From a virus: a DNA stretch of 38,269 bases. The DNA lies in the IMG/VR virus record IMGVR_UViG_3300010371_000070, positions 1 through 38,269 of that record; one strand, written 5' to 3'. This document shows positions 1 through 38,269 of the stretch, piece after piece. The position numbers and the translations under genes are program-made. How positions within the stretch are numbered: the first letter of the stretch is position 1; the number at the start of each line of letters is the position of its first letter. Under the pieces are notes generated by a model. That model saw nothing but the letters and a program-made list of their open reading frames with translations, ran no database searches and was not told where the DNA came from.

Positions 1-243
1 AAGCCGTCGGCCTCTGCCAGCGCGATCGAGCCGACCGAATTCATCTTCAACGGTGTCGGCTCGGCCTACTCGTTCACCGGAGGCTTCGTCAACCAGCCAC
101 TGTTCCAGCTGTTCGGGTTCACCGACGGCCGCGGCCAGCCCGCCGATCCCGGCGGCTTCTTCGACCTGCTCGCCTACGTGGCGACCGGCGCGACCACCGG
201 CGGTGCCTGCAACCTCTACGCCCGCGTGTCCTACGTCATCTGA
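1..243 (+). CDS. Structural protein, probably major capsid (C-terminal part only)
   Basis: An open frame enters from outside the window and ends at TGA 241-243, leaving 80 codons. The end is rich in Gly, Phe, Val and Tyr and finishes in a beta-like segment (NLYARVSYVI), as many virion proteins do. It lies directly upstream of small head genes and the tail tubular genes, where T7-type podoviruses place the capsid gene. Portal is the last gene of the window, so portal-scaffold-capsid would close the map. I do not recognise the fold from the fragment; the capsid assignment is from position only. A decoration or head-fibre protein is the main alternative. Confidence 0.55.
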   Translation, partial: KPSASASAIEPTEFIFNGVGSAYSFTGGFVNQPLFQLFGFTDGRGQPADPGGFFDLLAYVATGATTGGACNLYARVSYVI

Positions 244-251
244 GGTGAACG

Positions 252-509
252 ATGACTGCTTTCTCGATCTCGGTCGCTCAAGGCGCGGCCGGCCAGAAAA
301 TGAGCAACTTCACCGCCGGCACGCTCGCGCCAAACGCGGGCGATGTCGAGGTGCGGTGCAATAACACCAACACCAACGGCAAGAACATCTCGGACCATGA
401 AATCGTGATGATGCTCCGGGACATCATTCGCCAGATCGAGACCGGCGGCCCGTCGTCGGTCAATCTGGTCCTGCGTTCCGGCGCGTCGCCGCCGCCGCCG
501 CTGGTGTAA
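252..509 (+). CDS. Small head/tail-region protein, unknown function
   Basis: An 85-residue frame starting 8 bases after the preceding stop, with a purine-rich GAGGTGAACG just before ATG that serves as ribosome binding site. The middle is polar and Asn-rich, followed by a predicted helix (HEIVMMLRDIIRQIE) and a Pro-rich tail. There is no signal peptide or membrane segment. The tight spacing to both neighbours puts it in the head operon. No family is recognised; it could be a minor virion protein. Confidence 0.7.
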   Translation: MTAFSISVAQGAAGQKMSNFTAGTLAPNAGDVEVRCNNTNTNGKNISDHEIVMMLRDIIRQIETGGPSSVNLVLRSGASPPPPLV

Positions 510-512
510 GCC

Positions 513-800
513 ATGCCCGGTGGAGAGGCGCGGTTCTCGTATCAGAACATCACGGGCCAGGCGACGACGGTGGTGAAGTCGTCAGCTGGGATGCTGCATC
601 GCATTACATTCAACAACCCGGTCGCGACCGAGGTGATCACGATCTACGACAACACGGCCGCGAGCGGGACCAAGATCGGCACCATCACCATACCGGCATC
701 GCCGCAGCCGGTCTCACTCGCCTACAACGTGGAGTTCTGGACCGGGCTGACCATCGTCACAGCGACCGCCTCCAGCGACATTACGGTCAGCTTCAAATAG
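513..800 (+). CDS. Small beta-rich phage structural protein
   Basis: This 95-residue protein starts 3 bases after the previous stop. It is almost entirely alternating hydrophobic and Thr/Ser residues with a Gly/Asn turn pattern (for example ITIYDNTAASGTKIGTI), typical of small beta-sandwich virion proteins such as head decoration or head-tail joining proteins. I have seen similar short proteins beside phage capsid genes, but I cannot assign a named family. Its stop codon touches the GTGCGTTGTTG element at 801, so it is the last gene of its transcription unit. Confidence 0.75.
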   Translation: MPGGEARFSYQNITGQATTVVKSSAGMLHRITFNNPVATEVITIYDNTAASGTKIGTITIPASPQPVSLAYNVEFWTGLTIVTATASSDITVSFK

Positions 801-840
801 GTGCGTTGTTGCATGGCGGGGCGGATAGCACCGTCCGGCC
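801..840 (+). promoter_or_regulatory. Late-unit element A (GTGCGTTGTTG) before the tail gene
   Basis: GTGCGTTGTTG begins exactly 40 bp before the ATG at 841. The same 11-mer lies exactly 40 bp before the ATG at 11587, and a close copy lies 40 bp before the ATG at 33313. No Shine-Dalgarno is visible in the last 20 bases before 841 (ends CCGTCCGGCC). A TTG-rich block near -35 of a leaderless start is the simplest reading. This is inference from recurrence and spacing. Confidence 0.5.
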
Positions 841-2502
841 ATGCCTGAGTTCCTGAACCCGACCGATATCGGCAACCGGGCCGCGCAGCATTGCGGCGCC
901 GAGATGATGGACCCCATTCAGGGGTTCAATGAAGTCTCCAAGACTGCCCGCAACATCTCCTTCGTCTACGGCAAGCTGCGCCGGGCCGAGCTCGAGCAGA
1001 ACGTCTGGACCTTTGCCACCCGCAAGGCGGCGCTGCGGCCTGTTGATACCAACACGCTGCTACTGGCACCGGCGCTATGGGTCTCGACCACGACCTATTT
1101 TGTCGGTTCTGTCGTGGCTGATTCGGTAGGTACGCTGTGGATCTCCGACATCCCAAGCAACCTGAACAACCAGCCTGGGCTCGCCTTCTCGGCATGGGAG
1201 CCATATTTCGGGCCGTTGACGGCGGCGCTCTACGATTCCTCGCAGGCCTATTTCGCAGGCGAGCTGGTCTACACCGCGGCCGGTGACGGGACCTACAACA
1301 CCTACCTGTCGCTGCTGACCGGCAATGCCGTGCATCCGGGACTGCCGAACCAGTGGTCGGTCTCGACGACCTACTTCCAGAACGACGTAGTGCAGTCCTT
1401 CCCGGCATGGGCCAGCGGCACGACGTATGCGGCCGGCGCCACCGTCACCTATACGGATGGAAATACCTATTCGTCGCTGATCGCTGGCAATGTTGGCAAT
1501 GCGCCGACGGCGAACATCGGCACCAAATGGGCGCTGACGCCGACACTGACCCTGGCGTCGCAGACCGTGCCTATGACGACGCCGTTGACCAATCTGGCGA
1601 CATCTCCGGTCAACGAATGGGCGCGCGCGACCACCTACGGGCTCGGCAGCTTCGTCATGTTCAACGGCAGCGAATACGTGTCGATAGTGGCCAACAACAC
1701 CGGAAACCTGCCGAACGCATCCGGCTCGACCTTCTGGAAGGTGCTGAGCGGCGGCACGCTCTACATGAGCCTGATCGACCTGAACGGCGGCAACAACCCG
1801 ACTTCGGCGCCGGCGGCGTGGTCGAACCTCACGACCTATTCCTCGGGCCAGCAGGTCTACAGCCCGTTCACCGGTCTGATCTACACGTCGGCCACGAACA
1901 GCAATCTTGGCAACGATCCGTCGACAGACAGTGGCACAAACTGGACGAACACGAATGTTCTCTGTCCATGGACGAGCGTGTTCACGCAGGGCGGCGGCAA
2001 CAGTCAGTGGATGCAGGTTGGCGGCGCGTCCTTCCCGACCGGCGTCGGCCTCTCCGAATTGAACATTGTCTATCCCGCCGGCTCCGGTCCGCTGTCGCAG
2101 TCGTGGACCAAGAACGTCTTTCACATCCCGGCCGGCTTTTTGCGCGAGGCGCCGCAATCTCCAAAGGCGGGATCAAGTTCCGCGCTCGGTGCGCCAGGCG
2201 GCCTGATCTACAACGATTGGGAATTTGAGAACCAGTACATCGTCAGCATGACGTCGACTCCGATCCTGTTTCGTTTCGTGGCGGATATCCAGGACGTCAC
2301 GCGGATGAAATCGTTGTTCTGCGAAGGACTCGCGGCCAGCATTGGATTGGCGGTCTGCGAACCGCTGACCAACTCCACCGCCAAACTTGCGGGGATCAGT
2401 CGCATCTACAAGGATAAGATCAGTCAGGCCAAGCTGCAGAATGCGATCGAGGCCGGCGCAGAGGAGCCGCCCGTAGACGATATGATCGCGTGCCGGATTT
2501 GA
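841..2502 (+). CDS. Tail tubular protein A-like adaptor with inserted glycan-binding-like repeats
   Basis: Of 553 residues, the first ~75 and last ~90 resemble the T7 gp11/tail tubular A adaptor that joins portal to nozzle. The N-terminal part has a helix ending LEQNVWTFATRKAALRP. The C-terminal part has the 'FVADIQDVTRMKSLFCEGLAASIGLAV' type of helix, here cited only by its start FVADIQDVTRMKS, then a Tyr-Lys-x-Lys-Ile-Ser-x-Ala helix. Between them (~80-360) lie about five short repeats of the pattern W-x4-TY-x2-G-x2-V-x4-G-x-x-Y-x-S, often followed by Gly-Asn-x-Pro, resembling carbohydrate-binding modules of chitinase type. A normal family member is roughly 200 residues, so more than half is insertion. 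It is followed 3 bases later by tail tubular B, its usual partner. Confidence 0.82.
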   Translation: MPEFLNPTDIGNRAAQHCGAEMMDPIQGFNEVSKTARNISFVYGKLRRAELEQNVWTFATRKAALRPVDTNTLLLAPALWVSTTTYFVGSVVADSVGTLWISDIPSNLNNQPGLAFSAWEPYFGPLTAALYDSSQAYFAGELVYTAAGDGTYNTYLSLLTGNAVHPGLPNQWSVSTTYFQNDVVQSFPAWASGTTYAAGATVTYTDGNTYSSLIAGNVGNAPTANIGTKWALTPTLTLASQTVPMTTPLTNLATSPVNEWARATTYGLGSFVMFNGSEYVSIVANNTGNLPNASGSTFWKVLSGGTLYMSLIDLNGGNNPTSAPAAWSNLTTYSSGQQVYSPFTGLIYTSATNSNLGNDPSTDSGTNWTNTNVLCPWTSVFTQGGGNSQWMQVGGASFPTGVGLSELNIVYPAGSGPLSQSWTKNVFHIPAGFLREAPQSPKAGSSSALGAPGGLIYNDWEFENQYIVSMTSTPILFRFVADIQDVTRMKSLFCEGLAASIGLAVCEPLTNSTAKLAGISRIYKDKISQAKLQNAIEAGAEEPPVDDMIACRI

Positions 2503-2505
2503 GCC

Positions 2506-5500
2506 ATGGGGTCGTCCTCCTTCGTCTGGACCTCATTCACCGGCGGTGAGATCAGCCAGACCGCGCAGGGCCGGTTCGATCAGCCCTATTACAAGACCTC
2601 GCTCAACGTCTGCCTGAACGGCATCCCGCTGGAAAACGGTTCGTGGCAACGTCGGCCGGGCACCCGGCATGTTGCGCCGACTCGTGGCGGCAAGACTGGA
2701 AAGCTGATCTCGTTTTCGTTCCAGGATAGCTTCCCATACCAGATGGAATTCACGGACGGCTTCCTGCGCTTCACGACCGGTCCGTCCCTGGTCATGACCA
2801 ACGACCAGCAGTCCATCGTTGCAATCTCCAGCGCCAATCCTGCAGTCGTGCAGACGGCATCTGCTCATGGCTGGTCGACAGGAAACTCCGTCGCCTTCAA
2901 TTCGCTTGGCGTGAACAATCCGCTGCTGCAAAACCGACAGTTCACGATCACGGTTGTCAACACCACACACTTCTCTATTGCGGATGCGATCACCGGAGCA
3001 TCGATCGACGGATCAACACTTGGAACATTCGCGTCCGGCAACGTGACGCGAATTCTCGAAATCGCGACGACCTACAATTCTGGATCATGGTCTGGCCTGC
3101 GATCAGTGCAGGCAGAGACTCGTACCGTTTTGCTTAATGGAACTAAGCCGCAAATTCTTCAGGTAGCGACGGCCCCGACGATATCGCAGTTCGCAACCTT
3201 CACATTCAGTCCGTCCGATTTCATCGATGGGCCGTATCTCGATCCGATTGATGGCTCTGTTGTTTCATCGAGCGCGCTGAACGGCGTCGTTACTCTGACA
3301 TTTTTCTTTCAAGCCTACGATTCAACCATTGCCTACAACATCGGGGATTTCGTCTCATCTGGTGGCGTAGGCTACCAGTCATTGACATCTCTGAACCAGA
3401 ACAATACGCCGGCCTCGTCACCGTCGAACTGGAAGGTCGTCAACGGCGGTACGCCTGTCAATAATGGGCAAGGTTTCCAGTCATCAGATATTGGGCGACT
3501 GCTTCGGCTGTTCTCCGAGCCGCAATTGTGGAATTCATCAAGCACGTATACCACGGGAACGGTTGTCGCTTATAGCGATGGCATCGGAGGTTTTTCGTAT
3601 TGGACCGCAACTGGATCGGTCGGCGCAGGAGTTCAGCCTGGAACATCAACGCTCTGGGCGATCAATGCCACAGGTGCTCAATGGACCTGGGCGCAGGTCG
3701 TATCAGTAAGCGGCTCTGGACTGATCTCTCCAGTCAGTGCGATCGGAAGTCTTGTTAGTGGCGGCGGTATTGCTGCGGCGTTCGATGGCAACACAGGAAA
3801 ATCCTTTTCGTCCTGCGCTACCTTCTTCACCAATATTCAGACCTGGCCGGTATGGTCGGCAGTGGTGTGGGGAGTGGGGAATGTCTGTCAGTACGCTGGC
3901 ACGGCCTATCGCGCCAATGTGACGATCGTCCCGAGCCCACCTTTCGATGCATGGAATTCTGGGATCGCCTATGGGAACGGTCAAACCGTTACCTATCAGG
4001 GAGCTGTCTATACCTGCATTCGCACGGAAACCTTTTTCGCTGGAGTTGGAATTCCTCCAACTGGATATAGCGCCCTTGGCCTCACATCTGCGATGTTCTG
4101 GACTTTTATCGAGTCGATCAGCGCGTTGCCGCCGAACCTTGCCCCAAGCCTATGGACGTCATTAGGCGCCATCTCCGGAGCGAGTGAGGACGTTTATGTA
4201 GGCCAGCACTATTCATCACCATCAGCGATTTCGCTGGTGACATTGTATCCCTCTGTGGATGTCGGTCTGGCCAATGTACCTAGTGACAGCGTGCAGAATG
4301 GCACATACACGATCAACCTTCGCGCCAAGAACAGCGCGCCGTCAGCAGCAAATGACGGGACGGTTCTAGCAACACTGACACTTGGTAATAACATCGCACC
4401 GATTACGTTGATATCAACAGATCAAGTGTCGACATGGAGCTATGTCTGGGTTGAAATCACGGCATCATATTTGCAGCCGCTACCGGATGACGGATCGCAC
4501 ATATTTGTCATCAAGATCGGCCTGAGCCAGGTGCAATTCTACGCGCCGAACGTCAATAATGGTTCTGTCATTACCGCTCAGATACGCGGCAATGCGCTGC
4601 TCTACAACCAAACGATTCGAACATGGCAGCTCGGCGTCTACAGTGACACGACGGGCTGGCCGACCTGCGGCACCTATCATGAGGGCCGCATCTGGTTTGG
4701 TGGCGTGGTTTCTAACCGCTTCGACTCCAGCGTGTCGAACGGCTTCAACGGGATCGAGCTTGATTTCACACCGACCGGACCTGATGGGACTGTGTCAGTC
4801 AGCAATGCGATCTCCTACATCTGCGACGGCGAGGACACGAACCAGATCCTTTGGATGACGCCGGATCAACAGGGTATCATCTTCGGCACGCAGGCCGGTG
4901 AATGGCTGATCTCGGCTCCAGCACAGGGCGCTCTGGCTCCGACCAACATCAAGGCTGTGCGGGTCACCAAGATCGGCTGCGCCAATGCCGAGCCGCGCCG
5001 CGCGGAACATACGCTGCTGTTCATCCAGAAGTTCTCCCGCAAGATCATGGAGTACTTCGCTGACGTGTTCTCCGGAAAGTTCTCCGCGCCAAACTTGTCC
5101 GAGCGCGCCAAACACATGACGGTGAATGGTGTTGCCGAGATTGCCTACCAGCAGGAACTGGCACCGATTTTCTGGTGCCGTCGCAATGACGGTGCTCTGG
5201 TCGGCGCGACCTACAAGCGCGATACGCTCACGACTTCGCAAGGGCCAACCATTATTGGATGGCACCGGCATCAACTCGGCTCCGGCAGGCGCGTGGAGAG
5301 CATCGCTGTCGGTCCGTCACATGGGGGCAATCTCGACAGCCTGTCACTCATCACGAACGATACTAATAGCGGCGTGCGCCATCTTGAGATCATGGGCGAC
5401 CTGCTCGACGAAAGCTTTATCCTGACTGATTGCGCATTCCTTGACGATGCCATCACACCATCATCTACTCTGGTCCAGGCTGGACCGACTGGCGGTCCAT

Positions 5501-6072
5501 TCGGATCACTGCTCATCAATGGGCTGTGGGCCCACAATGGCAAGAAGGTTACGGCCTTCATCGCTGGCCTGGATTGCGGCGATTACACAGTATCGAATGG
5601 TTCAATCACGGTGCCGTTCGGAGATGGCGTTTCGGGTGGTACTGGCAGTGGCTTGTTCACCGCGGCGCTGGCTGAGTCTTTCCAAGCGGTGGCAGGCGAG
5701 ACGATACCAGCGGTAATCGGATTTTCATACAATTCGGACGGCCAGCTCGTGCGGCCTGTGGCGCCGGCGGATACCGGTGCGCAAACCATCGGCTTTGCCA
5801 AGCTTGGCCGGCAGCACCGTGCCAGCGCTCTGCTGTTCGGCTGTGTTAATGGTTCGATCTCCTTTGGCACGGACTTCACGAAACTTGATCCGGCAAAGCT
5901 GCGGCAACCGAATGATGTGCAATATCCAGTCAACGTGCTGTGGTCCGGCATCTGGCGCGACACCGTGAACTCGCTGCTGGACTATGACGGAATGATCTCG
6001 TGGCGCATCAGCCGGCCGCTGCCGGCGACCGTGATCGTGGTCGGCGGCTTCGACAGCAAGGCGGATATCTGA
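2506..6072 (+). CDS. Tail tubular protein B-like nozzle protein, enlarged by repeats
   Basis: 1188 residues. The N-terminus shows the signature of the T7 gp12-like nozzle family: an FTGGEISQ-type start, a GRFDQPYYKT segment, then N-x-IPLENGSWQRRPGTRHV and a QMEFTDGFLRF strand. The C-terminal part carries the usual conserved stretch (WMTPDQQGIIFGTQAGEW, then TNIKAVRVTKIGCANAEPRR). The middle (~280-560) holds further copies of the W-x-TY-x-G-x-V-x-Y glycan-binding-like module seen in the upstream gene, and this part is visibly less G+C rich than the flanks. The family is usually near 800 residues, so the insertions explain the excess. It forms the tail tube exit and probably contacts surface sugar. 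It is close-packed with the genes on either side. Confidence 0.88.
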   Translation: MGSSSFVWTSFTGGEISQTAQGRFDQPYYKTSLNVCLNGIPLENGSWQRRPGTRHVAPTRGGKTGKLISFSFQDSFPYQMEFTDGFLRFTTGPSLVMTNDQQSIVAISSANPAVVQTASAHGWSTGNSVAFNSLGVNNPLLQNRQFTITVVNTTHFSIADAITGASIDGSTLGTFASGNVTRILEIATTYNSGSWSGLRSVQAETRTVLLNGTKPQILQVATAPTISQFATFTFSPSDFIDGPYLDPIDGSVVSSSALNGVVTLTFFFQAYDSTIAYNIGDFVSSGGVGYQSLTSLNQNNTPASSPSNWKVVNGGTPVNNGQGFQSSDIGRLLRLFSEPQLWNSSSTYTTGTVVAYSDGIGGFSYWTATGSVGAGVQPGTSTLWAINATGAQWTWAQVVSVSGSGLISPVSAIGSLVSGGGIAAAFDGNTGKSFSSCATFFTNIQTWPVWSAVVWGVGNVCQYAGTAYRANVTIVPSPPFDAWNSGIAYGNGQTVTYQGAVYTCIRTETFFAGVGIPPTGYSALGLTSAMFWTFIESISALPPNLAPSLWTSLGAISGASEDVYVGQHYSSPSAISLVTLYPSVDVGLANVPSDSVQNGTYTINLRAKNSAPSAANDGTVLATLTLGNNIAPITLISTDQVSTWSYVWVEITASYLQPLPDDGSHIFVIKIGLSQVQFYAPNVNNGSVITAQIRGNALLYNQTIRTWQLGVYSDTTGWPTCGTYHEGRIWFGGVVSNRFDSSVSNGFNGIELDFTPTGPDGTVSVSNAISYICDGEDTNQILWMTPDQQGIIFGTQAGEWLISAPAQGALAPTNIKAVRVTKIGCANAEPRRAEHTLLFIQKFSRKIMEYFADVFSGKFSAPNLSERAKHMTVNGVAEIAYQQELAPIFWCRRNDGALVGATYKRDTLTTSQGPTIIGWHRHQLGSGRRVESIAVGPSHGGNLDSLSLITNDTNSGVRHLEIMGDLLDESFILTDCAFLDDAITPSSTLVQAGPTGGPFGSLLINGLWAHNGKKVTAFIAGLDCGDYTVSNGSITVPFGDGVSGGTGSGLFTAALAESFQAVAGETIPAVIGFSYNSDGQLVRPVAPADTGAQTIGFAKLGRQHRASALLFGCVNGSISFGTDFTKLDPAKLRQPNDVQYPVNVLWSGIWRDTVNSLLDYDGMISWRISRPLPATVIVVGGFDSKADI

Positions 6073-6073
6073 C

Positions 6074-6757
6074 ATGGCCATCAGCAACGCGACCTTCTCC
6101 GATATCTCTGGCGCGGTCTCCGACATCTTCGCCGGCATGGGCGCCGCAGATAAGGCAGCGTTGCAGGCGCAGGGGCTGCGCATCACGGCGCAGGGAACGC
6201 TGATAACGGCGCAGGGGACGCGGCTGAATGCGGAATCGCTGCGCACCAAGGCGGCCGGAGATATCGCAGAGGCTTCGAACTACGACCTTGCCTCGACGCT
6301 GGCCGAAGCCAACAAGGCTTACACCGACCAGTCGACGCGGCTACAGCAATCGCAACTCAATCGAAATATCACCCAGACGATCGGTGGGCAGCAGGCGGGC
6401 GTCGCGGCTTCCGGCTTCGGCGCCGGTGGCAGCGCGGCCTATCTGCTCAGGGACTCACAGGCACAGGGGGCGCTTGCCAAGGGCGTGCTGGCACAGCAGG
6501 GCGTCATCACCGAGGCCGGCTATGAGCAGCAGGCGCAGTCCTATACCACGCTGGCCAATGCGGGCCGGGCCACGGCAGCAGCCGAGATGGATATGGCCAG
6601 CAAGACCGACACCATCGCCACGGAGCAGGACGCTCTTGCGGTGCAGCAGCAGCAACTGGCCAACCAGACCCAGGACGTCGGCAACAAGGAAGCCGACATG
6701 GATTTCTTTTCCGGTGCAATTAAGGGAGTGTCGGCGATAGCGTCGATATTTATCTGA
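6074..6757 (+). CDS. Internal virion protein (gp14-like position)
   Basis: 227 residues, starting one base after the nozzle gene stop. It is rich in Ala, Gln and Gly, with repeated short helices (RITAQGTLITAQGTRL), a central Gly-rich hinge near residues 105-125, and a long Gln-rich helix before a short hydrophobic end (GAIKGVSAIASIFI). This composition and its place directly after the nozzle gene match the small internal core proteins ejected with DNA by T7-type podoviruses. Sequence identity to T7 gp14 is not evident to me, so the role is from position and composition. Confidence 0.72.
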   Translation: MAISNATFSDISGAVSDIFAGMGAADKAALQAQGLRITAQGTLITAQGTRLNAESLRTKAAGDIAEASNYDLASTLAEANKAYTDQSTRLQQSQLNRNITQTIGGQQAGVAASGFGAGGSAAYLLRDSQAQGALAKGVLAQQGVITEAGYEQQAQSYTTLANAGRATAAAEMDMASKTDTIATEQDALAVQQQQLANQTQDVGNKEADMDFFSGAIKGVSAIASIFI

Positions 6758-6758
6758 C

Positions 6759-8483
6759 ATGCCCAGGATCGAAACCTTCGACGCCGGCAATGTAGCCCTG
6801 CACCCCACCGAGACCGGGGTGGAGGCGACCGCGGGCGCGGCGCGGCGGATTGGTGCCTTCTACAACCAGCAGGCTGGTGCCGAGGAAATGCTGGCGCGGG
6901 AGACCGAGCGGCTTGGCGGCATGACCCAGCAGGTCGGCCGGGAGACCGAGCAGCTCGGCGCCGAAAAGGGCCAGGCTGAAACAGAAGCCGGCCGCCGGAT
7001 CGGCTCATCGATCGCGGCTGCTGGCGACGTCGCGGTGAAATATCTCGACAGCCAGCAAATCAGCCAGGGATCGAAGGCCTACGCAGACCTGCTGCAGACT
7101 ACGACGCAGCAGTGGAATGACACGGTCAAGAACGCGGACCCGAACAATCCGCACGTCGCCACCGACTTTATGGCGAAGCTGGACGACCAACTGGAGAACT
7201 TCAAGAATAACGGCTTCTATACCGAGAACGGCCAGAAATGGGCCGAGGCGCATGTCGAGGCGCTCCGCCAGCACATGGCCGAAAAGACCACCGGCGATAT
7301 GGCGACGCTGGCCGGCCAGGCTGCCATGGTCAACCAGCAACAGACCGTCAACTCGCTGTCGGCCACGGTGCATGGCGACCCCTCGAGCATCGACTTCGCG
7401 CTGGCGTCGCTGAAGAGCTCAACCGAGGGTATGCTAGCGCACAGCCCTAACCTGAGCGGCACCGCAGCCGCTAGCGCGCGCAGCGAGATTATGCAGAAGG
7501 GCGCCGAGTCGATCGTGAAGTCGGCGGCGATCGGCTACATCGAGAAAACCGGCAAGATGCCGGACTGGGTGACCGATCCGAAATATTCGAAATACGTCAA
7601 CGGCCCCGAGCTGCAGATGTTCGAGCGCGCGGCCAAGACGCAGGCCAAGGCCAACGCGCTGGTCGACAAGCAGACGCAGGTCGCTCAGCGGCAATTGGCC
7701 GACCTGCAGGTGCATCAGGGAGCGACCAAGGTCATCTCTGACAACATCACCTTCGATCCTCAAACCGGTCAGCCGATTGTCGATCCCAAGTTCTTCAAAC
7801 AGGCCCTTGAACTCGCCCGCAATAATCCGGATGCGCCGAGCGCCGCGGAGACCGTGCGCACCATGATGAACTGGGGCGAGAGCCAGCAGAACAAGGGTGC
7901 GAAGCCGGCCGACGATCCTGCTGTCAAGTCCGACCTGATGGACCGGATGTTCTCGGCCGACAAGCCGACCACGACGCTCGACCTGATGAAGGCGCGCGCG
8001 GAGGGCAAGCTGAGCGACCATTCGTTCGAGGTCATGCACGGTCTCGTACAGGAACTGCAGACCACGCCGCTCAAGGGCGATATCTGGAAGGACACCATCG
8101 CGGCTGTGAAGGGCGAGTTGGTGCTGACCAATGTCGGCTTGCCGGGCAAGGACATCACCGGCGAGGGCAACTACGCGAAATGGGCGCAGACCTTCATCCC
8201 GCAATATCTGGCGCAGTCGCGCGCCGGCACACTGCCGCCGAATGCGCTGGATGTGAAAGACCCGACCTCGATGATCTCGCAGAGCATGGCGCCGTTCAAG
8301 CGCACCGTGCAGCAGCGCGCACAGGATTACCTGTCATCGCTCGGCGGTGTCAGCCCAGCCGCGCCGGGCAAGCGGGAAGACGTGATGCCAGCGATCCCGC
8401 CCGTGGATCAGCGCACGCCCGGACTCTATAGCACGCCGAGGGGCACGATGCGCTGGACGGGAACCGGCTGGGTGAACCCGTGA
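6759..8483 (+). CDS. Internal virion protein (gp15-like position), coiled coil
   Basis: 574 residues, starting one base after the preceding stop. Long charged helices dominate: residues ~30-85 alternate Glu, Gln and Arg (ETERLGGMTQQVGRETEQLG) in a coiled-coil style, followed by all-helical Ala/Lys/Gln-rich sequence, and a short beta ending WTGTGWVNP. It overlaps the next gene by 4 bases (GTGA). The position between the small core protein and the giant core protein is that of T7 gp15, a component of the DNA-ejection channel. No enzyme motif was found. Confidence 0.72.
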   Translation: MPRIETFDAGNVALHPTETGVEATAGAARRIGAFYNQQAGAEEMLARETERLGGMTQQVGRETEQLGAEKGQAETEAGRRIGSSIAAAGDVAVKYLDSQQISQGSKAYADLLQTTTQQWNDTVKNADPNNPHVATDFMAKLDDQLENFKNNGFYTENGQKWAEAHVEALRQHMAEKTTGDMATLAGQAAMVNQQQTVNSLSATVHGDPSSIDFALASLKSSTEGMLAHSPNLSGTAAASARSEIMQKGAESIVKSAAIGYIEKTGKMPDWVTDPKYSKYVNGPELQMFERAAKTQAKANALVDKQTQVAQRQLADLQVHQGATKVISDNITFDPQTGQPIVDPKFFKQALELARNNPDAPSAAETVRTMMNWGESQQNKGAKPADDPAVKSDLMDRMFSADKPTTTLDLMKARAEGKLSDHSFEVMHGLVQELQTTPLKGDIWKDTIAAVKGELVLTNVGLPGKDITGEGNYAKWAQTFIPQYLAQSRAGTLPPNALDVKDPTSMISQSMAPFKRTVQQRAQDYLSSLGGVSPAAPGKREDVMPAIPPVDQRTPGLYSTPRGTMRWTGTGWVNP

Positions 8484-11400
8484 CGGAACTGTCAGATGCA
8501 GAGGTGTTTGGCACCCCAAAGCCGCATGAGATGACCGACGCTGAGGTATTCGGCGGCGGTGTTGATAACTCGCCAAGACCGGCATTTTCACCCGGCGGCG
8601 GCGCATTCACAGGCAGCGACGGCGTCGATGTCGCCAAGACCGTCTATCCCTCGCTCGGCCCGATCCTGTCGGCATTTGGCCATGGCGCCAAGGAAGGCTG
8701 GGGCGACGAGCCGATCGGACTGTCTCCGGAGTCCGTGAAGTGGCTCTCGGACAAGGGCATCTTCGGCCCCGAAAAAGGCGGCTACCAGAATCCGTTCCAG
8801 GCCTTCAACGAGCTGCTGGCGCATACCGTGGTTGGGGCGGCCGACATCGCCGCCAAGGCCGGCGCTGCGGCGTTGCGCGGCAGTCAGGCGGCCGTGGCGG
8901 CGACGGGCGAACAGGTCGGCGCGCCGGCGCTCGGCCGCGACCTCGCCGCGATGCCGGAAGCCTTCTTCGGCTCGCCTCATCCGACCGGGATCCCAAAGGA
9001 GTTGCCGCCCGCGGTGGAAGGCAGGACCGTCGAAACGCCGCCGGTCCCCGTCGCCGAGCCCGGCGCGCTGCCTCCCGCGGTCGCCGAAGCCCGCGATCTC
9101 GGCGTGATTGGGCCGCCAAAACCTGACTTGTCCACAGCCTCGCCGGCCGAGAAGGCCGCGGCTGAGGTCCCGCCGCCGCCCAAGATTGCCGCCGCTGCGA
9201 TGGAAGGCGGTGAGATCAAGCGCGGGCCGGTACCAGGCGGACCAGAGAAGGCCGGCAACATCCGCCTCGACCAGATCGGCATCAACGCCGATGCCAAGGA
9301 CGTGATGCTGGAGGCGGCCAAGAACAATGACGACTTCAATCAGGCGCGCGCGGGCAATGTGCCTCTTGCGCAGGTCGAGAGCCTGTCGAATGCGTCTGGC
9401 GTGCCGAGCGAGACCCTGACTGGCAACGACGGCCTCGGTCGGCTGATGCACAACGATGCTGTGGTGCGGACGTGGCTGCAGGCCTTCCACCAGGCGACCG
9501 ACGAGATCGCCGACCAGATGAAGACCGTGGCAAATACGGGGGACGATGCCGACATCGCCAAGCTGCGCGAGATGAAGCTGCGGTTCCAGCACATGCAGGA
9601 GCAGGTCTCCGGCCTGACCGCAGAGGCCGGCCGGACGCTCGGCGTGTTCCGGGAGTTCTACGCCAACAAGGGCAAGGCCGAAGCGCTGGGCAAGGTGCTG
9701 GAGGACAACCCCGGCCTCGATGCCGACAGCCTGAAGAAGCTGGCCGACGCGGGTAAGGGCCTCGACGATCCCGCGTCGGTCGCGCGCCTCCTGCACGACT
9801 CGAACAAGCCGACCTTCTGGGACAAATACCTATATTACTGGGTCAACGCGCTGATCTCGGGGCCGGTCACCCATCTCAAATATATCGGCGCCAACGCGGC
9901 ATTTGGGGCCTATGAAGCAGGCGTGGTCACGCCCATTGCGGGCGCTCTGGGGGCCGCGCGGAGGCTCGTCGGCGGCACGGATGGCGTCTATGTAGGCGAG
10001 GCGGCCGCGCGCACATGGGGCCTTCTGGCGGGCACGCCGGACGCCCTGAAGGCCGCGTGGGAAGCCGCCAAGAACAACGTCATGACCCCGTTCGAGAACG
10101 AGGTCGCGGGCAAGGCAGTGAACCCGCTGACCCAGGTCCGACCCAACCCGATCGGCGGCAAGCTGGGCTTTGCGATCGGCATCCCCGGCCGGTCGGCGGC
10201 GGGCATCCACTCCTTCTTCCGCTTCCTCGGATACCGCGCGGAGATCGAGGCGCAGGCCTATCGCGCTGCGGCGAAGGAAGGATTGTCGCCGCTCGATGGG
10301 ACGGCCTTCTGGGAGCGCCGCGCCGCGCTGGCGGACCAGCCGACCGAGGCTATGATGAACGCCGGCATAGAGAACGGCAACCACCTGACGTTCATCTCGG
10401 AGCAGGGAGAGTTCGGCAAGGCGATCTCCCGGCTGGCCAATACCCGGCTCGGTCCGGGCGGCATGCAGCCGTTCAAGCTGATCCTGCCGTTCACCCACAT
10501 CCCCGGCCAGATCCTGCGCGCCGGTCTCGAGCAGACCCCAGCCGCGTTCCTGGACACCAAGATGCGAGCCGACATCCTCGGCAAGAACGGGGCGGTTGCT
10601 GCGGACACGGCGCGCGCGCGGCTCGTCGCCGGCGGCGCGGTCTCGGCCATGGTCGCGAACTGGGCCGTCAACGACGTGGTGACCGGCTACGGCCCGACCG
10701 ACCAGACGGAGCGGGCGCAGTGGCTGCGCACCCACGAGCCCTATTCAGTGCGGCTGGGCGGGTGGTGGTATTCCTATAACAAATTCGGCCCCATCGGCGA
10801 TCTCGTCGGGCTGGTCGCGAACATGGTGGACGTCGGCCCGGCCGTGAAGGAGGGCGACTACGCCAACGCCGCCGGCCACGTCATGAAGGCCACCTCACGC
10901 ATCCTCGAGGATGAGGTCGGCATGCAGGGGCTGGTCAACCTGATTGAGGCTCTGGACGATCCCGACCGCAAGATGGGGCGGTTTGTGGCTGGGCAGGCTG
11001 CCTCGAATTTGCCTTATTCCTCGCTGCTCCGGCAGGGCGCGTCCATCACCGACCCCTACATGCGGGAGGCCAAGACCTTCGTCGACCAGCTCCGCTATGC
11101 CGTCCCATTCGCCCGGCAAGAGCTCCTGCCGAAGCGGGACTGGCTCGGGGCGCCCATGGACAACCCCGGCTATGCCTCGATCATCCGCCAGCGTGCCGTC
11201 AACGAGGACCCGATCGACCAGGCGGTGTCCCAACTCCGCGGCTTCCGGCCGGCCCCGCCGCAACCGCGCATCGGTGGCGTCGCGCTGCCGCCCAGGATGT
11301 ACGACGAGTACCAGGCGACCGCCGGCGCGCTGACCCGGGCATCGCTGGAGAGCATGGTCACCGCGCCGGGCTGGGGCCAGATCCCGCCGGGCATCCGCGA

Positions 11401-11545
11401 GCAGGTCATGCACAGCATGGTGGAGAGCGCGCGCCGCACGGCCGGCTCGATGATGCAGGCCAAGCACCCGGAACTGATCATGCAGGGCGTCAAGGACCGC
11501 CAAGACAAGATCACCGGGGTCAAGCCGACCAAACTGCAGGACTGA
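8480..11545 (+). CDS. Large internal virion/DNA ejection protein
   Basis: 1021 residues from a GTG that overlaps the previous stop (GTGA). The first ~250 residues are Pro/Ala/Glu-rich and low in complexity. The first 25 hold two copies of the short motif (S/T)DAEVFG, which is often seen at the N-terminus of very large phage ejection proteins. From ~430 the protein has hydrophobic helices (YLYYWVNALISGPVTHL) and a conserved-looking region MQPFKLILPFTHIPGQILR followed by GWWYSYNKFGPIGDL. These features fit the biggest core protein of podoviruses (gp16 position), which inserts in the host envelope. I did not find a lytic transglycosylase active site such as the one in T7 gp16, so peptidoglycan cleavage by this protein is not supported. 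Confidence 0.78.
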   Translation: MTELSDAEVFGTPKPHEMTDAEVFGGGVDNSPRPAFSPGGGAFTGSDGVDVAKTVYPSLGPILSAFGHGAKEGWGDEPIGLSPESVKWLSDKGIFGPEKGGYQNPFQAFNELLAHTVVGAADIAAKAGAAALRGSQAAVAATGEQVGAPALGRDLAAMPEAFFGSPHPTGIPKELPPAVEGRTVETPPVPVAEPGALPPAVAEARDLGVIGPPKPDLSTASPAEKAAAEVPPPPKIAAAAMEGGEIKRGPVPGGPEKAGNIRLDQIGINADAKDVMLEAAKNNDDFNQARAGNVPLAQVESLSNASGVPSETLTGNDGLGRLMHNDAVVRTWLQAFHQATDEIADQMKTVANTGDDADIAKLREMKLRFQHMQEQVSGLTAEAGRTLGVFREFYANKGKAEALGKVLEDNPGLDADSLKKLADAGKGLDDPASVARLLHDSNKPTFWDKYLYYWVNALISGPVTHLKYIGANAAFGAYEAGVVTPIAGALGAARRLVGGTDGVYVGEAAARTWGLLAGTPDALKAAWEAAKNNVMTPFENEVAGKAVNPLTQVRPNPIGGKLGFAIGIPGRSAAGIHSFFRFLGYRAEIEAQAYRAAAKEGLSPLDGTAFWERRAALADQPTEAMMNAGIENGNHLTFISEQGEFGKAISRLANTRLGPGGMQPFKLILPFTHIPGQILRAGLEQTPAAFLDTKMRADILGKNGAVAADTARARLVAGGAVSAMVANWAVNDVVTGYGPTDQTERAQWLRTHEPYSVRLGGWWYSYNKFGPIGDLVGLVANMVDVGPAVKEGDYANAAGHVMKATSRILEDEVGMQGLVNLIEALDDPDRKMGRFVAGQAASNLPYSSLLRQGASITDPYMREAKTFVDQLRYAVPFARQELLPKRDWLGAPMDNPGYASIIRQRAVNEDPIDQAVSQLRGFRPAPPQPRIGGVALPPRMYDEYQATAGALTRASLESMVTAPGWGQIPPGIREQVMHSMVESARRTAGSMMQAKHPELIMQGVKDRQDKITGVKPTKLQD

Positions 11546-11546
11546 G

Positions 11547-11586
11547 GTGCGTTGTTGGTCGCGGCGCGGGCGGAACAATCCCGACC
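11547..11586 (+). promoter_or_regulatory. Late-unit element B before the fibre operon
   Basis: GTGCGTTGTTG at 11547-11557 is identical to element A and also exactly 40 bp from the following ATG (11587). It overlaps the tail of the ejection gene stop region. The 20 bases before the ATG (ending CAATCCCGACC) have no Shine-Dalgarno. The exact repetition of both sequence and distance is the evidence for a control site. Confidence 0.5.
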
Positions 11587-13479
11587 ATGCGCCAGATCCT
11601 GAAATTCCTCGTCCTCGCCGCCGCACTGCTGGCCCCATCCATCGCCAGCGCGCAGTGCCAATTCACTTTTCCGCTCCCGGCAAATACCGTTGTGGGCCGG
11701 CTTGGGGCGACCGGTAGTTCTGGACCCTGCCAAGCCATCCCATTCGCGGCGTTGGCATCGAGCGTTTTATCATCAGTGGCTACCGGGCACTGGTTTGCGC
11801 AGAATGGCGGCGTCGTCAATCGCATGAACGATAGGCTTCTTATCGGCGGTGCAACTGTCGGAGACGGCGCATTCCCCAACGTTACTCAAGACTGGCTGAC
11901 GCAGTTCCAGATCGCTGCCGGCCTCTCTGCTGGCGCTCCTATAGTTCACGAGCTGTCTGTTCTGACGCAACCTTCGTCAGCGGCTGCTTCCGGTGCTGAT
12001 GGAATTCTTGGTGGCGCGCAGAGTCTCTTCTCGACTAGCGCGGCGACTGCGACCATCGGCATTAGTGGTTATGCCGTCAACAACAACGCCACACTTGCTA
12101 CCGATGCCTGGGCGTTTTACGGGGAATGTCACAACACGACTTCGTCGGTCAACGGCTGCATAGGTATGGAGCTTGATCCGCGAACTACAGTTGCCTCTGT
12201 GTCGCCGTCGCCTGCGCAGCAGGGCAACGTCCTCGGTGAGCAACTTGCTTGCGGCGCTGGACTTGCCACGACTGGCCAGGATTGCTCCGCCGCCATTCAG
12301 CTCGCTCGTAATCCCACAAAGTTCAAGGTCGGCATCAATTTTATGCAGGATGCCCTGACCGGCAACGACGGCACAACGGGTTCGGCAACCGCCATAGCCC
12401 TTCCAAAGGGAGACACTATCCAATGGTACAACTCCTCTGGGGTTACAACAGCGGCGATTGCGAGCACTATCGCAACGGCTGCGAACGGCATCAATCTGAA
12501 CTTTAATGATAATGGCCTTCAGGTCGCGAATAGTTCGAACTCTTACTCTATAGCCTATTTTTTTCCGCTCGCGAGCTCGGTCAATTATCTGTCGTTCCAG
12601 CCTAACGTGACAGGCAGCGCTCCGACCATAGCGGCCGGAGGCACTGACACGGACATCGGAATCAACCTGACAGGCAAGGGTGCCGGGACTATTAATTTAA
12701 ATTCTGCCATCAAGTACGGTGGCGTGACGCTTTCTAACTCGGTGACCGGTACCGGGGCGATGGTGTTGGCAACTTCGCCAACGCTGACGACGCCGATTCT
12801 AGGCGTTGCCACGGCGACGTCCATCAACAAGGTGGCCATTACCGCGCCAGCGACGTCGGCAACACTGACGATTGCCAATGGCAAAACTCTTACCGCATCG
12901 AACTCGCTCACGTTGGCCGGAACAGATTCGACGACGCTGACGTTCCAGGGCACGGATACCTATATCGGTCGCGCGACGACAGATACTCTGACGAATAAGA
13001 CTTACGACACGGCCGGCACCGGCAACGTTTTCAAGATCAACGGCACAACTGTATCATCGGTGTTTGGCTCTGGGAGCGCTGTTTCAATGGCGGCTGTTCT
13101 CGGTCAACTTCGGTTCGTGATCACCGGAGTAAACTTCAATTCTGCAAACACGGACAACGCTATCTCGATTTCGCTACCGAGTGGAGTTACCCGTTATCAG
13201 GTGACAGGAATCCGCATCACAAATGCGAGTGCGTCAGTCTCTACTGCCACAGCGGGCCTGTTCACCTCTACTGGCGGTGGAGGCGTGGCGATTGCTTCCA
13301 ATCAGGCAATTACGGTTACGGCGACAGCAACCGATACAAACAACAACATGCAGGCGCTGACCCTAAATAACAGCAGCACCGAGGCATACAACGATGCAAC
13401 GCTCCAGTTCCGGATTGGGACTGCGCAAGGATCAGCGGCGACTGCCGATGTGCATCTGACCATCATTCCGCTTACTTAA
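11587..13479 (+). CDS. Tail fibre-like protein with N-terminal signal peptide
   Basis: 630 residues. Residues 1-22 form a clear Sec signal peptide: Arg/Lys start, LKFLVLAAALLAPS core, ASA-Q cleavage site. The mature part is Ser/Thr/Gly/Ala-rich with few charges. It contains a VVGRLGATGSSGPCQAIPFA segment and, at ~375-480, the repeat-like beta run common in tail fibres (VTGTGAMVLATSPTLTTPIL, TLTNKTYDTAGTGN), then a beta domain at the C-terminus. Fibre-type sequence and position after the ejection genes suggest receptor binding, but a signal peptide is unexpected for a protein assembled in the cytoplasm. It may instead be exported. G+C is lower than in the upstream virion genes, as often in host-range genes. 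Confidence 0.75.
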   Translation: MRQILKFLVLAAALLAPSIASAQCQFTFPLPANTVVGRLGATGSSGPCQAIPFAALASSVLSSVATGHWFAQNGGVVNRMNDRLLIGGATVGDGAFPNVTQDWLTQFQIAAGLSAGAPIVHELSVLTQPSSAAASGADGILGGAQSLFSTSAATATIGISGYAVNNNATLATDAWAFYGECHNTTSSVNGCIGMELDPRTTVASVSPSPAQQGNVLGEQLACGAGLATTGQDCSAAIQLARNPTKFKVGINFMQDALTGNDGTTGSATAIALPKGDTIQWYNSSGVTTAAIASTIATAANGINLNFNDNGLQVANSSNSYSIAYFFPLASSVNYLSFQPNVTGSAPTIAAGGTDTDIGINLTGKGAGTINLNSAIKYGGVTLSNSVTGTGAMVLATSPTLTTPILGVATATSINKVAITAPATSATLTIANGKTLTASNSLTLAGTDSTTLTFQGTDTYIGRATTDTLTNKTYDTAGTGNVFKINGTTVSSVFGSGSAVSMAAVLGQLRFVITGVNFNSANTDNAISISLPSGVTRYQVTGIRITNASASVSTATAGLFTSTGGGGVAIASNQAITVTATATDTNNNMQALTLNNSSTEAYNDATLQFRIGTAQGSAATADVHLTIIPLT

Positions 13480-13493
13480 TGGAAAGTCTTTCG

Positions 13494-13739
13494 ATGAAAA
13501 CCTTGCGACATGTCTGCATTGGTCTGTGCTCAATTGCATTGATCAGCGCAGCAAACGCTCAGCAAGTTGAGCAGCAAATCTATACGCTGACCCTCAGTTC
13601 CTCTGAGATTAATCTGATCGGTCAAGGCTTGAGCGAACTTCCGTTCAAAACATCCAACCAACTCATTGCGAAGCTCAGCAAGCAACTGCATGACCAGGAC
13701 GATCAGCGCGGAAAGCAAGTTGAGAAGGATAAGCAGTAG
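13494..13739 (+). CDS. Small secreted protein, unknown function
   Basis: ATG 13494 is chosen because GGAAAG lies 10 bases before it and because it gives a clean signal peptide (MKTLRHVCIGLCSIALISAANA, cited here as a 22-residue segment ending ANA-Q). An in-frame ATG at 13479 overlaps the fibre stop and would add five residues. The mature ~58 residues contain an amphipathic helix pattern (SSEINLIGQGLSELPFK) of a type I know from short phage proteins near fibre genes, then a charged tail. It follows another exported protein, so the pair may act together in the periplasm or at the surface. Confidence 0.72.
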   Translation: MKTLRHVCIGLCSIALISAANAQQVEQQIYTLTLSSSEINLIGQGLSELPFKTSNQLIAKLSKQLHDQDDQRGKQVEKDKQ

Positions 13740-13741
13740 GT

Positions 13742-14839
13742 TTACGCGATCGTCGCGGTATTTAGCGACATCGTGAATTCTGACTTCGCCTTTTGAAGGG
13801 CCTCGAGATATCGCACCCCGTTGGTCATGTCAGGTTCGAGGTGGTTGCCCTCGGCCCATTCGTTCCATGCGTTGACGAAGATCAGGTTATTGCTCGGCAT
13901 GTTGCGCTGGTTATCGGCGAGAGTTTGCGCCATCGCCGCCTCGAATGCTTCCGGCGTGTTGTTTATGATGATGATGCCATCGGCGCCGCGCCGCGGAGAA
14001 TTGTCGAATCCGACCATTACGCACGGGATCGACGGCTTAGGCGCCGGATGCTGAAGCATTTGACGTCTGCTCTCGGCATAATCGAAAAGCCTCAATCTGC
14101 TATCGTTTACGCCAAGTTTCAGGTTTGCTTTCCTTCGAACATCGGGAGAGATGTCGTCGTCAAGTGCTAGCTGGAGCGCGCCTAGCTGTGGTTCGAACTT
14201 TAGATTCTCGTCAAAGCCATGGGGCCGGAAGTCTTCTGTCGAATGACTGTTTATCCCTATAAGGTACGGATCTTCGTGAGCAACCTCGCGCAGCACGGCA
14301 ACAAAGCGTCCGATGTCAGGATGATGCAGCGGCGCGTAGACGAGGAATACAGGCCTGCCTTTGACCCTGATATACCGCCTGTCAGCAAAGGCGCCCGCAA
14401 GCCATATGGCGTGTTCGCGATCGTCTTCCGCGCTGTAGGTTTGCGGCATCAAGACATCCTGCTCGCGTCCCAGCCATGTTCGAGACCATGGCTCATTGGC
14501 CCATGCCAGGCAGAAAGGAAAGTCCGGCTCGCCAAATTTCAGAACCTCATTGAAGGGTCGTCTCAGCAATCTCTTGCCGCCAAACCAGTAATGCCAATAG
14601 CAAAACCCATCCACGCCGTATTTACGGGCTAGATCGGCTTGTTCCTCGCGGGCCTCAAAGACCCGAAGATCATAGAAGCCAAGATCCGCCGGAATATGTG
14701 GCTGATGATGCCCTGGGAACAGGGGTTGGGCCCTGGCAACATTCGTCCATTCAGTGAAGCCCTTTCCCCACCATCGATCATTTTCAGGGATCGGATGAAA
14801 TTGAGGAAGATAGAAAGCGATCACGCGGGGACTTGCCAT
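13742..14839 (-). CDS. WbsX / GH99-like glycan-active protein
   Basis: 365 residues from ATG 14839, preceded by a strong GGGAGGAGT; longer in-frame starts lack such a site. The sequence matches the WbsX-type 'glycoside hydrolase family 99-like' proteins: YLPQFHPIPENDRWWGKGFT at the start, YGVDGFCYWHYWFGGKRLL near 75, CLAWANEPWSRTW near 105, and a C-terminal FVNAWNEWAEGNHLEPD. Such proteins occur in O-antigen and exopolysaccharide clusters; their chemistry is poorly defined. It has no signal peptide, so it is likely cytoplasmic. It is the only minus-strand gene in the late region, has lower G+C, and ends 2 bases from the convergent secreted-protein gene, all typical of a cargo gene. It might alter host surface polysaccharide in lysogens. 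Confidence 0.85.
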   Translation of the reverse strand: MASPRVIAFYLPQFHPIPENDRWWGKGFTEWTNVARAQPLFPGHHQPHIPADLGFYDLRVFEAREEQADLARKYGVDGFCYWHYWFGGKRLLRRPFNEVLKFGEPDFPFCLAWANEPWSRTWLGREQDVLMPQTYSAEDDREHAIWLAGAFADRRYIRVKGRPVFLVYAPLHHPDIGRFVAVLREVAHEDPYLIGINSHSTEDFRPHGFDENLKFEPQLGALQLALDDDISPDVRRKANLKLGVNDSRLRLFDYAESRRQMLQHPAPKPSIPCVMVGFDNSPRRGADGIIIINNTPEAFEAAMAQTLADNQRNMPSNNLIFVNAWNEWAEGNHLEPDMTNGVRYLEALQKAKSEFTMSLNTATIA

Positions 14840-14903
14840 TACAGGATTACTCCTCCCTGAAATGGCGCAACTATAGGCACGCAACCGCAGCGCTATCAAG
14901 CGG

Positions 14904-14946
14904 GGACGTTGTTGCATGTAAGCCACGCCGCCATGGTCGCCCCGTC
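14904..14946 (+). promoter_or_regulatory. Late-unit element F before the lysis genes (variant copy)
   Basis: GGACGTTGTTGCATG at 14904-14918 keeps CGTTGTTG of the late element and shares the following CATG with element A. It is 43 bp before the ATG at 14947, rather than 40. No Shine-Dalgarno precedes that ATG. It lies in the divergent spacer between the glycan gene and the endolysin gene. Confidence 0.4.
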
Positions 14947-15591
14947 ATGGCGGATATCCTGCAGAATCTCCTCTCCAAGGCTGATTTGCTCATCGTTTTC
15001 ATGGGCATGGCGCTGCTGCTCTGGCGCGCGCTCGACGCGCTGTCCACGCTGGCGCACCTTCTGGCAGGTCAGCCGGCCTCAAGCAAGGCGGCTGGCGCCA
15101 TTGTCGGCACGGTCCTACCCAAGATACCCGCGGCCGCTCCTGAGCCGTCCCAGCCGCCAACGGAAACTGTCGTTCTCGATCAGGCCTTCGTCGACTTCGT
15201 GAAACGGCAGGAGGGCTACGCGCCCAAGGCCAAATGGGACTACAAGCAGTATACCAACGGTTACGGCACCAGGGCGCTCTCGGCCGACGAAACGATCAGC
15301 GAGGCTGAGGCAGAGCGCCGGCTGACCGACGAACTCGGCAAAGCCCTGATCGCGGTCAAGGCATTCATCCCCGCCAATACCCCCGTGGGCGTCGAGCAGG
15401 CGCTCACCGATGCGTCCTTCAATCTCGGCACGGCATGGATGAAGGCCGGCCTGGGGACGGCTGTAAAGGCCGGGGATTGGGCCGCAGCCAAGGAGCACCT
15501 CCTCCAATACAACCACGCCGGCGGTCAGGTCCTGGACGGACTGACCAAGCGTCGTCAGGCGGAGGTCAACATGTTCGACAACCCTTTATGA
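14947..15591 (+). CDS. Endolysin, GH24 lysozyme with N-terminal membrane anchor
   Basis: 214 residues from ATG 14947. Residues 12-41 form one hydrophobic segment (LLIVFMGMALLLW core), followed by a Pro/Ala-rich linker (~58-72) and a GH24 lysozyme domain from ~77. Catalytic Glu89 (RQEGY), Asp98 and Thr103 (YTNGYGT) follow the Glu-x8-Asp-xn-Thr order of T4-type lysozymes, with one residue fewer between Asp and Thr than usual. Later motifs (ALTDASFNLG, TKRRQAEVNMF) match the family. The enzyme cleaves peptidoglycan glycan strands. The anchor suggests export without holin-made holes, as in signal-arrest-release lysins, though the segment is more hydrophobic than many of those. Longer in-frame starts upstream are less likely because they run into element F. 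Confidence 0.88.
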   Translation: MADILQNLLSKADLLIVFMGMALLLWRALDALSTLAHLLAGQPASSKAAGAIVGTVLPKIPAAAPEPSQPPTETVVLDQAFVDFVKRQEGYAPKAKWDYKQYTNGYGTRALSADETISEAEAERRLTDELGKALIAVKAFIPANTPVGVEQALTDASFNLGTAWMKAGLGTAVKAGDWAAAKEHLLQYNHAGGQVLDGLTKRRQAEVNMFDNPL

Positions 15592-15605
15592 TCAAGGAGA
15601 AGACC

Positions 15606-15896
15606 ATGACTACCGTTGATGTGAGTGGAATTGCGGCGAACGTCGAAAAGGGCATCGAGGCCGCAATGAAGATCGAGCCCACCGTTGCCAGCATGGCTGG
15701 CATGTTCGTGCCAGGCGCTGCGCCGATCGTTGCCATGGTGCAGCCGTGGATCGTGTTCGCCGCGCCCTATCTCGAACGGGCATTGAACGACGTCGCGTCC
15801 AACAATGGCGGCGATGTGATGAGCGCGGTGATTGAGGTGCTTCAGCATGTCACCAAGGGCATGCCAAATTCATCGGCTCTTACGCCCTCGGCCTGA
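15606..15896 (+). CDS. Small hydrophobic protein, candidate holin
   Basis: 96 residues from ATG 15606 with an excellent AAGGAG six bases upstream, 14 bases after the endolysin stop. The middle (residues ~30-58, starting MAGMFVPGAAPIVAMVQPW) is moderately hydrophobic and could form one or two membrane helices; the ends are polar. Its position directly after a lysin favours a holin-type or lysis-timing role, but small size and weak hydrophobicity leave this open. Confidence 0.6.
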   Translation: MTTVDVSGIAANVEKGIEAAMKIEPTVASMAGMFVPGAAPIVAMVQPWIVFAAPYLERALNDVASNNGGDVMSAVIEVLQHVTKGMPNSSALTPSA

Positions 15897-15908
15897 GTCC
15901 CAAGCGGC

Positions 15909-15939
15909 CCCGGTCCGTCGCTGGAAACGGCGGGCCGGG
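15909..15939 (+). repeat. GC-rich hairpin in the lysis region
   Basis: CCCGGTCCG (15909-15917) pairs with CGGGCCGGG (15931-15939) as a 9-bp stem with one G-T pair and a 13-base loop. No T-run follows, so it is not a standard intrinsic terminator. It sits in the 132-bp gap between the candidate holin and the next small membrane gene. It could slow polymerase or protect the mRNA end. Confidence 0.4.
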
Positions 15940-16028
15940 ACCTAACCCCCACGTCGAGCAACCAACGCGAGGGCTGATTGATATGACAACCGAAAGGTTA
16001 AGGCTTCTTCAAGGCAGGGACGCCGGCC

Positions 16029-16295
16029 ATGCAGCTTGATCCCCAATGGATTATTGCGCTTGCGGCCCTTGGAACGCTGGCAATCCTTTGGACCTCCACG
16101 GTGATCGGCGGGATGGTCTGGCTTGGTCGACGGTTCGATGACCTTAAGGCCGAGATCCTGACCGAGCTCAACGCCAAGCACGACTCCAATCAGATGCGCT
16201 ACGATGCGCTGGCAACGCTGGTCACGCGACACGAAACGATCCTCGATCCCGAATTCAATGGCAGCGGCCTTATGAAGCACGGGAGGCATTCATGA
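16029..16295 (+). CDS. Small single-span membrane protein, candidate holin or spanin-like
   Basis: 88 residues. Residues ~7-32 form a strong membrane helix (WIIALAALGTLAILW core), followed by a charged helix (RRFDDLKAEILTELNAK) with coiled-coil character. Such an N-terminal helix plus soluble coil is seen in class III holins, XhlA-like proteins and i-spanins. It overlaps the next secreted gene by ATGA, which suggests coupled translation within the lysis operon. The exact lysis role cannot be fixed from sequence. Confidence 0.65.
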   Translation: MQLDPQWIIALAALGTLAILWTSTVIGGMVWLGRRFDDLKAEILTELNAKHDSNQMRYDALATLVTRHETILDPEFNGSGLMKHGRHS

Positions 16296-16678
16296 AGGAG
16301 CCTCCGTCAGGCCACGCGCTCGGTATGTGGGCAGCGGCGATGGCTACGATATTTGGGTTGCTATTTGCGATCCATGCCTGCGCCCCAGCTCACGCCCATG
16401 ACCACGAACGCCCAGAGCTCGATAGCTGGTACCACGGACTGCACAGCAAAGCGCAGACCTGGTGCTGCGAGGGCGACGAGGCCACCCACCTTGCCGATGA
16501 GGACTGGGAAAGCAAGGACGGCCACTACCGCGTGCGGATCGATGGCGCTTGGGTCGAGGTGCCGGACGGCGCTGTGATCGAGGCGCCTAACCGCGATGGG
16601 CGCACACTGGTATGGCCCTATTATCTCGACGGCCAGCGCAGAGGGGTGCGCTGCTTCATGCCGGGGTCGATGACGTGA
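16292..16678 (+). CDS. Secreted small protein of rhizobial phage type, unknown function
   Basis: 128 residues. Residues ~10-35 form a signal peptide (MWAAAMATIFGLLFAIHA, then APAHAH). The mature part starts with a His/Asp-rich HDHERPELDSW, has a Cys pair (TWCCEGDEA), and a conserved-looking DGHYRVRIDGAWVEVP block followed by APNRDGRTLVWPYY. Proteins of this make-up are familiar to me from Bradyrhizobium-type genomes and their phages, but no function is known to me. Paired Cys and the His cluster could bind metal. It starts with ATGA overlap and ends with GTGA overlap onto the next tiny gene. Confidence 0.7.
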   Translation: MKEPPSGHALGMWAAAMATIFGLLFAIHACAPAHAHDHERPELDSWYHGLHSKAQTWCCEGDEATHLADEDWESKDGHYRVRIDGAWVEVPDGAVIEAPNRDGRTLVWPYYLDGQRRGVRCFMPGSMT

Positions 16679-16758
16679 GCGCTGGCGGGATCGCCCTCAC
16701 GATCATCTTAGTCTGGCTTGGCTGGAAGGTGATTAAGCTTTGGGCTGGGCTAAGATGA
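16675..16758 (+). CDS. Tiny membrane protein (27 residues)
   Basis: A GTG at 16675 overlaps the preceding stop (GTGA). The frame encodes 27 residues, almost all one membrane helix (IALTIILVWLGWKVIKLW). Its stop overlaps the ATG of the next short frame (ATGA), so three coding regions are chained without gaps. Chaining and the clear helix are the evidence; such tiny spans occur in phage lysis cassettes. It could be an accessory holin or antiholin. Confidence 0.5.
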   Translation: MSAGGIALTIILVWLGWKVIKLWAGLR

Positions 16759-16887
16759 CGCTGCTTGCCCAGCAGCGCGGAGCCATCGCTGCCGTCGCCA
16801 TTCATGAAAGCGCCATTGCCATCGGAACCACCACGGCTGACGCATAAGAATGGCTTCAATATCGATCGGTTCGTCGTCGCTTTCCAT
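16750..16887 (-). CDS. Possible small Trp/Arg-rich protein (45 residues)
   Basis: ATG 16887 has GAGG six bases upstream. The frame starts acidic (MESDDEPIDIEAILM) then turns Trp/Arg-rich (WWFRWQWRFHEWRRQRW). It lies at the end of a run of small minus-strand genes, with 19 bp to the one upstream. It conflicts with the two tiny plus-strand frames of the lysis operon, and its Trp/Arg-rich half lies where they overlap, so it may be partly artefact. Confidence 0.35.
   Translation of the reverse strand: MESDDEPIDIEAILMRQPWWFRWQWRFHEWRRQRWLRAAGQAASS
16755..16847 (+). CDS. Tiny Ala/Ile-rich protein (30 residues)
   Basis: Begins with ATGA overlap on the previous tiny gene and encodes 30 residues rich in Ala, Ile and Thr (GAIAAVAIHESAIAIGTTTA). 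It has a weak amphipathic helix pattern and no clear function. It overlaps, on the opposite strand, a 45-residue frame with its own ribosome binding site, so only one of the two may be real. Confidence 0.35.
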   Translation: MTLLAQQRGAIAAVAIHESAIAIGTTTADA

Positions 16888-16906
16888 AGTCATCCTCGAT
16901 CATCGC

Positions 16907-17029
16907 TTAAGAACGCAGAACCCACTTGACGCGCTTTCCACTCCGCTTGCCTTTGGAGCGATAGACGCGCTTGTGGGTGATTGCTCGGAGCGCCTCGTAG
17001 AAGGCGCGGCTGACCATAATGTATTTCAT
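16907..17029 (-). CDS. Small basic protein (40 residues)
   Basis: ATG 17029 opens a 40-residue frame: a short hydrophobic helix (YIMVSRAFYEALRAI), then strongly basic sequence (RSKGKRSGKRVKWVLRS). It begins 12 bases after the stop of the upstream membrane gene on the same strand. No clear Shine-Dalgarno is visible. The basic tail could bind nucleic acid. Operon position supports it; no family is recognised. Confidence 0.5.
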   Translation of the reverse strand: MKYIMVSRAFYEALRAITHKRVYRSKGKRSGKRVKWVLRS

Positions 17030-17041
17030 GATGCTGCCTGT

Positions 17042-17191
17042 TTAAGAGCGATAAAGCCACGCGATAGCAAATATCGCAACCAGCGAAGCCATTATGGCGA
17101 CCTCAATCAAAGTGGCTATGATTACGCCAGTGTCGCCGCCCTTGATCGCTCTCCATATTTCGTCCCACGTCATTGTCCTATTCCAATCCAT
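17042..17191 (-). CDS. Small membrane protein (49 residues)
   Basis: ATG 17191 is preceded by a strong GGAGGGGAAAG. The protein has a polar N-terminus (MDWNRTMTWDEIWRAIKGG) and one long membrane helix (VIIATLIEVAIMASLVAIFA) ending in a short basic tail. The ribosome site and the helix make it a solid small gene although it is too short for usual length cut-offs. Phage early operons often carry such single-span proteins, sometimes for superinfection exclusion. Confidence 0.65.
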   Translation of the reverse strand: MDWNRTMTWDEIWRAIKGGDTGVIIATLIEVAIMASLVAIFAIAWLYRS

Positions 17192-17216
17192 CTTTCCCCT
17201 CCACTATTTAGAAGAT

Positions 17217-17408
17217 CTAAGTCTCAAGACGACGAAAATTTATTATAACGAATGTCCCAGGATCATAGCCCCGTTCAACCTCCAAATGCTTGACTAAATT
17301 TGTCATATCCTCTGGAGTTGAAAGCATTGGATAACTGACAAGTACAACCCATCCTTGAGTGAATTGACCTTTGGTCTTCCCGGCATAGGATACAAATAGC
17401 GGTGACAT
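17217..17408 (-). CDS. Small early-operon protein, unknown
   Basis: 63 residues. The first part is beta-like (MSPLFVSYAGKTKGQF, WVVLVSYPML), followed by a helix (TPEDMTNLVKHLEVERG) and a final strand (TFVIINFRRLE). This looks like a small folded alpha-beta protein. The ribosome site is weak (AGAAAGTGAAAA). It sits in a set of small minus-strand genes separated by 20-30 bp. No family is recognised. Confidence 0.6.
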   Translation of the reverse strand: MSPLFVSYAGKTKGQFTQGWVVLVSYPMLSTPEDMTNLVKHLEVERGYDPGTFVIINFRRLET

Positions 17409-17432
17409 TTTTCACTTTCTGCTCAAGAGCGC

Positions 17433-17639
17433 TCAGTCATCGATCAGGTTGAGGCAGTCCTCAACATCTGTGCCTTCAATGTGGTCGTAGGCCATCACGG
17501 CCATATTCCACATGCCCGCCTCTTGCGGATGGTGTGCCAAGTCGAAGCGGTAGCCTTCCGGCACCTCGTATCCCATCGACGCGTAGAACTTGCGGGCCAA
17601 GGCGTTAGCGCCGTTAATAATTTCTTCCGGTGTCTTCAT
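17433..17639 (-). CDS. Small early-operon protein, unknown
   Basis: 68 residues with AGGAGAACGACA directly before ATG 17639. The N-terminal helix (TPEEIINGANALARKFYASMG) is followed by a Tyr/Arg segment, a His-Pro motif (DLAHHPQEAGMW) and an acidic end (GTDVEDCLNLIDD). It is small, acidic and cytoplasmic, and no family is recognised. Regular codon use and the ribosome site argue that it is real. Confidence 0.65.
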   Translation of the reverse strand: MKTPEEIINGANALARKFYASMGYEVPEGYRFDLAHHPQEAGMWNMAVMAYDHIEGTDVEDCLNLIDD

Positions 17640-17661
17640 TGTCGTTCTCCTCGCTGCTCGG

Positions 17662-17835
17662 TCAAGAGCGGCGCAGATCGGCCATCATGGCATCGATCTT
17701 GCGAATGCTCTTAAACGTTCTTCTAGTCGATTCAAGCTCCCGTCCGAGCATTTTGACGGCTTCGATCGCCTCCTGATGCGACAAGCTATCGACATCCTTC
17801 CCCATCCAATAGAATTTCATCGGGATATCATCCAT
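17662..17835 (-). CDS. Small helical early-operon protein, unknown
   Basis: Start set at ATG 17835 (57 residues), which overlaps the upstream stop (ATGGATGA) and has GGAGAG about nine bases before it; an ATG at 17850 would add five residues but lacks a ribosome site. A helix (HQEAIEAVKMLGRELESTRR) leads to a basic end (KIDAMMADLRRS). It is translationally coupled to the zinc-ribbon gene upstream. The function is unknown. Confidence 0.55.
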   Translation of the reverse strand: MDDIPMKFYWMGKDVDSLSHQEAIEAVKMLGRELESTRRTFKSIRKIDAMMADLRRS

Positions 17836-18058
17836 CGGATCGCTCTCCATTCGGAAGTGAAAGTTTAGTGCGAAAGGCTACGACCTCGACGATCTGGTTT
17901 GGCATGATATCTCGCCAGTCGATCCGACACTCGTCAACCTCGCCATGGCAATGGACGCGAAACACGGATTCGTCTGTCGAAACGTCGCGCCATGTTTCCC
18001 AGCGTCGAACAGGCGTGCCGCATTTGGCGCACTTGCAAGCTTCGATCATACCCTTCAT
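17828..18058 (-). CDS. Small zinc-ribbon-like protein
   Basis: 76 residues with GGGAGCGGCC before ATG 18058. Near the start it has CKCAKCGTPV, then HCHGEVDEC around residues 36-44, a Cys/His set that could bind one zinc. The rest is beta-like and charged. Such mini zinc ribbons are common in phage early operons and often act as nucleic acid or protein adaptors. The exact role is unknown. Confidence 0.62.
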   Translation of the reverse strand: MKGMIEACKCAKCGTPVRRWETWRDVSTDESVFRVHCHGEVDECRIDWRDIMPNQIVEVVAFRTKLSLPNGERSDG

Positions 18059-18067
18059 GGCCGCTCC

Positions 18068-18352
18068 CTACTGAACAGCGGGATCGAAATCAGGATTTTC
18101 GGCTAGAATAGCCGTCGCCCATCTTTCTTCCCAGCTCATAGCCTGCATCGCTTCCATTAGCGCCTTGTCGTCCGGCGTCGCACCTTCGTAGTTTCGGCAA
18201 AATTCCAAGTTGTGGTCCTCTAAGTTCCAATCGCTGACGACGATATGAAGTGGACCAAATTCATCAGCTTCACGGAATTTCGGCGCCCAAGTGCGTACGG
18301 CGTCCGTCACCTTGAATGGACGATCTTCCTCTTCCCAGCATCCTAGGCACAT
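18068..18352 (-). CDS. Small acidic protein with Cys motif, unknown
   Basis: 94 residues from ATG 18352, eight bases after AAGGAG; an in-frame TTG at 18355 is less likely. It begins MCLGCWEEEDRPFKV, then has a beta segment (FGPLHIVVSDWNLED) and a helix (PDDKALMEAMQAMSWEERWA). It is acidic and Trp-rich, with no recognised family. About 156 bp without a gene precede it on its strand, so it may begin a sub-operon. Confidence 0.62.
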   Translation of the reverse strand: MCLGCWEEEDRPFKVTDAVRTWAPKFREADEFGPLHIVVSDWNLEDHNLEFCRNYEGATPDDKALMEAMQAMSWEERWATAILAENPDFDPAVQ

Positions 18353-18508
18353 CAATTTCGCTCCTTATTGAACAGTGTGGCCCCGGTCGGGAGATGTGCG
18401 CTCCCTGTTCGGCCTATCCGCACCCTCGGCCCGGGCCTTGGTGCTGGGATCATCGGCTCTGCGTCTTGCACCGGGTCAGTCAACCTCACGTCTCTGCATT
18501 GAGCGCTT
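18353..18508. other. Non-coding gap with a short inverted repeat
   Basis: 156 bp between two minus-strand genes with no credible frame. It holds GGGAG (18389-18393) and CTCCC (18401-18405) as a short hairpin, and in minus-strand reading a TTGACT about 120 bases before the next ATG. No T-run, promoter pair or repeat is convincing, so I list it only as a likely leader or promoter region for the gene starting at 18352. Confidence 0.3.
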
Positions 18509-18700
18509 TCACTTCACGTCCTCCGGATTCAGCTTCAGCTTGACGCAAAGTCTGAGCAACTTAGCCACTGGCTCCGGTACCGGCCGTTCGCCCAGAGCGT
18601 AGCCTTGAGACGTTCGCCGGCCGATCCCAAGCCAGTCCCCGGCTCTCTCTTGCGAGAGGCCGAGGGCCTTAATGGCGGCTTTATATTGGATTGGGGTCAT
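18509..18700 (-). CDS. Small helix-turn-helix DNA-binding protein
   Basis: 63 residues, nearly all one helix-turn-helix of the XRE/YdaS kind: YKAAIKALGLSQERAGDWLG then RRTSQGYALGERPVPEPVAK. Its ATG overlaps the stop of the preceding 46-residue gene (TGATG), so the two are co-translated. The single-domain size fits a small phage regulator, possibly controlling this downstream part of the early operon. A palindrome lies upstream at 18882-18891. Confidence 0.75.
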   Translation of the reverse strand: MTPIQYKAAIKALGLSQERAGDWLGIGRRTSQGYALGERPVPEPVAKLLRLCVKLKLNPEDVK

Positions 18701-18840
18701 CAGGGTACGCGGCGGGTGAGTTCGCCAACGGGGCGGTTGCTACCATCGCTAAGGGTGGCGACGCAGCCGTTGCAGGCGATGACGGTGAAAGCTTCGCCGG
18801 TGAAGCGGCAGTAGACGGTTTCGTTGGGGTGGAAGGCCAT
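18700..18840 (-). CDS. Small protein (46 residues), unknown
   Basis: ATG 18840 has GGAG seven bases upstream. The frame encodes 46 residues of compact beta-type sequence (FHPNETVYCRFTGEAFTVIA, then CNGCVATLSDGS, RPVGELTRRVP). A Cys-x-x-Cys pair is present. It is coupled by TGATG to the helix-turn-helix gene. It resembles the short SH3-like or zinc-binding accessory proteins of phage operons, without a named family. Confidence 0.62.
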   Translation of the reverse strand: MAFHPNETVYCRFTGEAFTVIACNGCVATLSDGSNRPVGELTRRVP

Positions 18841-18938
18841 TTGCTTGCTCCGTGTTGATGTAGACACAATACGCTATTTCCGCGTATACGCAAGATCAAC
18901 GTATCATATTCTCAATCACGAAATGTTACAACGCGCTC
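18841..18938 (-). promoter_or_regulatory. Promoter/operator-like spacer with palindrome
   Basis: 98 bp between two minus-strand genes, AT-richer than its surroundings. It contains the perfect palindrome GCGTATACGC (18882-18891). A further GCGTAT (read on the minus strand) lies 17 bp downstream at 18869-18874. The dyad lies about 45 bp before the gene pair that includes a helix-turn-helix protein, so autoregulation is plausible. A promoter is likely but no pair of elements is clear. Confidence 0.4.
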
Positions 18939-19223
18939 CTATGCCAGCAGCGCTTGCTCAAGCTGGATCATCTGCCATCGGATCATTCCCGGAAGCGTCT
19001 GGCTCTCGTGCGTGGCCCAGGCCGGCCGGACGTAGCCGGGCAGATTCCGAAGCTGGCTGATCAGAGTGGTGCAGTGCCGCCCGACCACGCTATCGGCGCC
19101 GCGCTTCTCCCGGAGAGCACGGAGCGCATCGCAGGCAGCGCGAACGTTAGGTGAATCTAGCTGTGTCAATCGCGTGCCAATCTCTGTGCCAGTTGCCTCA
19201 ACGTTCTTGCCACTCGATGCCAT
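18939..19223 (-). CDS. Small protein next to integrase, unknown
   Basis: 94 residues from ATG 19223 (GGAG nine bases upstream; a GTG at 19238 is an alternative). It is helical and basic: NVRAACDALRALREKRGADS, then HCTTLISQLRNLPGYVR, ending IRWQMIQLEQALLA. There is no recognised domain. It follows the integrase by about 75 bp on the same strand, so it may be expressed with it. Confidence 0.6.
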   Translation of the reverse strand: MASSGKNVEATGTEIGTRLTQLDSPNVRAACDALRALREKRGADSVVGRHCTTLISQLRNLPGYVRPAWATHESQTLPGMIRWQMIQLEQALLA

Positions 19224-19297
19224 GTCGTGCCACTCCACCTTTGATTTGTTGACGTTTTTCCCCTCTAAGGCTGGAACTTTGTTCTCGCCCGGAGAAA

Positions 19298-20359
19298 TCA
19301 GTTATTCCCAATTAGCTTTATTTCGTCGATACTTGACGCCACGTAGTCGATCACTTGTGCCACTTGCGTGCCAGCAATCAGATTCGTCAGATCGCGCCGC
19401 TTAATTGCGTGTCCGTAGGTCTCCAGAACCTGTGTAGCGCTCGCCCATCCGCCCAGCCACGCGACGGTGTGCACGTCCACCCCGCGGCGCAGAAGCTCTG
19501 TGGCGAAGCCGTGGCGGCAGCAGTGGGGCGTCAGATCGGCAATCTTCGCGCGCTCGATCTCGGCCTTCCAAGTCTCGATCATGTGCCCGTACTTGCGATA
19601 AACGAACAGCGGTCTACCCGGAACGATCGGCAGGTTGGCCAGCGCGGCAACCAACATCGGCGGCAGATGCGCGGTGCGCGTCTTTGAAACCACCGTGGAA
19701 TCCCGCACGGTCTTGGTCTCCCTTATGATCACGGTTGCCTCTTGCAGGTTCAGATCCCGTTCGCGATCGACGGCAAGCGCCTCACTCGGCCTCGCTCCAG
19801 TCAGAAACATGAACAGGGCGTAGGCCCCGAGATGAGGCTTGGTATGCGCCATGAAAGCCCGCACCCACTCCAGCGTGGCTGGCTCTTTCTCCTTGTGCTG
19901 CGGCGGGAAGCGTTTGACCTTGATGGGCGTGCAAAGCTCTTTCTCGGCCGCGAAGTTGATCACGTTCTGCGCCGGCGAGATCCCAAGACGGTTCTTGCTC
20001 GCGTTTGAACAATGGCCGTAGAGCTCGATCGCCATGGTCCTGATCCGAGCCTGGGTGATGTCCTTGACCGGCGTATTCTTGAAATAGTCTCGCGCCGCCT
20101 GCACCACGTCCACCCCGCCGACCATCGTTGGTTTCCCGGCCGCGATGAAGTCCCGGCAAGCCTGATCGAACGTCAGGATGGCTCCGGGACCAGAGAAATG
20201 ACCGTCCCAGTATCGTTTCTCGATCTCGGCAACCTGGCGCGCGGCGATGTCTTTGTCCGCGGTGTTGCACGAACCACGGAGCCTTTGCCTGCGGCCAGCC
20301 GGCCCAACTGTGCCGCGGTAATTCCAGATGGCGCCGCGGCGGTACAGCTTAAGCGACAT
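19298..20359 (-). CDS. int: Tyrosine recombinase integrase
   Basis: 353 residues with the full phage integrase layout: a short beta arm-binding start (LKLYRRGAIWNYRGTVG), a SAM-like core-binding domain (~60-165), and the catalytic domain. Active-site residues are seen: Arg in FLTGARPSEAL (~190), His-x-x-Arg in HCCRHGFATELL (~285), Trp in LGGWAS (~310) and Tyr in LETYGHA (~318). GAGG precedes ATG 20359. It should insert and, with the excisionase, remove the phage DNA. Its first ~187 bases overlap the end of the excisionase-like gene in another frame. No tRNA-like att core was found around it. Confidence 0.95.
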   Translation of the reverse strand: MSLKLYRRGAIWNYRGTVGPAGRRQRLRGSCNTADKDIAARQVAEIEKRYWDGHFSGPGAILTFDQACRDFIAAGKPTMVGGVDVVQAARDYFKNTPVKDITQARIRTMAIELYGHCSNASKNRLGISPAQNVINFAAEKELCTPIKVKRFPPQHKEKEPATLEWVRAFMAHTKPHLGAYALFMFLTGARPSEALAVDRERDLNLQEATVIIRETKTVRDSTVVSKTRTAHLPPMLVAALANLPIVPGRPLFVYRKYGHMIETWKAEIERAKIADLTPHCCRHGFATELLRRGVDVHTVAWLGGWASATQVLETYGHAIKRRDLTNLIAGTQVAQVIDYVASSIDEIKLIGNN

Positions 20360-20562
20360 TCCTCAATCTCCCTGATCCTCGCGCGGATGCGCTCTATGTC
20401 GGCGGCCTCGAATTCTTTGCGCCGCCCCATGGGAATGTAAAACGGTACGCCCTTCGCATCCACAGGATTGCTCGCTAGCCAGCCGCGCAACCAGCGCTCG
20501 GACATCCGGAGCGCCTGTGCAGCTTCGGCGAAGGTCAGCGTCTCGGCGGCCGGCGCAGTCAT
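20173..20562 (-). CDS. xis: Excisionase-like winged helix-turn-helix protein
   Basis: 129 residues from ATG 20562 (ATGA overlap with the upstream gene). Residues ~8-70 form a MerR/excisionase-type DNA-binding fold: TFAEAAQALRMSERWLRGWL, then FYIPMGRRKEFEAADIERI. The C-terminal half is basic and lies over the start of the integrase gene in a different frame. This layout, directly upstream of int on the same strand, supports a directionality factor. It could also repress int. The long overlap seems genuine because both protein ends look family-like. Confidence 0.78.
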   Translation of the reverse strand: MTAPAAETLTFAEAAQALRMSERWLRGWLASNPVDAKGVPFYIPMGRRKEFEAADIERIRARIREIEECRLSCTAAAPSGITAAQLGRLAAGKGSVVRATPRTKTSPRARLPRSRNDTGTVISLVPEPS

Positions 20563-20795
20563 GATGCCTCGCAAACAAACCATCCGTTGCCGCCGCACGC
20601 CTGGCACGGATCCTCAACAACATCTGGATGGCTGAAGCCGCATCCCGGCTCATAGACGTGGATCGTGCGTGCGATATAGCCTTGGCCATCGCAAGCTTCG
20701 CAGTCGACCAGAAACTCCGGAGTATGATCCTCGCCGGTAAGCTGGCCAAGCTTCTCAGCATCGGCGCGAAGCGCATCCATCATTTCTTTGTTCAT
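20559..20795 (-). CDS. Small zinc-finger protein, DnaJ-type Cys motifs
   Basis: 78 residues. Two Cys-x-x-Cys-x-Gly-x-Gly-like motifs are present: DCEACDGQGYI (~31-41) and PCQACGGNGWF (~64-74), the spacing of half a DnaJ zinc centre. It starts with an ATGA overlap on the exonuclease gene and ends with an ATGA overlap on xis. Similar small proteins occur in many phage operons, perhaps as chaperone or protein-binding modules. The substrate is unknown. Confidence 0.72.
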   Translation of the reverse strand: MNKEMMDALRADAEKLGQLTGEDHTPEFLVDCEACDGQGYIARTIHVYEPGCGFSHPDVVEDPCQACGGNGWFVCEAS

Positions 20796-21262
20796 GGCTC
20801 ATCTCGCTCTGTTTTAGAGAGCGCAAAAGGCATCGCCTTGTGATGCAAGGCGCGCGCATCCCACAGCGCGTTGTGCTGAACAGCACCCGGCAAATCAGTC
20901 GGGTAGGCGTCTATCCTCAATAGGTGAAATTGCAGCTTGGGAATTGCAACCATCTGTCCTGGTGCCGTGATCAGCGCCTTGCAAAAATAGCTGATATCGT
21001 CCGGCCAATCTGCGACGATCACAGGCATCGGGTCATCATACAGAAAACTAGCGATCCGCTGCCCGAACCGATCTTGGTTGATAAAAAATGGCGTCGCGTC
21101 GGCCAGCGAGATTATGGGCAGGACATTCTCTTTCACCCATAGGCACGGTTTCCAGCAGTCGGTCGCGATGTATAGCTCTCGCAAGCCACTTTCGCTGACC
21201 ATTGCAAGGCTGATGAGTTCGCCATTGAACCCGTTGAACTCAGTATCGAGAAAATACTTCAT
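20792..21262 (-). CDS. 3'-5' exonuclease, RNase T / DEDD fold
   Basis: 156 residues from ATG 21262, preceded by GGAGGAG and overlapping the methyltransferase stop (ATGA). The start MKYFLDTEFNGFNGELISLA carries the Asp-x-Glu of motif ExoI. A second Asp lies in VIVADWPDDISYF (~87-96), and HNALWDARAL near the end gives the His and final Asp of a DEDDh active site. Such enzymes trim DNA or RNA 3' ends. It is probably part of phage DNA metabolism; the family also includes proofreading domains, but there is no polymerase here. Confidence 0.82.
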   Translation of the reverse strand: MKYFLDTEFNGFNGELISLAMVSESGLRELYIATDCWKPCLWVKENVLPIISLADATPFFINQDRFGQRIASFLYDDPMPVIVADWPDDISYFCKALITAPGQMVAIPKLQFHLLRIDAYPTDLPGAVQHNALWDARALHHKAMPFALSKTERDEP

Positions 21263-22107
21263 TTCTCCTCCGGACACTGTGCTTGAGACAGTGTCATGAT
21301 TGCTCTCCCGATGATTTCCGGGATTTGCGGGACGACGGCGTTGCCGAGGGCGCGACATCGGTCCACCCGATCGGGAATCCCATCAGCTCCTCGACCCAGC
21401 ACGGGTTCAGAGGCAATTTTCCAACGTCGGTTCCCCTGAATGGATTTGTAGAGCCACCCCATTCGTCCAGTCTGGCCCCCCAATGATCGTTGCCGGCATT
21501 CGGTGTCGGGAGCATCTGGCGATGTAGCCATTCGGTAAGGCGTATCCCGCGCGAGCTTGCTTCCTGCCTGGTTTTCACTAGGCCGGCCGACATGCTCTCG
21601 CTCTTGAAATCCGTGGCGCTCGGCGTGGGCAATGATCCAGACGCGATCTCGTCTGTGAGGCGCACCAACGGCGGAAGCCGGTATGCAATGCCACTCTGCA
21701 TCGTACCCGAGCGCGGCCAAGTCTCCGAGAACACGGTCAAGCCCTCGATTAAGCAGTGCTGCGACGTTCTCCACGATGACGTATCTTGGTCGAACCTCGC
21801 CAATAATTCGGGCGTACTCAGACCATAGGCCGCTGCGCTCTCCATTGATGCCAGCGCCTTTTCCTGCAACGCTGATGTCCTGGCAGGGGAAGCCACCACA
21901 GATGACATCGGGAACAATTCCGTCTGCTCTAAGACGGTCAGAGGTAAGGGTTCGCACGTCGTCATAGATCGGGACGCCTGGCCAGTGCTTGGTGAGCACG
22001 GCTCGGCAGTATGGCTCGATCTCGCAGAACGCGACGGTTCGCATTCCTGCTCGCTCAAGTCCGAGGGAAAAGCCGCCGATGCCTGAGAAGAGGTCGAGGA
22101 CATTCAT
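21259..22107 (-). CDS. C5 cytosine DNA methyltransferase
   Basis: 282 residues with the ordered motifs of the family: motif I LDLFSGIGGFSLGL (4-17), motif IV GGFPCQDIS with catalytic Cys75, motif VI IVENV (111-115), motif VIII APHRRDRVWIIA (~149-160) and motif X ALGNAVVPQIPEIIGRAI near the end. The target-recognition part is short. It moves methyl groups from S-adenosylmethionine to cytosine, probably shielding phage DNA from host nucleases; no restriction partner is seen. ATG 22107 has GGAAGG three bases before it. A second frame on the same strand, offset by one base, covers nearly the whole gene (21294-22103) and also looks coding. Confidence 0.93.
   Translation of the reverse strand: MNVLDLFSGIGGFSLGLERAGMRTVAFCEIEPYCRAVLTKHWPGVPIYDDVRTLTSDRLRADGIVPDVICGGFPCQDISVAGKGAGINGERSGLWSEYARIIGEVRPRYVIVENVAALLNRGLDRVLGDLAALGYDAEWHCIPASAVGAPHRRDRVWIIAHAERHGFQEREHVGRPSENQAGSKLARDTPYRMATSPDAPDTECRQRSLGGQTGRMGWLYKSIQGNRRWKIASEPVLGRGADGIPDRVDRCRALGNAVVPQIPEIIGRAIMTLSQAQCPEEK
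21294..22103 (-). CDS. Overlapping ORF inside the methyltransferase gene, family-like protein
   Basis: 269 codons starting 4 bases inside the methyltransferase start (ATGAATG), in the +1 frame. From residue ~66 it reads like proteins I associate with phage methyltransferase loci: SPARTSALQEKALA, SWRTSQHCLIEGL, FSETWPRSGTMQSGIAYRLP (~125-144), two LPTP-x-A-x-x-D motifs (158-165 and 198-206), and LNPCWVEELMGFPIGWTD (232-249). Such order in a chance frame would be surprising. The first ~65 residues are Ser-rich and look like the shadow of motif I, so the true start may be an internal ATG at 21908. Its function is unknown; it may assist target recognition. Confidence 0.6.
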   Translation of the reverse strand: MSSTSSQASAAFPSDLSEQECEPSRSARSSHTAEPCSPSTGQASRSMTTCEPLPLTVLEQTELFPMSSVVASPARTSALQEKALASMESAAAYGLSTPELLARFDQDTSSWRTSQHCLIEGLTVFSETWPRSGTMQSGIAYRLPPLVRLTDEIASGSLPTPSATDFKSESMSAGLVKTRQEASSRGIRLTEWLHRQMLPTPNAGNDHWGARLDEWGGSTNPFRGTDVGKLPLNPCWVEELMGFPIGWTDVAPSATPSSRKSRKSSGEQS

Positions 22108-22121
22108 TTGCCTTCCGTGCG

Positions 22122-22367
22122 CTATGCCGGAGACAGTGAACGCTCGATCGCCATCAAGGCGCCGATTGCGTTGTTCATAGCCATGGCGACGAAATCGGCT
22201 TCGGCCTTGGCATTGTCGCAGGTGTCTTCCGATACGAAGCCAATCCGATGGTATGTTTTGCTGCCATAGTCCCAAAGTTCATAGACGATAATGCCGTCTT
22301 CACGGTCGTGGCGTTCGACCTTGATGGGGCCGGTAATCGATCTGGGCAGAGGAATTACTCGGGTCAC
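22122..22367 (-). CDS. Small protein (81 residues), unknown
   Basis: Start set at GTG 22367: GGGAGGAGTGAA precedes it and the GTGA overlaps the upstream stop; a longer frame from 22475 would run inside the neighbour. The protein begins with VTRVIPLPRSITGPIKVERH-type beta sequence, has YELWDYGSKTYHRIGFVSED in the middle and a helix (AEADFVAMAMNNAIGALMAI) at the end. No domain is recognised. It is followed 14 bases later by the methyltransferase. Confidence 0.65.
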   Translation of the reverse strand: MTRVIPLPRSITGPIKVERHDREDGIIVYELWDYGSKTYHRIGFVSEDTCDNAKAEADFVAMAMNNAIGALMAIERSLSPA

Positions 22368-23527
22368 TTCACTCCTCCCACACGATCGGTTTTCACTGGT
22401 GCCTGCTCCTGCGAAGATATCGCCGACGTCGGACAGCCCGACATGATGCTGTGCGGAAGCTTGCACTTCGGACAAAGCCTGTTTCCAAAACCATCGCGCT
22501 CCGGGCGCGTCAGTGAAGCGGCAATTCGTTCTGCCAATTCACGCGACAGTCGTTCCGCGCTTGCCTTGGTGTCGTCGTCATAAGTCCCATTGCACCAATC
22601 GTCTAAAATTCCAGCCAGGATAATTCCGTCGATATAGCCCACATCAAACGGCTTTAGCTGTTCTCGCGCTGCCTGCGGTTGAGCGCAGTCCTCGAAAGCG
22701 ACTTCGCGAGCCCGGCGCAGCATGAACTCAAGCGCGCCTTCTCCGTCATCAGGCCAGCCGAGAGACTTTGCCATCTGGAGAGCATGCACACCTGTCCGCG
22801 TCTCACGCGCTGCTTGCGGTAGAGCAACCGGCTGCGCGAGACTTCTGGCACTTAGGGCGTGATCGACCAATTCCTTTAGGTGACCGGTTAATGCGATCTC
22901 GCTGTCAATAGCCTCAAGTGCATCTAGCGTAGTGATGAGCCAGTATCTATCCGTCGCCGCTTGCGGTACATCGCGAGCGTACAACTTCTCCTGCAGAGCT
23001 TGACAGTCCTTTTTAAACTGCCGCGTGAATGGCGTTTCGTTTGATCGGATAAGCGCCGCTTGCGGTGCCGCATCATCGTTCAGCGCGTGATGCAGCGCGT
23101 GGGCGGCTTGGTTTAATTGTAGCGGCACGTACCCGCCGACCTCGCGCATCTTGATGGCTTCGATGCCTTTCTTAAGGTGCTCATGCGCCTCGGCGACCGC
23201 CTCGCGATCGACGCCAATCACCTGCGCGCCTTGGGCAGGAGCGCGCTTGTTCCAGCGATCGATATATTCGTCATCTTCCAGATCGATGCACGGACCGCTG
23301 GTGCCGCAATCATCGCACTGGACGACCTTCCAGCCATAACGATCGGTCGTTAAAGTAAGATCGTCGCTACCGCAAAATGGGCAAGGAAGAATATCGCTGT
23401 CAGGGGAGCATCGCGGCGTGGCGCGATAGGCTCCGCATTTCATGCAGCGCTGTTCTTTGCCATCTGTCTCAGGCCAGATTTTCCAGTCGTGATCGCATGC
23501 GCTGTTAGGCTGGGAGCGTTCGGTCAT
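22364..23527 (-). CDS. Lar-like zinc-ribbon protein, multi-segment
   Basis: 387 residues. The N-terminal ~95 hold two zinc ribbons: DWKIWPETDGKEQRCMKCGA, then LPCPFCGSDDLTL...CDDCG with the closing WNKRAP of Lar (restriction alleviation) proteins. A C-terminal ribbon (RLCPKCKLPHSIMSGCP) sits near 355. In between are helical segments separated by a recurring PQAA tetrapeptide (about residues 154, 187, 236, 283) encoded by near-identical DNA. Lar of Rac prophage modifies type I restriction; whether this long protein does so is open. It overlaps both neighbours by 4 bases. Confidence 0.72.
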   Translation of the reverse strand: MTERSQPNSACDHDWKIWPETDGKEQRCMKCGAYRATPRCSPDSDILPCPFCGSDDLTLTTDRYGWKVVQCDDCGTSGPCIDLEDDEYIDRWNKRAPAQGAQVIGVDREAVAEAHEHLKKGIEAIKMREVGGYVPLQLNQAAHALHHALNDDAAPQAALIRSNETPFTRQFKKDCQALQEKLYARDVPQAATDRYWLITTLDALEAIDSEIALTGHLKELVDHALSARSLAQPVALPQAARETRTGVHALQMAKSLGWPDDGEGALEFMLRRAREVAFEDCAQPQAAREQLKPFDVGYIDGIILAGILDDWCNGTYDDDTKASAERLSRELAERIAASLTRPERDGFGNRLCPKCKLPHSIMSGCPTSAISSQEQAPVKTDRVGGVK

Positions 23528-24492
23528 GCTGTCGCCCTCATGCTCTCGATCGCGCGCTTGACCTTCTGCTGGAGCGCGATGAACTGGCCTTGGCCCCAGG
23601 CGATGTCCTTGCGCTCGTCAGCTTCGCTGTTCCACTTGGCCTTGAGCTGGTCGGCATTCGTCGCGCCGAGAATGATGGCATCCCATCGCGCGAGATATTC
23701 ATCCGCCGGCCCGGAGCCGGGTTGAATATCCGGGCCGGCGGAGTCCACCGCGGGCTTGTCAAGGCGCGGTGAAGGCGATCCGCCGCGCGCCCATTCGGAG
23801 AGCATGCGGCCGGAATCTTCTGAAATCGGTTGCTGGTCGGTGAACATGGCGCGGTGCTGGCGCTGTAGCTTGTGCGGCAGATCAAAATGCGGAATGCCTG
23901 GCCGATCCGGGGTCAGCGTGAAACTCGCTGTCATCTCGAACATGAACCGCTTTTCGCAGATCGGCATCCAGCCGAGCGGGCGGACCACGGTTCGATTGTT
24001 CTCGCGGACTATTTCTATCTTCTCGTCGGCGCGCAGGCAGAAGATGATCGAGGCGCGGCACTGCAGCAGCGCGTTCATGAGCTTCTTGTGGGCGGCCTTC
24101 GGGTCTTTCCACGCCGCCGGCCCCTTGACGCCTTCGGACTGCAGTCGGTCGGCCCAATCCATAATGCCGCCCTCGCCGTCGTACTCCATGCTGAAGCTGT
24201 CGATCACGACCACCTCGGCGCCGGCCTGTTCGGCCGCGTGGATAGCCTCGGTGAAGCTCGCTGGCGCAAACGGCGGCCTCATGTCGGCATGGATGAAGTC
24301 GAACTCCTCGGCGTAATGCAGTCCACGCCGCGCCTCGGTGTCGATGAAGGCGATCTTTCCGGACGGCGCCATGCCGCGGGCGAGCCGCAGCGCGCTGTAG
24401 GTCTTGCCCGAGCCGCTTGCGCCAGCGAGCGCAATAAGCAACGAAACCTGTTCCCGCTTGGCGGGCGCGAAGTGGAACGTCATGTCAGCCAC
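23524..24492 (-). CDS. RecA-like P-loop ATPase (AAA_24 / Sak4-type)
   Basis: 322 residues. Walker A ALAGASGSGKTYSALRLARG lies at ~21-40, a FIDTEARRG loop follows, and Walker B VVVIDSFSMEYDG lies at ~97. The nucleotide-binding domain fills the first ~230 residues; the rest is a Pro-rich linker and a helical tail. This family of phage ATPases sits next to RecE-type nucleases, as here (8-base overlap with the exonuclease gene), and is thought to take part in single-strand annealing recombination. It acts in the cytoplasm on phage DNA. Confidence 0.85.
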   Translation of the reverse strand: MADMTFHFAPAKREQVSLLIALAGASGSGKTYSALRLARGMAPSGKIAFIDTEARRGLHYAEEFDFIHADMRPPFAPASFTEAIHAAEQAGAEVVVIDSFSMEYDGEGGIMDWADRLQSEGVKGPAAWKDPKAAHKKLMNALLQCRASIIFCLRADEKIEIVRENNRTVVRPLGWMPICEKRFMFEMTASFTLTPDRPGIPHFDLPHKLQRQHRAMFTDQQPISEDSGRMLSEWARGGSPSPRLDKPAVDSAGPDIQPGSGPADEYLARWDAIILGATNADQLKAKWNSEADERKDIAWGQGQFIALQQKVKRAIESMRATA

Positions 24493-25402
24493 CCATCAAT
24501 GACGGGACGCGTTCGGACTCCTCGGAGACCTCGCGCGCCAGCCAGCCGTTTTCGTGCCAGCCAGGCAGCTCGGGCCGAATGATCCGGGGCGGATAGGCGG
24601 GCCAGCGGTCGCGGGCCATGCAGTCGGACCAGATGTCGATCGCGTAGCCGAGCTGCTTGCGGCCGATAGTGAGTGCGGCCTCGTCGATTTCGTTGACGGT
24701 CAGCGCGAACGGCTCGTAGTTCTCCTGGGCGACGTAGAGAAAGCGGCGTCGACCCGCGCCGACCGGGTCGACCTCGTCGAGGATGCGCTCATGCATGGCG
24801 GCCTGGATGTGCCAGCCGGCCGACGCCATCAGCTTGCCGGTTGCGTAGGGCGAAGCGGACAGGCCAGAGGTCTTGTAGTCCCAGACCTCTCGCAGGTCAG
24901 GAGTGATCCAGTCGACCATGGCGCGCAGCCATAGACCGTCCTCGCACGAGGCAATCATAACCTCGGCGTCACCTTGGATCGGGTCTCCGATGTGGCCGCA
25001 GCCTGTAATATGATGAAGCTGATCGTGTGCCCTGCCCACCATCTGCACAGCGACCTCGTAATGCTTCCGCAGGATCGGTTCCTTGCCGGCTTCGATAGCC
25101 GCAGCCTTGAAGGCCTTGGCCTCCTTCGTGCGCCAGTCTGGGAAGTCCTCGACGGCCATCACCTTGCCGCGGCCCAGCATCATCGCGTGTGCGGCGTTTC
25201 CGATCGCCTTTGCCTTGTCGTAGCCTTCGTCCTCCTCGATCGCCTGCACATTCAGCCGGGGATGCTGCTGATACGCGTGCAACGGGCTGTGATCGAGGAG
25301 GACTTTGGCGAGCGACTGCGTAAACGATGGCTCGGGGCAAGGGTCATCGAAGTATGCAGCCGTCGGAAAGTCGCGATAGATACCTGGCTTGGTAATTTTC
25401 AT
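24485..25402 (-). CDS. PD-(D/E)XK exonuclease, RecE-like
   Basis: 305 residues. The N-terminus (KPGIYRDFPTAAYFDDPCPE, then SFTQSLAKVLLDHSPLHAY) matches phage RecE/PDDEXK nucleases. The active site reads LRAMVDWIT (Asp) followed by EVWDYKTSG (Asp-x-Lys) at ~150-185, then a Gln-containing helix (GWHIQAAMHERIL). It should resect double-stranded ends to give 3' single strands for the neighbouring ATPase. It is coupled to that gene by overlap. Confidence 0.85.
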   Translation of the reverse strand: MKITKPGIYRDFPTAAYFDDPCPEPSFTQSLAKVLLDHSPLHAYQQHPRLNVQAIEEDEGYDKAKAIGNAAHAMMLGRGKVMAVEDFPDWRTKEAKAFKAAAIEAGKEPILRKHYEVAVQMVGRAHDQLHHITGCGHIGDPIQGDAEVMIASCEDGLWLRAMVDWITPDLREVWDYKTSGLSASPYATGKLMASAGWHIQAAMHERILDEVDPVGAGRRRFLYVAQENYEPFALTVNEIDEAALTIGRKQLGYAIDIWSDCMARDRWPAYPPRIIRPELPGWHENGWLAREVSEESERVPSLMGG

Positions 25403-25571
25403 AGTTCTTTCTCATGTTCTTAGCGCGCCTGAAGAAGGAGCGGAACGCTGCATCATCTTTCTTGTTCAATCTGACGCAGGGCGAGCAATACATCCGCTCG
25501 CTCTTGGTTCTGAAATACACGAACAACTCGCCGCACCGCTTACAGTACGCCTGGGCTGGCCGCTCGCTCAT
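25344..25571 (-). CDS. Small zinc-ribbon protein (75 residues)
   Basis: Starts at ATG 25571 overlapping the stop of the upstream membrane gene (ATGA), and runs 59 bases into the exonuclease gene in another frame. CKRCGELF and YCSPCVRL give a four-Cys zinc ribbon at ~10-33; the rest is basic and aromatic (RSFFRRAKNMRKNYENYQAR). It is probably a nucleic-acid-binding accessory of the recombination genes. Overlap with the nuclease start is unusual but both ends look authentic. Confidence 0.6.
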   Translation of the reverse strand: MSERPAQAYCKRCGELFVYFRTKSERMYCSPCVRLNKKDDAAFRSFFRRAKNMRKNYENYQARYLSRLSDGCILR

Positions 25572-25717
25572 CGATGCTTGATCCACACCGCAGCGATGCC
25601 CACGCACCAGATCGAGATCGACAGCGTGCAGGCGGCGACGAAGAACATGCCCCACGGGTTGACGACGTGGCCGCGCTTCTGCGGCCGGTAGTCGTCGAGG
25701 CGGATGATTTTGCTCAT
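25568..25717 (-). CDS. Small membrane protein (49 residues)
   Basis: ATG 25717 overlaps the previous stop (ATGA), and the frame's stop overlaps the next ATG in the same way. A basic start (MSKIIRLDDYRPQKRGHVVN) leads to one membrane helix (WGMFFVAACTLSISIWCVGI). The coupled junctions on both sides are the best evidence. The function is unknown. Confidence 0.6.
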   Translation of the reverse strand: MSKIIRLDDYRPQKRGHVVNPWGMFFVAACTLSISIWCVGIAAVWIKHR

Positions 25718-25851
25718 GCATGCCCCCAGAACGCGAAGAGCAGCAACGAGGTGCATGTGATGAAGATCAGCATGCCGCCCGCGGTGGCAATGGCTTCCGG
25801 CAGATCATCGAGCATCTCGCGGACAGCCTGGGCTCCGAGAATGTCCCTCAT
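25714..25851 (-). CDS. Small membrane protein (45 residues)
   Basis: ATG 25851 overlaps the preceding stop (ATGA) and the frame ends with ATGA onto the next gene. An amphipathic start (RDILGAQAVREMLDDLPEAI) precedes a membrane helix (GGMLIFITCTSLLLFAFWG). It is too short for usual length cut-offs but firmly placed by the two coupled junctions. Two successive single-span proteins could pair in the membrane. Confidence 0.6.
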   Translation of the reverse strand: MRDILGAQAVREMLDDLPEAIATAGGMLIFITCTSLLLFAFWGHA

Positions 25852-26108
25852 TGCGCCATCTCCTCTTGCACGCGGTCCATGGTCTCGGCGTATTCATCGG
25901 CGGTCGGCCGGCGCGCCATGAAGTCCCGCATCAGATTGTCGAAGCGCTCATACGCGTCCTGGCTGGCATCGATCCGCGCGCCGGCCGCCGCCGTGTCGGC
26001 GTACTGCTGGATCAGCATCGCGCCGTCCTGCAGGTCGACCGTCTTGACGAGGACGGCGATTTCCATCGCGGTCGGGATTTTTGGGCAGCGGAGATCGTGG
26101 GTCATCAT
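25848..26108 (-). CDS. Small acidic helical protein, unknown
   Basis: 86 residues, mostly helical and acidic: EIAVLVKTVDLQDGAMLIQQ, then DASQDAYERFDNLMRDFMAR and an EYAETMDRVQEEMAQ end. No zinc site or membrane segment is present. It starts and ends with ATGA overlaps in the early operon. No family is recognised. Confidence 0.65.
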   Translation of the reverse strand: MMTHDLRCPKIPTAMEIAVLVKTVDLQDGAMLIQQYADTAAAGARIDASQDAYERFDNLMRDFMARRPTADEYAETMDRVQEEMAQ

Positions 26109-26416
26109 GCCCTCTCGTGTTTGCGGTGGTCATGCTGGTGATCGAGCAGGGCAGTTAGCCGGTCGAACGGCGTGATCGGCGCGTTGTCGTAGAAGCCTGC
26201 CTCGCGCAGCAGCTCCTCGGTCACATCATCCCAGCCGTCGGCGTGGATGTGATGGATGAACGCGATCGGGCCGTACTGCTTCTCGCGGATGCGGTCGACG
26301 ATGTTGCGGCGGGTCAGTTCGGGGTCAGGCTGACCCTGTCGACCTCGACGGCCGAAGTCCTCCATGACCACGTAATATTCTGGGACGGCGGCGGCCGGCG
26401 CGCAATGGCAGGTCAT
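26105..26416 (-). CDS. Small protein (103 residues), unknown
   Basis: It starts with ATGA overlap on the first gene of the operon. After a short Cys/His start (TCHCAPAAAVPEYYVVMEDF) it has RGRQGQPDPELTRRNIVDR, a His-rich centre (IAFIHHIHADGWDDVTEELL) and a His-rich end (LLDHQHDHRKHERA). The His clusters might bind metal. No family is recognised. Confidence 0.65.
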   Translation of the reverse strand: MTCHCAPAAAVPEYYVVMEDFGRRGRQGQPDPELTRRNIVDRIREKQYGPIAFIHHIHADGWDDVTEELLREAGFYDNAPITPFDRLTALLDHQHDHRKHERA

Positions 26417-26628
26417 CGCGCGTCCTCCCCGTTGGAGATTTTGAGGACGTGAACTACGCCAGAAAACTCGATTGAGGTGCCGTCATCTCGACTGTGTTGG
26501 GTATCGAGTGTGGCCTTGATCCAGACGGTTATTGTTTGGCCGCGCGCGATCCGTTCAGCCAAACGGCGGCGGCCTTTCTTCACGTCAAGAATTAGAAAGT
26601 CGGATTTGAATGGTGCCAGGCGAGGCAT
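26413..26628 (-). CDS. First gene of the leftward early operon, unknown
   Basis: 71 residues from ATG 26628. The SD-like GGAG lies inside the inverted repeat 26633-26654. It is beta-rich and basic: APFKSDFLILDVKKGRRRLA, TITVWIKATLDTQ, TSIEFSGVVHVLKI. As the first gene behind the left operators, it occupies the place of lambda N, but shows no N-like Arg-rich peptide. Single-strand binding or regulator roles are possible; none can be fixed. Confidence 0.6.
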   Translation of the reverse strand: MPRLAPFKSDFLILDVKKGRRRLAERIARGQTITVWIKATLDTQHSRDDGTSIEFSGVVHVLKISNGEDAR

Positions 26629-26632
26629 AGAC

Positions 26633-26654
26633 GCGCTCCGTTGATGCGGAGCGC
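26633..26654 (-). repeat. Perfect inverted repeat over the first early ribosome site
   Basis: GCGCTCCG (26633-26640), loop TTGATG, CGGAGCGC (26647-26654). In the leftward mRNA it folds as an 8-bp stem just before ATG 26628 and holds the GGAG used as Shine-Dalgarno. It could control translation or be a protein site beside operator L1. Confidence 0.55.
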
Positions 26655-26656
26655 AG

Positions 26657-26694
26657 TCAAGCACGGCTTCACAGGTCTGTCAAGCGCTACTTCA
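26657..26694. promoter_or_regulatory. Left operator pair L1 and L2
   Basis: Two 15-bp dyads of the form TSAAGC-N3-GCTTSA (S = G or C): L1 TCAAGCACGGCTTCA at 26657-26671 and L2 TCAAGCGCTACTTCA at 26680-26694, centres 23 bp apart. L2 covers the end of the repressor gene and L1 lies 28 bp before the first leftward gene. An 18-base run of L1 (GTCAAGCACGGCTTCACA) recurs inverted at 27066-27083. They probably control the leftward promoter. Confidence 0.75.
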
Positions 26695-27010
26695 CAGAGC
26701 GTTTTTGTAATTTCCCTTCCTGCTCTTGTTGGAGCAGGAGCGCATTTACGATTCCCTCGATCTGGCTCTGTTTTTCCGGGTCAAGTCGACGGATCTTGCT
26801 TTCGAGCGAATTTTCGGAGGAGACCGCATAAAAGTACTCAAGCGGTACCTGAAGGTGGTGGCAAAGCTGCTCAATATGCTTTCTGGGGTCGGTATCGCCC
26901 TTTTCCCACTGCCAAACGAGCTGCCTGCTCACGTCCATTAGGTCCGCGAGTGCTTGTAGGCTAAGCCCGCGCGCCTTTCTCGCCTTCTTGATTTTGTTCC
27001 CCAGGGTCAT
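26687..27010 (-). CDS. Phage repressor (XRE-family, CI-like)
   Basis: 107 residues from ATG 27010; longer frames from upstream GTG/ATG codons would run through the operators and the Cro gene, so are rejected. Residues ~3-60 form an XRE helix-turn-helix (GNKIKKARKARGLSLQALAD, LMDVSRQLVWQWEKGDTDPR). The C-terminal ~45 residues are a charged helix (RLDPEKQSQIEGIVNALLLQ) probably for dimer formation. There is no LexA-type peptidase domain, so induction by RecA-driven self-cleavage is unlikely. It is flanked by two and three copies of one operator and faces a divergent Cro-like gene. No Shine-Dalgarno is visible. Confidence 0.85.
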   Translation of the reverse strand: MTLGNKIKKARKARGLSLQALADLMDVSRQLVWQWEKGDTDPRKHIEQLCHHLQVPLEYFYAVSSENSLESKIRRLDPEKQSQIEGIVNALLLQQEQEGKLQKRSVK

Positions 27011-27020
27011 GCCAGGAGCA

Positions 27021-27082
27021 TAAAGCGACGCTTGACGCTGTAAATGAAGGGGGGCTTGACTTTGGTGTGAAGCCGTGCTTGA
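27021..27082. promoter_or_regulatory. Right operators R1, R2 and R3
   Basis: Three 15-bp dyads: R3 TAAAGCGACGCTTGA (27021-27035), R2 TGAAGGGGGGCTTGA (27045-27059), R1 TGAAGCCGTGCTTGA (27068-27082). Centres are 24 and 23 bp apart, about two helical turns. They fill the space between the repressor start (27010) and the Cro-like start (27087), as in the lambda right operator. TTGACT at 27056-27061 may be the -35 of the rightward promoter. Confidence 0.78.
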
Positions 27083-27086
27083 CATC

Positions 27087-27299
27087 ATGACTATGTCAGA
27101 CACCGCACTCGATCGAGCCATCAAAGCCGCCGGCGGCCTTACCAACTTGGCCGCTTCGCTGAACATCACCAAGCAGGCCGTAGCGCAATGGTCCGAGGTG
27201 CCGCCGTTGCGCGTGCTTGAGGTCGAGCGCGCATCCGGTGTGTCCAGGCACGAACTGCGACCCGACTTGTATCCTCGCGAAGAAAGAGCGCGCGCATGA
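27087..27299 (+). CDS. Cro-like YdaS-family regulator
   Basis: 70 residues from ATG 27087 (an ATG at 27093 or GTG at 27075 is possible; the GTG lies inside operator R1). The sequence is the YdaS/Cro-like helix-turn-helix: ALDRAIKAAGGLTNLAASLN, ITKQAVAQWSEVPPLRVLEV, ending SGVSRHELRPDLYP. It lies divergently from the repressor with only the three operators between, so it is the natural lytic switch protein. Confidence 0.85.
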   Translation: MTMSDTALDRAIKAAGGLTNLAASLNITKQAVAQWSEVPPLRVLEVERASGVSRHELRPDLYPREERARA

Positions 27300-27588
27300 C
27301 GCCGCGCTGTCGCCATGTCGACGACATTCCCAGTGCTCATCGCTGTGAGCCCCCCGACTATGTTTGTGCTCTTGAATGGGAGCACTCAAGCACGGCGGGC
27401 ACTTTCTTGTCACGTCGAATTCGCAATCGTGACACAATTCAAGGGTGCGTGGTGCATAAGCCACAGCCTGTTCCATTCTGGGACACAATCCCCGTAAAAA
27501 TACTGCGGCGTTGCGCACTGCGCAGTTCAGATGGGGCGAGATTTCTGACTTTTGGTTCATGTTCGTGTCTGCGTGGGGAGAGTTGCGT
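27300..27588 (+). other. Region without a confident gene after the Cro-like gene
   Basis: 289 bp. A frame beginning ATGA at 27296 and a 60-codon frame at 27315 exist, but both have poor composition and no motif, and the first would run through the next gene. At 27386-27396 the sequence TCAAGCACGGC repeats the left half of operator L1 exactly, without a matching second half. It may be a leader carrying antitermination or minor operator sites. Confidence 0.4.
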
Positions 27589-27900
27589 ATGCGTTCATCA
27601 TCGGGGGCGCAGCGCGCGCCAGCAATCGAAAGCGACCGTCAGGTCTGTCAGGCTAACGACACATCTGTCGGCGACGCACTCGCCGACATCTGCAAGCTGG
27701 TTTTATGGCCCGACGACACGGCTGCGCATCTTGCAGCGGCGATTCAGCGAGCTACGCCTCCGACCGAATGCAGCGTTCGCCAAGCCGAGCGGTATCTGGG
27801 CGGACAGTGCGATTGGTCGGGCGCAGCTCAGGCCGTCATCATCTCGGAAATTCTCAAACGACGCGGTGTGCGGAACGTGAAGGTCGTTCCGCGTCGGTAG
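27589..27900 (+). CDS. Small protein (103 residues), rhizobial phage type
   Basis: ATG 27589 is chosen because GGGGAGAG precedes it by seven bases; earlier in-frame ATGs (27511, 27559) lack a site. After a polar start, the conserved-looking part begins ADICKLVLWPDDTAAHLAAA, then CSVRQAERYLGGQCDWSGAA and a helix VIISEILKRRGVRNVKV. The CSVRQAERYL segment resembles a recognition helix, and I recall similar proteins in alphaproteobacterial phages. A DNA-binding role is likely but unproven. Confidence 0.68.
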   Translation: MRSSSGAQRAPAIESDRQVCQANDTSVGDALADICKLVLWPDDTAAHLAAAIQRATPPTECSVRQAERYLGGQCDWSGAAQAVIISEILKRRGVRNVKVVPRR

Positions 27901-27984
27901 TTCAGTTCGTGTGCATGCGTCTCTGCCGGCGAGGGGGCCGGTCGGTCTACTATCTGAGACAGCAACTTGATCGACGTCGCATGC

Positions 27985-28452
27985 ATGCCTTCCGAGACTG
28001 ATCCGCCGTTCGCGTGTCCGGTGGACAGCGCTGCGGATCCGGTGACCATCAACCTCGCCGGTGATCCGCAGGGAAAGGGCCGCGCGCGTGCATTCCGTCG
28101 CGGCAATTTTATTGGCCATTACACGCCAGAAAAAACCCGGTCCTACGAGGGCATGGTCCGCACTGCGGCCATGGACGCAATGGGATCGCGCGCGCCGTTC
28201 GATGAGCCGGTTGAGTTCGTCATGCGCGCGATCTTCGCGGTGCCTGCATCCTGGTCGGCGCGCAAGCGTGCGGCCGCAATCACTGGCGAGATCAAGCCCG
28301 GCAAGAAACCGGACTGGGACAACATCGCCAAGGCATGGGCTGATGCGCTCAATGGCGTGGTGTTCCGAGACGACAGCCTGATCGTCAAGGTGAGTATCGA
28401 AAAGCGGTACGGCCCGCAGCCGCTCGTCGTCGTCGTCGTGAGGCCCGCATGA
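27985..28452 (+). CDS. rusA: RusA-type Holliday junction resolvase
   Basis: 155 residues from ATG 27985; a TTG at 27967 would add six. The RusA signature is plain: INLAGDPQGKGRARAF near the start, KPGKKPDWDNIAKAWADALN with the two catalytic Asp, then GVVFRDDSLIVKVSIEKRYG with the third. It resolves four-way junctions in phage replication and recombination. ATGA overlap couples it to the replication initiator gene. Confidence 0.93.
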   Translation: MPSETDPPFACPVDSAADPVTINLAGDPQGKGRARAFRRGNFIGHYTPEKTRSYEGMVRTAAMDAMGSRAPFDEPVEFVMRAIFAVPASWSARKRAAAITGEIKPGKKPDWDNIAKAWADALNGVVFRDDSLIVKVSIEKRYGPQPLVVVVVRPA

Positions 28453-29210
28453 GCAAGTGGTTCCGTTGGTACGAAGGGACGTGCGAGGACGGCAAGTTCC
28501 GCTGCGTCGCGCGTAACGCTGGCGTAACGGTAGCCAGCGTTATGGGTGTGTGGGCAGTGCTCTTGGAGGACGCTTCGCACGACGACCACCGAGGTATAGC
28601 GGTCCGCGGAGAGGACTTTTACGCGGCCATTCTCGACCTCGGACCAGAGCTCCAGACCATCTTGGAGGAGATGCAAAAGCTCAATCTGATCAAATGCTGC
28701 ACGAACGACACGATCGAGATAACGCGTTGGAAAGAAAGACAGTTTGAGACGGACGCGACAGACGGAACGAACGCCGAAAGGCAACGTCGCTGGCGCGAGA
28801 AACGAAAAGCAAACGCCGATGTAACGGACCGTAACGGAAGTGTAACGGCAACGAAACGACCAGATACAGATACAGATACAGATACAGAGAAGAAAGAATA
28901 TTGTCCGGTCGCCAAGGCGACGCGGACCAAGAACGGCTACTCGGAAGATTTTGAAAAGTTCTGGCAGAGCTATCCGCGAACTCCGACCATGTCGAAGTCC
29001 GAAGCCTGGAAGGCTTGGCAGAAGCTGTCGGCCGAGGATCGGGTCTTAGCTGTCCGGGCGATCGAGCCCTACAAACTCCACCTGCGTTCCAAACCAACCC
29101 TCGAAACGGTCCACGCCTGCCGGTTTCTTTCGCAGCGCCGCTTCGAAGGATTCCAAGACTTGCCACCCGTTCCCGCAAAAGTTTTTGACATCAAGGCGCA
29201 CATCGCATGA
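28449..29210 (+). CDS. Replication initiator, lambda O / DnaD-like position
   Basis: 253 residues. The N-terminal ~100 form a winged-helix type domain (WFRWYEGTCEDGKFRCVARN, VASVMGVWAVLLEDASH, EEMQKLNLIKCCTND). A basic, low-complexity centre follows (AERQRRWREKRKANADV, then a Thr-Asp repeat). The C-terminal domain begins YSEDFEKFWQSYPRTPTMSK and is typical of phage replication proteins that load the helicase. The next gene is a DnaB-like ATPase, coupled by ATGA. The centre of the gene holds iteron-like repeats, so the origin probably lies inside it as in lambda O. Confidence 0.8.
   Translation: MSKWFRWYEGTCEDGKFRCVARNAGVTVASVMGVWAVLLEDASHDDHRGIAVRGEDFYAAILDLGPELQTILEEMQKLNLIKCCTNDTIEITRWKERQFETDATDGTNAERQRRWREKRKANADVTDRNGSVTATKRPDTDTDTDTEKKEYCPVAKATRTKNGYSEDFEKFWQSYPRTPTMSKSEAWKAWQKLSAEDRVLAVRAIEPYKLHLRSKPTLETVHACRFLSQRRFEGFQDLPPVPAKVFDIKAHIA
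28821..28903 (+). other. Candidate replication origin inside the initiator gene
   Basis: GTAACGG occurs at 28821, 28831 and 28842 (10-11 bp steps) and once more at 28524. Right after the triplet come four tandem AGATAC units (28862-28885) and an A-rich run AGAGAAGAAAGAATATTG (to 28903). Iterons followed by an easily melted tract inside the initiator gene is the lambda-type origin plan. Function is inferred. Confidence 0.5.
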
Positions 29211-30040
29211 ACAAGCCGATTCCGTTTCCGCGTCACGGCATCGCCGGCTACTACGCGCTGGCAGACCTTCCACAGGGATCCCCGCTCAGTCAGGCGGTGA
29301 AGGAAACCGGATGGCCAGAACTTGACGTGATCTTCAAAATCTATCCGGGGCAGTTCGTCGTCGTCACGGGCAACCCAGGTAGCGGCAAGTCGACGTTCCT
29401 GTTCAACCTCATCGTGAACCTCTGCTACACGCACGGCGCCAAAGCTTGGCTGTATGCGCCGGAGAACGAGCTGAACCTCCTGCAGAAGATCGAGCGCATC
29501 TTCGGCGACAACCAAGGCGGCCACTTGTTCGGCCAATTCGCTAATACTCGATGTTTCGTGCAGTCGTCGAACTATGTGCACTACAACGATGATCCGCGCG
29601 ACATCGAATGGATTCTCGGTAACGCGCTTGCCGCCTACGAAACCGACGGCATCAGCATCGTGATGATCGATCCGTGGAACGAGATCGAGCGCGCGCGTCA
29701 GAAGGACGAAAACCTAACCGACTACATCGGCCGATGCCTGATGCGCGTGAAGATGTTCGCGAGGCAAACCGGCGTGACCGTGTTCATGGTCGCTCATCCG
29801 ACGAAGGCCGCAAACGGCCGCGACGTCACGCTAGCCGACATCGAGGGTTCGATGCACTGGTTCAACAAGTGCGATAATGGCCTGATCGTGCGGCATGAGG
29901 CAGGTAGTCGCGAGACGACAGTGATCAGCGCCAAGGTGCGCGAGCAGCCCTACGCAGGACGCATCGGCCACTGTATTTTCCTCGTCGATGGCGAGACCGG
30001 TGCGTTCAAAGAACAACTCGGAGGAGGGCAGGCGCTGTGA
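29207..30040 (+). CDS. DnaB-type replicative helicase ATPase domain
   Basis: 277 residues. Walker A VVVTGNPGSGKSTFLFNLIV lies at ~48-67 and Walker B IVMIDPWNEIERA at ~150. VFMVAHPTKAANGRD near 190 is the sensor-like motif of DnaB/gp4 helicases and IEGSMHWFNKCDN follows. The N-terminal DnaB domain is missing, as in some phage helicase-like ATPases. It should unwind DNA at the fork after loading by the upstream initiator. Confidence 0.87.
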   Translation: MNKPIPFPRHGIAGYYALADLPQGSPLSQAVKETGWPELDVIFKIYPGQFVVVTGNPGSGKSTFLFNLIVNLCYTHGAKAWLYAPENELNLLQKIERIFGDNQGGHLFGQFANTRCFVQSSNYVHYNDDPRDIEWILGNALAAYETDGISIVMIDPWNEIERARQKDENLTDYIGRCLMRVKMFARQTGVTVFMVAHPTKAANGRDVTLADIEGSMHWFNKCDNGLIVRHEAGSRETTVISAKVREQPYAGRIGHCIFLVDGETGAFKEQLGGGQAL

Positions 30041-30327
30041 TGGATATCGAGGACGATGTCGAGCGAATGCTGTTCTGCGATGTGTGCGGCGCTCCAGCAT
30101 GCTTTGGCTTCGGTGTGACGGTGGACGGCATCAGGATGGGCGACATGGGTTCGTGGCGATGCGAGGAGCATCACCCTACTCGGAAAGCGCGATACACACG
30201 CGAGGAGTGGGCACAGGCGCGCGCGGAGGGACGGCTATACCCGGATCCCTCGGAGCCCAAAGGGGAATGGCAGAGGCTGAGCGAGATCATCGCTCGCGGC
30301 ATGCCGAACAAGGAAGCCGCCGAATGA
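30040..30327 (+). CDS. Small Cys-containing protein, unknown
   Basis: 95 residues from ATG 30040; GTG 30037 just upstream would overlap the helicase stop and is possible. Residues ~12-50 contain LFCDVCGAPACFGFGV and WRCEEHH, a possible zinc site. The rest is polar (TREEWAQARAEGRLYPDP). It ends with ATGA overlap on the LuxR-type gene. No family is recognised. Confidence 0.65.
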   Translation: MDIEDDVERMLFCDVCGAPACFGFGVTVDGIRMGDMGSWRCEEHHPTRKARYTREEWAQARAEGRLYPDPSEPKGEWQRLSEIIARGMPNKEAAE

Positions 30328-30560
30328 CACCGCTCACACCGCGTCAGCAGGAGGTTTGCGCTCTGATCCTGCTTGGCCTGACGAACAAGGAAATAGCCAT
30401 TCGGCTTCGCGTTTCATGGCGCACCGTGGAGGATCACCGCGAGAAGATTTTCGAAAAGTACGGTGTGCGAAGTGCGGTTCACCTTCTGCGTACGATCTAC
30501 AACATCCAACCAGAGCGGGGGCTCTCGAATGAACAGGCTGCGGAATTTATTGACCCGTGA
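30324..30560 (+). CDS. Small LuxR/GerE-type helix-turn-helix regulator
   Basis: 78 residues from ATG 30324 (ATGA overlap). Nearly the whole protein is a LuxR/GerE DNA-binding domain: LTPRQQEVCALILLGLTNKE, IAIRLRVSWRTVEDHREKIF, EKYGVRSAVHLLRTIY. There is no sensor domain. Located in the middle of the rightward operon before the late genes, it is a candidate activator of late transcription; this is inference. Confidence 0.82.
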   Translation: MTPLTPRQQEVCALILLGLTNKEIAIRLRVSWRTVEDHREKIFEKYGVRSAVHLLRTIYNIQPERGLSNEQAAEFIDP

Positions 30561-30633
30561 CGAAAAGGTATTCGCGACGCTCGCAATCATGCTGTGGGTC
30601 GGCGCGCTTGTCGTGAGCGGGGTGTGGCCATGA
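30529..30633 (+). CDS. Tiny membrane protein (34 residues)
   Basis: ATG 30529 lies inside the end of the LuxR-type gene in another frame. A charged start (NRLRNLLTRDEKVF) leads to one membrane helix (ATLAIMLWVGALVVSGVW). Its stop overlaps the next ATG (ATGA). The clean helix and coupled end argue that it is real. Confidence 0.5.
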   Translation: MNRLRNLLTRDEKVFATLAIMLWVGALVVSGVWP

Positions 30634-30812
30634 TCCAGATGCATCGCATGGCGAATGGCGGCGGCCACAAGCGCCGCATCACCCGGCGGCAGCGCGAAGA
30701 AATCCTGCGATTGTCCGAGAGTAACATGACGGCGGCGCAGAAACTCGCCACCAAGCTGAAGCTGTCGCCAACCTATGTGCAGCGGCTGCGGTATGATCGG
30801 GGGATGGCATGA
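30630..30812 (+). CDS. Small helix-turn-helix-like protein
   Basis: 60 residues from ATG 30630 (ATGA overlap). A basic start (MANGGGHKRRITRRQREEIL) is followed by a helix-turn-helix-like unit (NMTAAQKLATKLKLSPTYVQ, RLRYDRGMA). It resembles small resolvase/transposase-type HTH modules and is probably DNA-binding. It ends with ATGA overlap on the next gene. Confidence 0.62.
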   Translation: MIQMHRMANGGGHKRRITRRQREEILRLSESNMTAAQKLATKLKLSPTYVQRLRYDRGMA

Positions 30813-30985
30813 GCCTGTTCGACGGCAAGCCAATCGGGCGGATCGATTTTGGGCCGCGTCCTCGGCCGCAGGAGCCCGCCGATGAGACTTTCAGTTTCAG
30901 CCCCGTGTACTGCGATAAGGTTTGGAAACTCACCAGGCAGATCGCTGAGGGCACCAACGTGGCACAGCGGGAGGTGACGGAATGA
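30809..30985 (+). CDS. Small protein (58 residues), unknown
   Basis: ATG 30809 overlaps the previous stop. The protein is polar with a Pro/Arg-rich start (RIDFGPRPRPQEPADE) and a helix (VYCDKVWKLTRQIAEG). It stops at 30985, one base before the next ATG. It is below usual length limits but chained at both ends. No family is recognised. Confidence 0.55.
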   Translation: MSLFDGKPIGRIDFGPRPRPQEPADETFSFSPVYCDKVWKLTRQIAEGTNVAQREVTE

Positions 30986-30986
30986 C

Positions 30987-31430
30987 ATGGGCGCCGACTG
31001 CATCACATGCGCGATCGCGGACGCGGCGGATCGCATCACGGCATTCCGGCTCGTCCGGCTGCTCGAACAGGGGGAATTGACGATGGCTTTGGAGCTCAAG
31101 GGATTGAAGGCGGAGTCCGTAGCAGCACGGGCTCATCATGCGCGGCTGCTGCAGGCCTACCGCTCGTTCAATGTGGCGGCGCCGGCGCATGCGGCTGAGG
31201 TCGAGGGGCTGTCCGAGGAAATTACGGAGATGTCGTCCGACCTCGCGTTCGCGGTGGGCCTCGGGGGAAACGGTGGCGGCTCTGGAGCCGCTACGGAAGG
31301 CAAGGAGAAGCCTGCCGATCCGCCCAAGGGTGAGGAGCCAAAAACTGAACAGGCAAATCCTGAGCCTCCACAAGTCCAGCAAACACCGGGCGCGCCGTTG
31401 GTCGCGTCCCAGCCGAACTTTCACGAATAG
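30987..31430 (+). CDS. Protein with helical start and Pro-rich tail, unknown
   Basis: 147 residues from ATG 30987, or 115 from ATG 31083, which has a better ribosome site (GGGGGAA). The core is helical (LKAESVAARAHHARLLQAYR, EGLSEEITEMSSDLAFAVGL) and the last ~50 residues are Gly-, Pro- and Glu-rich without structure. It might be a small virion or DNA-packaging helper; no family is recognised. Confidence 0.6.
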   Translation: MGADCITCAIADAADRITAFRLVRLLEQGELTMALELKGLKAESVAARAHHARLLQAYRSFNVAAPAHAAEVEGLSEEITEMSSDLAFAVGLGGNGGGSGAATEGKEKPADPPKGEEPKTEQANPEPPQVQQTPGAPLVASQPNFHE

Positions 31431-31457
31431 GCGCAGCAGGATCTGGAGGTTTGGGGG

Positions 31458-31673
31458 ATGAGCGGTCGGAAGCGGATTTACGAGTGGATGCTGCACTACC
31501 GTAATGTTGCGGAGAGGCGGCGGTTTCGGATCGTCAGGTGGAAGTTGACCGACGAGCAGGCGCGGCAATTCTCGCAGGAATGCGCGGCCGGCAATGCCGT
31601 GATCGCAAAGGAAAATCTCTACCAGTTGCGGAGGGGCTGCAAGATCCTCGATATCCCGGCGGTGATTGTATGA
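31458..31673 (+). CDS. Small basic protein, unknown
   Basis: 71 residues with GGAGGTTTGGGGG before ATG 31458. It is Arg-rich (RKRIYEWMLHYRNVAERRRF) with a helix (DEQARQFSQECAAGNAVIAK) and a hydrophobic end. It is probably nucleic-acid binding. It overlaps the next gene by ATGA. No family is recognised. Confidence 0.65.
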   Translation: MSGRKRIYEWMLHYRNVAERRRFRIVRWKLTDEQARQFSQECAAGNAVIAKENLYQLRRGCKILDIPAVIV

Positions 31674-32173
31674 CCGCGCCGATCAGGATTCCCGAACAGA
31701 ACGAGGTCTTGGCCGTGGTGCGCAACCAGGCCGACCTGGTCGAGGCCTTCCGCAAGATGAAGGCGATCCTCGGCATGACCAATGCGCACTGCGACGAGCT
31801 CGCCAATATGGGCGAGGGTGCGACGGACAAATACCTGGGGCCGACATGCTCCAAGGAGATCGGCGCGCTGACATTTAACCGGTTCTGCTGGCTGTTTGGC
31901 GTGCAATTCGAGATGCGGATTGACCTCGATCAGATGCGGGTCATGGCTGAGCATTGGGACGACCGCAAACGGTTGCGGCCGGCTGAATGGTCGGAGACCA
32001 ACAAGGTCTCGAAGAAGATGCTCAAGAAGGCAAAACCCATTGTCCACAGGGAGTCTGGCAGGCTCGGTGGCATGGTGCGTTGTCACCTGCTTACGCCTAA
32101 GCAGCGATCCGACATCGCCCGGAAAGCCGCCAAATCACGCTGGAATAAATTTCGGAAATTCGGGGTGCGTTGA
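31670..32173 (+). CDS. Phage protein with basic KAA-type tail, probable regulator
   Basis: 167 residues from ATG 31670. The first ~100 are helical (QADLVEAFRKMKAILGMTNA and following). The end has GGMVRCHLLTPKQRSDIARK followed by AAKSRWNKFRKF, a short basic motif shared by many bacterial and phage DNA-associated proteins. This gene is the last before late element E, and its stop overlaps that element. A role as switch from early to late genes is possible but not shown. Confidence 0.65.
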   Translation: MTAPIRIPEQNEVLAVVRNQADLVEAFRKMKAILGMTNAHCDELANMGEGATDKYLGPTCSKEIGALTFNRFCWLFGVQFEMRIDLDQMRVMAEHWDDRKRLRPAEWSETNKVSKKMLKKAKPIVHRESGRLGGMVRCHLLTPKQRSDIARKAAKSRWNKFRKFGVR

Positions 32174-32203
32174 TAGGATTTAGGCGTCTGCCAACATGTG
32201 CAG
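32165..32203 (+). promoter_or_regulatory. Late-unit element E
   Basis: GTGCGTTGATAGG begins 39 bp before ATG 32204. Eight bases (GTGCGTTG) match the other elements and the ninth GG before it is shared too. It overlaps the stop of the upstream gene. No Shine-Dalgarno precedes ATG 32204. This is the most 5' of the series in the late direction. Confidence 0.42.
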
Positions 32204-32728
32204 ATGCCAAATCGCCCCTCACCAGAGCTGATTGCCGCCAAACAGTGGGAAATCAAGCGCCGCTACAGTCGCAATGCCAAGGTAGGCAAGCGAACCCGCT
32301 CCATGGCATCGATCCGCATATCAGAACTCACCCGATGGCTTGACGATGCAGTCGGTGCCGGCATCGAGCTCGAGCCATGCCAATGGTCTGAGGGCATCGC
32401 CCACATCTTCGTGCATCATTTCGTGGTGCTCGCCGACGGCAATCGCCGCGCGTCCAACTGGCTCGAACTCTATTGCCCGTGGATATCCGTGCGAGATCGA
32501 GAGTATATGATTACCGAGGCCAATCACTGCCCGCTCAAATGGTCGGCCGACACATTGGCTTGGAAGATCCGCCTCACCGACGGCAAGCGCGCTGAACTGG
32601 CGATCACCACGATCGGCGCCATCGACTGCGGCCGCGACCAGCGCGCTGCCAGACGCAAGAAACGCAAGGCTGAACGGGAACGAGCCAGACGCGCAGCCAA
32701 GCGCGCAAGCCGCGTGTCCACCATATAG
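32204..32728 (+). CDS. Basic phage protein, unknown
   Basis: 174 residues from ATG 32204 (an in-frame GTG lies at 32198; the ATG fits the element spacing). The N-terminus is basic (KQWEIKRRYSRNAKVGKRTR), the middle has alpha-beta sequence (HIFVHHFVVLADGNRRASNW, LTDGKRAELAITTIGA), and the last ~35 residues are almost all Arg, Lys and Ala. It is probably nucleic-acid binding. Its stop lies in a long dyad (32712-32750). Confidence 0.65.
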   Translation: MPNRPSPELIAAKQWEIKRRYSRNAKVGKRTRSMASIRISELTRWLDDAVGAGIELEPCQWSEGIAHIFVHHFVVLADGNRRASNWLELYCPWISVRDREYMITEANHCPLKWSADTLAWKIRLTDGKRAELAITTIGAIDCGRDQRAARRKKRKAERERARRAAKRASRVSTI

Positions 32729-32750
32729 GTGCTATATATGCTGGACACGC
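32712..32750. repeat. Long dyad over a stop codon
   Basis: GCGTGTCCA (32712-32720) and TGGACACGC (32742-32750) are perfect 9-bp arms. The 21-bp interior also tends to pair (CATATAG at 32722-32728 and CTATATATG at 32732-32740). The stop TAG of the upstream gene is inside. No T-run follows. It could be an RNA hairpin ending the unit or a protein-binding site. Confidence 0.55.
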
Positions 32751-32784
32751 TCCCAGCCTGACGAGCGCAAGCGCGAGGATGTAC

Positions 32785-32970
32785 ATGCAGCACGATGAGG
32801 AATCAGAGAAGCTGATAGCCGAAGCAAGCCGACGCCTCGCTGATCTGCGCACGTACAGGCAGATGTACCGACAAGCCATCGACGAACTCAATCGAACGAC
32901 AGACAACGACTTCGCAAAGACCGAGCTCGAAAGAGTGAGATTGATCTCATTCAGTCGCCACCAGCGGTAA
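32785..32970 (+). CDS. Small helical protein (61 residues), unknown
   Basis: ATG 32785 is preferred to 32779 because GCGAGG then lies six bases upstream. It is acidic then basic, and wholly helical: QHDEESEKLIAEASRRLADL, RTYRQMYRQAIDELNRTTDN. It could form a dimeric coil. It is the last gene before the non-coding origin/packaging region. Confidence 0.6.
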   Translation: MQHDEESEKLIAEASRRLADLRTYRQMYRQAIDELNRTTDNDFAKTELERVRLISFSRHQR

Positions 32971-32999
32971 CGATGACTTTGTCAACGATCTCCGCGCTC

Positions 33000-33066
33000 T
33001 TATCCACACAGTGTATGTTCCTCATCAAGGAACAACTATATACATATATATCAATAGCTTAGCTTA
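33000..33066 (+). other. DnaA box, hairpin and AT-rich tract (origin-like)
   Basis: TTATCCACA at 33000-33008 is a perfect consensus DnaA box. GTTCCT (33017-33022) and AGGAAC (33028-33033) form a short hairpin. ACTATATACATATATATCAA and a following TAGCTTAGCTTA are strikingly AT-rich for this genome. The set resembles a DnaA-dependent origin with an unwinding element. It may be a second origin or a host-factor site. Confidence 0.5.
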
Positions 33067-33272
33067 TGGCTGTGTCAGTCATGCGCAAATGATGCCAGGC
33101 GCAACGCTCGCGCTGGCGAAACCCAGACTGAGATAAATCAAGGACTTGGCCGAAAAGACCGGGGAGGGGGTGGGGGCAGGCGGAAAATCCCGCCCGCGCG
33201 CACACGCGACATCCCCATTTGATTTCGCGGACTTGGCCTGAATTGTGTTGCTTTACGGCAACGGGTTTGAGG
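33067..33272 (+). other. Non-coding G-rich region, packaging-site candidate
   Basis: No credible gene. It has a G-run series GGGG-A-GGGGG-T-GGGGG (33161-33176), a hairpin GGCGG-N6-CCGCC just after it, and the direct repeat GGACTTGGCC at 33142-33151 and 33229-33238. It lies directly upstream of the small terminase gene, where cos or pac sites are commonly found. Assignment is by position and repeats. Confidence 0.4.
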
Positions 33273-33312
33273 GTGCGTTGTCGGCCGTCACGGGTTACCG
33301 GATTTTGGTTCC
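33273..33312 (+). promoter_or_regulatory. Late-unit element D before terminase
   Basis: GTGCGTTGTCG starts exactly 40 bp before ATG 33313, with one difference from elements A and B. The bases before the ATG (ATTTTGGTTCC) contain no Shine-Dalgarno. It heads the terminase operon. Confidence 0.5.
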
Positions 33313-33912
33313 ATGGCTGAACCGCTTTACCCCATGAGTTTTCCTGAAGATTGGTCGAGTTTTGGCCCGAAGGTGCAGGCTCTGCGCGATCGGGAGCGGA
33401 GGTTTGTCTGGGCCTACCTGATCAATTCGATGACCCCTGTGGGGGCGAATGGGTCGCAGTCGGCTCGGGACGCTGGCTATTCGGACCGAGCGGAGGGGGC
33501 GAAGGTCAGGGCGCATGAGTTGCTGCACCGGCAGGACGTCCAGGAGGCGATCCACGAGCTTGCGATGCGGGAGCTACGCGGATTGGCGCTTCCGGCTTTG
33601 GCTGCAATTTCGGACATCCTGAGGAAGCCTGACCATCCGGACCGGCAGAAGGTGGCTTTGTCGGTTCTGTCGCGGCTGGGGATGGGTGAGCAGAGCGGAG
33701 TGAACCTCCACATGACCGGCGAGGTGACGGTCAACCACACGGATGCGGCGCTGGATGATCTGCGGCGATTGCTGGACCTGGGCGTACCGCGGGAGAAGCT
33801 GGTCGAGACGTTCGGGTATTCCGGGCTTTCCCGGTACGAGAAGATGCTGGCGCAGCGCGAGGGGGAACGATTGCCACCGCCGGCAGTGATCGAGGGAGAG
33901 GTGAACAGATGA
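33313..33912 (+). CDS. terS: Terminase small subunit
   Basis: 199 residues. The N-terminal DNA-binding region has the common terminase small pattern: RDRERRFVWAYLINSMTPVG, then SQSARDAGYSDRAEGAKVRA and HELLHRQDVQEAIHELAMRE. The centre is helical (oligomer-forming) and the C-terminus (PPPAVIEGEVNR) may contact the large subunit. It recognises the packaging site, probably just upstream. ATGA overlap links it to the next frame. Confidence 0.87.
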   Translation: MAEPLYPMSFPEDWSSFGPKVQALRDRERRFVWAYLINSMTPVGANGSQSARDAGYSDRAEGAKVRAHELLHRQDVQEAIHELAMRELRGLALPALAAISDILRKPDHPDRQKVALSVLSRLGMGEQSGVNLHMTGEVTVNHTDAALDDLRRLLDLGVPREKLVETFGYSGLSRYEKMLAQREGERLPPPAVIEGEVNR

Positions 33913-34103
33913 TTGGCGGCGGGGTGTACGACACGCGTGATGCGGCCGAGGCGGCCGCAGAAAAGACTTTGCGGGGAATATTGGTCGCAACAGCCGATTG
34001 CGGGAAGACTACCCGGAGCCGGTGTATTTCCGCATCATTTGGCGTCTACCGAGCAAATACGAACCCGAATGTCTGGGTTTGGGAAAGCCCCCCGCGTGGC
34101 TGA
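33909..34103 (+). CDS. Small protein between the terminase genes
   Basis: 64 residues starting with ATGA overlap on the small terminase. YDTRDAAEAAAEKTLRGILV is a good helix, followed by mixed sequence (CISASFGVYRANTNPNVWVW). It overlaps the start of the large terminase by 8-35 bases depending on the start used there. The coupled start and protein-like composition favour it. The function is unknown. Confidence 0.5.
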   Translation: MIGGGVYDTRDAAEAAAEKTLRGILVATADCGKTTRSRCISASFGVYRANTNPNVWVWESPPRG

Positions 34104-35631
34104 CGTCGAAGAGGGACCGGACCCGAACGATGTGCGGCGGCATGCCAAGCGCATGTATACCGAGATGCAGTACCGGCAGAAATACCGGCGCATCGATTAT
34201 TACCGTCCGAATGACAAGCAGCGCGCGTTTCACAACGCGACGGCCCGCGAGGCTCTGCTGCGCGCCGGGAACCAGTGCGGCAAGACGTTCGCGGGCGGGG
34301 CACAGATGGCCATGGATGCGCTCGCCATGTACCCGGACTGGTACGAAGGGCGGCGGTTTTTGAAGCCTCCGCCGATTGAGCGGCCGTTTGAATGGCTGGG
34401 CTGGGCAGCCTGCGACACCTCGGCGACGACGCGTGCGGGTGTGCAGACCAAGCTGCTGGGCGATCTCAGTCAGGACGACGGACTGGGAACCGGGCTTATC
34501 CCGCTGGACAACATTGTCGGCAAGCCATCCATGGCGCGCGGGATCGCGGACTTCGTCGACAGCGTCTCGCTGCGGCGGGAGACCGGCGGCACCGCGGTGA
34601 TCCGCTTCAAGACCTATGAGCAGGGGCGTAAGGCCTTCCAGGGTGAGCCTGTCGATCTGGTCTGGCCGGACGAGGACGAGGGCGACGATTCGCTGCAGGG
34701 CGAGATGTTGGCGCGTCTGACCACGACGAACGGCCGGATCATCCGGACCATGACACCTGTCATCGGCATGACCCCGGTGCGTCGGCGGTTCAAGGAGCAG
34801 ACGCCAGGGACAATCGAAATCCTGATGACCATCTGGGATTGCGCGATCTCCAAGGGAGGGCATATCCCGGACGAGCGCATTCCCGAGATCATTGCGAGTT
34901 ATAAGGAACACGAGCGGGCGACGCGCGCGTTCGGTGCGGACATGCAGGGCGAGGGCGCGGTGTTCGTTGCGCCGCAGAGCAGCATCAAGCACACACTCGA
35001 TCCCTCTGAGGTGCCGCCCTATTGGCCGTGGATGTGGGGCGTCGACTTTCGCCATTCCGGCTCGCCGACGTCTGGTCATCCTTTTGCGGCGGTGCTCGGC
35101 TGCTGGGATCGGGACGCCGATGTGATCTATCTCATGCATGCGATCCGAATGCTCGGACTGGCGAGCTCGCATGTTACCGCCATGAAGGCTTTTCCTCGCT
35201 GGCAGGCGCCGGTGGCCTGGCCCCACGACGGCGGTCGCGGTGCCTCGATCATCGATGGCGAGACGGTTGCCAAGACCTATCGCGGCCTCGGCCTGAACAT
35301 GCGCCCGACGCATGCGACCCTGCCGACTGGCGGATTCAATTTCGAGGCCGGCTTGCGTGAGATGGAAAACCGCTTCGATGCCAAGAAACTCGTAGTTGCG
35401 GCGCACCTGGCCGAGTGGTTCGACGAATACCAGGGGTATCACCGGAAGGACGGCCTGGTCATCAAGGTCGACGATGACCTGCTATCGGCCACCCGGCAGC
35501 TCGTCATGGACATCCGTTTCGCCAAGACAATCGAGCATTTCAATTACCGGCGTCCCCTGGGCAATGGCCCAAGCGGCCGCTTCGCCCGCGGCTCCCAGAA
35601 CCATCCCGACGGGGAATTCCCCATTTTCTAG
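34069..35631 (+). CDS. terL: Terminase large subunit
   Basis: About 520 residues from ATG 34069; a GTG at 34096 is possible, and the frame is open back to 33913, but that extension is not protein-like. Walker A is LLRAGNQCGKTFAGG (~70-84). Walker B is PVDLVWPDEDEGD, with acidic residues at its end (~200). The nuclease domain starts near MWGVDFRHSG with the first Asp and has further acidic sites (HDGGRGASIIDGE). It cuts and pumps DNA into the prohead with the small subunit. The preceding small gene and the terminase overlap. Confidence 0.93.
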   Translation: MSGFGKAPRVADVEEGPDPNDVRRHAKRMYTEMQYRQKYRRIDYYRPNDKQRAFHNATAREALLRAGNQCGKTFAGGAQMAMDALAMYPDWYEGRRFLKPPPIERPFEWLGWAACDTSATTRAGVQTKLLGDLSQDDGLGTGLIPLDNIVGKPSMARGIADFVDSVSLRRETGGTAVIRFKTYEQGRKAFQGEPVDLVWPDEDEGDDSLQGEMLARLTTTNGRIIRTMTPVIGMTPVRRRFKEQTPGTIEILMTIWDCAISKGGHIPDERIPEIIASYKEHERATRAFGADMQGEGAVFVAPQSSIKHTLDPSEVPPYWPWMWGVDFRHSGSPTSGHPFAAVLGCWDRDADVIYLMHAIRMLGLASSHVTAMKAFPRWQAPVAWPHDGGRGASIIDGETVAKTYRGLGLNMRPTHATLPTGGFNFEAGLREMENRFDAKKLVVAAHLAEWFDEYQGYHRKDGLVIKVDDDLLSATRQLVMDIRFAKTIEHFNYRRPLGNGPSGRFARGSQNHPDGEFPIF

Positions 35632-35638
35632 GGCTGGG

Positions 35639-35649
35639 GTGCGTTGTTG
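35639..35649 (+). promoter_or_regulatory. Late-unit element C before a leader with terminator
   Basis: GTGCGTTGTTG at 35639-35649 follows the terminase stop by seven bases. Unlike the other copies, it has no start codon 40 bp on; the next gene starts at 35777 with its own GGAG. If a transcript began near 35679, it would cross the terminator-like hairpin at 35726-35767 first. Confidence 0.48.
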
Positions 35650-35725
35650 CATTCTGGTCATGGGAACACCTTCCCGGCTGTTGCGTAGGCTCGCCCACCC
35701 ACGGGCCGTTTTCCTCCCAGGACTA

Positions 35726-35767
35726 GGCGGCAGGCGGACCGGACAAGCCCTGCCTGCCGCCCTTTTT
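35726..35767 (+). terminator. Intrinsic terminator-like hairpin abutting a ribosome site
   Basis: GGCGGCAGGC (35726-35735) and GCCTGCCGCC (35752-35761) make a perfect 10-bp GC-rich stem with a 16-base loop, followed by C and five T. The next bases are GGAG, the ribosome site for ATG 35777. It would stop read-through from terminase or act as attenuator for the head genes. Confidence 0.75.
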
Positions 35768-35776
35768 GGAGATTCC

Positions 35777-36160
35777 ATGGTCACGACCCCGATCGACCCC
35801 ATCCGCGTCCCCACCATCAACCAGTCTCCTGCGGAGATCGCGGAGATCGAAGAGGCGATCGCGGCCGGTCAGCTCTCCCGTGATTTCCTCAAGCGGCACA
35901 TCGATGCCGTCGACGCCAATGTGTTCGGTGCCGATGCGCCGAAGGATCGTCAGGGCTTTCGCATCGAGCAGGGCCTGGGCTCGCCCGAGAACATGAGCCA
36001 GCAGTCGATCGACGCCTACATCAAGAACCAGACCGAGCGGCGCGCCGGCGGCCCCGAGCCGGGCTACGAGGACAACCTCAAGCGCATGCGCGCCAATCTC
36101 GCCGAGACCGACAAGAAGAAAGACGCCAAGGCCGGCGGCTTCCGCTACGGCAGGAAGTAG
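35777..36160 (+). CDS. Small head-operon protein, unknown
   Basis: 127 residues from ATG 35777 with GGAG seven bases before it; the frame is open upstream but runs through the terminator. It is helical and charged: PAEIAEIEEAIAAGQLSRDF, LKRHIDAVDANVFGADAPKD, with a basic end (DKKKDAKAGGFRYGRK). It is probably a minor head or scaffold helper. No family is recognised. Confidence 0.68.
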   Translation: MVTTPIDPIRVPTINQSPAEIAEIEEAIAAGQLSRDFLKRHIDAVDANVFGADAPKDRQGFRIEQGLGSPENMSQQSIDAYIKNQTERRAGGPEPGYEDNLKRMRANLAETDKKKDAKAGGFRYGRK

Positions 36161-36163
36161 GCC

Positions 36164-36448
36164 ATGAGCGCCCGCGATACCTTCAACGCCAGCGTGAAGT
36201 CGGCAGGGCAGACCCAGGTCGCCACGGTCATCACCGCCGAGACCACGAAGCAGGAGGCCATCAACGCCTCAGGCGTCAACGTTGGCTACAACCTGCAGAC
36301 CGGGAATTACGCCAATTTTGCTGCCGCGGTGAAGAACGCCAACGCCGCCAAGTATGCATCCTTGCTCGCGGCCGAGCATGCCAAGCAGGTAGCAATCAAC
36401 ATCGCGCGGGACACGCTGCGCGACTCCGGCGACAAGGCGCCCTCCTGA
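36164..36448 (+). CDS. Small Ala-rich head-operon protein
   Basis: 94 residues, starting 3 bases after the previous stop. It is Ala/Asn-rich and helical (TFNASVKSAGQTQVATVITA, then FAAAVKNANAAKYASLLAAE). It is likely a virion core or assembly protein by position. The next gene begins directly at its stop. Confidence 0.68.
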   Translation: MSARDTFNASVKSAGQTQVATVITAETTKQEAINASGVNVGYNLQTGNYANFAAAVKNANAAKYASLLAAEHAKQVAINIARDTLRDSGDKAPS

Positions 36449-36643
36449 ATGGCAGGGCAGACCACCATGCCCGTTCCCGGCGCCAGCGCCCTGATGGGAC
36501 AGCCGTCGATCGGCCAGCAGGTCGCCGGTGAGACCGACGAACAGCGCCGCAAGCGCCTCGCCAGCCTGCAGGCCGCCAAGCAGCTTCCCGTCGGGGTTTC
36601 CTCGCTCGCCCAGGACTACGGGTCAGCGCTCAGTATGAGCTGA
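36449..36643 (+). CDS. Small protein before portal
   Basis: 64 residues, ATG immediately after the upstream TGA. A Pro/Gly-rich start (MPVPGASALMGQPSIGQQVA) precedes a basic helix (EQRRKRLASLQAAKQLPV). Short proteins of this style are often found before podovirus portal genes. The role is unknown. Confidence 0.62.
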   Translation: MAGQTTMPVPGASALMGQPSIGQQVAGETDEQRRKRLASLQAAKQLPVGVSSLAQDYGSALSMS

Positions 36644-36646
36644 GCC

Positions 36647-38269
36647 ATGGCTGTCACGCGAGGAAAGCGGCTGGTACCGGACAAGGAAACGGATGATGTC
36701 CGCCGGGTCATCAAGCTGTTCTATGAGCTGACGAACTACCGCAACATCTTTGCCGGCCAGTGGGAAGAGGCGGCCGCGCTGATCCTGCCGACCTCGCGCA
36801 ATACCTTCTTTTATGGGTCGTACAATTTTCCGGGCCTGAAGAAGACCCAGATGCAGGTCGACGCTTCAGGCGCGCTCGCGCTGCATCAGTTCTGCGCCAT
36901 CGCCGACTCGCTGATCACGCCGAAGAACCGCCTCTGGCACGGCCTGGAGAGCGACGAATATGTGATGAAGCAGCGCGGCGTGAAGGAGTACTTCGATACG
37001 GTGCGCCGCATCCTGTTCGACTACCGCTATCGCTCCGACGGCAATTTCCACGGTCAGAACTTCTCCAACTGGCAATCCCTGGGCGCATTCGGCAATTCCA
37101 TCATGTTCGTCGACGCGCTGGATCCGCGCTGGCACGGCGGCATGTCGGGCCTGCGCTACCGGTCCTGCCCCCTCGGCGAATGCTTCTTCGCCGAAAACCA
37201 CCAGGGTGTCGTGACCACGCTGATCCGCTGGTTTCGGCTGACAGCGCATCAGGCGCGCGAGAAGTTCGGCGAGGAATGGCTGCCGGACAACCTGCGGCCC
37301 GCGCTTGAGCAGAACCTGCAGACGCCGTTCCAGTTCCTGCATTGCGTCTGGCCGCGGGACGAGGATGACTACGATCCCGATCGCCTGGACAAGCGAGGCA
37401 TGCCGTTCGAGTCCTATTACGTCTCGATCGAGGGGCAGTGCATGGTGGCCGAGGAAGGCGGGTACCGTACTTTCCCCTATGCAGTCAGCCGCTATGACCA
37501 GACCCCCGGCGAATGCTACGGCCGCGGACCGGCGCAGATCGCGCTGCCTGGCCTGAAGACGCTGAACCTGCAGAAGAGCGTGTTCCTCAAGACCGGGCAC
37601 CGCGCGAGCGATCCCGTGCTGCTGACCCCCGACGACGGGCTGCTCGACTTCGACCTGCGGCCCGGCGCCAAGAATGCGGGCGGTGTCACGCCGGACGGCA
37701 GGCCGCTCGTGCATGTCCTGCCGACCGGGAACATCGACATCACCGAGAAGATGATGCTCGAGGAGCGCGGCATCATCGAGAACATCTTTCTGACCCCGCT
37801 GTTCAAGACGCTGATGCAGAATCCGAACATGACGGCGACCCAGGTCACCGAGCTGATCAACGAGCGTGCCATGCTGGTCGCGCCGACGCTCGGCCGGCAG
37901 CACTCCGAATATGTTGGGGGACTGGTGCCGCGCGAGATCAGCCTGCTCCAGCGCATGAAAGACGCCAGGGGCAACCCGATCCTTCCGGACATGCCGGGCA
38001 TCCTCCGGGAAGTCGGCGGCTTCTATCAGGTGACCGACACTTCGCCGCTCGCGCTGCAGGCCAAGTCGAGCCAGGCGGCCGGCGGCCTGCGCACCCTCGA
38101 TATTGCCCACCAGATCGCAATCAACTCCGGCGATCCCAGCGTGTACGATTATTTCAATTTCGATCGCATGCTACCCGACGTCGGCGACATCAACGAAATG
38201 CCGGTCACCTGGAGCTCGACCCCGGACGAACTCGGCGCCAAGCGCAAGAACCGCGCGCAGCAGGCACAG
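36647..38269 (+). CDS. Portal / head-tail connector protein (3' end outside window)
   Basis: ATG 36647, three bases after the upstream stop, opens a frame that runs unbroken to the last base (541 codons), so the C-terminus is missing. It matches the T7 gp8-type connector family: LFYELTNYRNIFAGQWEEAA near the start, FCAIADSLITPKNRLWHGLE, LGAFGNSIMFVDAL, YDQTPGECYGRGPAQIALPG, and PNMTATQVTELINERAMLVA near 400. Twelve copies form the DNA gate of the capsid. The family is ~500-600 residues, so most is here. Confidence 0.93.
   Translation, partial: MAVTRGKRLVPDKETDDVRRVIKLFYELTNYRNIFAGQWEEAAALILPTSRNTFFYGSYNFPGLKKTQMQVDASGALALHQFCAIADSLITPKNRLWHGLESDEYVMKQRGVKEYFDTVRRILFDYRYRSDGNFHGQNFSNWQSLGAFGNSIMFVDALDPRWHGGMSGLRYRSCPLGECFFAENHQGVVTTLIRWFRLTAHQAREKFGEEWLPDNLRPALEQNLQTPFQFLHCVWPRDEDDYDPDRLDKRGMPFESYYVSIEGQCMVAEEGGYRTFPYAVSRYDQTPGECYGRGPAQIALPGLKTLNLQKSVFLKTGHRASDPVLLTPDDGLLDFDLRPGAKNAGGVTPDGRPLVHVLPTGNIDITEKMMLEERGIIENIFLTPLFKTLMQNPNMTATQVTELINERAMLVAPTLGRQHSEYVGGLVPREISLLQRMKDARGNPILPDMPGILREVGGFYQVTDTSPLALQAKSSQAAGGLRTLDIAHQIAINSGDPSVYDYFNFDRMLPDVGDINEMPVTWSSTPDELGAKRKNRAQQAQ

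Follow-up and report, generated by a model that had tools for sequence, protein, structure and literature searches.

A two-part signal on the late strand, with the layout of activator-dependent promoters, precedes late operons in a lineage of podovirus-like phages

The late operons of the phage genome analyzed here (the window, all 38,269 nt of IMG/VR virus record IMGVR_UViG_3300010371_000070) are preceded by a short element, which is the upstream block of a two-part signal. This signal is lineage-wide, being common to related phages of a temperate, podovirus-like group known here from metagenomes. Sequence comparison establishes the two blocks, their strand and spacing, the genes that they precede and the agreement of their letters within each phage. 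With moderate confidence, we lean toward a reading in which the element supplies the -35 of late promoters, the protein encoded at 31670-32173 activates their weak -10 through the host RNA polymerase, and transcription often starts so as to give leaderless messages.

The 9-mer GGTGCGTTG has six exact matches on the plus strand of the window (800, 11546, 32074, 32164, 33272 and 35638) and none on the minus strand, as an earlier note on this DNA had reported. Chance would provide 0.39 copies (sd 0.63, never more than 2, over 100 dinucleotide-shuffled versions of the window), in keeping with the note's estimate of well under one. The variant that it had placed at 14904, GGGACGTTGTTG, really starts at 14903. 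Its remark that all copies but 32074 lie in gaps is roughly right, except that two of them overlap stop codons: the G of the 800 element also belongs to the stop codon of ORF 513-800, and the element at 32164 spans that of ORF 31670-32173, within which the 32074 copy sits. The element at 11546 lies directly 3′ of a stop codon ending at 11545. From the first base of the element to the ATG of the next gene, the distance is 40-44 nt at 800, 11546, 14903, 32164 and 33272. The window was also scanned for both blocks, using a -35 profile trained without the window sites and a -10 profile built on 60 sites, those of the window included. The top seven plus-strand sites were the six GGTGCGTTG sites and 14903 (scores 28.3 to 14.9), followed in eighth place by 27444 (14.0), and the top minus-strand score was 10.5. 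The features are:

800 to 811, plus strand: element GGTGCGTTGTTG (putative -35), with second block GCACCGTCCG at 828-837 (CACCGT at 829-834)
841, plus strand: predicted +1 of the 800 element, on the A that opens the ATG start codon; first tail gene, 841-2502
11546 to 11557, plus strand: element GGTGCGTTGTTG; second block GAACAATCCC at 11573-11582
11586, plus strand: predicted +1 of the 11546 element; the ATG of gene 11587-13479 is one base on
14903 to 14914, plus strand: variant GGGACGTTGTTG of the element, with second block CCATGGTCGC at 14931-14940
14944, plus strand: predicted +1 of the 14903 element; ATG at 14947 of the endolysin gene 14947-15591
31670 to 32173, plus strand: candidate late activator of 167 aa, with a predicted lambda-repressor-like HTH (residues 15-83 approximately) and basic C-terminal helices
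32074 to 32082, plus strand: 9-mer copy inside candidate gene 31670-32173; the second block is weak and an ATG at the usual spacing is missing
32164 to 32175, plus strand: element GGTGCGTTGATA, at the 3′ end of candidate gene 31670-32173; the second block, CCAACATGTG at 32191-32200, is weak
32204, plus strand: predicted +1 of the 32164 element, on the A that opens the ATG start codon; basic-protein gene, 32204-32728
33272 to 33283, plus strand: element GGTGCGTTGTCG; second block GGATTTTGGT at 33300-33309
33313, plus strand: predicted +1 of the 33272 element, on the A that opens the ATG start codon; terminase small subunit gene, 33313-33912
35638 to 35649, plus strand: element GGTGCGTTGTTG, 3′ of the terminase large subunit gene; second block ACACCTTCCC at 35666-35675
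35679, plus strand: predicted +1 of the 35638 element, without an ATG there
35679 to 35776, plus strand: predicted untranslated leader, with a strong hairpin at 35726-35761 and a T-run at 35763-35767

Gene 841-2502 was assigned to the tail by PHROG 394 and the gene starting at 14947 to an endolysin by PHROG 7, while gene 11587-13479 had no PHROG match. The hairpin and T-run of the predicted leader stand directly 5′ of a Shine-Dalgarno-like GGAG and of ATG 35777 of the head operon, whose connector/portal-like gene (connector by PHROG 332) starts at 36647 and runs up to the window's last base. An Rfam search of the window and five loci gave no match. The 32074 copy is probably no promoter; being intragenic with a weak second block, it makes the earlier claim that the element heads every late transcription unit too strong in its "every".

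In 50 terminase loci of related phages, some of them near-copies, the late strand carries 105 copies of GTGCGTTG and the other strand 5, against 11 and 11 for the same word spelled backwards. In these relatives the element precedes the same genes and lies nearly always on the late strand, which supports the coherent late-regulon signal seen by the earlier note; its absence before those genes, named there as grounds for giving up the idea, was looked for in relatives and did not occur. One site before several separate late operons, on the late strand only, is the layout of an activator-dependent late regulon, and the comparison with relatives also agrees with the proposal that a phage-encoded activator or a host factor reads it. 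Conversely, it is very improbable that we are dealing with a gene-boundary or recombination sequence, or with chance repetition. Many copies do abut stop codons and sit at module borders, but a boundary sequence would not predict the strand bias, the second block or the start-codon spacing, and chance is ruled out by the shuffles and by the strand count in the 50 loci.

Searches outside this set were less informative. The exact 12-mer followed by ATG was found in 51 stretches across all viral contigs, at least three of these contigs being relatives; we rejected this count as evidence because it is, by our estimate, about the chance yield of 15 specified bases. A nucleotide search of window positions 33000-38000 against named phages gave no match. 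Genomes of named hosts gave no match when scanned with the terminase and, with the tail protein, a single contig from a Planctomycetota metagenome bin. The element is described in none of the literature matches listed for its sequence or for leaderless or activator-driven late regulons.

The element is the upstream half of a pair, nGTGCGTTGCnn-N15-17-sCAnnKTss (cross-validated). The collection of 118 sites was reduced to 111 by discarding near-identical contexts. In held-out records, 54% and 60% of sites exceeded 4 bits at a gap of 15-17 nt, compared with 0-8% at nine other gaps. Read as a promoter, the pair offers a -35 (TTGCnn), a spacer of 16-18 bp and a poor -10 with A-11 and T-7; two conserved blocks at this distance, with these two letters in the second, correspond to the sigma-70 family. 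We infer that the pair is a promoter and that it is used by the host sigma-70 polymerase. Sigma-54 promoters carry GG-N10-GC at -24/-12, and in the aligned window copies the GG of the element has no GC at that distance. Scanning 32900-36000 for the TTGACA/TATAAT consensus revealed no site, though two elements fall there; lacking a close match, the pair would be at most a weak, helped promoter. Against the promoter reading counts the second block itself, which reaches 2 bits or less in 31 of the 111 sites.

The second block is also kept 3′ of the terminase and 5′ of the capsid gene, where an ATG at the usual distance is absent, and this speaks for transcription, not translation. It weighs on the alternative that the element is no promoter but acts in the RNA, close to where late mRNAs begin, for instance as a translation enhancer or an antitermination site. 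The fixed start-codon distance, the absence of Shine-Dalgarno words and an asymmetric, strand-specific element would all suit such a signal. Nevertheless, the second block holds its distance even where the start codon is absent, and the spacing shifts by one base, as between a -35 and a -10, so that we deem this alternative quite improbable.

Under the promoter reading, an ATG falls at the predicted +1 or +2 in 42 of the 111 sites. Shine-Dalgarno words of at least four letters were found for none of 58 element-led genes versus 132 of 399 other ATG frames, the latter being first ATGs of long ORFs among which some starts and ORFs are wrong. Together these observations make leaderless mRNAs likely at element-led genes. 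On the other side, 42 of the 111 sites lack a suitable ATG in range.

The spelling of the element points to who may read it. At positions 1, 10, 11 and 12, within-phage agreement was 0.685 versus 0.472 ± 0.021 in shuffles, and that of the flanks hardly rose above shuffles; position 12 by itself showed no excess, which counts against the favored reading. The core is respelled GGTGTGTTGC four times in one relative (G009) and GGTACGTTGC twice in another (L102), neither occurring on the other strand. Letter agreement within phages and the respelled cores make a phage-encoded reader likely, in preference to a host one. Recognition of the same promoters by a host alternative sigma factor or activator is accordingly judged unlikely. 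The geometry of the pair is that of a sigma-dependent promoter, and phage sigma region 2 was found in none of 16 records by a search that matches 10 of 14 control genomes; however, the variable letters are alike within a phage and unlike between phages, and whole cores are respelled together, two patterns that phages with different hosts could also yield. PF00940 (phage RNA polymerase) matched none of the 16 records, a result that does not contradict the earlier note, which had seen no such polymerase; it matched none of the 14 control genomes either.

Co-occurrence and fold designate the product of 31670-32173 as the best candidate reader. Its structure model best matches lambda-repressor-type HTH domains, with weak Foldseek E-values (best 0.27). 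Among 25 of 58 records, those with at least 4 kb before terL, the gene is present in all 14 comparable records that carry at least two elements and absent from 6 of the 11 that carry fewer (p 0.0026, kinship ignored). Four records (L129, L131, L133 and L134) were omitted from this sample, from the Mantel tests and from the upstream-element counts as near-copies of L102, L112, L128 and L101, a status checked by identity of a stretch for the first three. Several results count against this candidate or the favored reading. In 26 of the 32 regulator-bearing records, motif distance tracks the terminase (Mantel r 0.41, p 0.003) better than the regulator (r 0.19, p 0.02), and the latter correlation loses its significance when terminase relatedness is taken out (partial Mantel r 0.12, p 0.10). 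The gene lies on the opposite strand after the terminase in four records. From a protein resembling lambda repressor one would expect binding to a palindrome, and none was seen at the element. In the candidate's favor, the 1.4 kb upstream of its gene contain no plus-strand element in the 28 records examined. A diverged element sought in G005, a record without the regulator, gave no convincing repeat.

Two other small HTH genes lie near the late region of the window, a LuxR-type gene (30324-30560) and one of 60 residues (30630-30812). Either of them, or another small HTH protein of the early/middle region, might read the same promoters, with unrelated proteins doing so elsewhere, although we give this a low probability. 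Both precede the late region, two Rhizobium phages carry small LuxR proteins at a similar place, and 30630-30812 weakly matches PHROG 836, "late transcriptional activator" (E 0.008), a match that slightly lowers our confidence in 31670-32173. PHROG 836 matches at E up to 1 appear in 8 of 18 records, but they are weak, several are on the early strand, and 14 of 14 control genomes match too. Neither gene has a clear relative in 57 other records, whereas a conserved site calls for a conserved reader. The LuxR-type protein was rejected as a shared reader, its family occurring in 1 of 19 records, the window itself, and BLAST and phmmer finding no relative in the others. The basic gene 32204-32728 was likewise rejected, as it is missing from many element-bearing records and is itself element-led.

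In the mechanism that we prefer, a small phage DNA-binding protein made from gene 31670-32173, at the border of the late region, would bind nGTGCGTTGCnn at about -41 to -30. The bound protein would recruit the host RNA polymerase to the weak -10 (sCAnnKTs) 16-18 bp downstream, thereby switching on the separate plus-strand terminase, head, tail and lysis operons. At many late promoters, transcription would begin on or beside the A of the ATG and the first gene would be translated from a leaderless mRNA; ahead of the portal and capsid genes, the transcript would instead include a structured leader.

Such a switch would share traits with several known systems. Ogr of phage P2 is a zinc-finger protein acting at a dyad near -55. 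As in P2, several separate late operons each follow a short site and would depend on a small phage activator (presumed here) and on the host RNA polymerase; here, however, the site is asymmetric and overlaps the -35, and the candidate has a lambda-repressor-like HTH. At the lambda promoter pRM, cI (structure 1rio), like related HTH activators, touches sigma region 4 beside the -35, and the cI mRNA is leaderless. The predicted HTH fold, a site beside or over the -35 and a leaderless product would be common to both, but a single promoter is concerned in lambda versus a late regulon here, where no palindromic operator is seen. Cluster K mycobacteriophages have start-associated sequences, GGGATAGGAGCCC at translation starts, roughly half of which carry an additional 17-bp inverted repeat (PMC3203893). 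These too are short asymmetric repeats that nearly always point the same way and precede many genes across a group of phages (PMC3203893). Our element differs from a GGGATAGGAGCCC-like sequence at a translation start in its letters and in its distance, lying some 41 nt upstream of the ATG, and has a -10-like block as its partner. Finally, GafA of Rhodobacter and GafYZ of Caulobacter serve gene transfer agents as dedicated HTH activators that bind several promoters of late phage-like operons in alphaproteobacteria; their HTH resembles DnaA domain IV, accompanied by a sigma-like part (PMC6363796, PMC9632790). For the present candidate, the best among the matches listed are lambda-repressor-type HTH domains.

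A more far-reaching proposal, advanced tentatively and as possible rather than probable, is that the -35 contact of the host sigma is replaced by one asymmetric site, read by an undescribed family of small activators with a lambda-repressor-like HTH and a basic tail, and that these activators drift together with the private spelling of the site in each phage. The start site would then be the first codon, giving leaderless terminase, tail and lysis operons, while the portal and capsid leaders would be structured and may share an RNA motif. The favored reading would provide a phage group known here almost only from metagenomes with a switch for its late genes and a candidate for the activator, together with a natural series of varying sites and candidate activators in which the drift of such codes could be studied, and with a late regulon apparently run from leaderless mRNAs. 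In unannotated relatives, the signal also marks late operons and likely true start codons, such as the endolysin start at 14947.

The element, the upstream (-35) half of the signal studied here, occurs as GGTGCGTTG at 800, 11546, 32074, 32164, 33272 and 35638, exactly where the earlier note had placed it and on the plus strand only, against an expectation of 0.39. The variant ahead of the lysis genes is likewise present on that strand, starting at 14903 and not at 14904. These seven sites rank top in a two-block scan of the window, for which the -10 profile was trained on sites including those of the window and the -35 profile without them. The initial observation is confirmed and extended. 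The eighth-best two-part match, at 27444-27486 (GGTGCGTGGTGC, second block CCATTCTGGG, score 14.0), lies in the interval that separates a repressor-like gene from the replication genes, which run rightward. The window, a virus record of 38,269 bases, encodes tail, internal virion, endolysin, integrase, recombination, replication and terminase functions. Its 3' end falls within a gene for a connector (portal-like) that begins at 36647 (PHROG 332), so the capsid region is missing.

Relatives were collected as 18 loci from terminase and tail searches of viral contigs, and a terminase profile search gave 50 loci, earlier-found ones included. The element precedes the same genes in many of them, namely the terminase small subunit, the capsid region and the first tail gene, and is also located after the terminase large subunit in many loci. 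In the set of 50, which spans 529,128 bases, the late strand holds 105 copies of GTGCGTTG and the other strand 5, counts that overstate independence because some loci are near-copies; its reversed spelling gave 11 versus 11. Twelve of the 50 loci carry no exact copy. Two Rhizobium phages are more distant, with terminases 37-38% identical; they lack the 8-mer, their best hit to the profile of the candidate regulator described below was not significant (E 0.036), and ordinary Shine-Dalgarno-like sequences are seen in many of the upstream regions inspected by eye. A closer relative, record G005 (loci L077-L079, terminase 63% identical), lacks the regulator and has at most one GTGCGTTG on the late strand; this phage may have changed over to a different late signal.

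Past the 12-mer, at a distance of 15-17 nt, alignment of 60 sites revealed another conserved block, sCAnnKTss. When half of the records served for training and the other half for testing, the share of held-out sites at which this block exceeded 4 bits was 54% and 60% for the 15-17 nt gap, against 0-8% for nine other gaps. Viewed as hexamers, the arrangement reads TTGCnn, 16-18 bp, CAnnKT, with an extra conserved GTGCG immediately 5' of the -35; this is the layout of a predicted sigma-70-like promoter with a poor -10.

Across 111 non-redundant sites from 40 records, an open-frame ATG lies at predicted +1 or +2 in 42, in the range just around this in 16 and elsewhere in 11, and 42 sites have no ATG in range. 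In the window, the A of the ATG is predicted +1 at 841, 32204 and 33313, and predicted +1 falls one base 5' of the ATG at 11587 and three bases 5' of that at 14947. A Shine-Dalgarno word of at least four letters precedes none of 58 element-led genes versus 132 of 399 other ATG frames, and 6% of shuffled leaders of the led genes contain one. The simplest reading of these predicted starts is that the late mRNAs would be leaderless, as phage transcripts often are according to a paper on phage AR9 (PMC5312081).

In many records, a leader, and not an ATG at +1, follows the predicted promoters at two places: the one behind the terminase gene and the one ahead of the capsid gene (identified by PHROG 3437). 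The window leader, 35679-35776, contains a strong hairpin (35726-35761) and a T-run directly 5' of the Shine-Dalgarno of the head operon, and folds as a whole at -46 kcal/mol (z -2.2); of the five leaders of this kind that were folded, two had z below -2 and three had z above -1. The hairpin is possibly an attenuator. A terminator-like GC hairpin and T-run before the Shine-Dalgarno also occur in three related loci (L004:3798-3900, L105:11589-11670 and L113:2251-2349), an upstream CCTCC in the post-terminase leader could pair with GGAG, and several post-terminase hairpin loops share GGACAAG with the leader of the capsid gene. At L005:3805-3970, a tandem pair of late promoter signals follows the terminase gene with a terminator-like hairpin between them, possibly yielding a short late RNA. 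The capsid leader lies outside the window, whose sequence stops before that gene, and was found in 11 loci:

L112:15864-16040, L105:16616-16800, L101:8132-8310 and eight other loci, capsid leader

It spans about 150-190 nt from a predicted late promoter to the gene for the major head protein. Its three imperfect copies of GGCCCCCGCAAGGACAAGGCC fold as three small hairpins in which a GGACAAG-like strand recurs. Both partners have changed in 8 of the 23 consensus pairs, and an Rfam scan of the window and five loci gave no match.

The earlier note left the reader of the element to a phage-encoded activator or a host factor. At variable positions 1, 10, 11 and 12, copies within a phage agree at 0.685 versus 0.472 ± 0.021 with shuffled labels; singly, positions 1, 10 and 11 exceeded all 1000 shuffles and position 12 did not, and three flanking stretches lay only about two standard deviations above their own shuffles. 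One related record, G009, has four copies respelled GGTGTGTTGCCG and another, L102, two respelled GGTACGTTGC, none on the other strand in either. A reader drifting together with its phage would explain both the agreement and the respelling. Sigma region 2 was found in none of 16 records in a search with a working control, and a single-subunit RNA polymerase was not found in a search whose control also gave no match.

The candidate reader is encoded at 31670-32173 (+). Its family is present in 32 of 58 records, near-copies counted, and evolves fast (17-42% identity to the window copy); Pfam and NCBIfam gave no convincing match to any member, and PHROG 2384, of unknown function, is matched weakly by 9 of 28. 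The predicted model (mean pLDDT 86.7, pTM 0.57) shows an HTH of the lambda-repressor type spanning roughly residues 15-83, with basic helices behind, and aligns with HipB (Z 9.8, rmsd 1.9, 72 aligned) and 1rio (Z 8.1, rmsd 2.6, 64 aligned), with weak Foldseek E-values (best 0.27). In the 25 records that include 4 kb or more ahead of the terminase, the gene is present in all 14 with two or more elements, and in five of 11 with fewer, two of these five being G009 and L102 with their respelled element, and absent from the other six (Fisher p 0.0026, not corrected for descent). No coevolution of motif and protein over and above common descent emerged from a Mantel test. The 1.4 kb stretch upstream of the gene is free of plus-strand elements in 28 records. 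An element lies at most 40 bases from its end in the window and three other records (G016, L127 and L128), and in others the distance to the next one reaches 6 kb; in L095, L099, L108 and L117, the gene follows the terminase on the opposite strand. As for its neighbors, the basic gene 32204-32728 does not occur in every record, and 30630-30812 encodes a 60-residue HTH protein weakly matching PHROG 836, 'late transcriptional activator' (E 0.008), with no clear relative in other records; this protein is a less likely alternative reader. A stand-alone LuxR/GerE-type HTH domain (30324-30560), also near the late region, occurs in one of 19 records, and similar proteins are annotated in two Rhizobium phages.

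Taken from sequence, the strand and gene placement in relatives, the two-part structure and the within-phage spelling support and sharpen the proposal that the element is a late regulon signal.

Follow-up and report, generated by a model that had tools for sequence, protein, structure and literature searches.

A C5-cytosine DNA methyltransferase gene on the minus strand of a virus record carries, within its conserved core, a second protein-coding frame that has been selected as a protein in its own right. The whole record of 38,269 bases is referred to as the window, and all coordinates are window positions. We regard it as virtually certain that the locus is dual coding. The best explanation, and one that we consider quite probable, is that the second-frame protein (beta) supplies motif IX as one subunit of a two-part enzyme, the other being the product of the methyltransferase frame (alpha). 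Long same-strand dual-coding genes in bacteria and phages are usually written off as annotation noise. The case presented here is backed by a strong null test on 90 homologues, by a homologous nested gene in 72 enzymes of Firmicutes phages and by matches in 80 further genome loci.

The methyltransferase frame and its neighbourhood

21259–22107, minus strand: alpha, C5-cytosine DNA methyltransferase, 282 aa (PF00145 and PHROG 363)
21325–21351, minus strand: alpha motif X, ALGNAVVPQ (reading of the frame and M.HhaI alignment)
21259–21262, minus strand: ATGA overlap of the alpha stop and the start of the next gene, preceded by GGAGGAG
22364–23527, minus strand: Lar-like restriction-alleviation protein (PF14354, 8.5e-10), close to alpha on its upstream side and in the same direction

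Alpha runs from the ATG at 22107 to the TGA at 21259-21261. Profile searches matched it to PF00145 (1.6e-45, residues 2-167) and PHROG 363 (8.6e-90), and motifs I, IV (PCQ), VI (ENV), VIII and X can be read in one frame, the overall set being I-VIII and X. The profile alignment with M.HhaI spans 12-181 of the latter (motifs I-VIII), plus a weak match at 294-318 (motif X), and contains no alpha counterpart of M.HhaI 182-293, which comprises the target-recognition region and motif IX. In the AF2 model (the sequences for these models were taken from loci other than phage records), residues 1-166 and about 254-277 are folded and residues 167-253 are disordered; the best Foldseek matches of the folded part are M.HaeIII and M.HhaI. 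By its motifs, its alignment with M.HhaI and its fold match, alpha belongs to the PF00145-type C5-cytosine methyltransferases. A sequence-only reading that preceded this analysis had credited the frame with the complete C5 motif set; this holds for motifs I-VIII and X, including ALGNAVVPQ, but according to the M.HhaI alignment motif IX is absent. A single-chain enzyme would have motif IX and the small domain in one chain; because alpha has no counterpart of 182-293 and is disordered over residues 167-253, it is not an enzyme of that kind.

The gene following alpha is RNase H-like (PHROG 2259). The ATGA overlap suggests that the two genes are translationally coupled, and the longer start listed for the RNase H-like gene, at 21358, is probably wrong. 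Beyond the Lar-like gene lie a gene without an assigned function and then an exonuclease VIII-like gene, and an integrase is located further downstream of alpha.

A second frame within the methyltransferase gene

21294–22103, minus strand: beta, second-frame ORF of up to 269 aa, +1 relative to alpha (PHROG 1008)
21699–21722, minus strand: conserved TWPRSGTM in the N-terminal half of beta (conservation; the nested gene of Firmicutes phages has a homologous segment, hhalign 98.7%)
21621–21632, minus strand: first LPTP of beta (conservation; LPTP in frame in single-chain mycobacteriophage enzymes)
21501–21512, minus strand: second LPTP of beta (conservation; in-frame counterparts in single-chain enzymes)

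Both frames described by the sequence-only reading are present, and both lie on the minus strand (alpha at 21259-22107, the second frame at 21294-22103). The SWRTSQ, WPRSGTM and two LPTP motifs that it listed all occur in the second frame, and its hand translation of the same DNA into EPVLGRGADGIPDRVD and LNPCWVEELMGFPIGW is correct. Beta belongs to PHROG 1008 (3.3e-27, residues 63-258 on profile positions 35-287 of 329). Part of the family resemblance that the reading saw by eye is an image of the enzyme frame. Profile searches gave no Pfam, NCBIfam or PADLOC match for beta, and PDB sequence searches with the nested protein, in both its window and Firmicutes types, returned nothing meaningful. 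AlphaFold modelled beta alone with low confidence (pLDDT 60, pTM 0.30), which fits a subunit that might need its partner to fold.

Using tblastn, relatives of beta were detected in 126 phage records and 6 plasmids; 80 genome loci that were fetched have relatives as well. In a set of 16 fetched loci, every match occupied the same position within a methyltransferase, in its +1 frame. The earlier reading had asked for independent homologues outside overlapping loci. Homologue searches in which loci were checked for frame found no copy of the whole of beta outside such loci; only its C-terminal part, with the LPTP segments and motif IX, was found elsewhere, in frame inside single-chain methyltransferases.

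In the records of Vibrio and Pseudomonas phages (L008:2294-2992, L009:2291-3019), the second frame alone is annotated, as 'hypothetical protein', and the methyltransferase frame is missed. In mycobacteriophage Jinglebell (L004:2440-3145), both frames are broken by a frame change at one point, and the record annotates two minus-strand hypothetical genes instead.

Both frames are under selection as proteins

21364–21924, minus strand: dual-coding core, alpha residues 62-248, with the second frame maintained open (stop depletion and conservation)

The beta motifs are frame-shifted images of enzyme motifs (TWPRSGTMQSG corresponds to DLAALGYDAEW, and MGFPIGWTD to DGIPDRVDR), so that motif matches by themselves are no proof and a null model is needed. 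Synonymous codons were therefore shuffled within each gene of 90 distinct enzyme homologues, keeping both protein and codon usage. Over alpha residues 60-249, 10 second-frame stops were observed against about 328 expected, whereas before residue 50 and after residue 250 stops in the same homologues were at or above expectation. The second frame is open throughout residues 62-248 in 84 of the 90 homologues, and three of the six exceptions have their stop at residue 240.

The second frame is also conserved far beyond what the enzyme frame imposes. The total BLOSUM similarity of second frames between distant pairs was 111,098, against -3,550 (s.d. 1,381) in the null, so that the observed conservation lies at least 80 s.d. 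above it. Conservation peaks at residues 106-165, 196-210 and 226-255, the last reaching about 2.4 per site compared with -0.1 to 0.2 in the null; across much of the core, the codon-shuffled null alone yields 20-29% second-frame identity. In the reciprocal test, in which the second-frame codons were shuffled, alpha was conserved beyond the image of beta in every 15-residue bin of 61-255. Together, the conservation above the null and the reciprocal test show that both frames are selected as proteins, and selection in the second frame, which the earlier reading had also asked for, was thus found. That reading's figure of about 600 bp of dual coding agrees with the sharp-bordered stop depletion, with conservation beyond the null in both frames and with the internal Shine-Dalgarno-preceded starts in the family, which support an extent of about 560-600 bp.

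Second-frame stops were not depleted in flanking genes (n = 265, stop ratio 1.01) or in F1-type mycobacteriophage enzymes (n = 23, 58 stops against 61 expected). A survey of 63 PF00145 genes, mostly from Gammaproteobacteria and Bacilli, revealed two classes, consisting of about 50 canonical enzymes without a nested frame and 11 with one; seven of these 11 are in genomes already known for a second-frame match. Streptococcus-phage enzymes were dropped as a negative control because they carry a nested gene themselves.

Motif IX is located in beta

21357–21410, minus strand: beta LNPCWVEELMGFPIGWTD, assigned as methyltransferase motif IX (conservation; in-frame relatives; M.HhaI alignment)

Over the 90 loci, this segment has the consensus LNPxWVEWLMGFPxGW, with columns that are mostly 76-94% conserved. 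It is found in frame in the single-chain relatives L162 (iE 6e-11) and L154 (2e-7), and two mycobacteriophage loci, L178 and L179, have motif IX and the LPTP region in frame (about 4e-9 and 3e-9). L162 encodes a complete chain, with motif IX followed by motif X, and this chain aligns with M.HhaI motif IX, LHPRECARVMGYPDSY, collinearly before motif X; the M.HhaI motif IX segment is weak alone (i-E 390) and was counted through its collinearity with the strong first domain. The in-frame counterparts in single chains and the collinear M.HhaI alignment indicate that beta carries motif IX: judged by its sequence, LNPxWVEWLMGFPxGW of the second frame is the motif IX that is absent from alpha. The proposal in the earlier reading that the second protein may act with the enzyme gains support from this distribution, by analogy with M.EcoHK31I (PMC3404938).

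At L162:3793-4782, motif IX is in frame and the beta frame is interrupted by a stop, as expected if fusion removed the need for a nested frame; the locus is a possible fusion intermediate. In mycobacteriophage BabyBack (L180:2444-3677), gp83 stops after motif VIII and gp82 consists of the beta-like region and motif IX. The coding region of gp82 seems to begin upstream of its annotated start, inside gp83 in the +1 frame.

Candidate starts of beta

22101–22103, minus strand: candidate start of beta, an ATG that lies 4 nt after that of alpha (ATGAATG); both have the same GGAAGG (22111-22116) upstream
21963–21965, minus strand: alternative internal beta start ATG at alpha residue 48, giving 223 aa; same region as the Shine-Dalgarno-preceded Firmicutes start

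The start codon of beta varies between homologues. Where there is an overlapping ATG, 17 of 22 loci are free of second-frame stops up to residue 50 (9.0 expected), compared with 18 of 61 loci without one (19.7 expected); the window belongs to the former, the ATG2 group. Shine-Dalgarno sequences are enriched before the window-type ATG48 and ATG49 (z 3.2 and 3.6), and no enrichment was found before ATG62 and ATG67. In the window itself, no Shine-Dalgarno 4-mer match precedes ATG48 (21965). The ATGs at 22103 and 21965 are the candidate starts.

The nested gene in complete enzymes of Firmicutes phages

The Streptococcus-phage enzymes each consist of one complete chain, in which motifs IX (RKLTPRECWRLQGFPDWAF) and X are in frame. 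In a set of 72 Firmicutes-phage enzymes, the +1 frame nevertheless has only 10 stops over the shared core, against 411 expected, and there is no depletion beyond the core. The nested gene of this set starts with ATG in 62 of the 72 enzymes (42.6 expected), and 60 of these 62 ATGs are preceded by a Shine-Dalgarno match (41.6 expected, z 5.2). At the Streptococcus-phage loci (L184-L263, for example L184:1152-1571), the nested +1 gene is stop-free and has its own start and Shine-Dalgarno site.

The Firmicutes nested ORF matches PHROG 16143 (5.6e-52), and its product has a conserved end, LSDILEExVPEKYFLS, for which no in-frame case was found among the sampled canonical enzymes; PADLOC gave a weak match (E 0.0099). 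The Firmicutes and window types of the nested protein are related (hhalign 98.7%, E 3.3e-16), and the similarity of nested frames across the two sets exceeds the codon-shuffle null at residues 45-90 and 105-149. The gene also occurs in clostridial, lactobacillar and gut phages, in every case nested, and the partial matches in Blautia, Evtepia, Lactobacillus, Clostridioides and Streptococcus phages are all nested in the +1 frame.

As far as can be read from these sequences, the nested gene therefore has a longer history and a wider distribution than its motif IX role. Since it is kept in complete enzymes with their own motif IX, supplying this motif cannot be its sole role family-wide, and in Firmicutes phages the nested protein probably has a further role. 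We lean towards the view that the nested +1 gene is an old, separately selected family, present across phyla and with a function beyond motif IX, and that split enzymes of the EcoHK31I kind are one lineage in which the nested protein took over this motif.

Discussion

In the model that we favour, one stretch of DNA would encode a two-subunit C5-cytosine methyltransferase. Alpha, in frame 0, would be the catalytic subunit and contribute motifs I-VIII and X. Beta, in frame +1, would have a translation start separate from that of alpha, at the ATG 4 nt further on or at an internal one near alpha residue 48. The part of the small domain that is missing from alpha, including motif IX, would come from the C-terminal half of beta, and beta would join alpha to form the active enzyme, with which the phage would methylate its own DNA against host restriction. 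We infer that the window phage translates beta and that this protein binds alpha and is required for activity; the gene neighbourhood suggests the anti-restriction role.

Beta might instead be a nested protein in its own right, such as a regulator or an accessory factor, that is selected for other reasons and gained motif IX later in one lineage. The homologous nested gene without motif IX in complete Firmicutes-phage enzymes, with its stop depletion and its hhalign match, speaks for this explanation. However, window-type beta has motif IX and alpha has none, so that beta probably serves, among other things at least, to complete alpha, and we consider the alternative unlikely. Programmed frameshifting, which would join the N-terminal part of alpha to the C-terminal part of beta in a single chain containing motif IX, would account for a kept-open zone that starts only after about residue 55 and for starts that differ among homologues. 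It would not account for the enrichment of Shine-Dalgarno-preceded starts at the right place, both in Firmicutes phages and at ATG48/49, nor for the second-frame conservation of residues 60-165, which a late frameshift does not need, and is improbable.

More doubtful still is that the second frame is only the image of a conserved enzyme, left open over such a length by codon bias. Its motifs do mirror those of the enzyme exactly, each homologue lies over an enzyme frame, and the null alone produces appreciable second-frame identity. Nevertheless, the codon-shuffle nulls, which keep protein and codon usage, lead us to reject it, given the near absence of stops between sharp borders, the excess conservation, and the lack of depletion in flanking genes, most canonical C5 methyltransferases and the 23 mycobacteriophage enzymes; it could be rescued only by an unmodelled coding-like constraint on one frame. 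A selfish alternate-frame insertion like ShiLan has a published precedent in a phage methylase (PMC11855218) but is scarcely credible here, as there is no insertion or boundary, the overlap coincides with motifs IV-VIII of the conserved core, and Pfam gives neither an HNH nor any other match for beta.

The dual coding has practical consequences. The arrangement is kept in very different phages and bacteria, and annotation almost everywhere shows a single gene. Many phage methyltransferase annotations thus describe one of two proteins, sometimes the wrong one, as in the Vibrio and Pseudomonas phages, and codon-optimised or single-frame constructs of such enzymes may be inactive. The results also raise the question of what the nested protein does in complete enzymes with their own motif IX.

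Comparison with known systems

In M.EcoHK31I, the small subunit is reportedly encoded within the large-subunit gene in another frame, as Lee, Kam and Shaw are said to have described in 1995. The larger polypeptide of this enzyme, whose target is YGGCCR (Lee, Kam and Shaw 1995, pmid 7870574, cited in PMC3404938), has motifs I-VIII and X, and the smaller one has only motif IX (PMC3404938). In enzymes of this kind, methylation in vitro requires both polypeptides. The window locus shows the same motif division over two polypeptides, with a large subunit without motif IX and a small subunit with it, nested in the other frame. M.EcoHK31I is an E. coli restriction-modification enzyme, whereas that of the window is a phage enzyme without an identified restriction partner, and none of the plasmid matches is labelled EaeI or EcoHK31I. 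M.AquI (CYCGRG) is also a C5 methyltransferase in two polypeptides, but its small subunit contains part of the variable region and motifs IX-X (PMC3404938), while in the window beta has motif IX and alpha motif X; gp83/gp82 of BabyBack resembles the M.AquI arrangement.

PHROG 1008 and PHROG 16143, both labelled 'DNA methyltransferase', are themselves second-frame proteins; the label appears to come from the locus, and in neither case is the nested protein the catalytic enzyme. The ShiLan domain of an F1 mycobacteriophage methylase (PMC11855218) has a hidden frame that codes for an HNH endonuclease, which is like beta in being an alternate-frame protein in a phage methylase gene. The ShiLan domain is, however, a mobile HNH-encoding insertion, and the window locus is not of this type, since beta overlaps the conserved core motifs of the enzyme and has no HNH match.

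Our literature search found no paper on nested genes in phage C5 methyltransferases. The motif division is already known from M.EcoHK31I, whereas the literature searched describes neither the wide distribution of the nested gene nor its occurrence in complete enzymes. By its motif division and nesting, rather than by sequence kinship or target, the alpha/beta pair resembles a two-subunit M.EcoHK31I-type enzyme.
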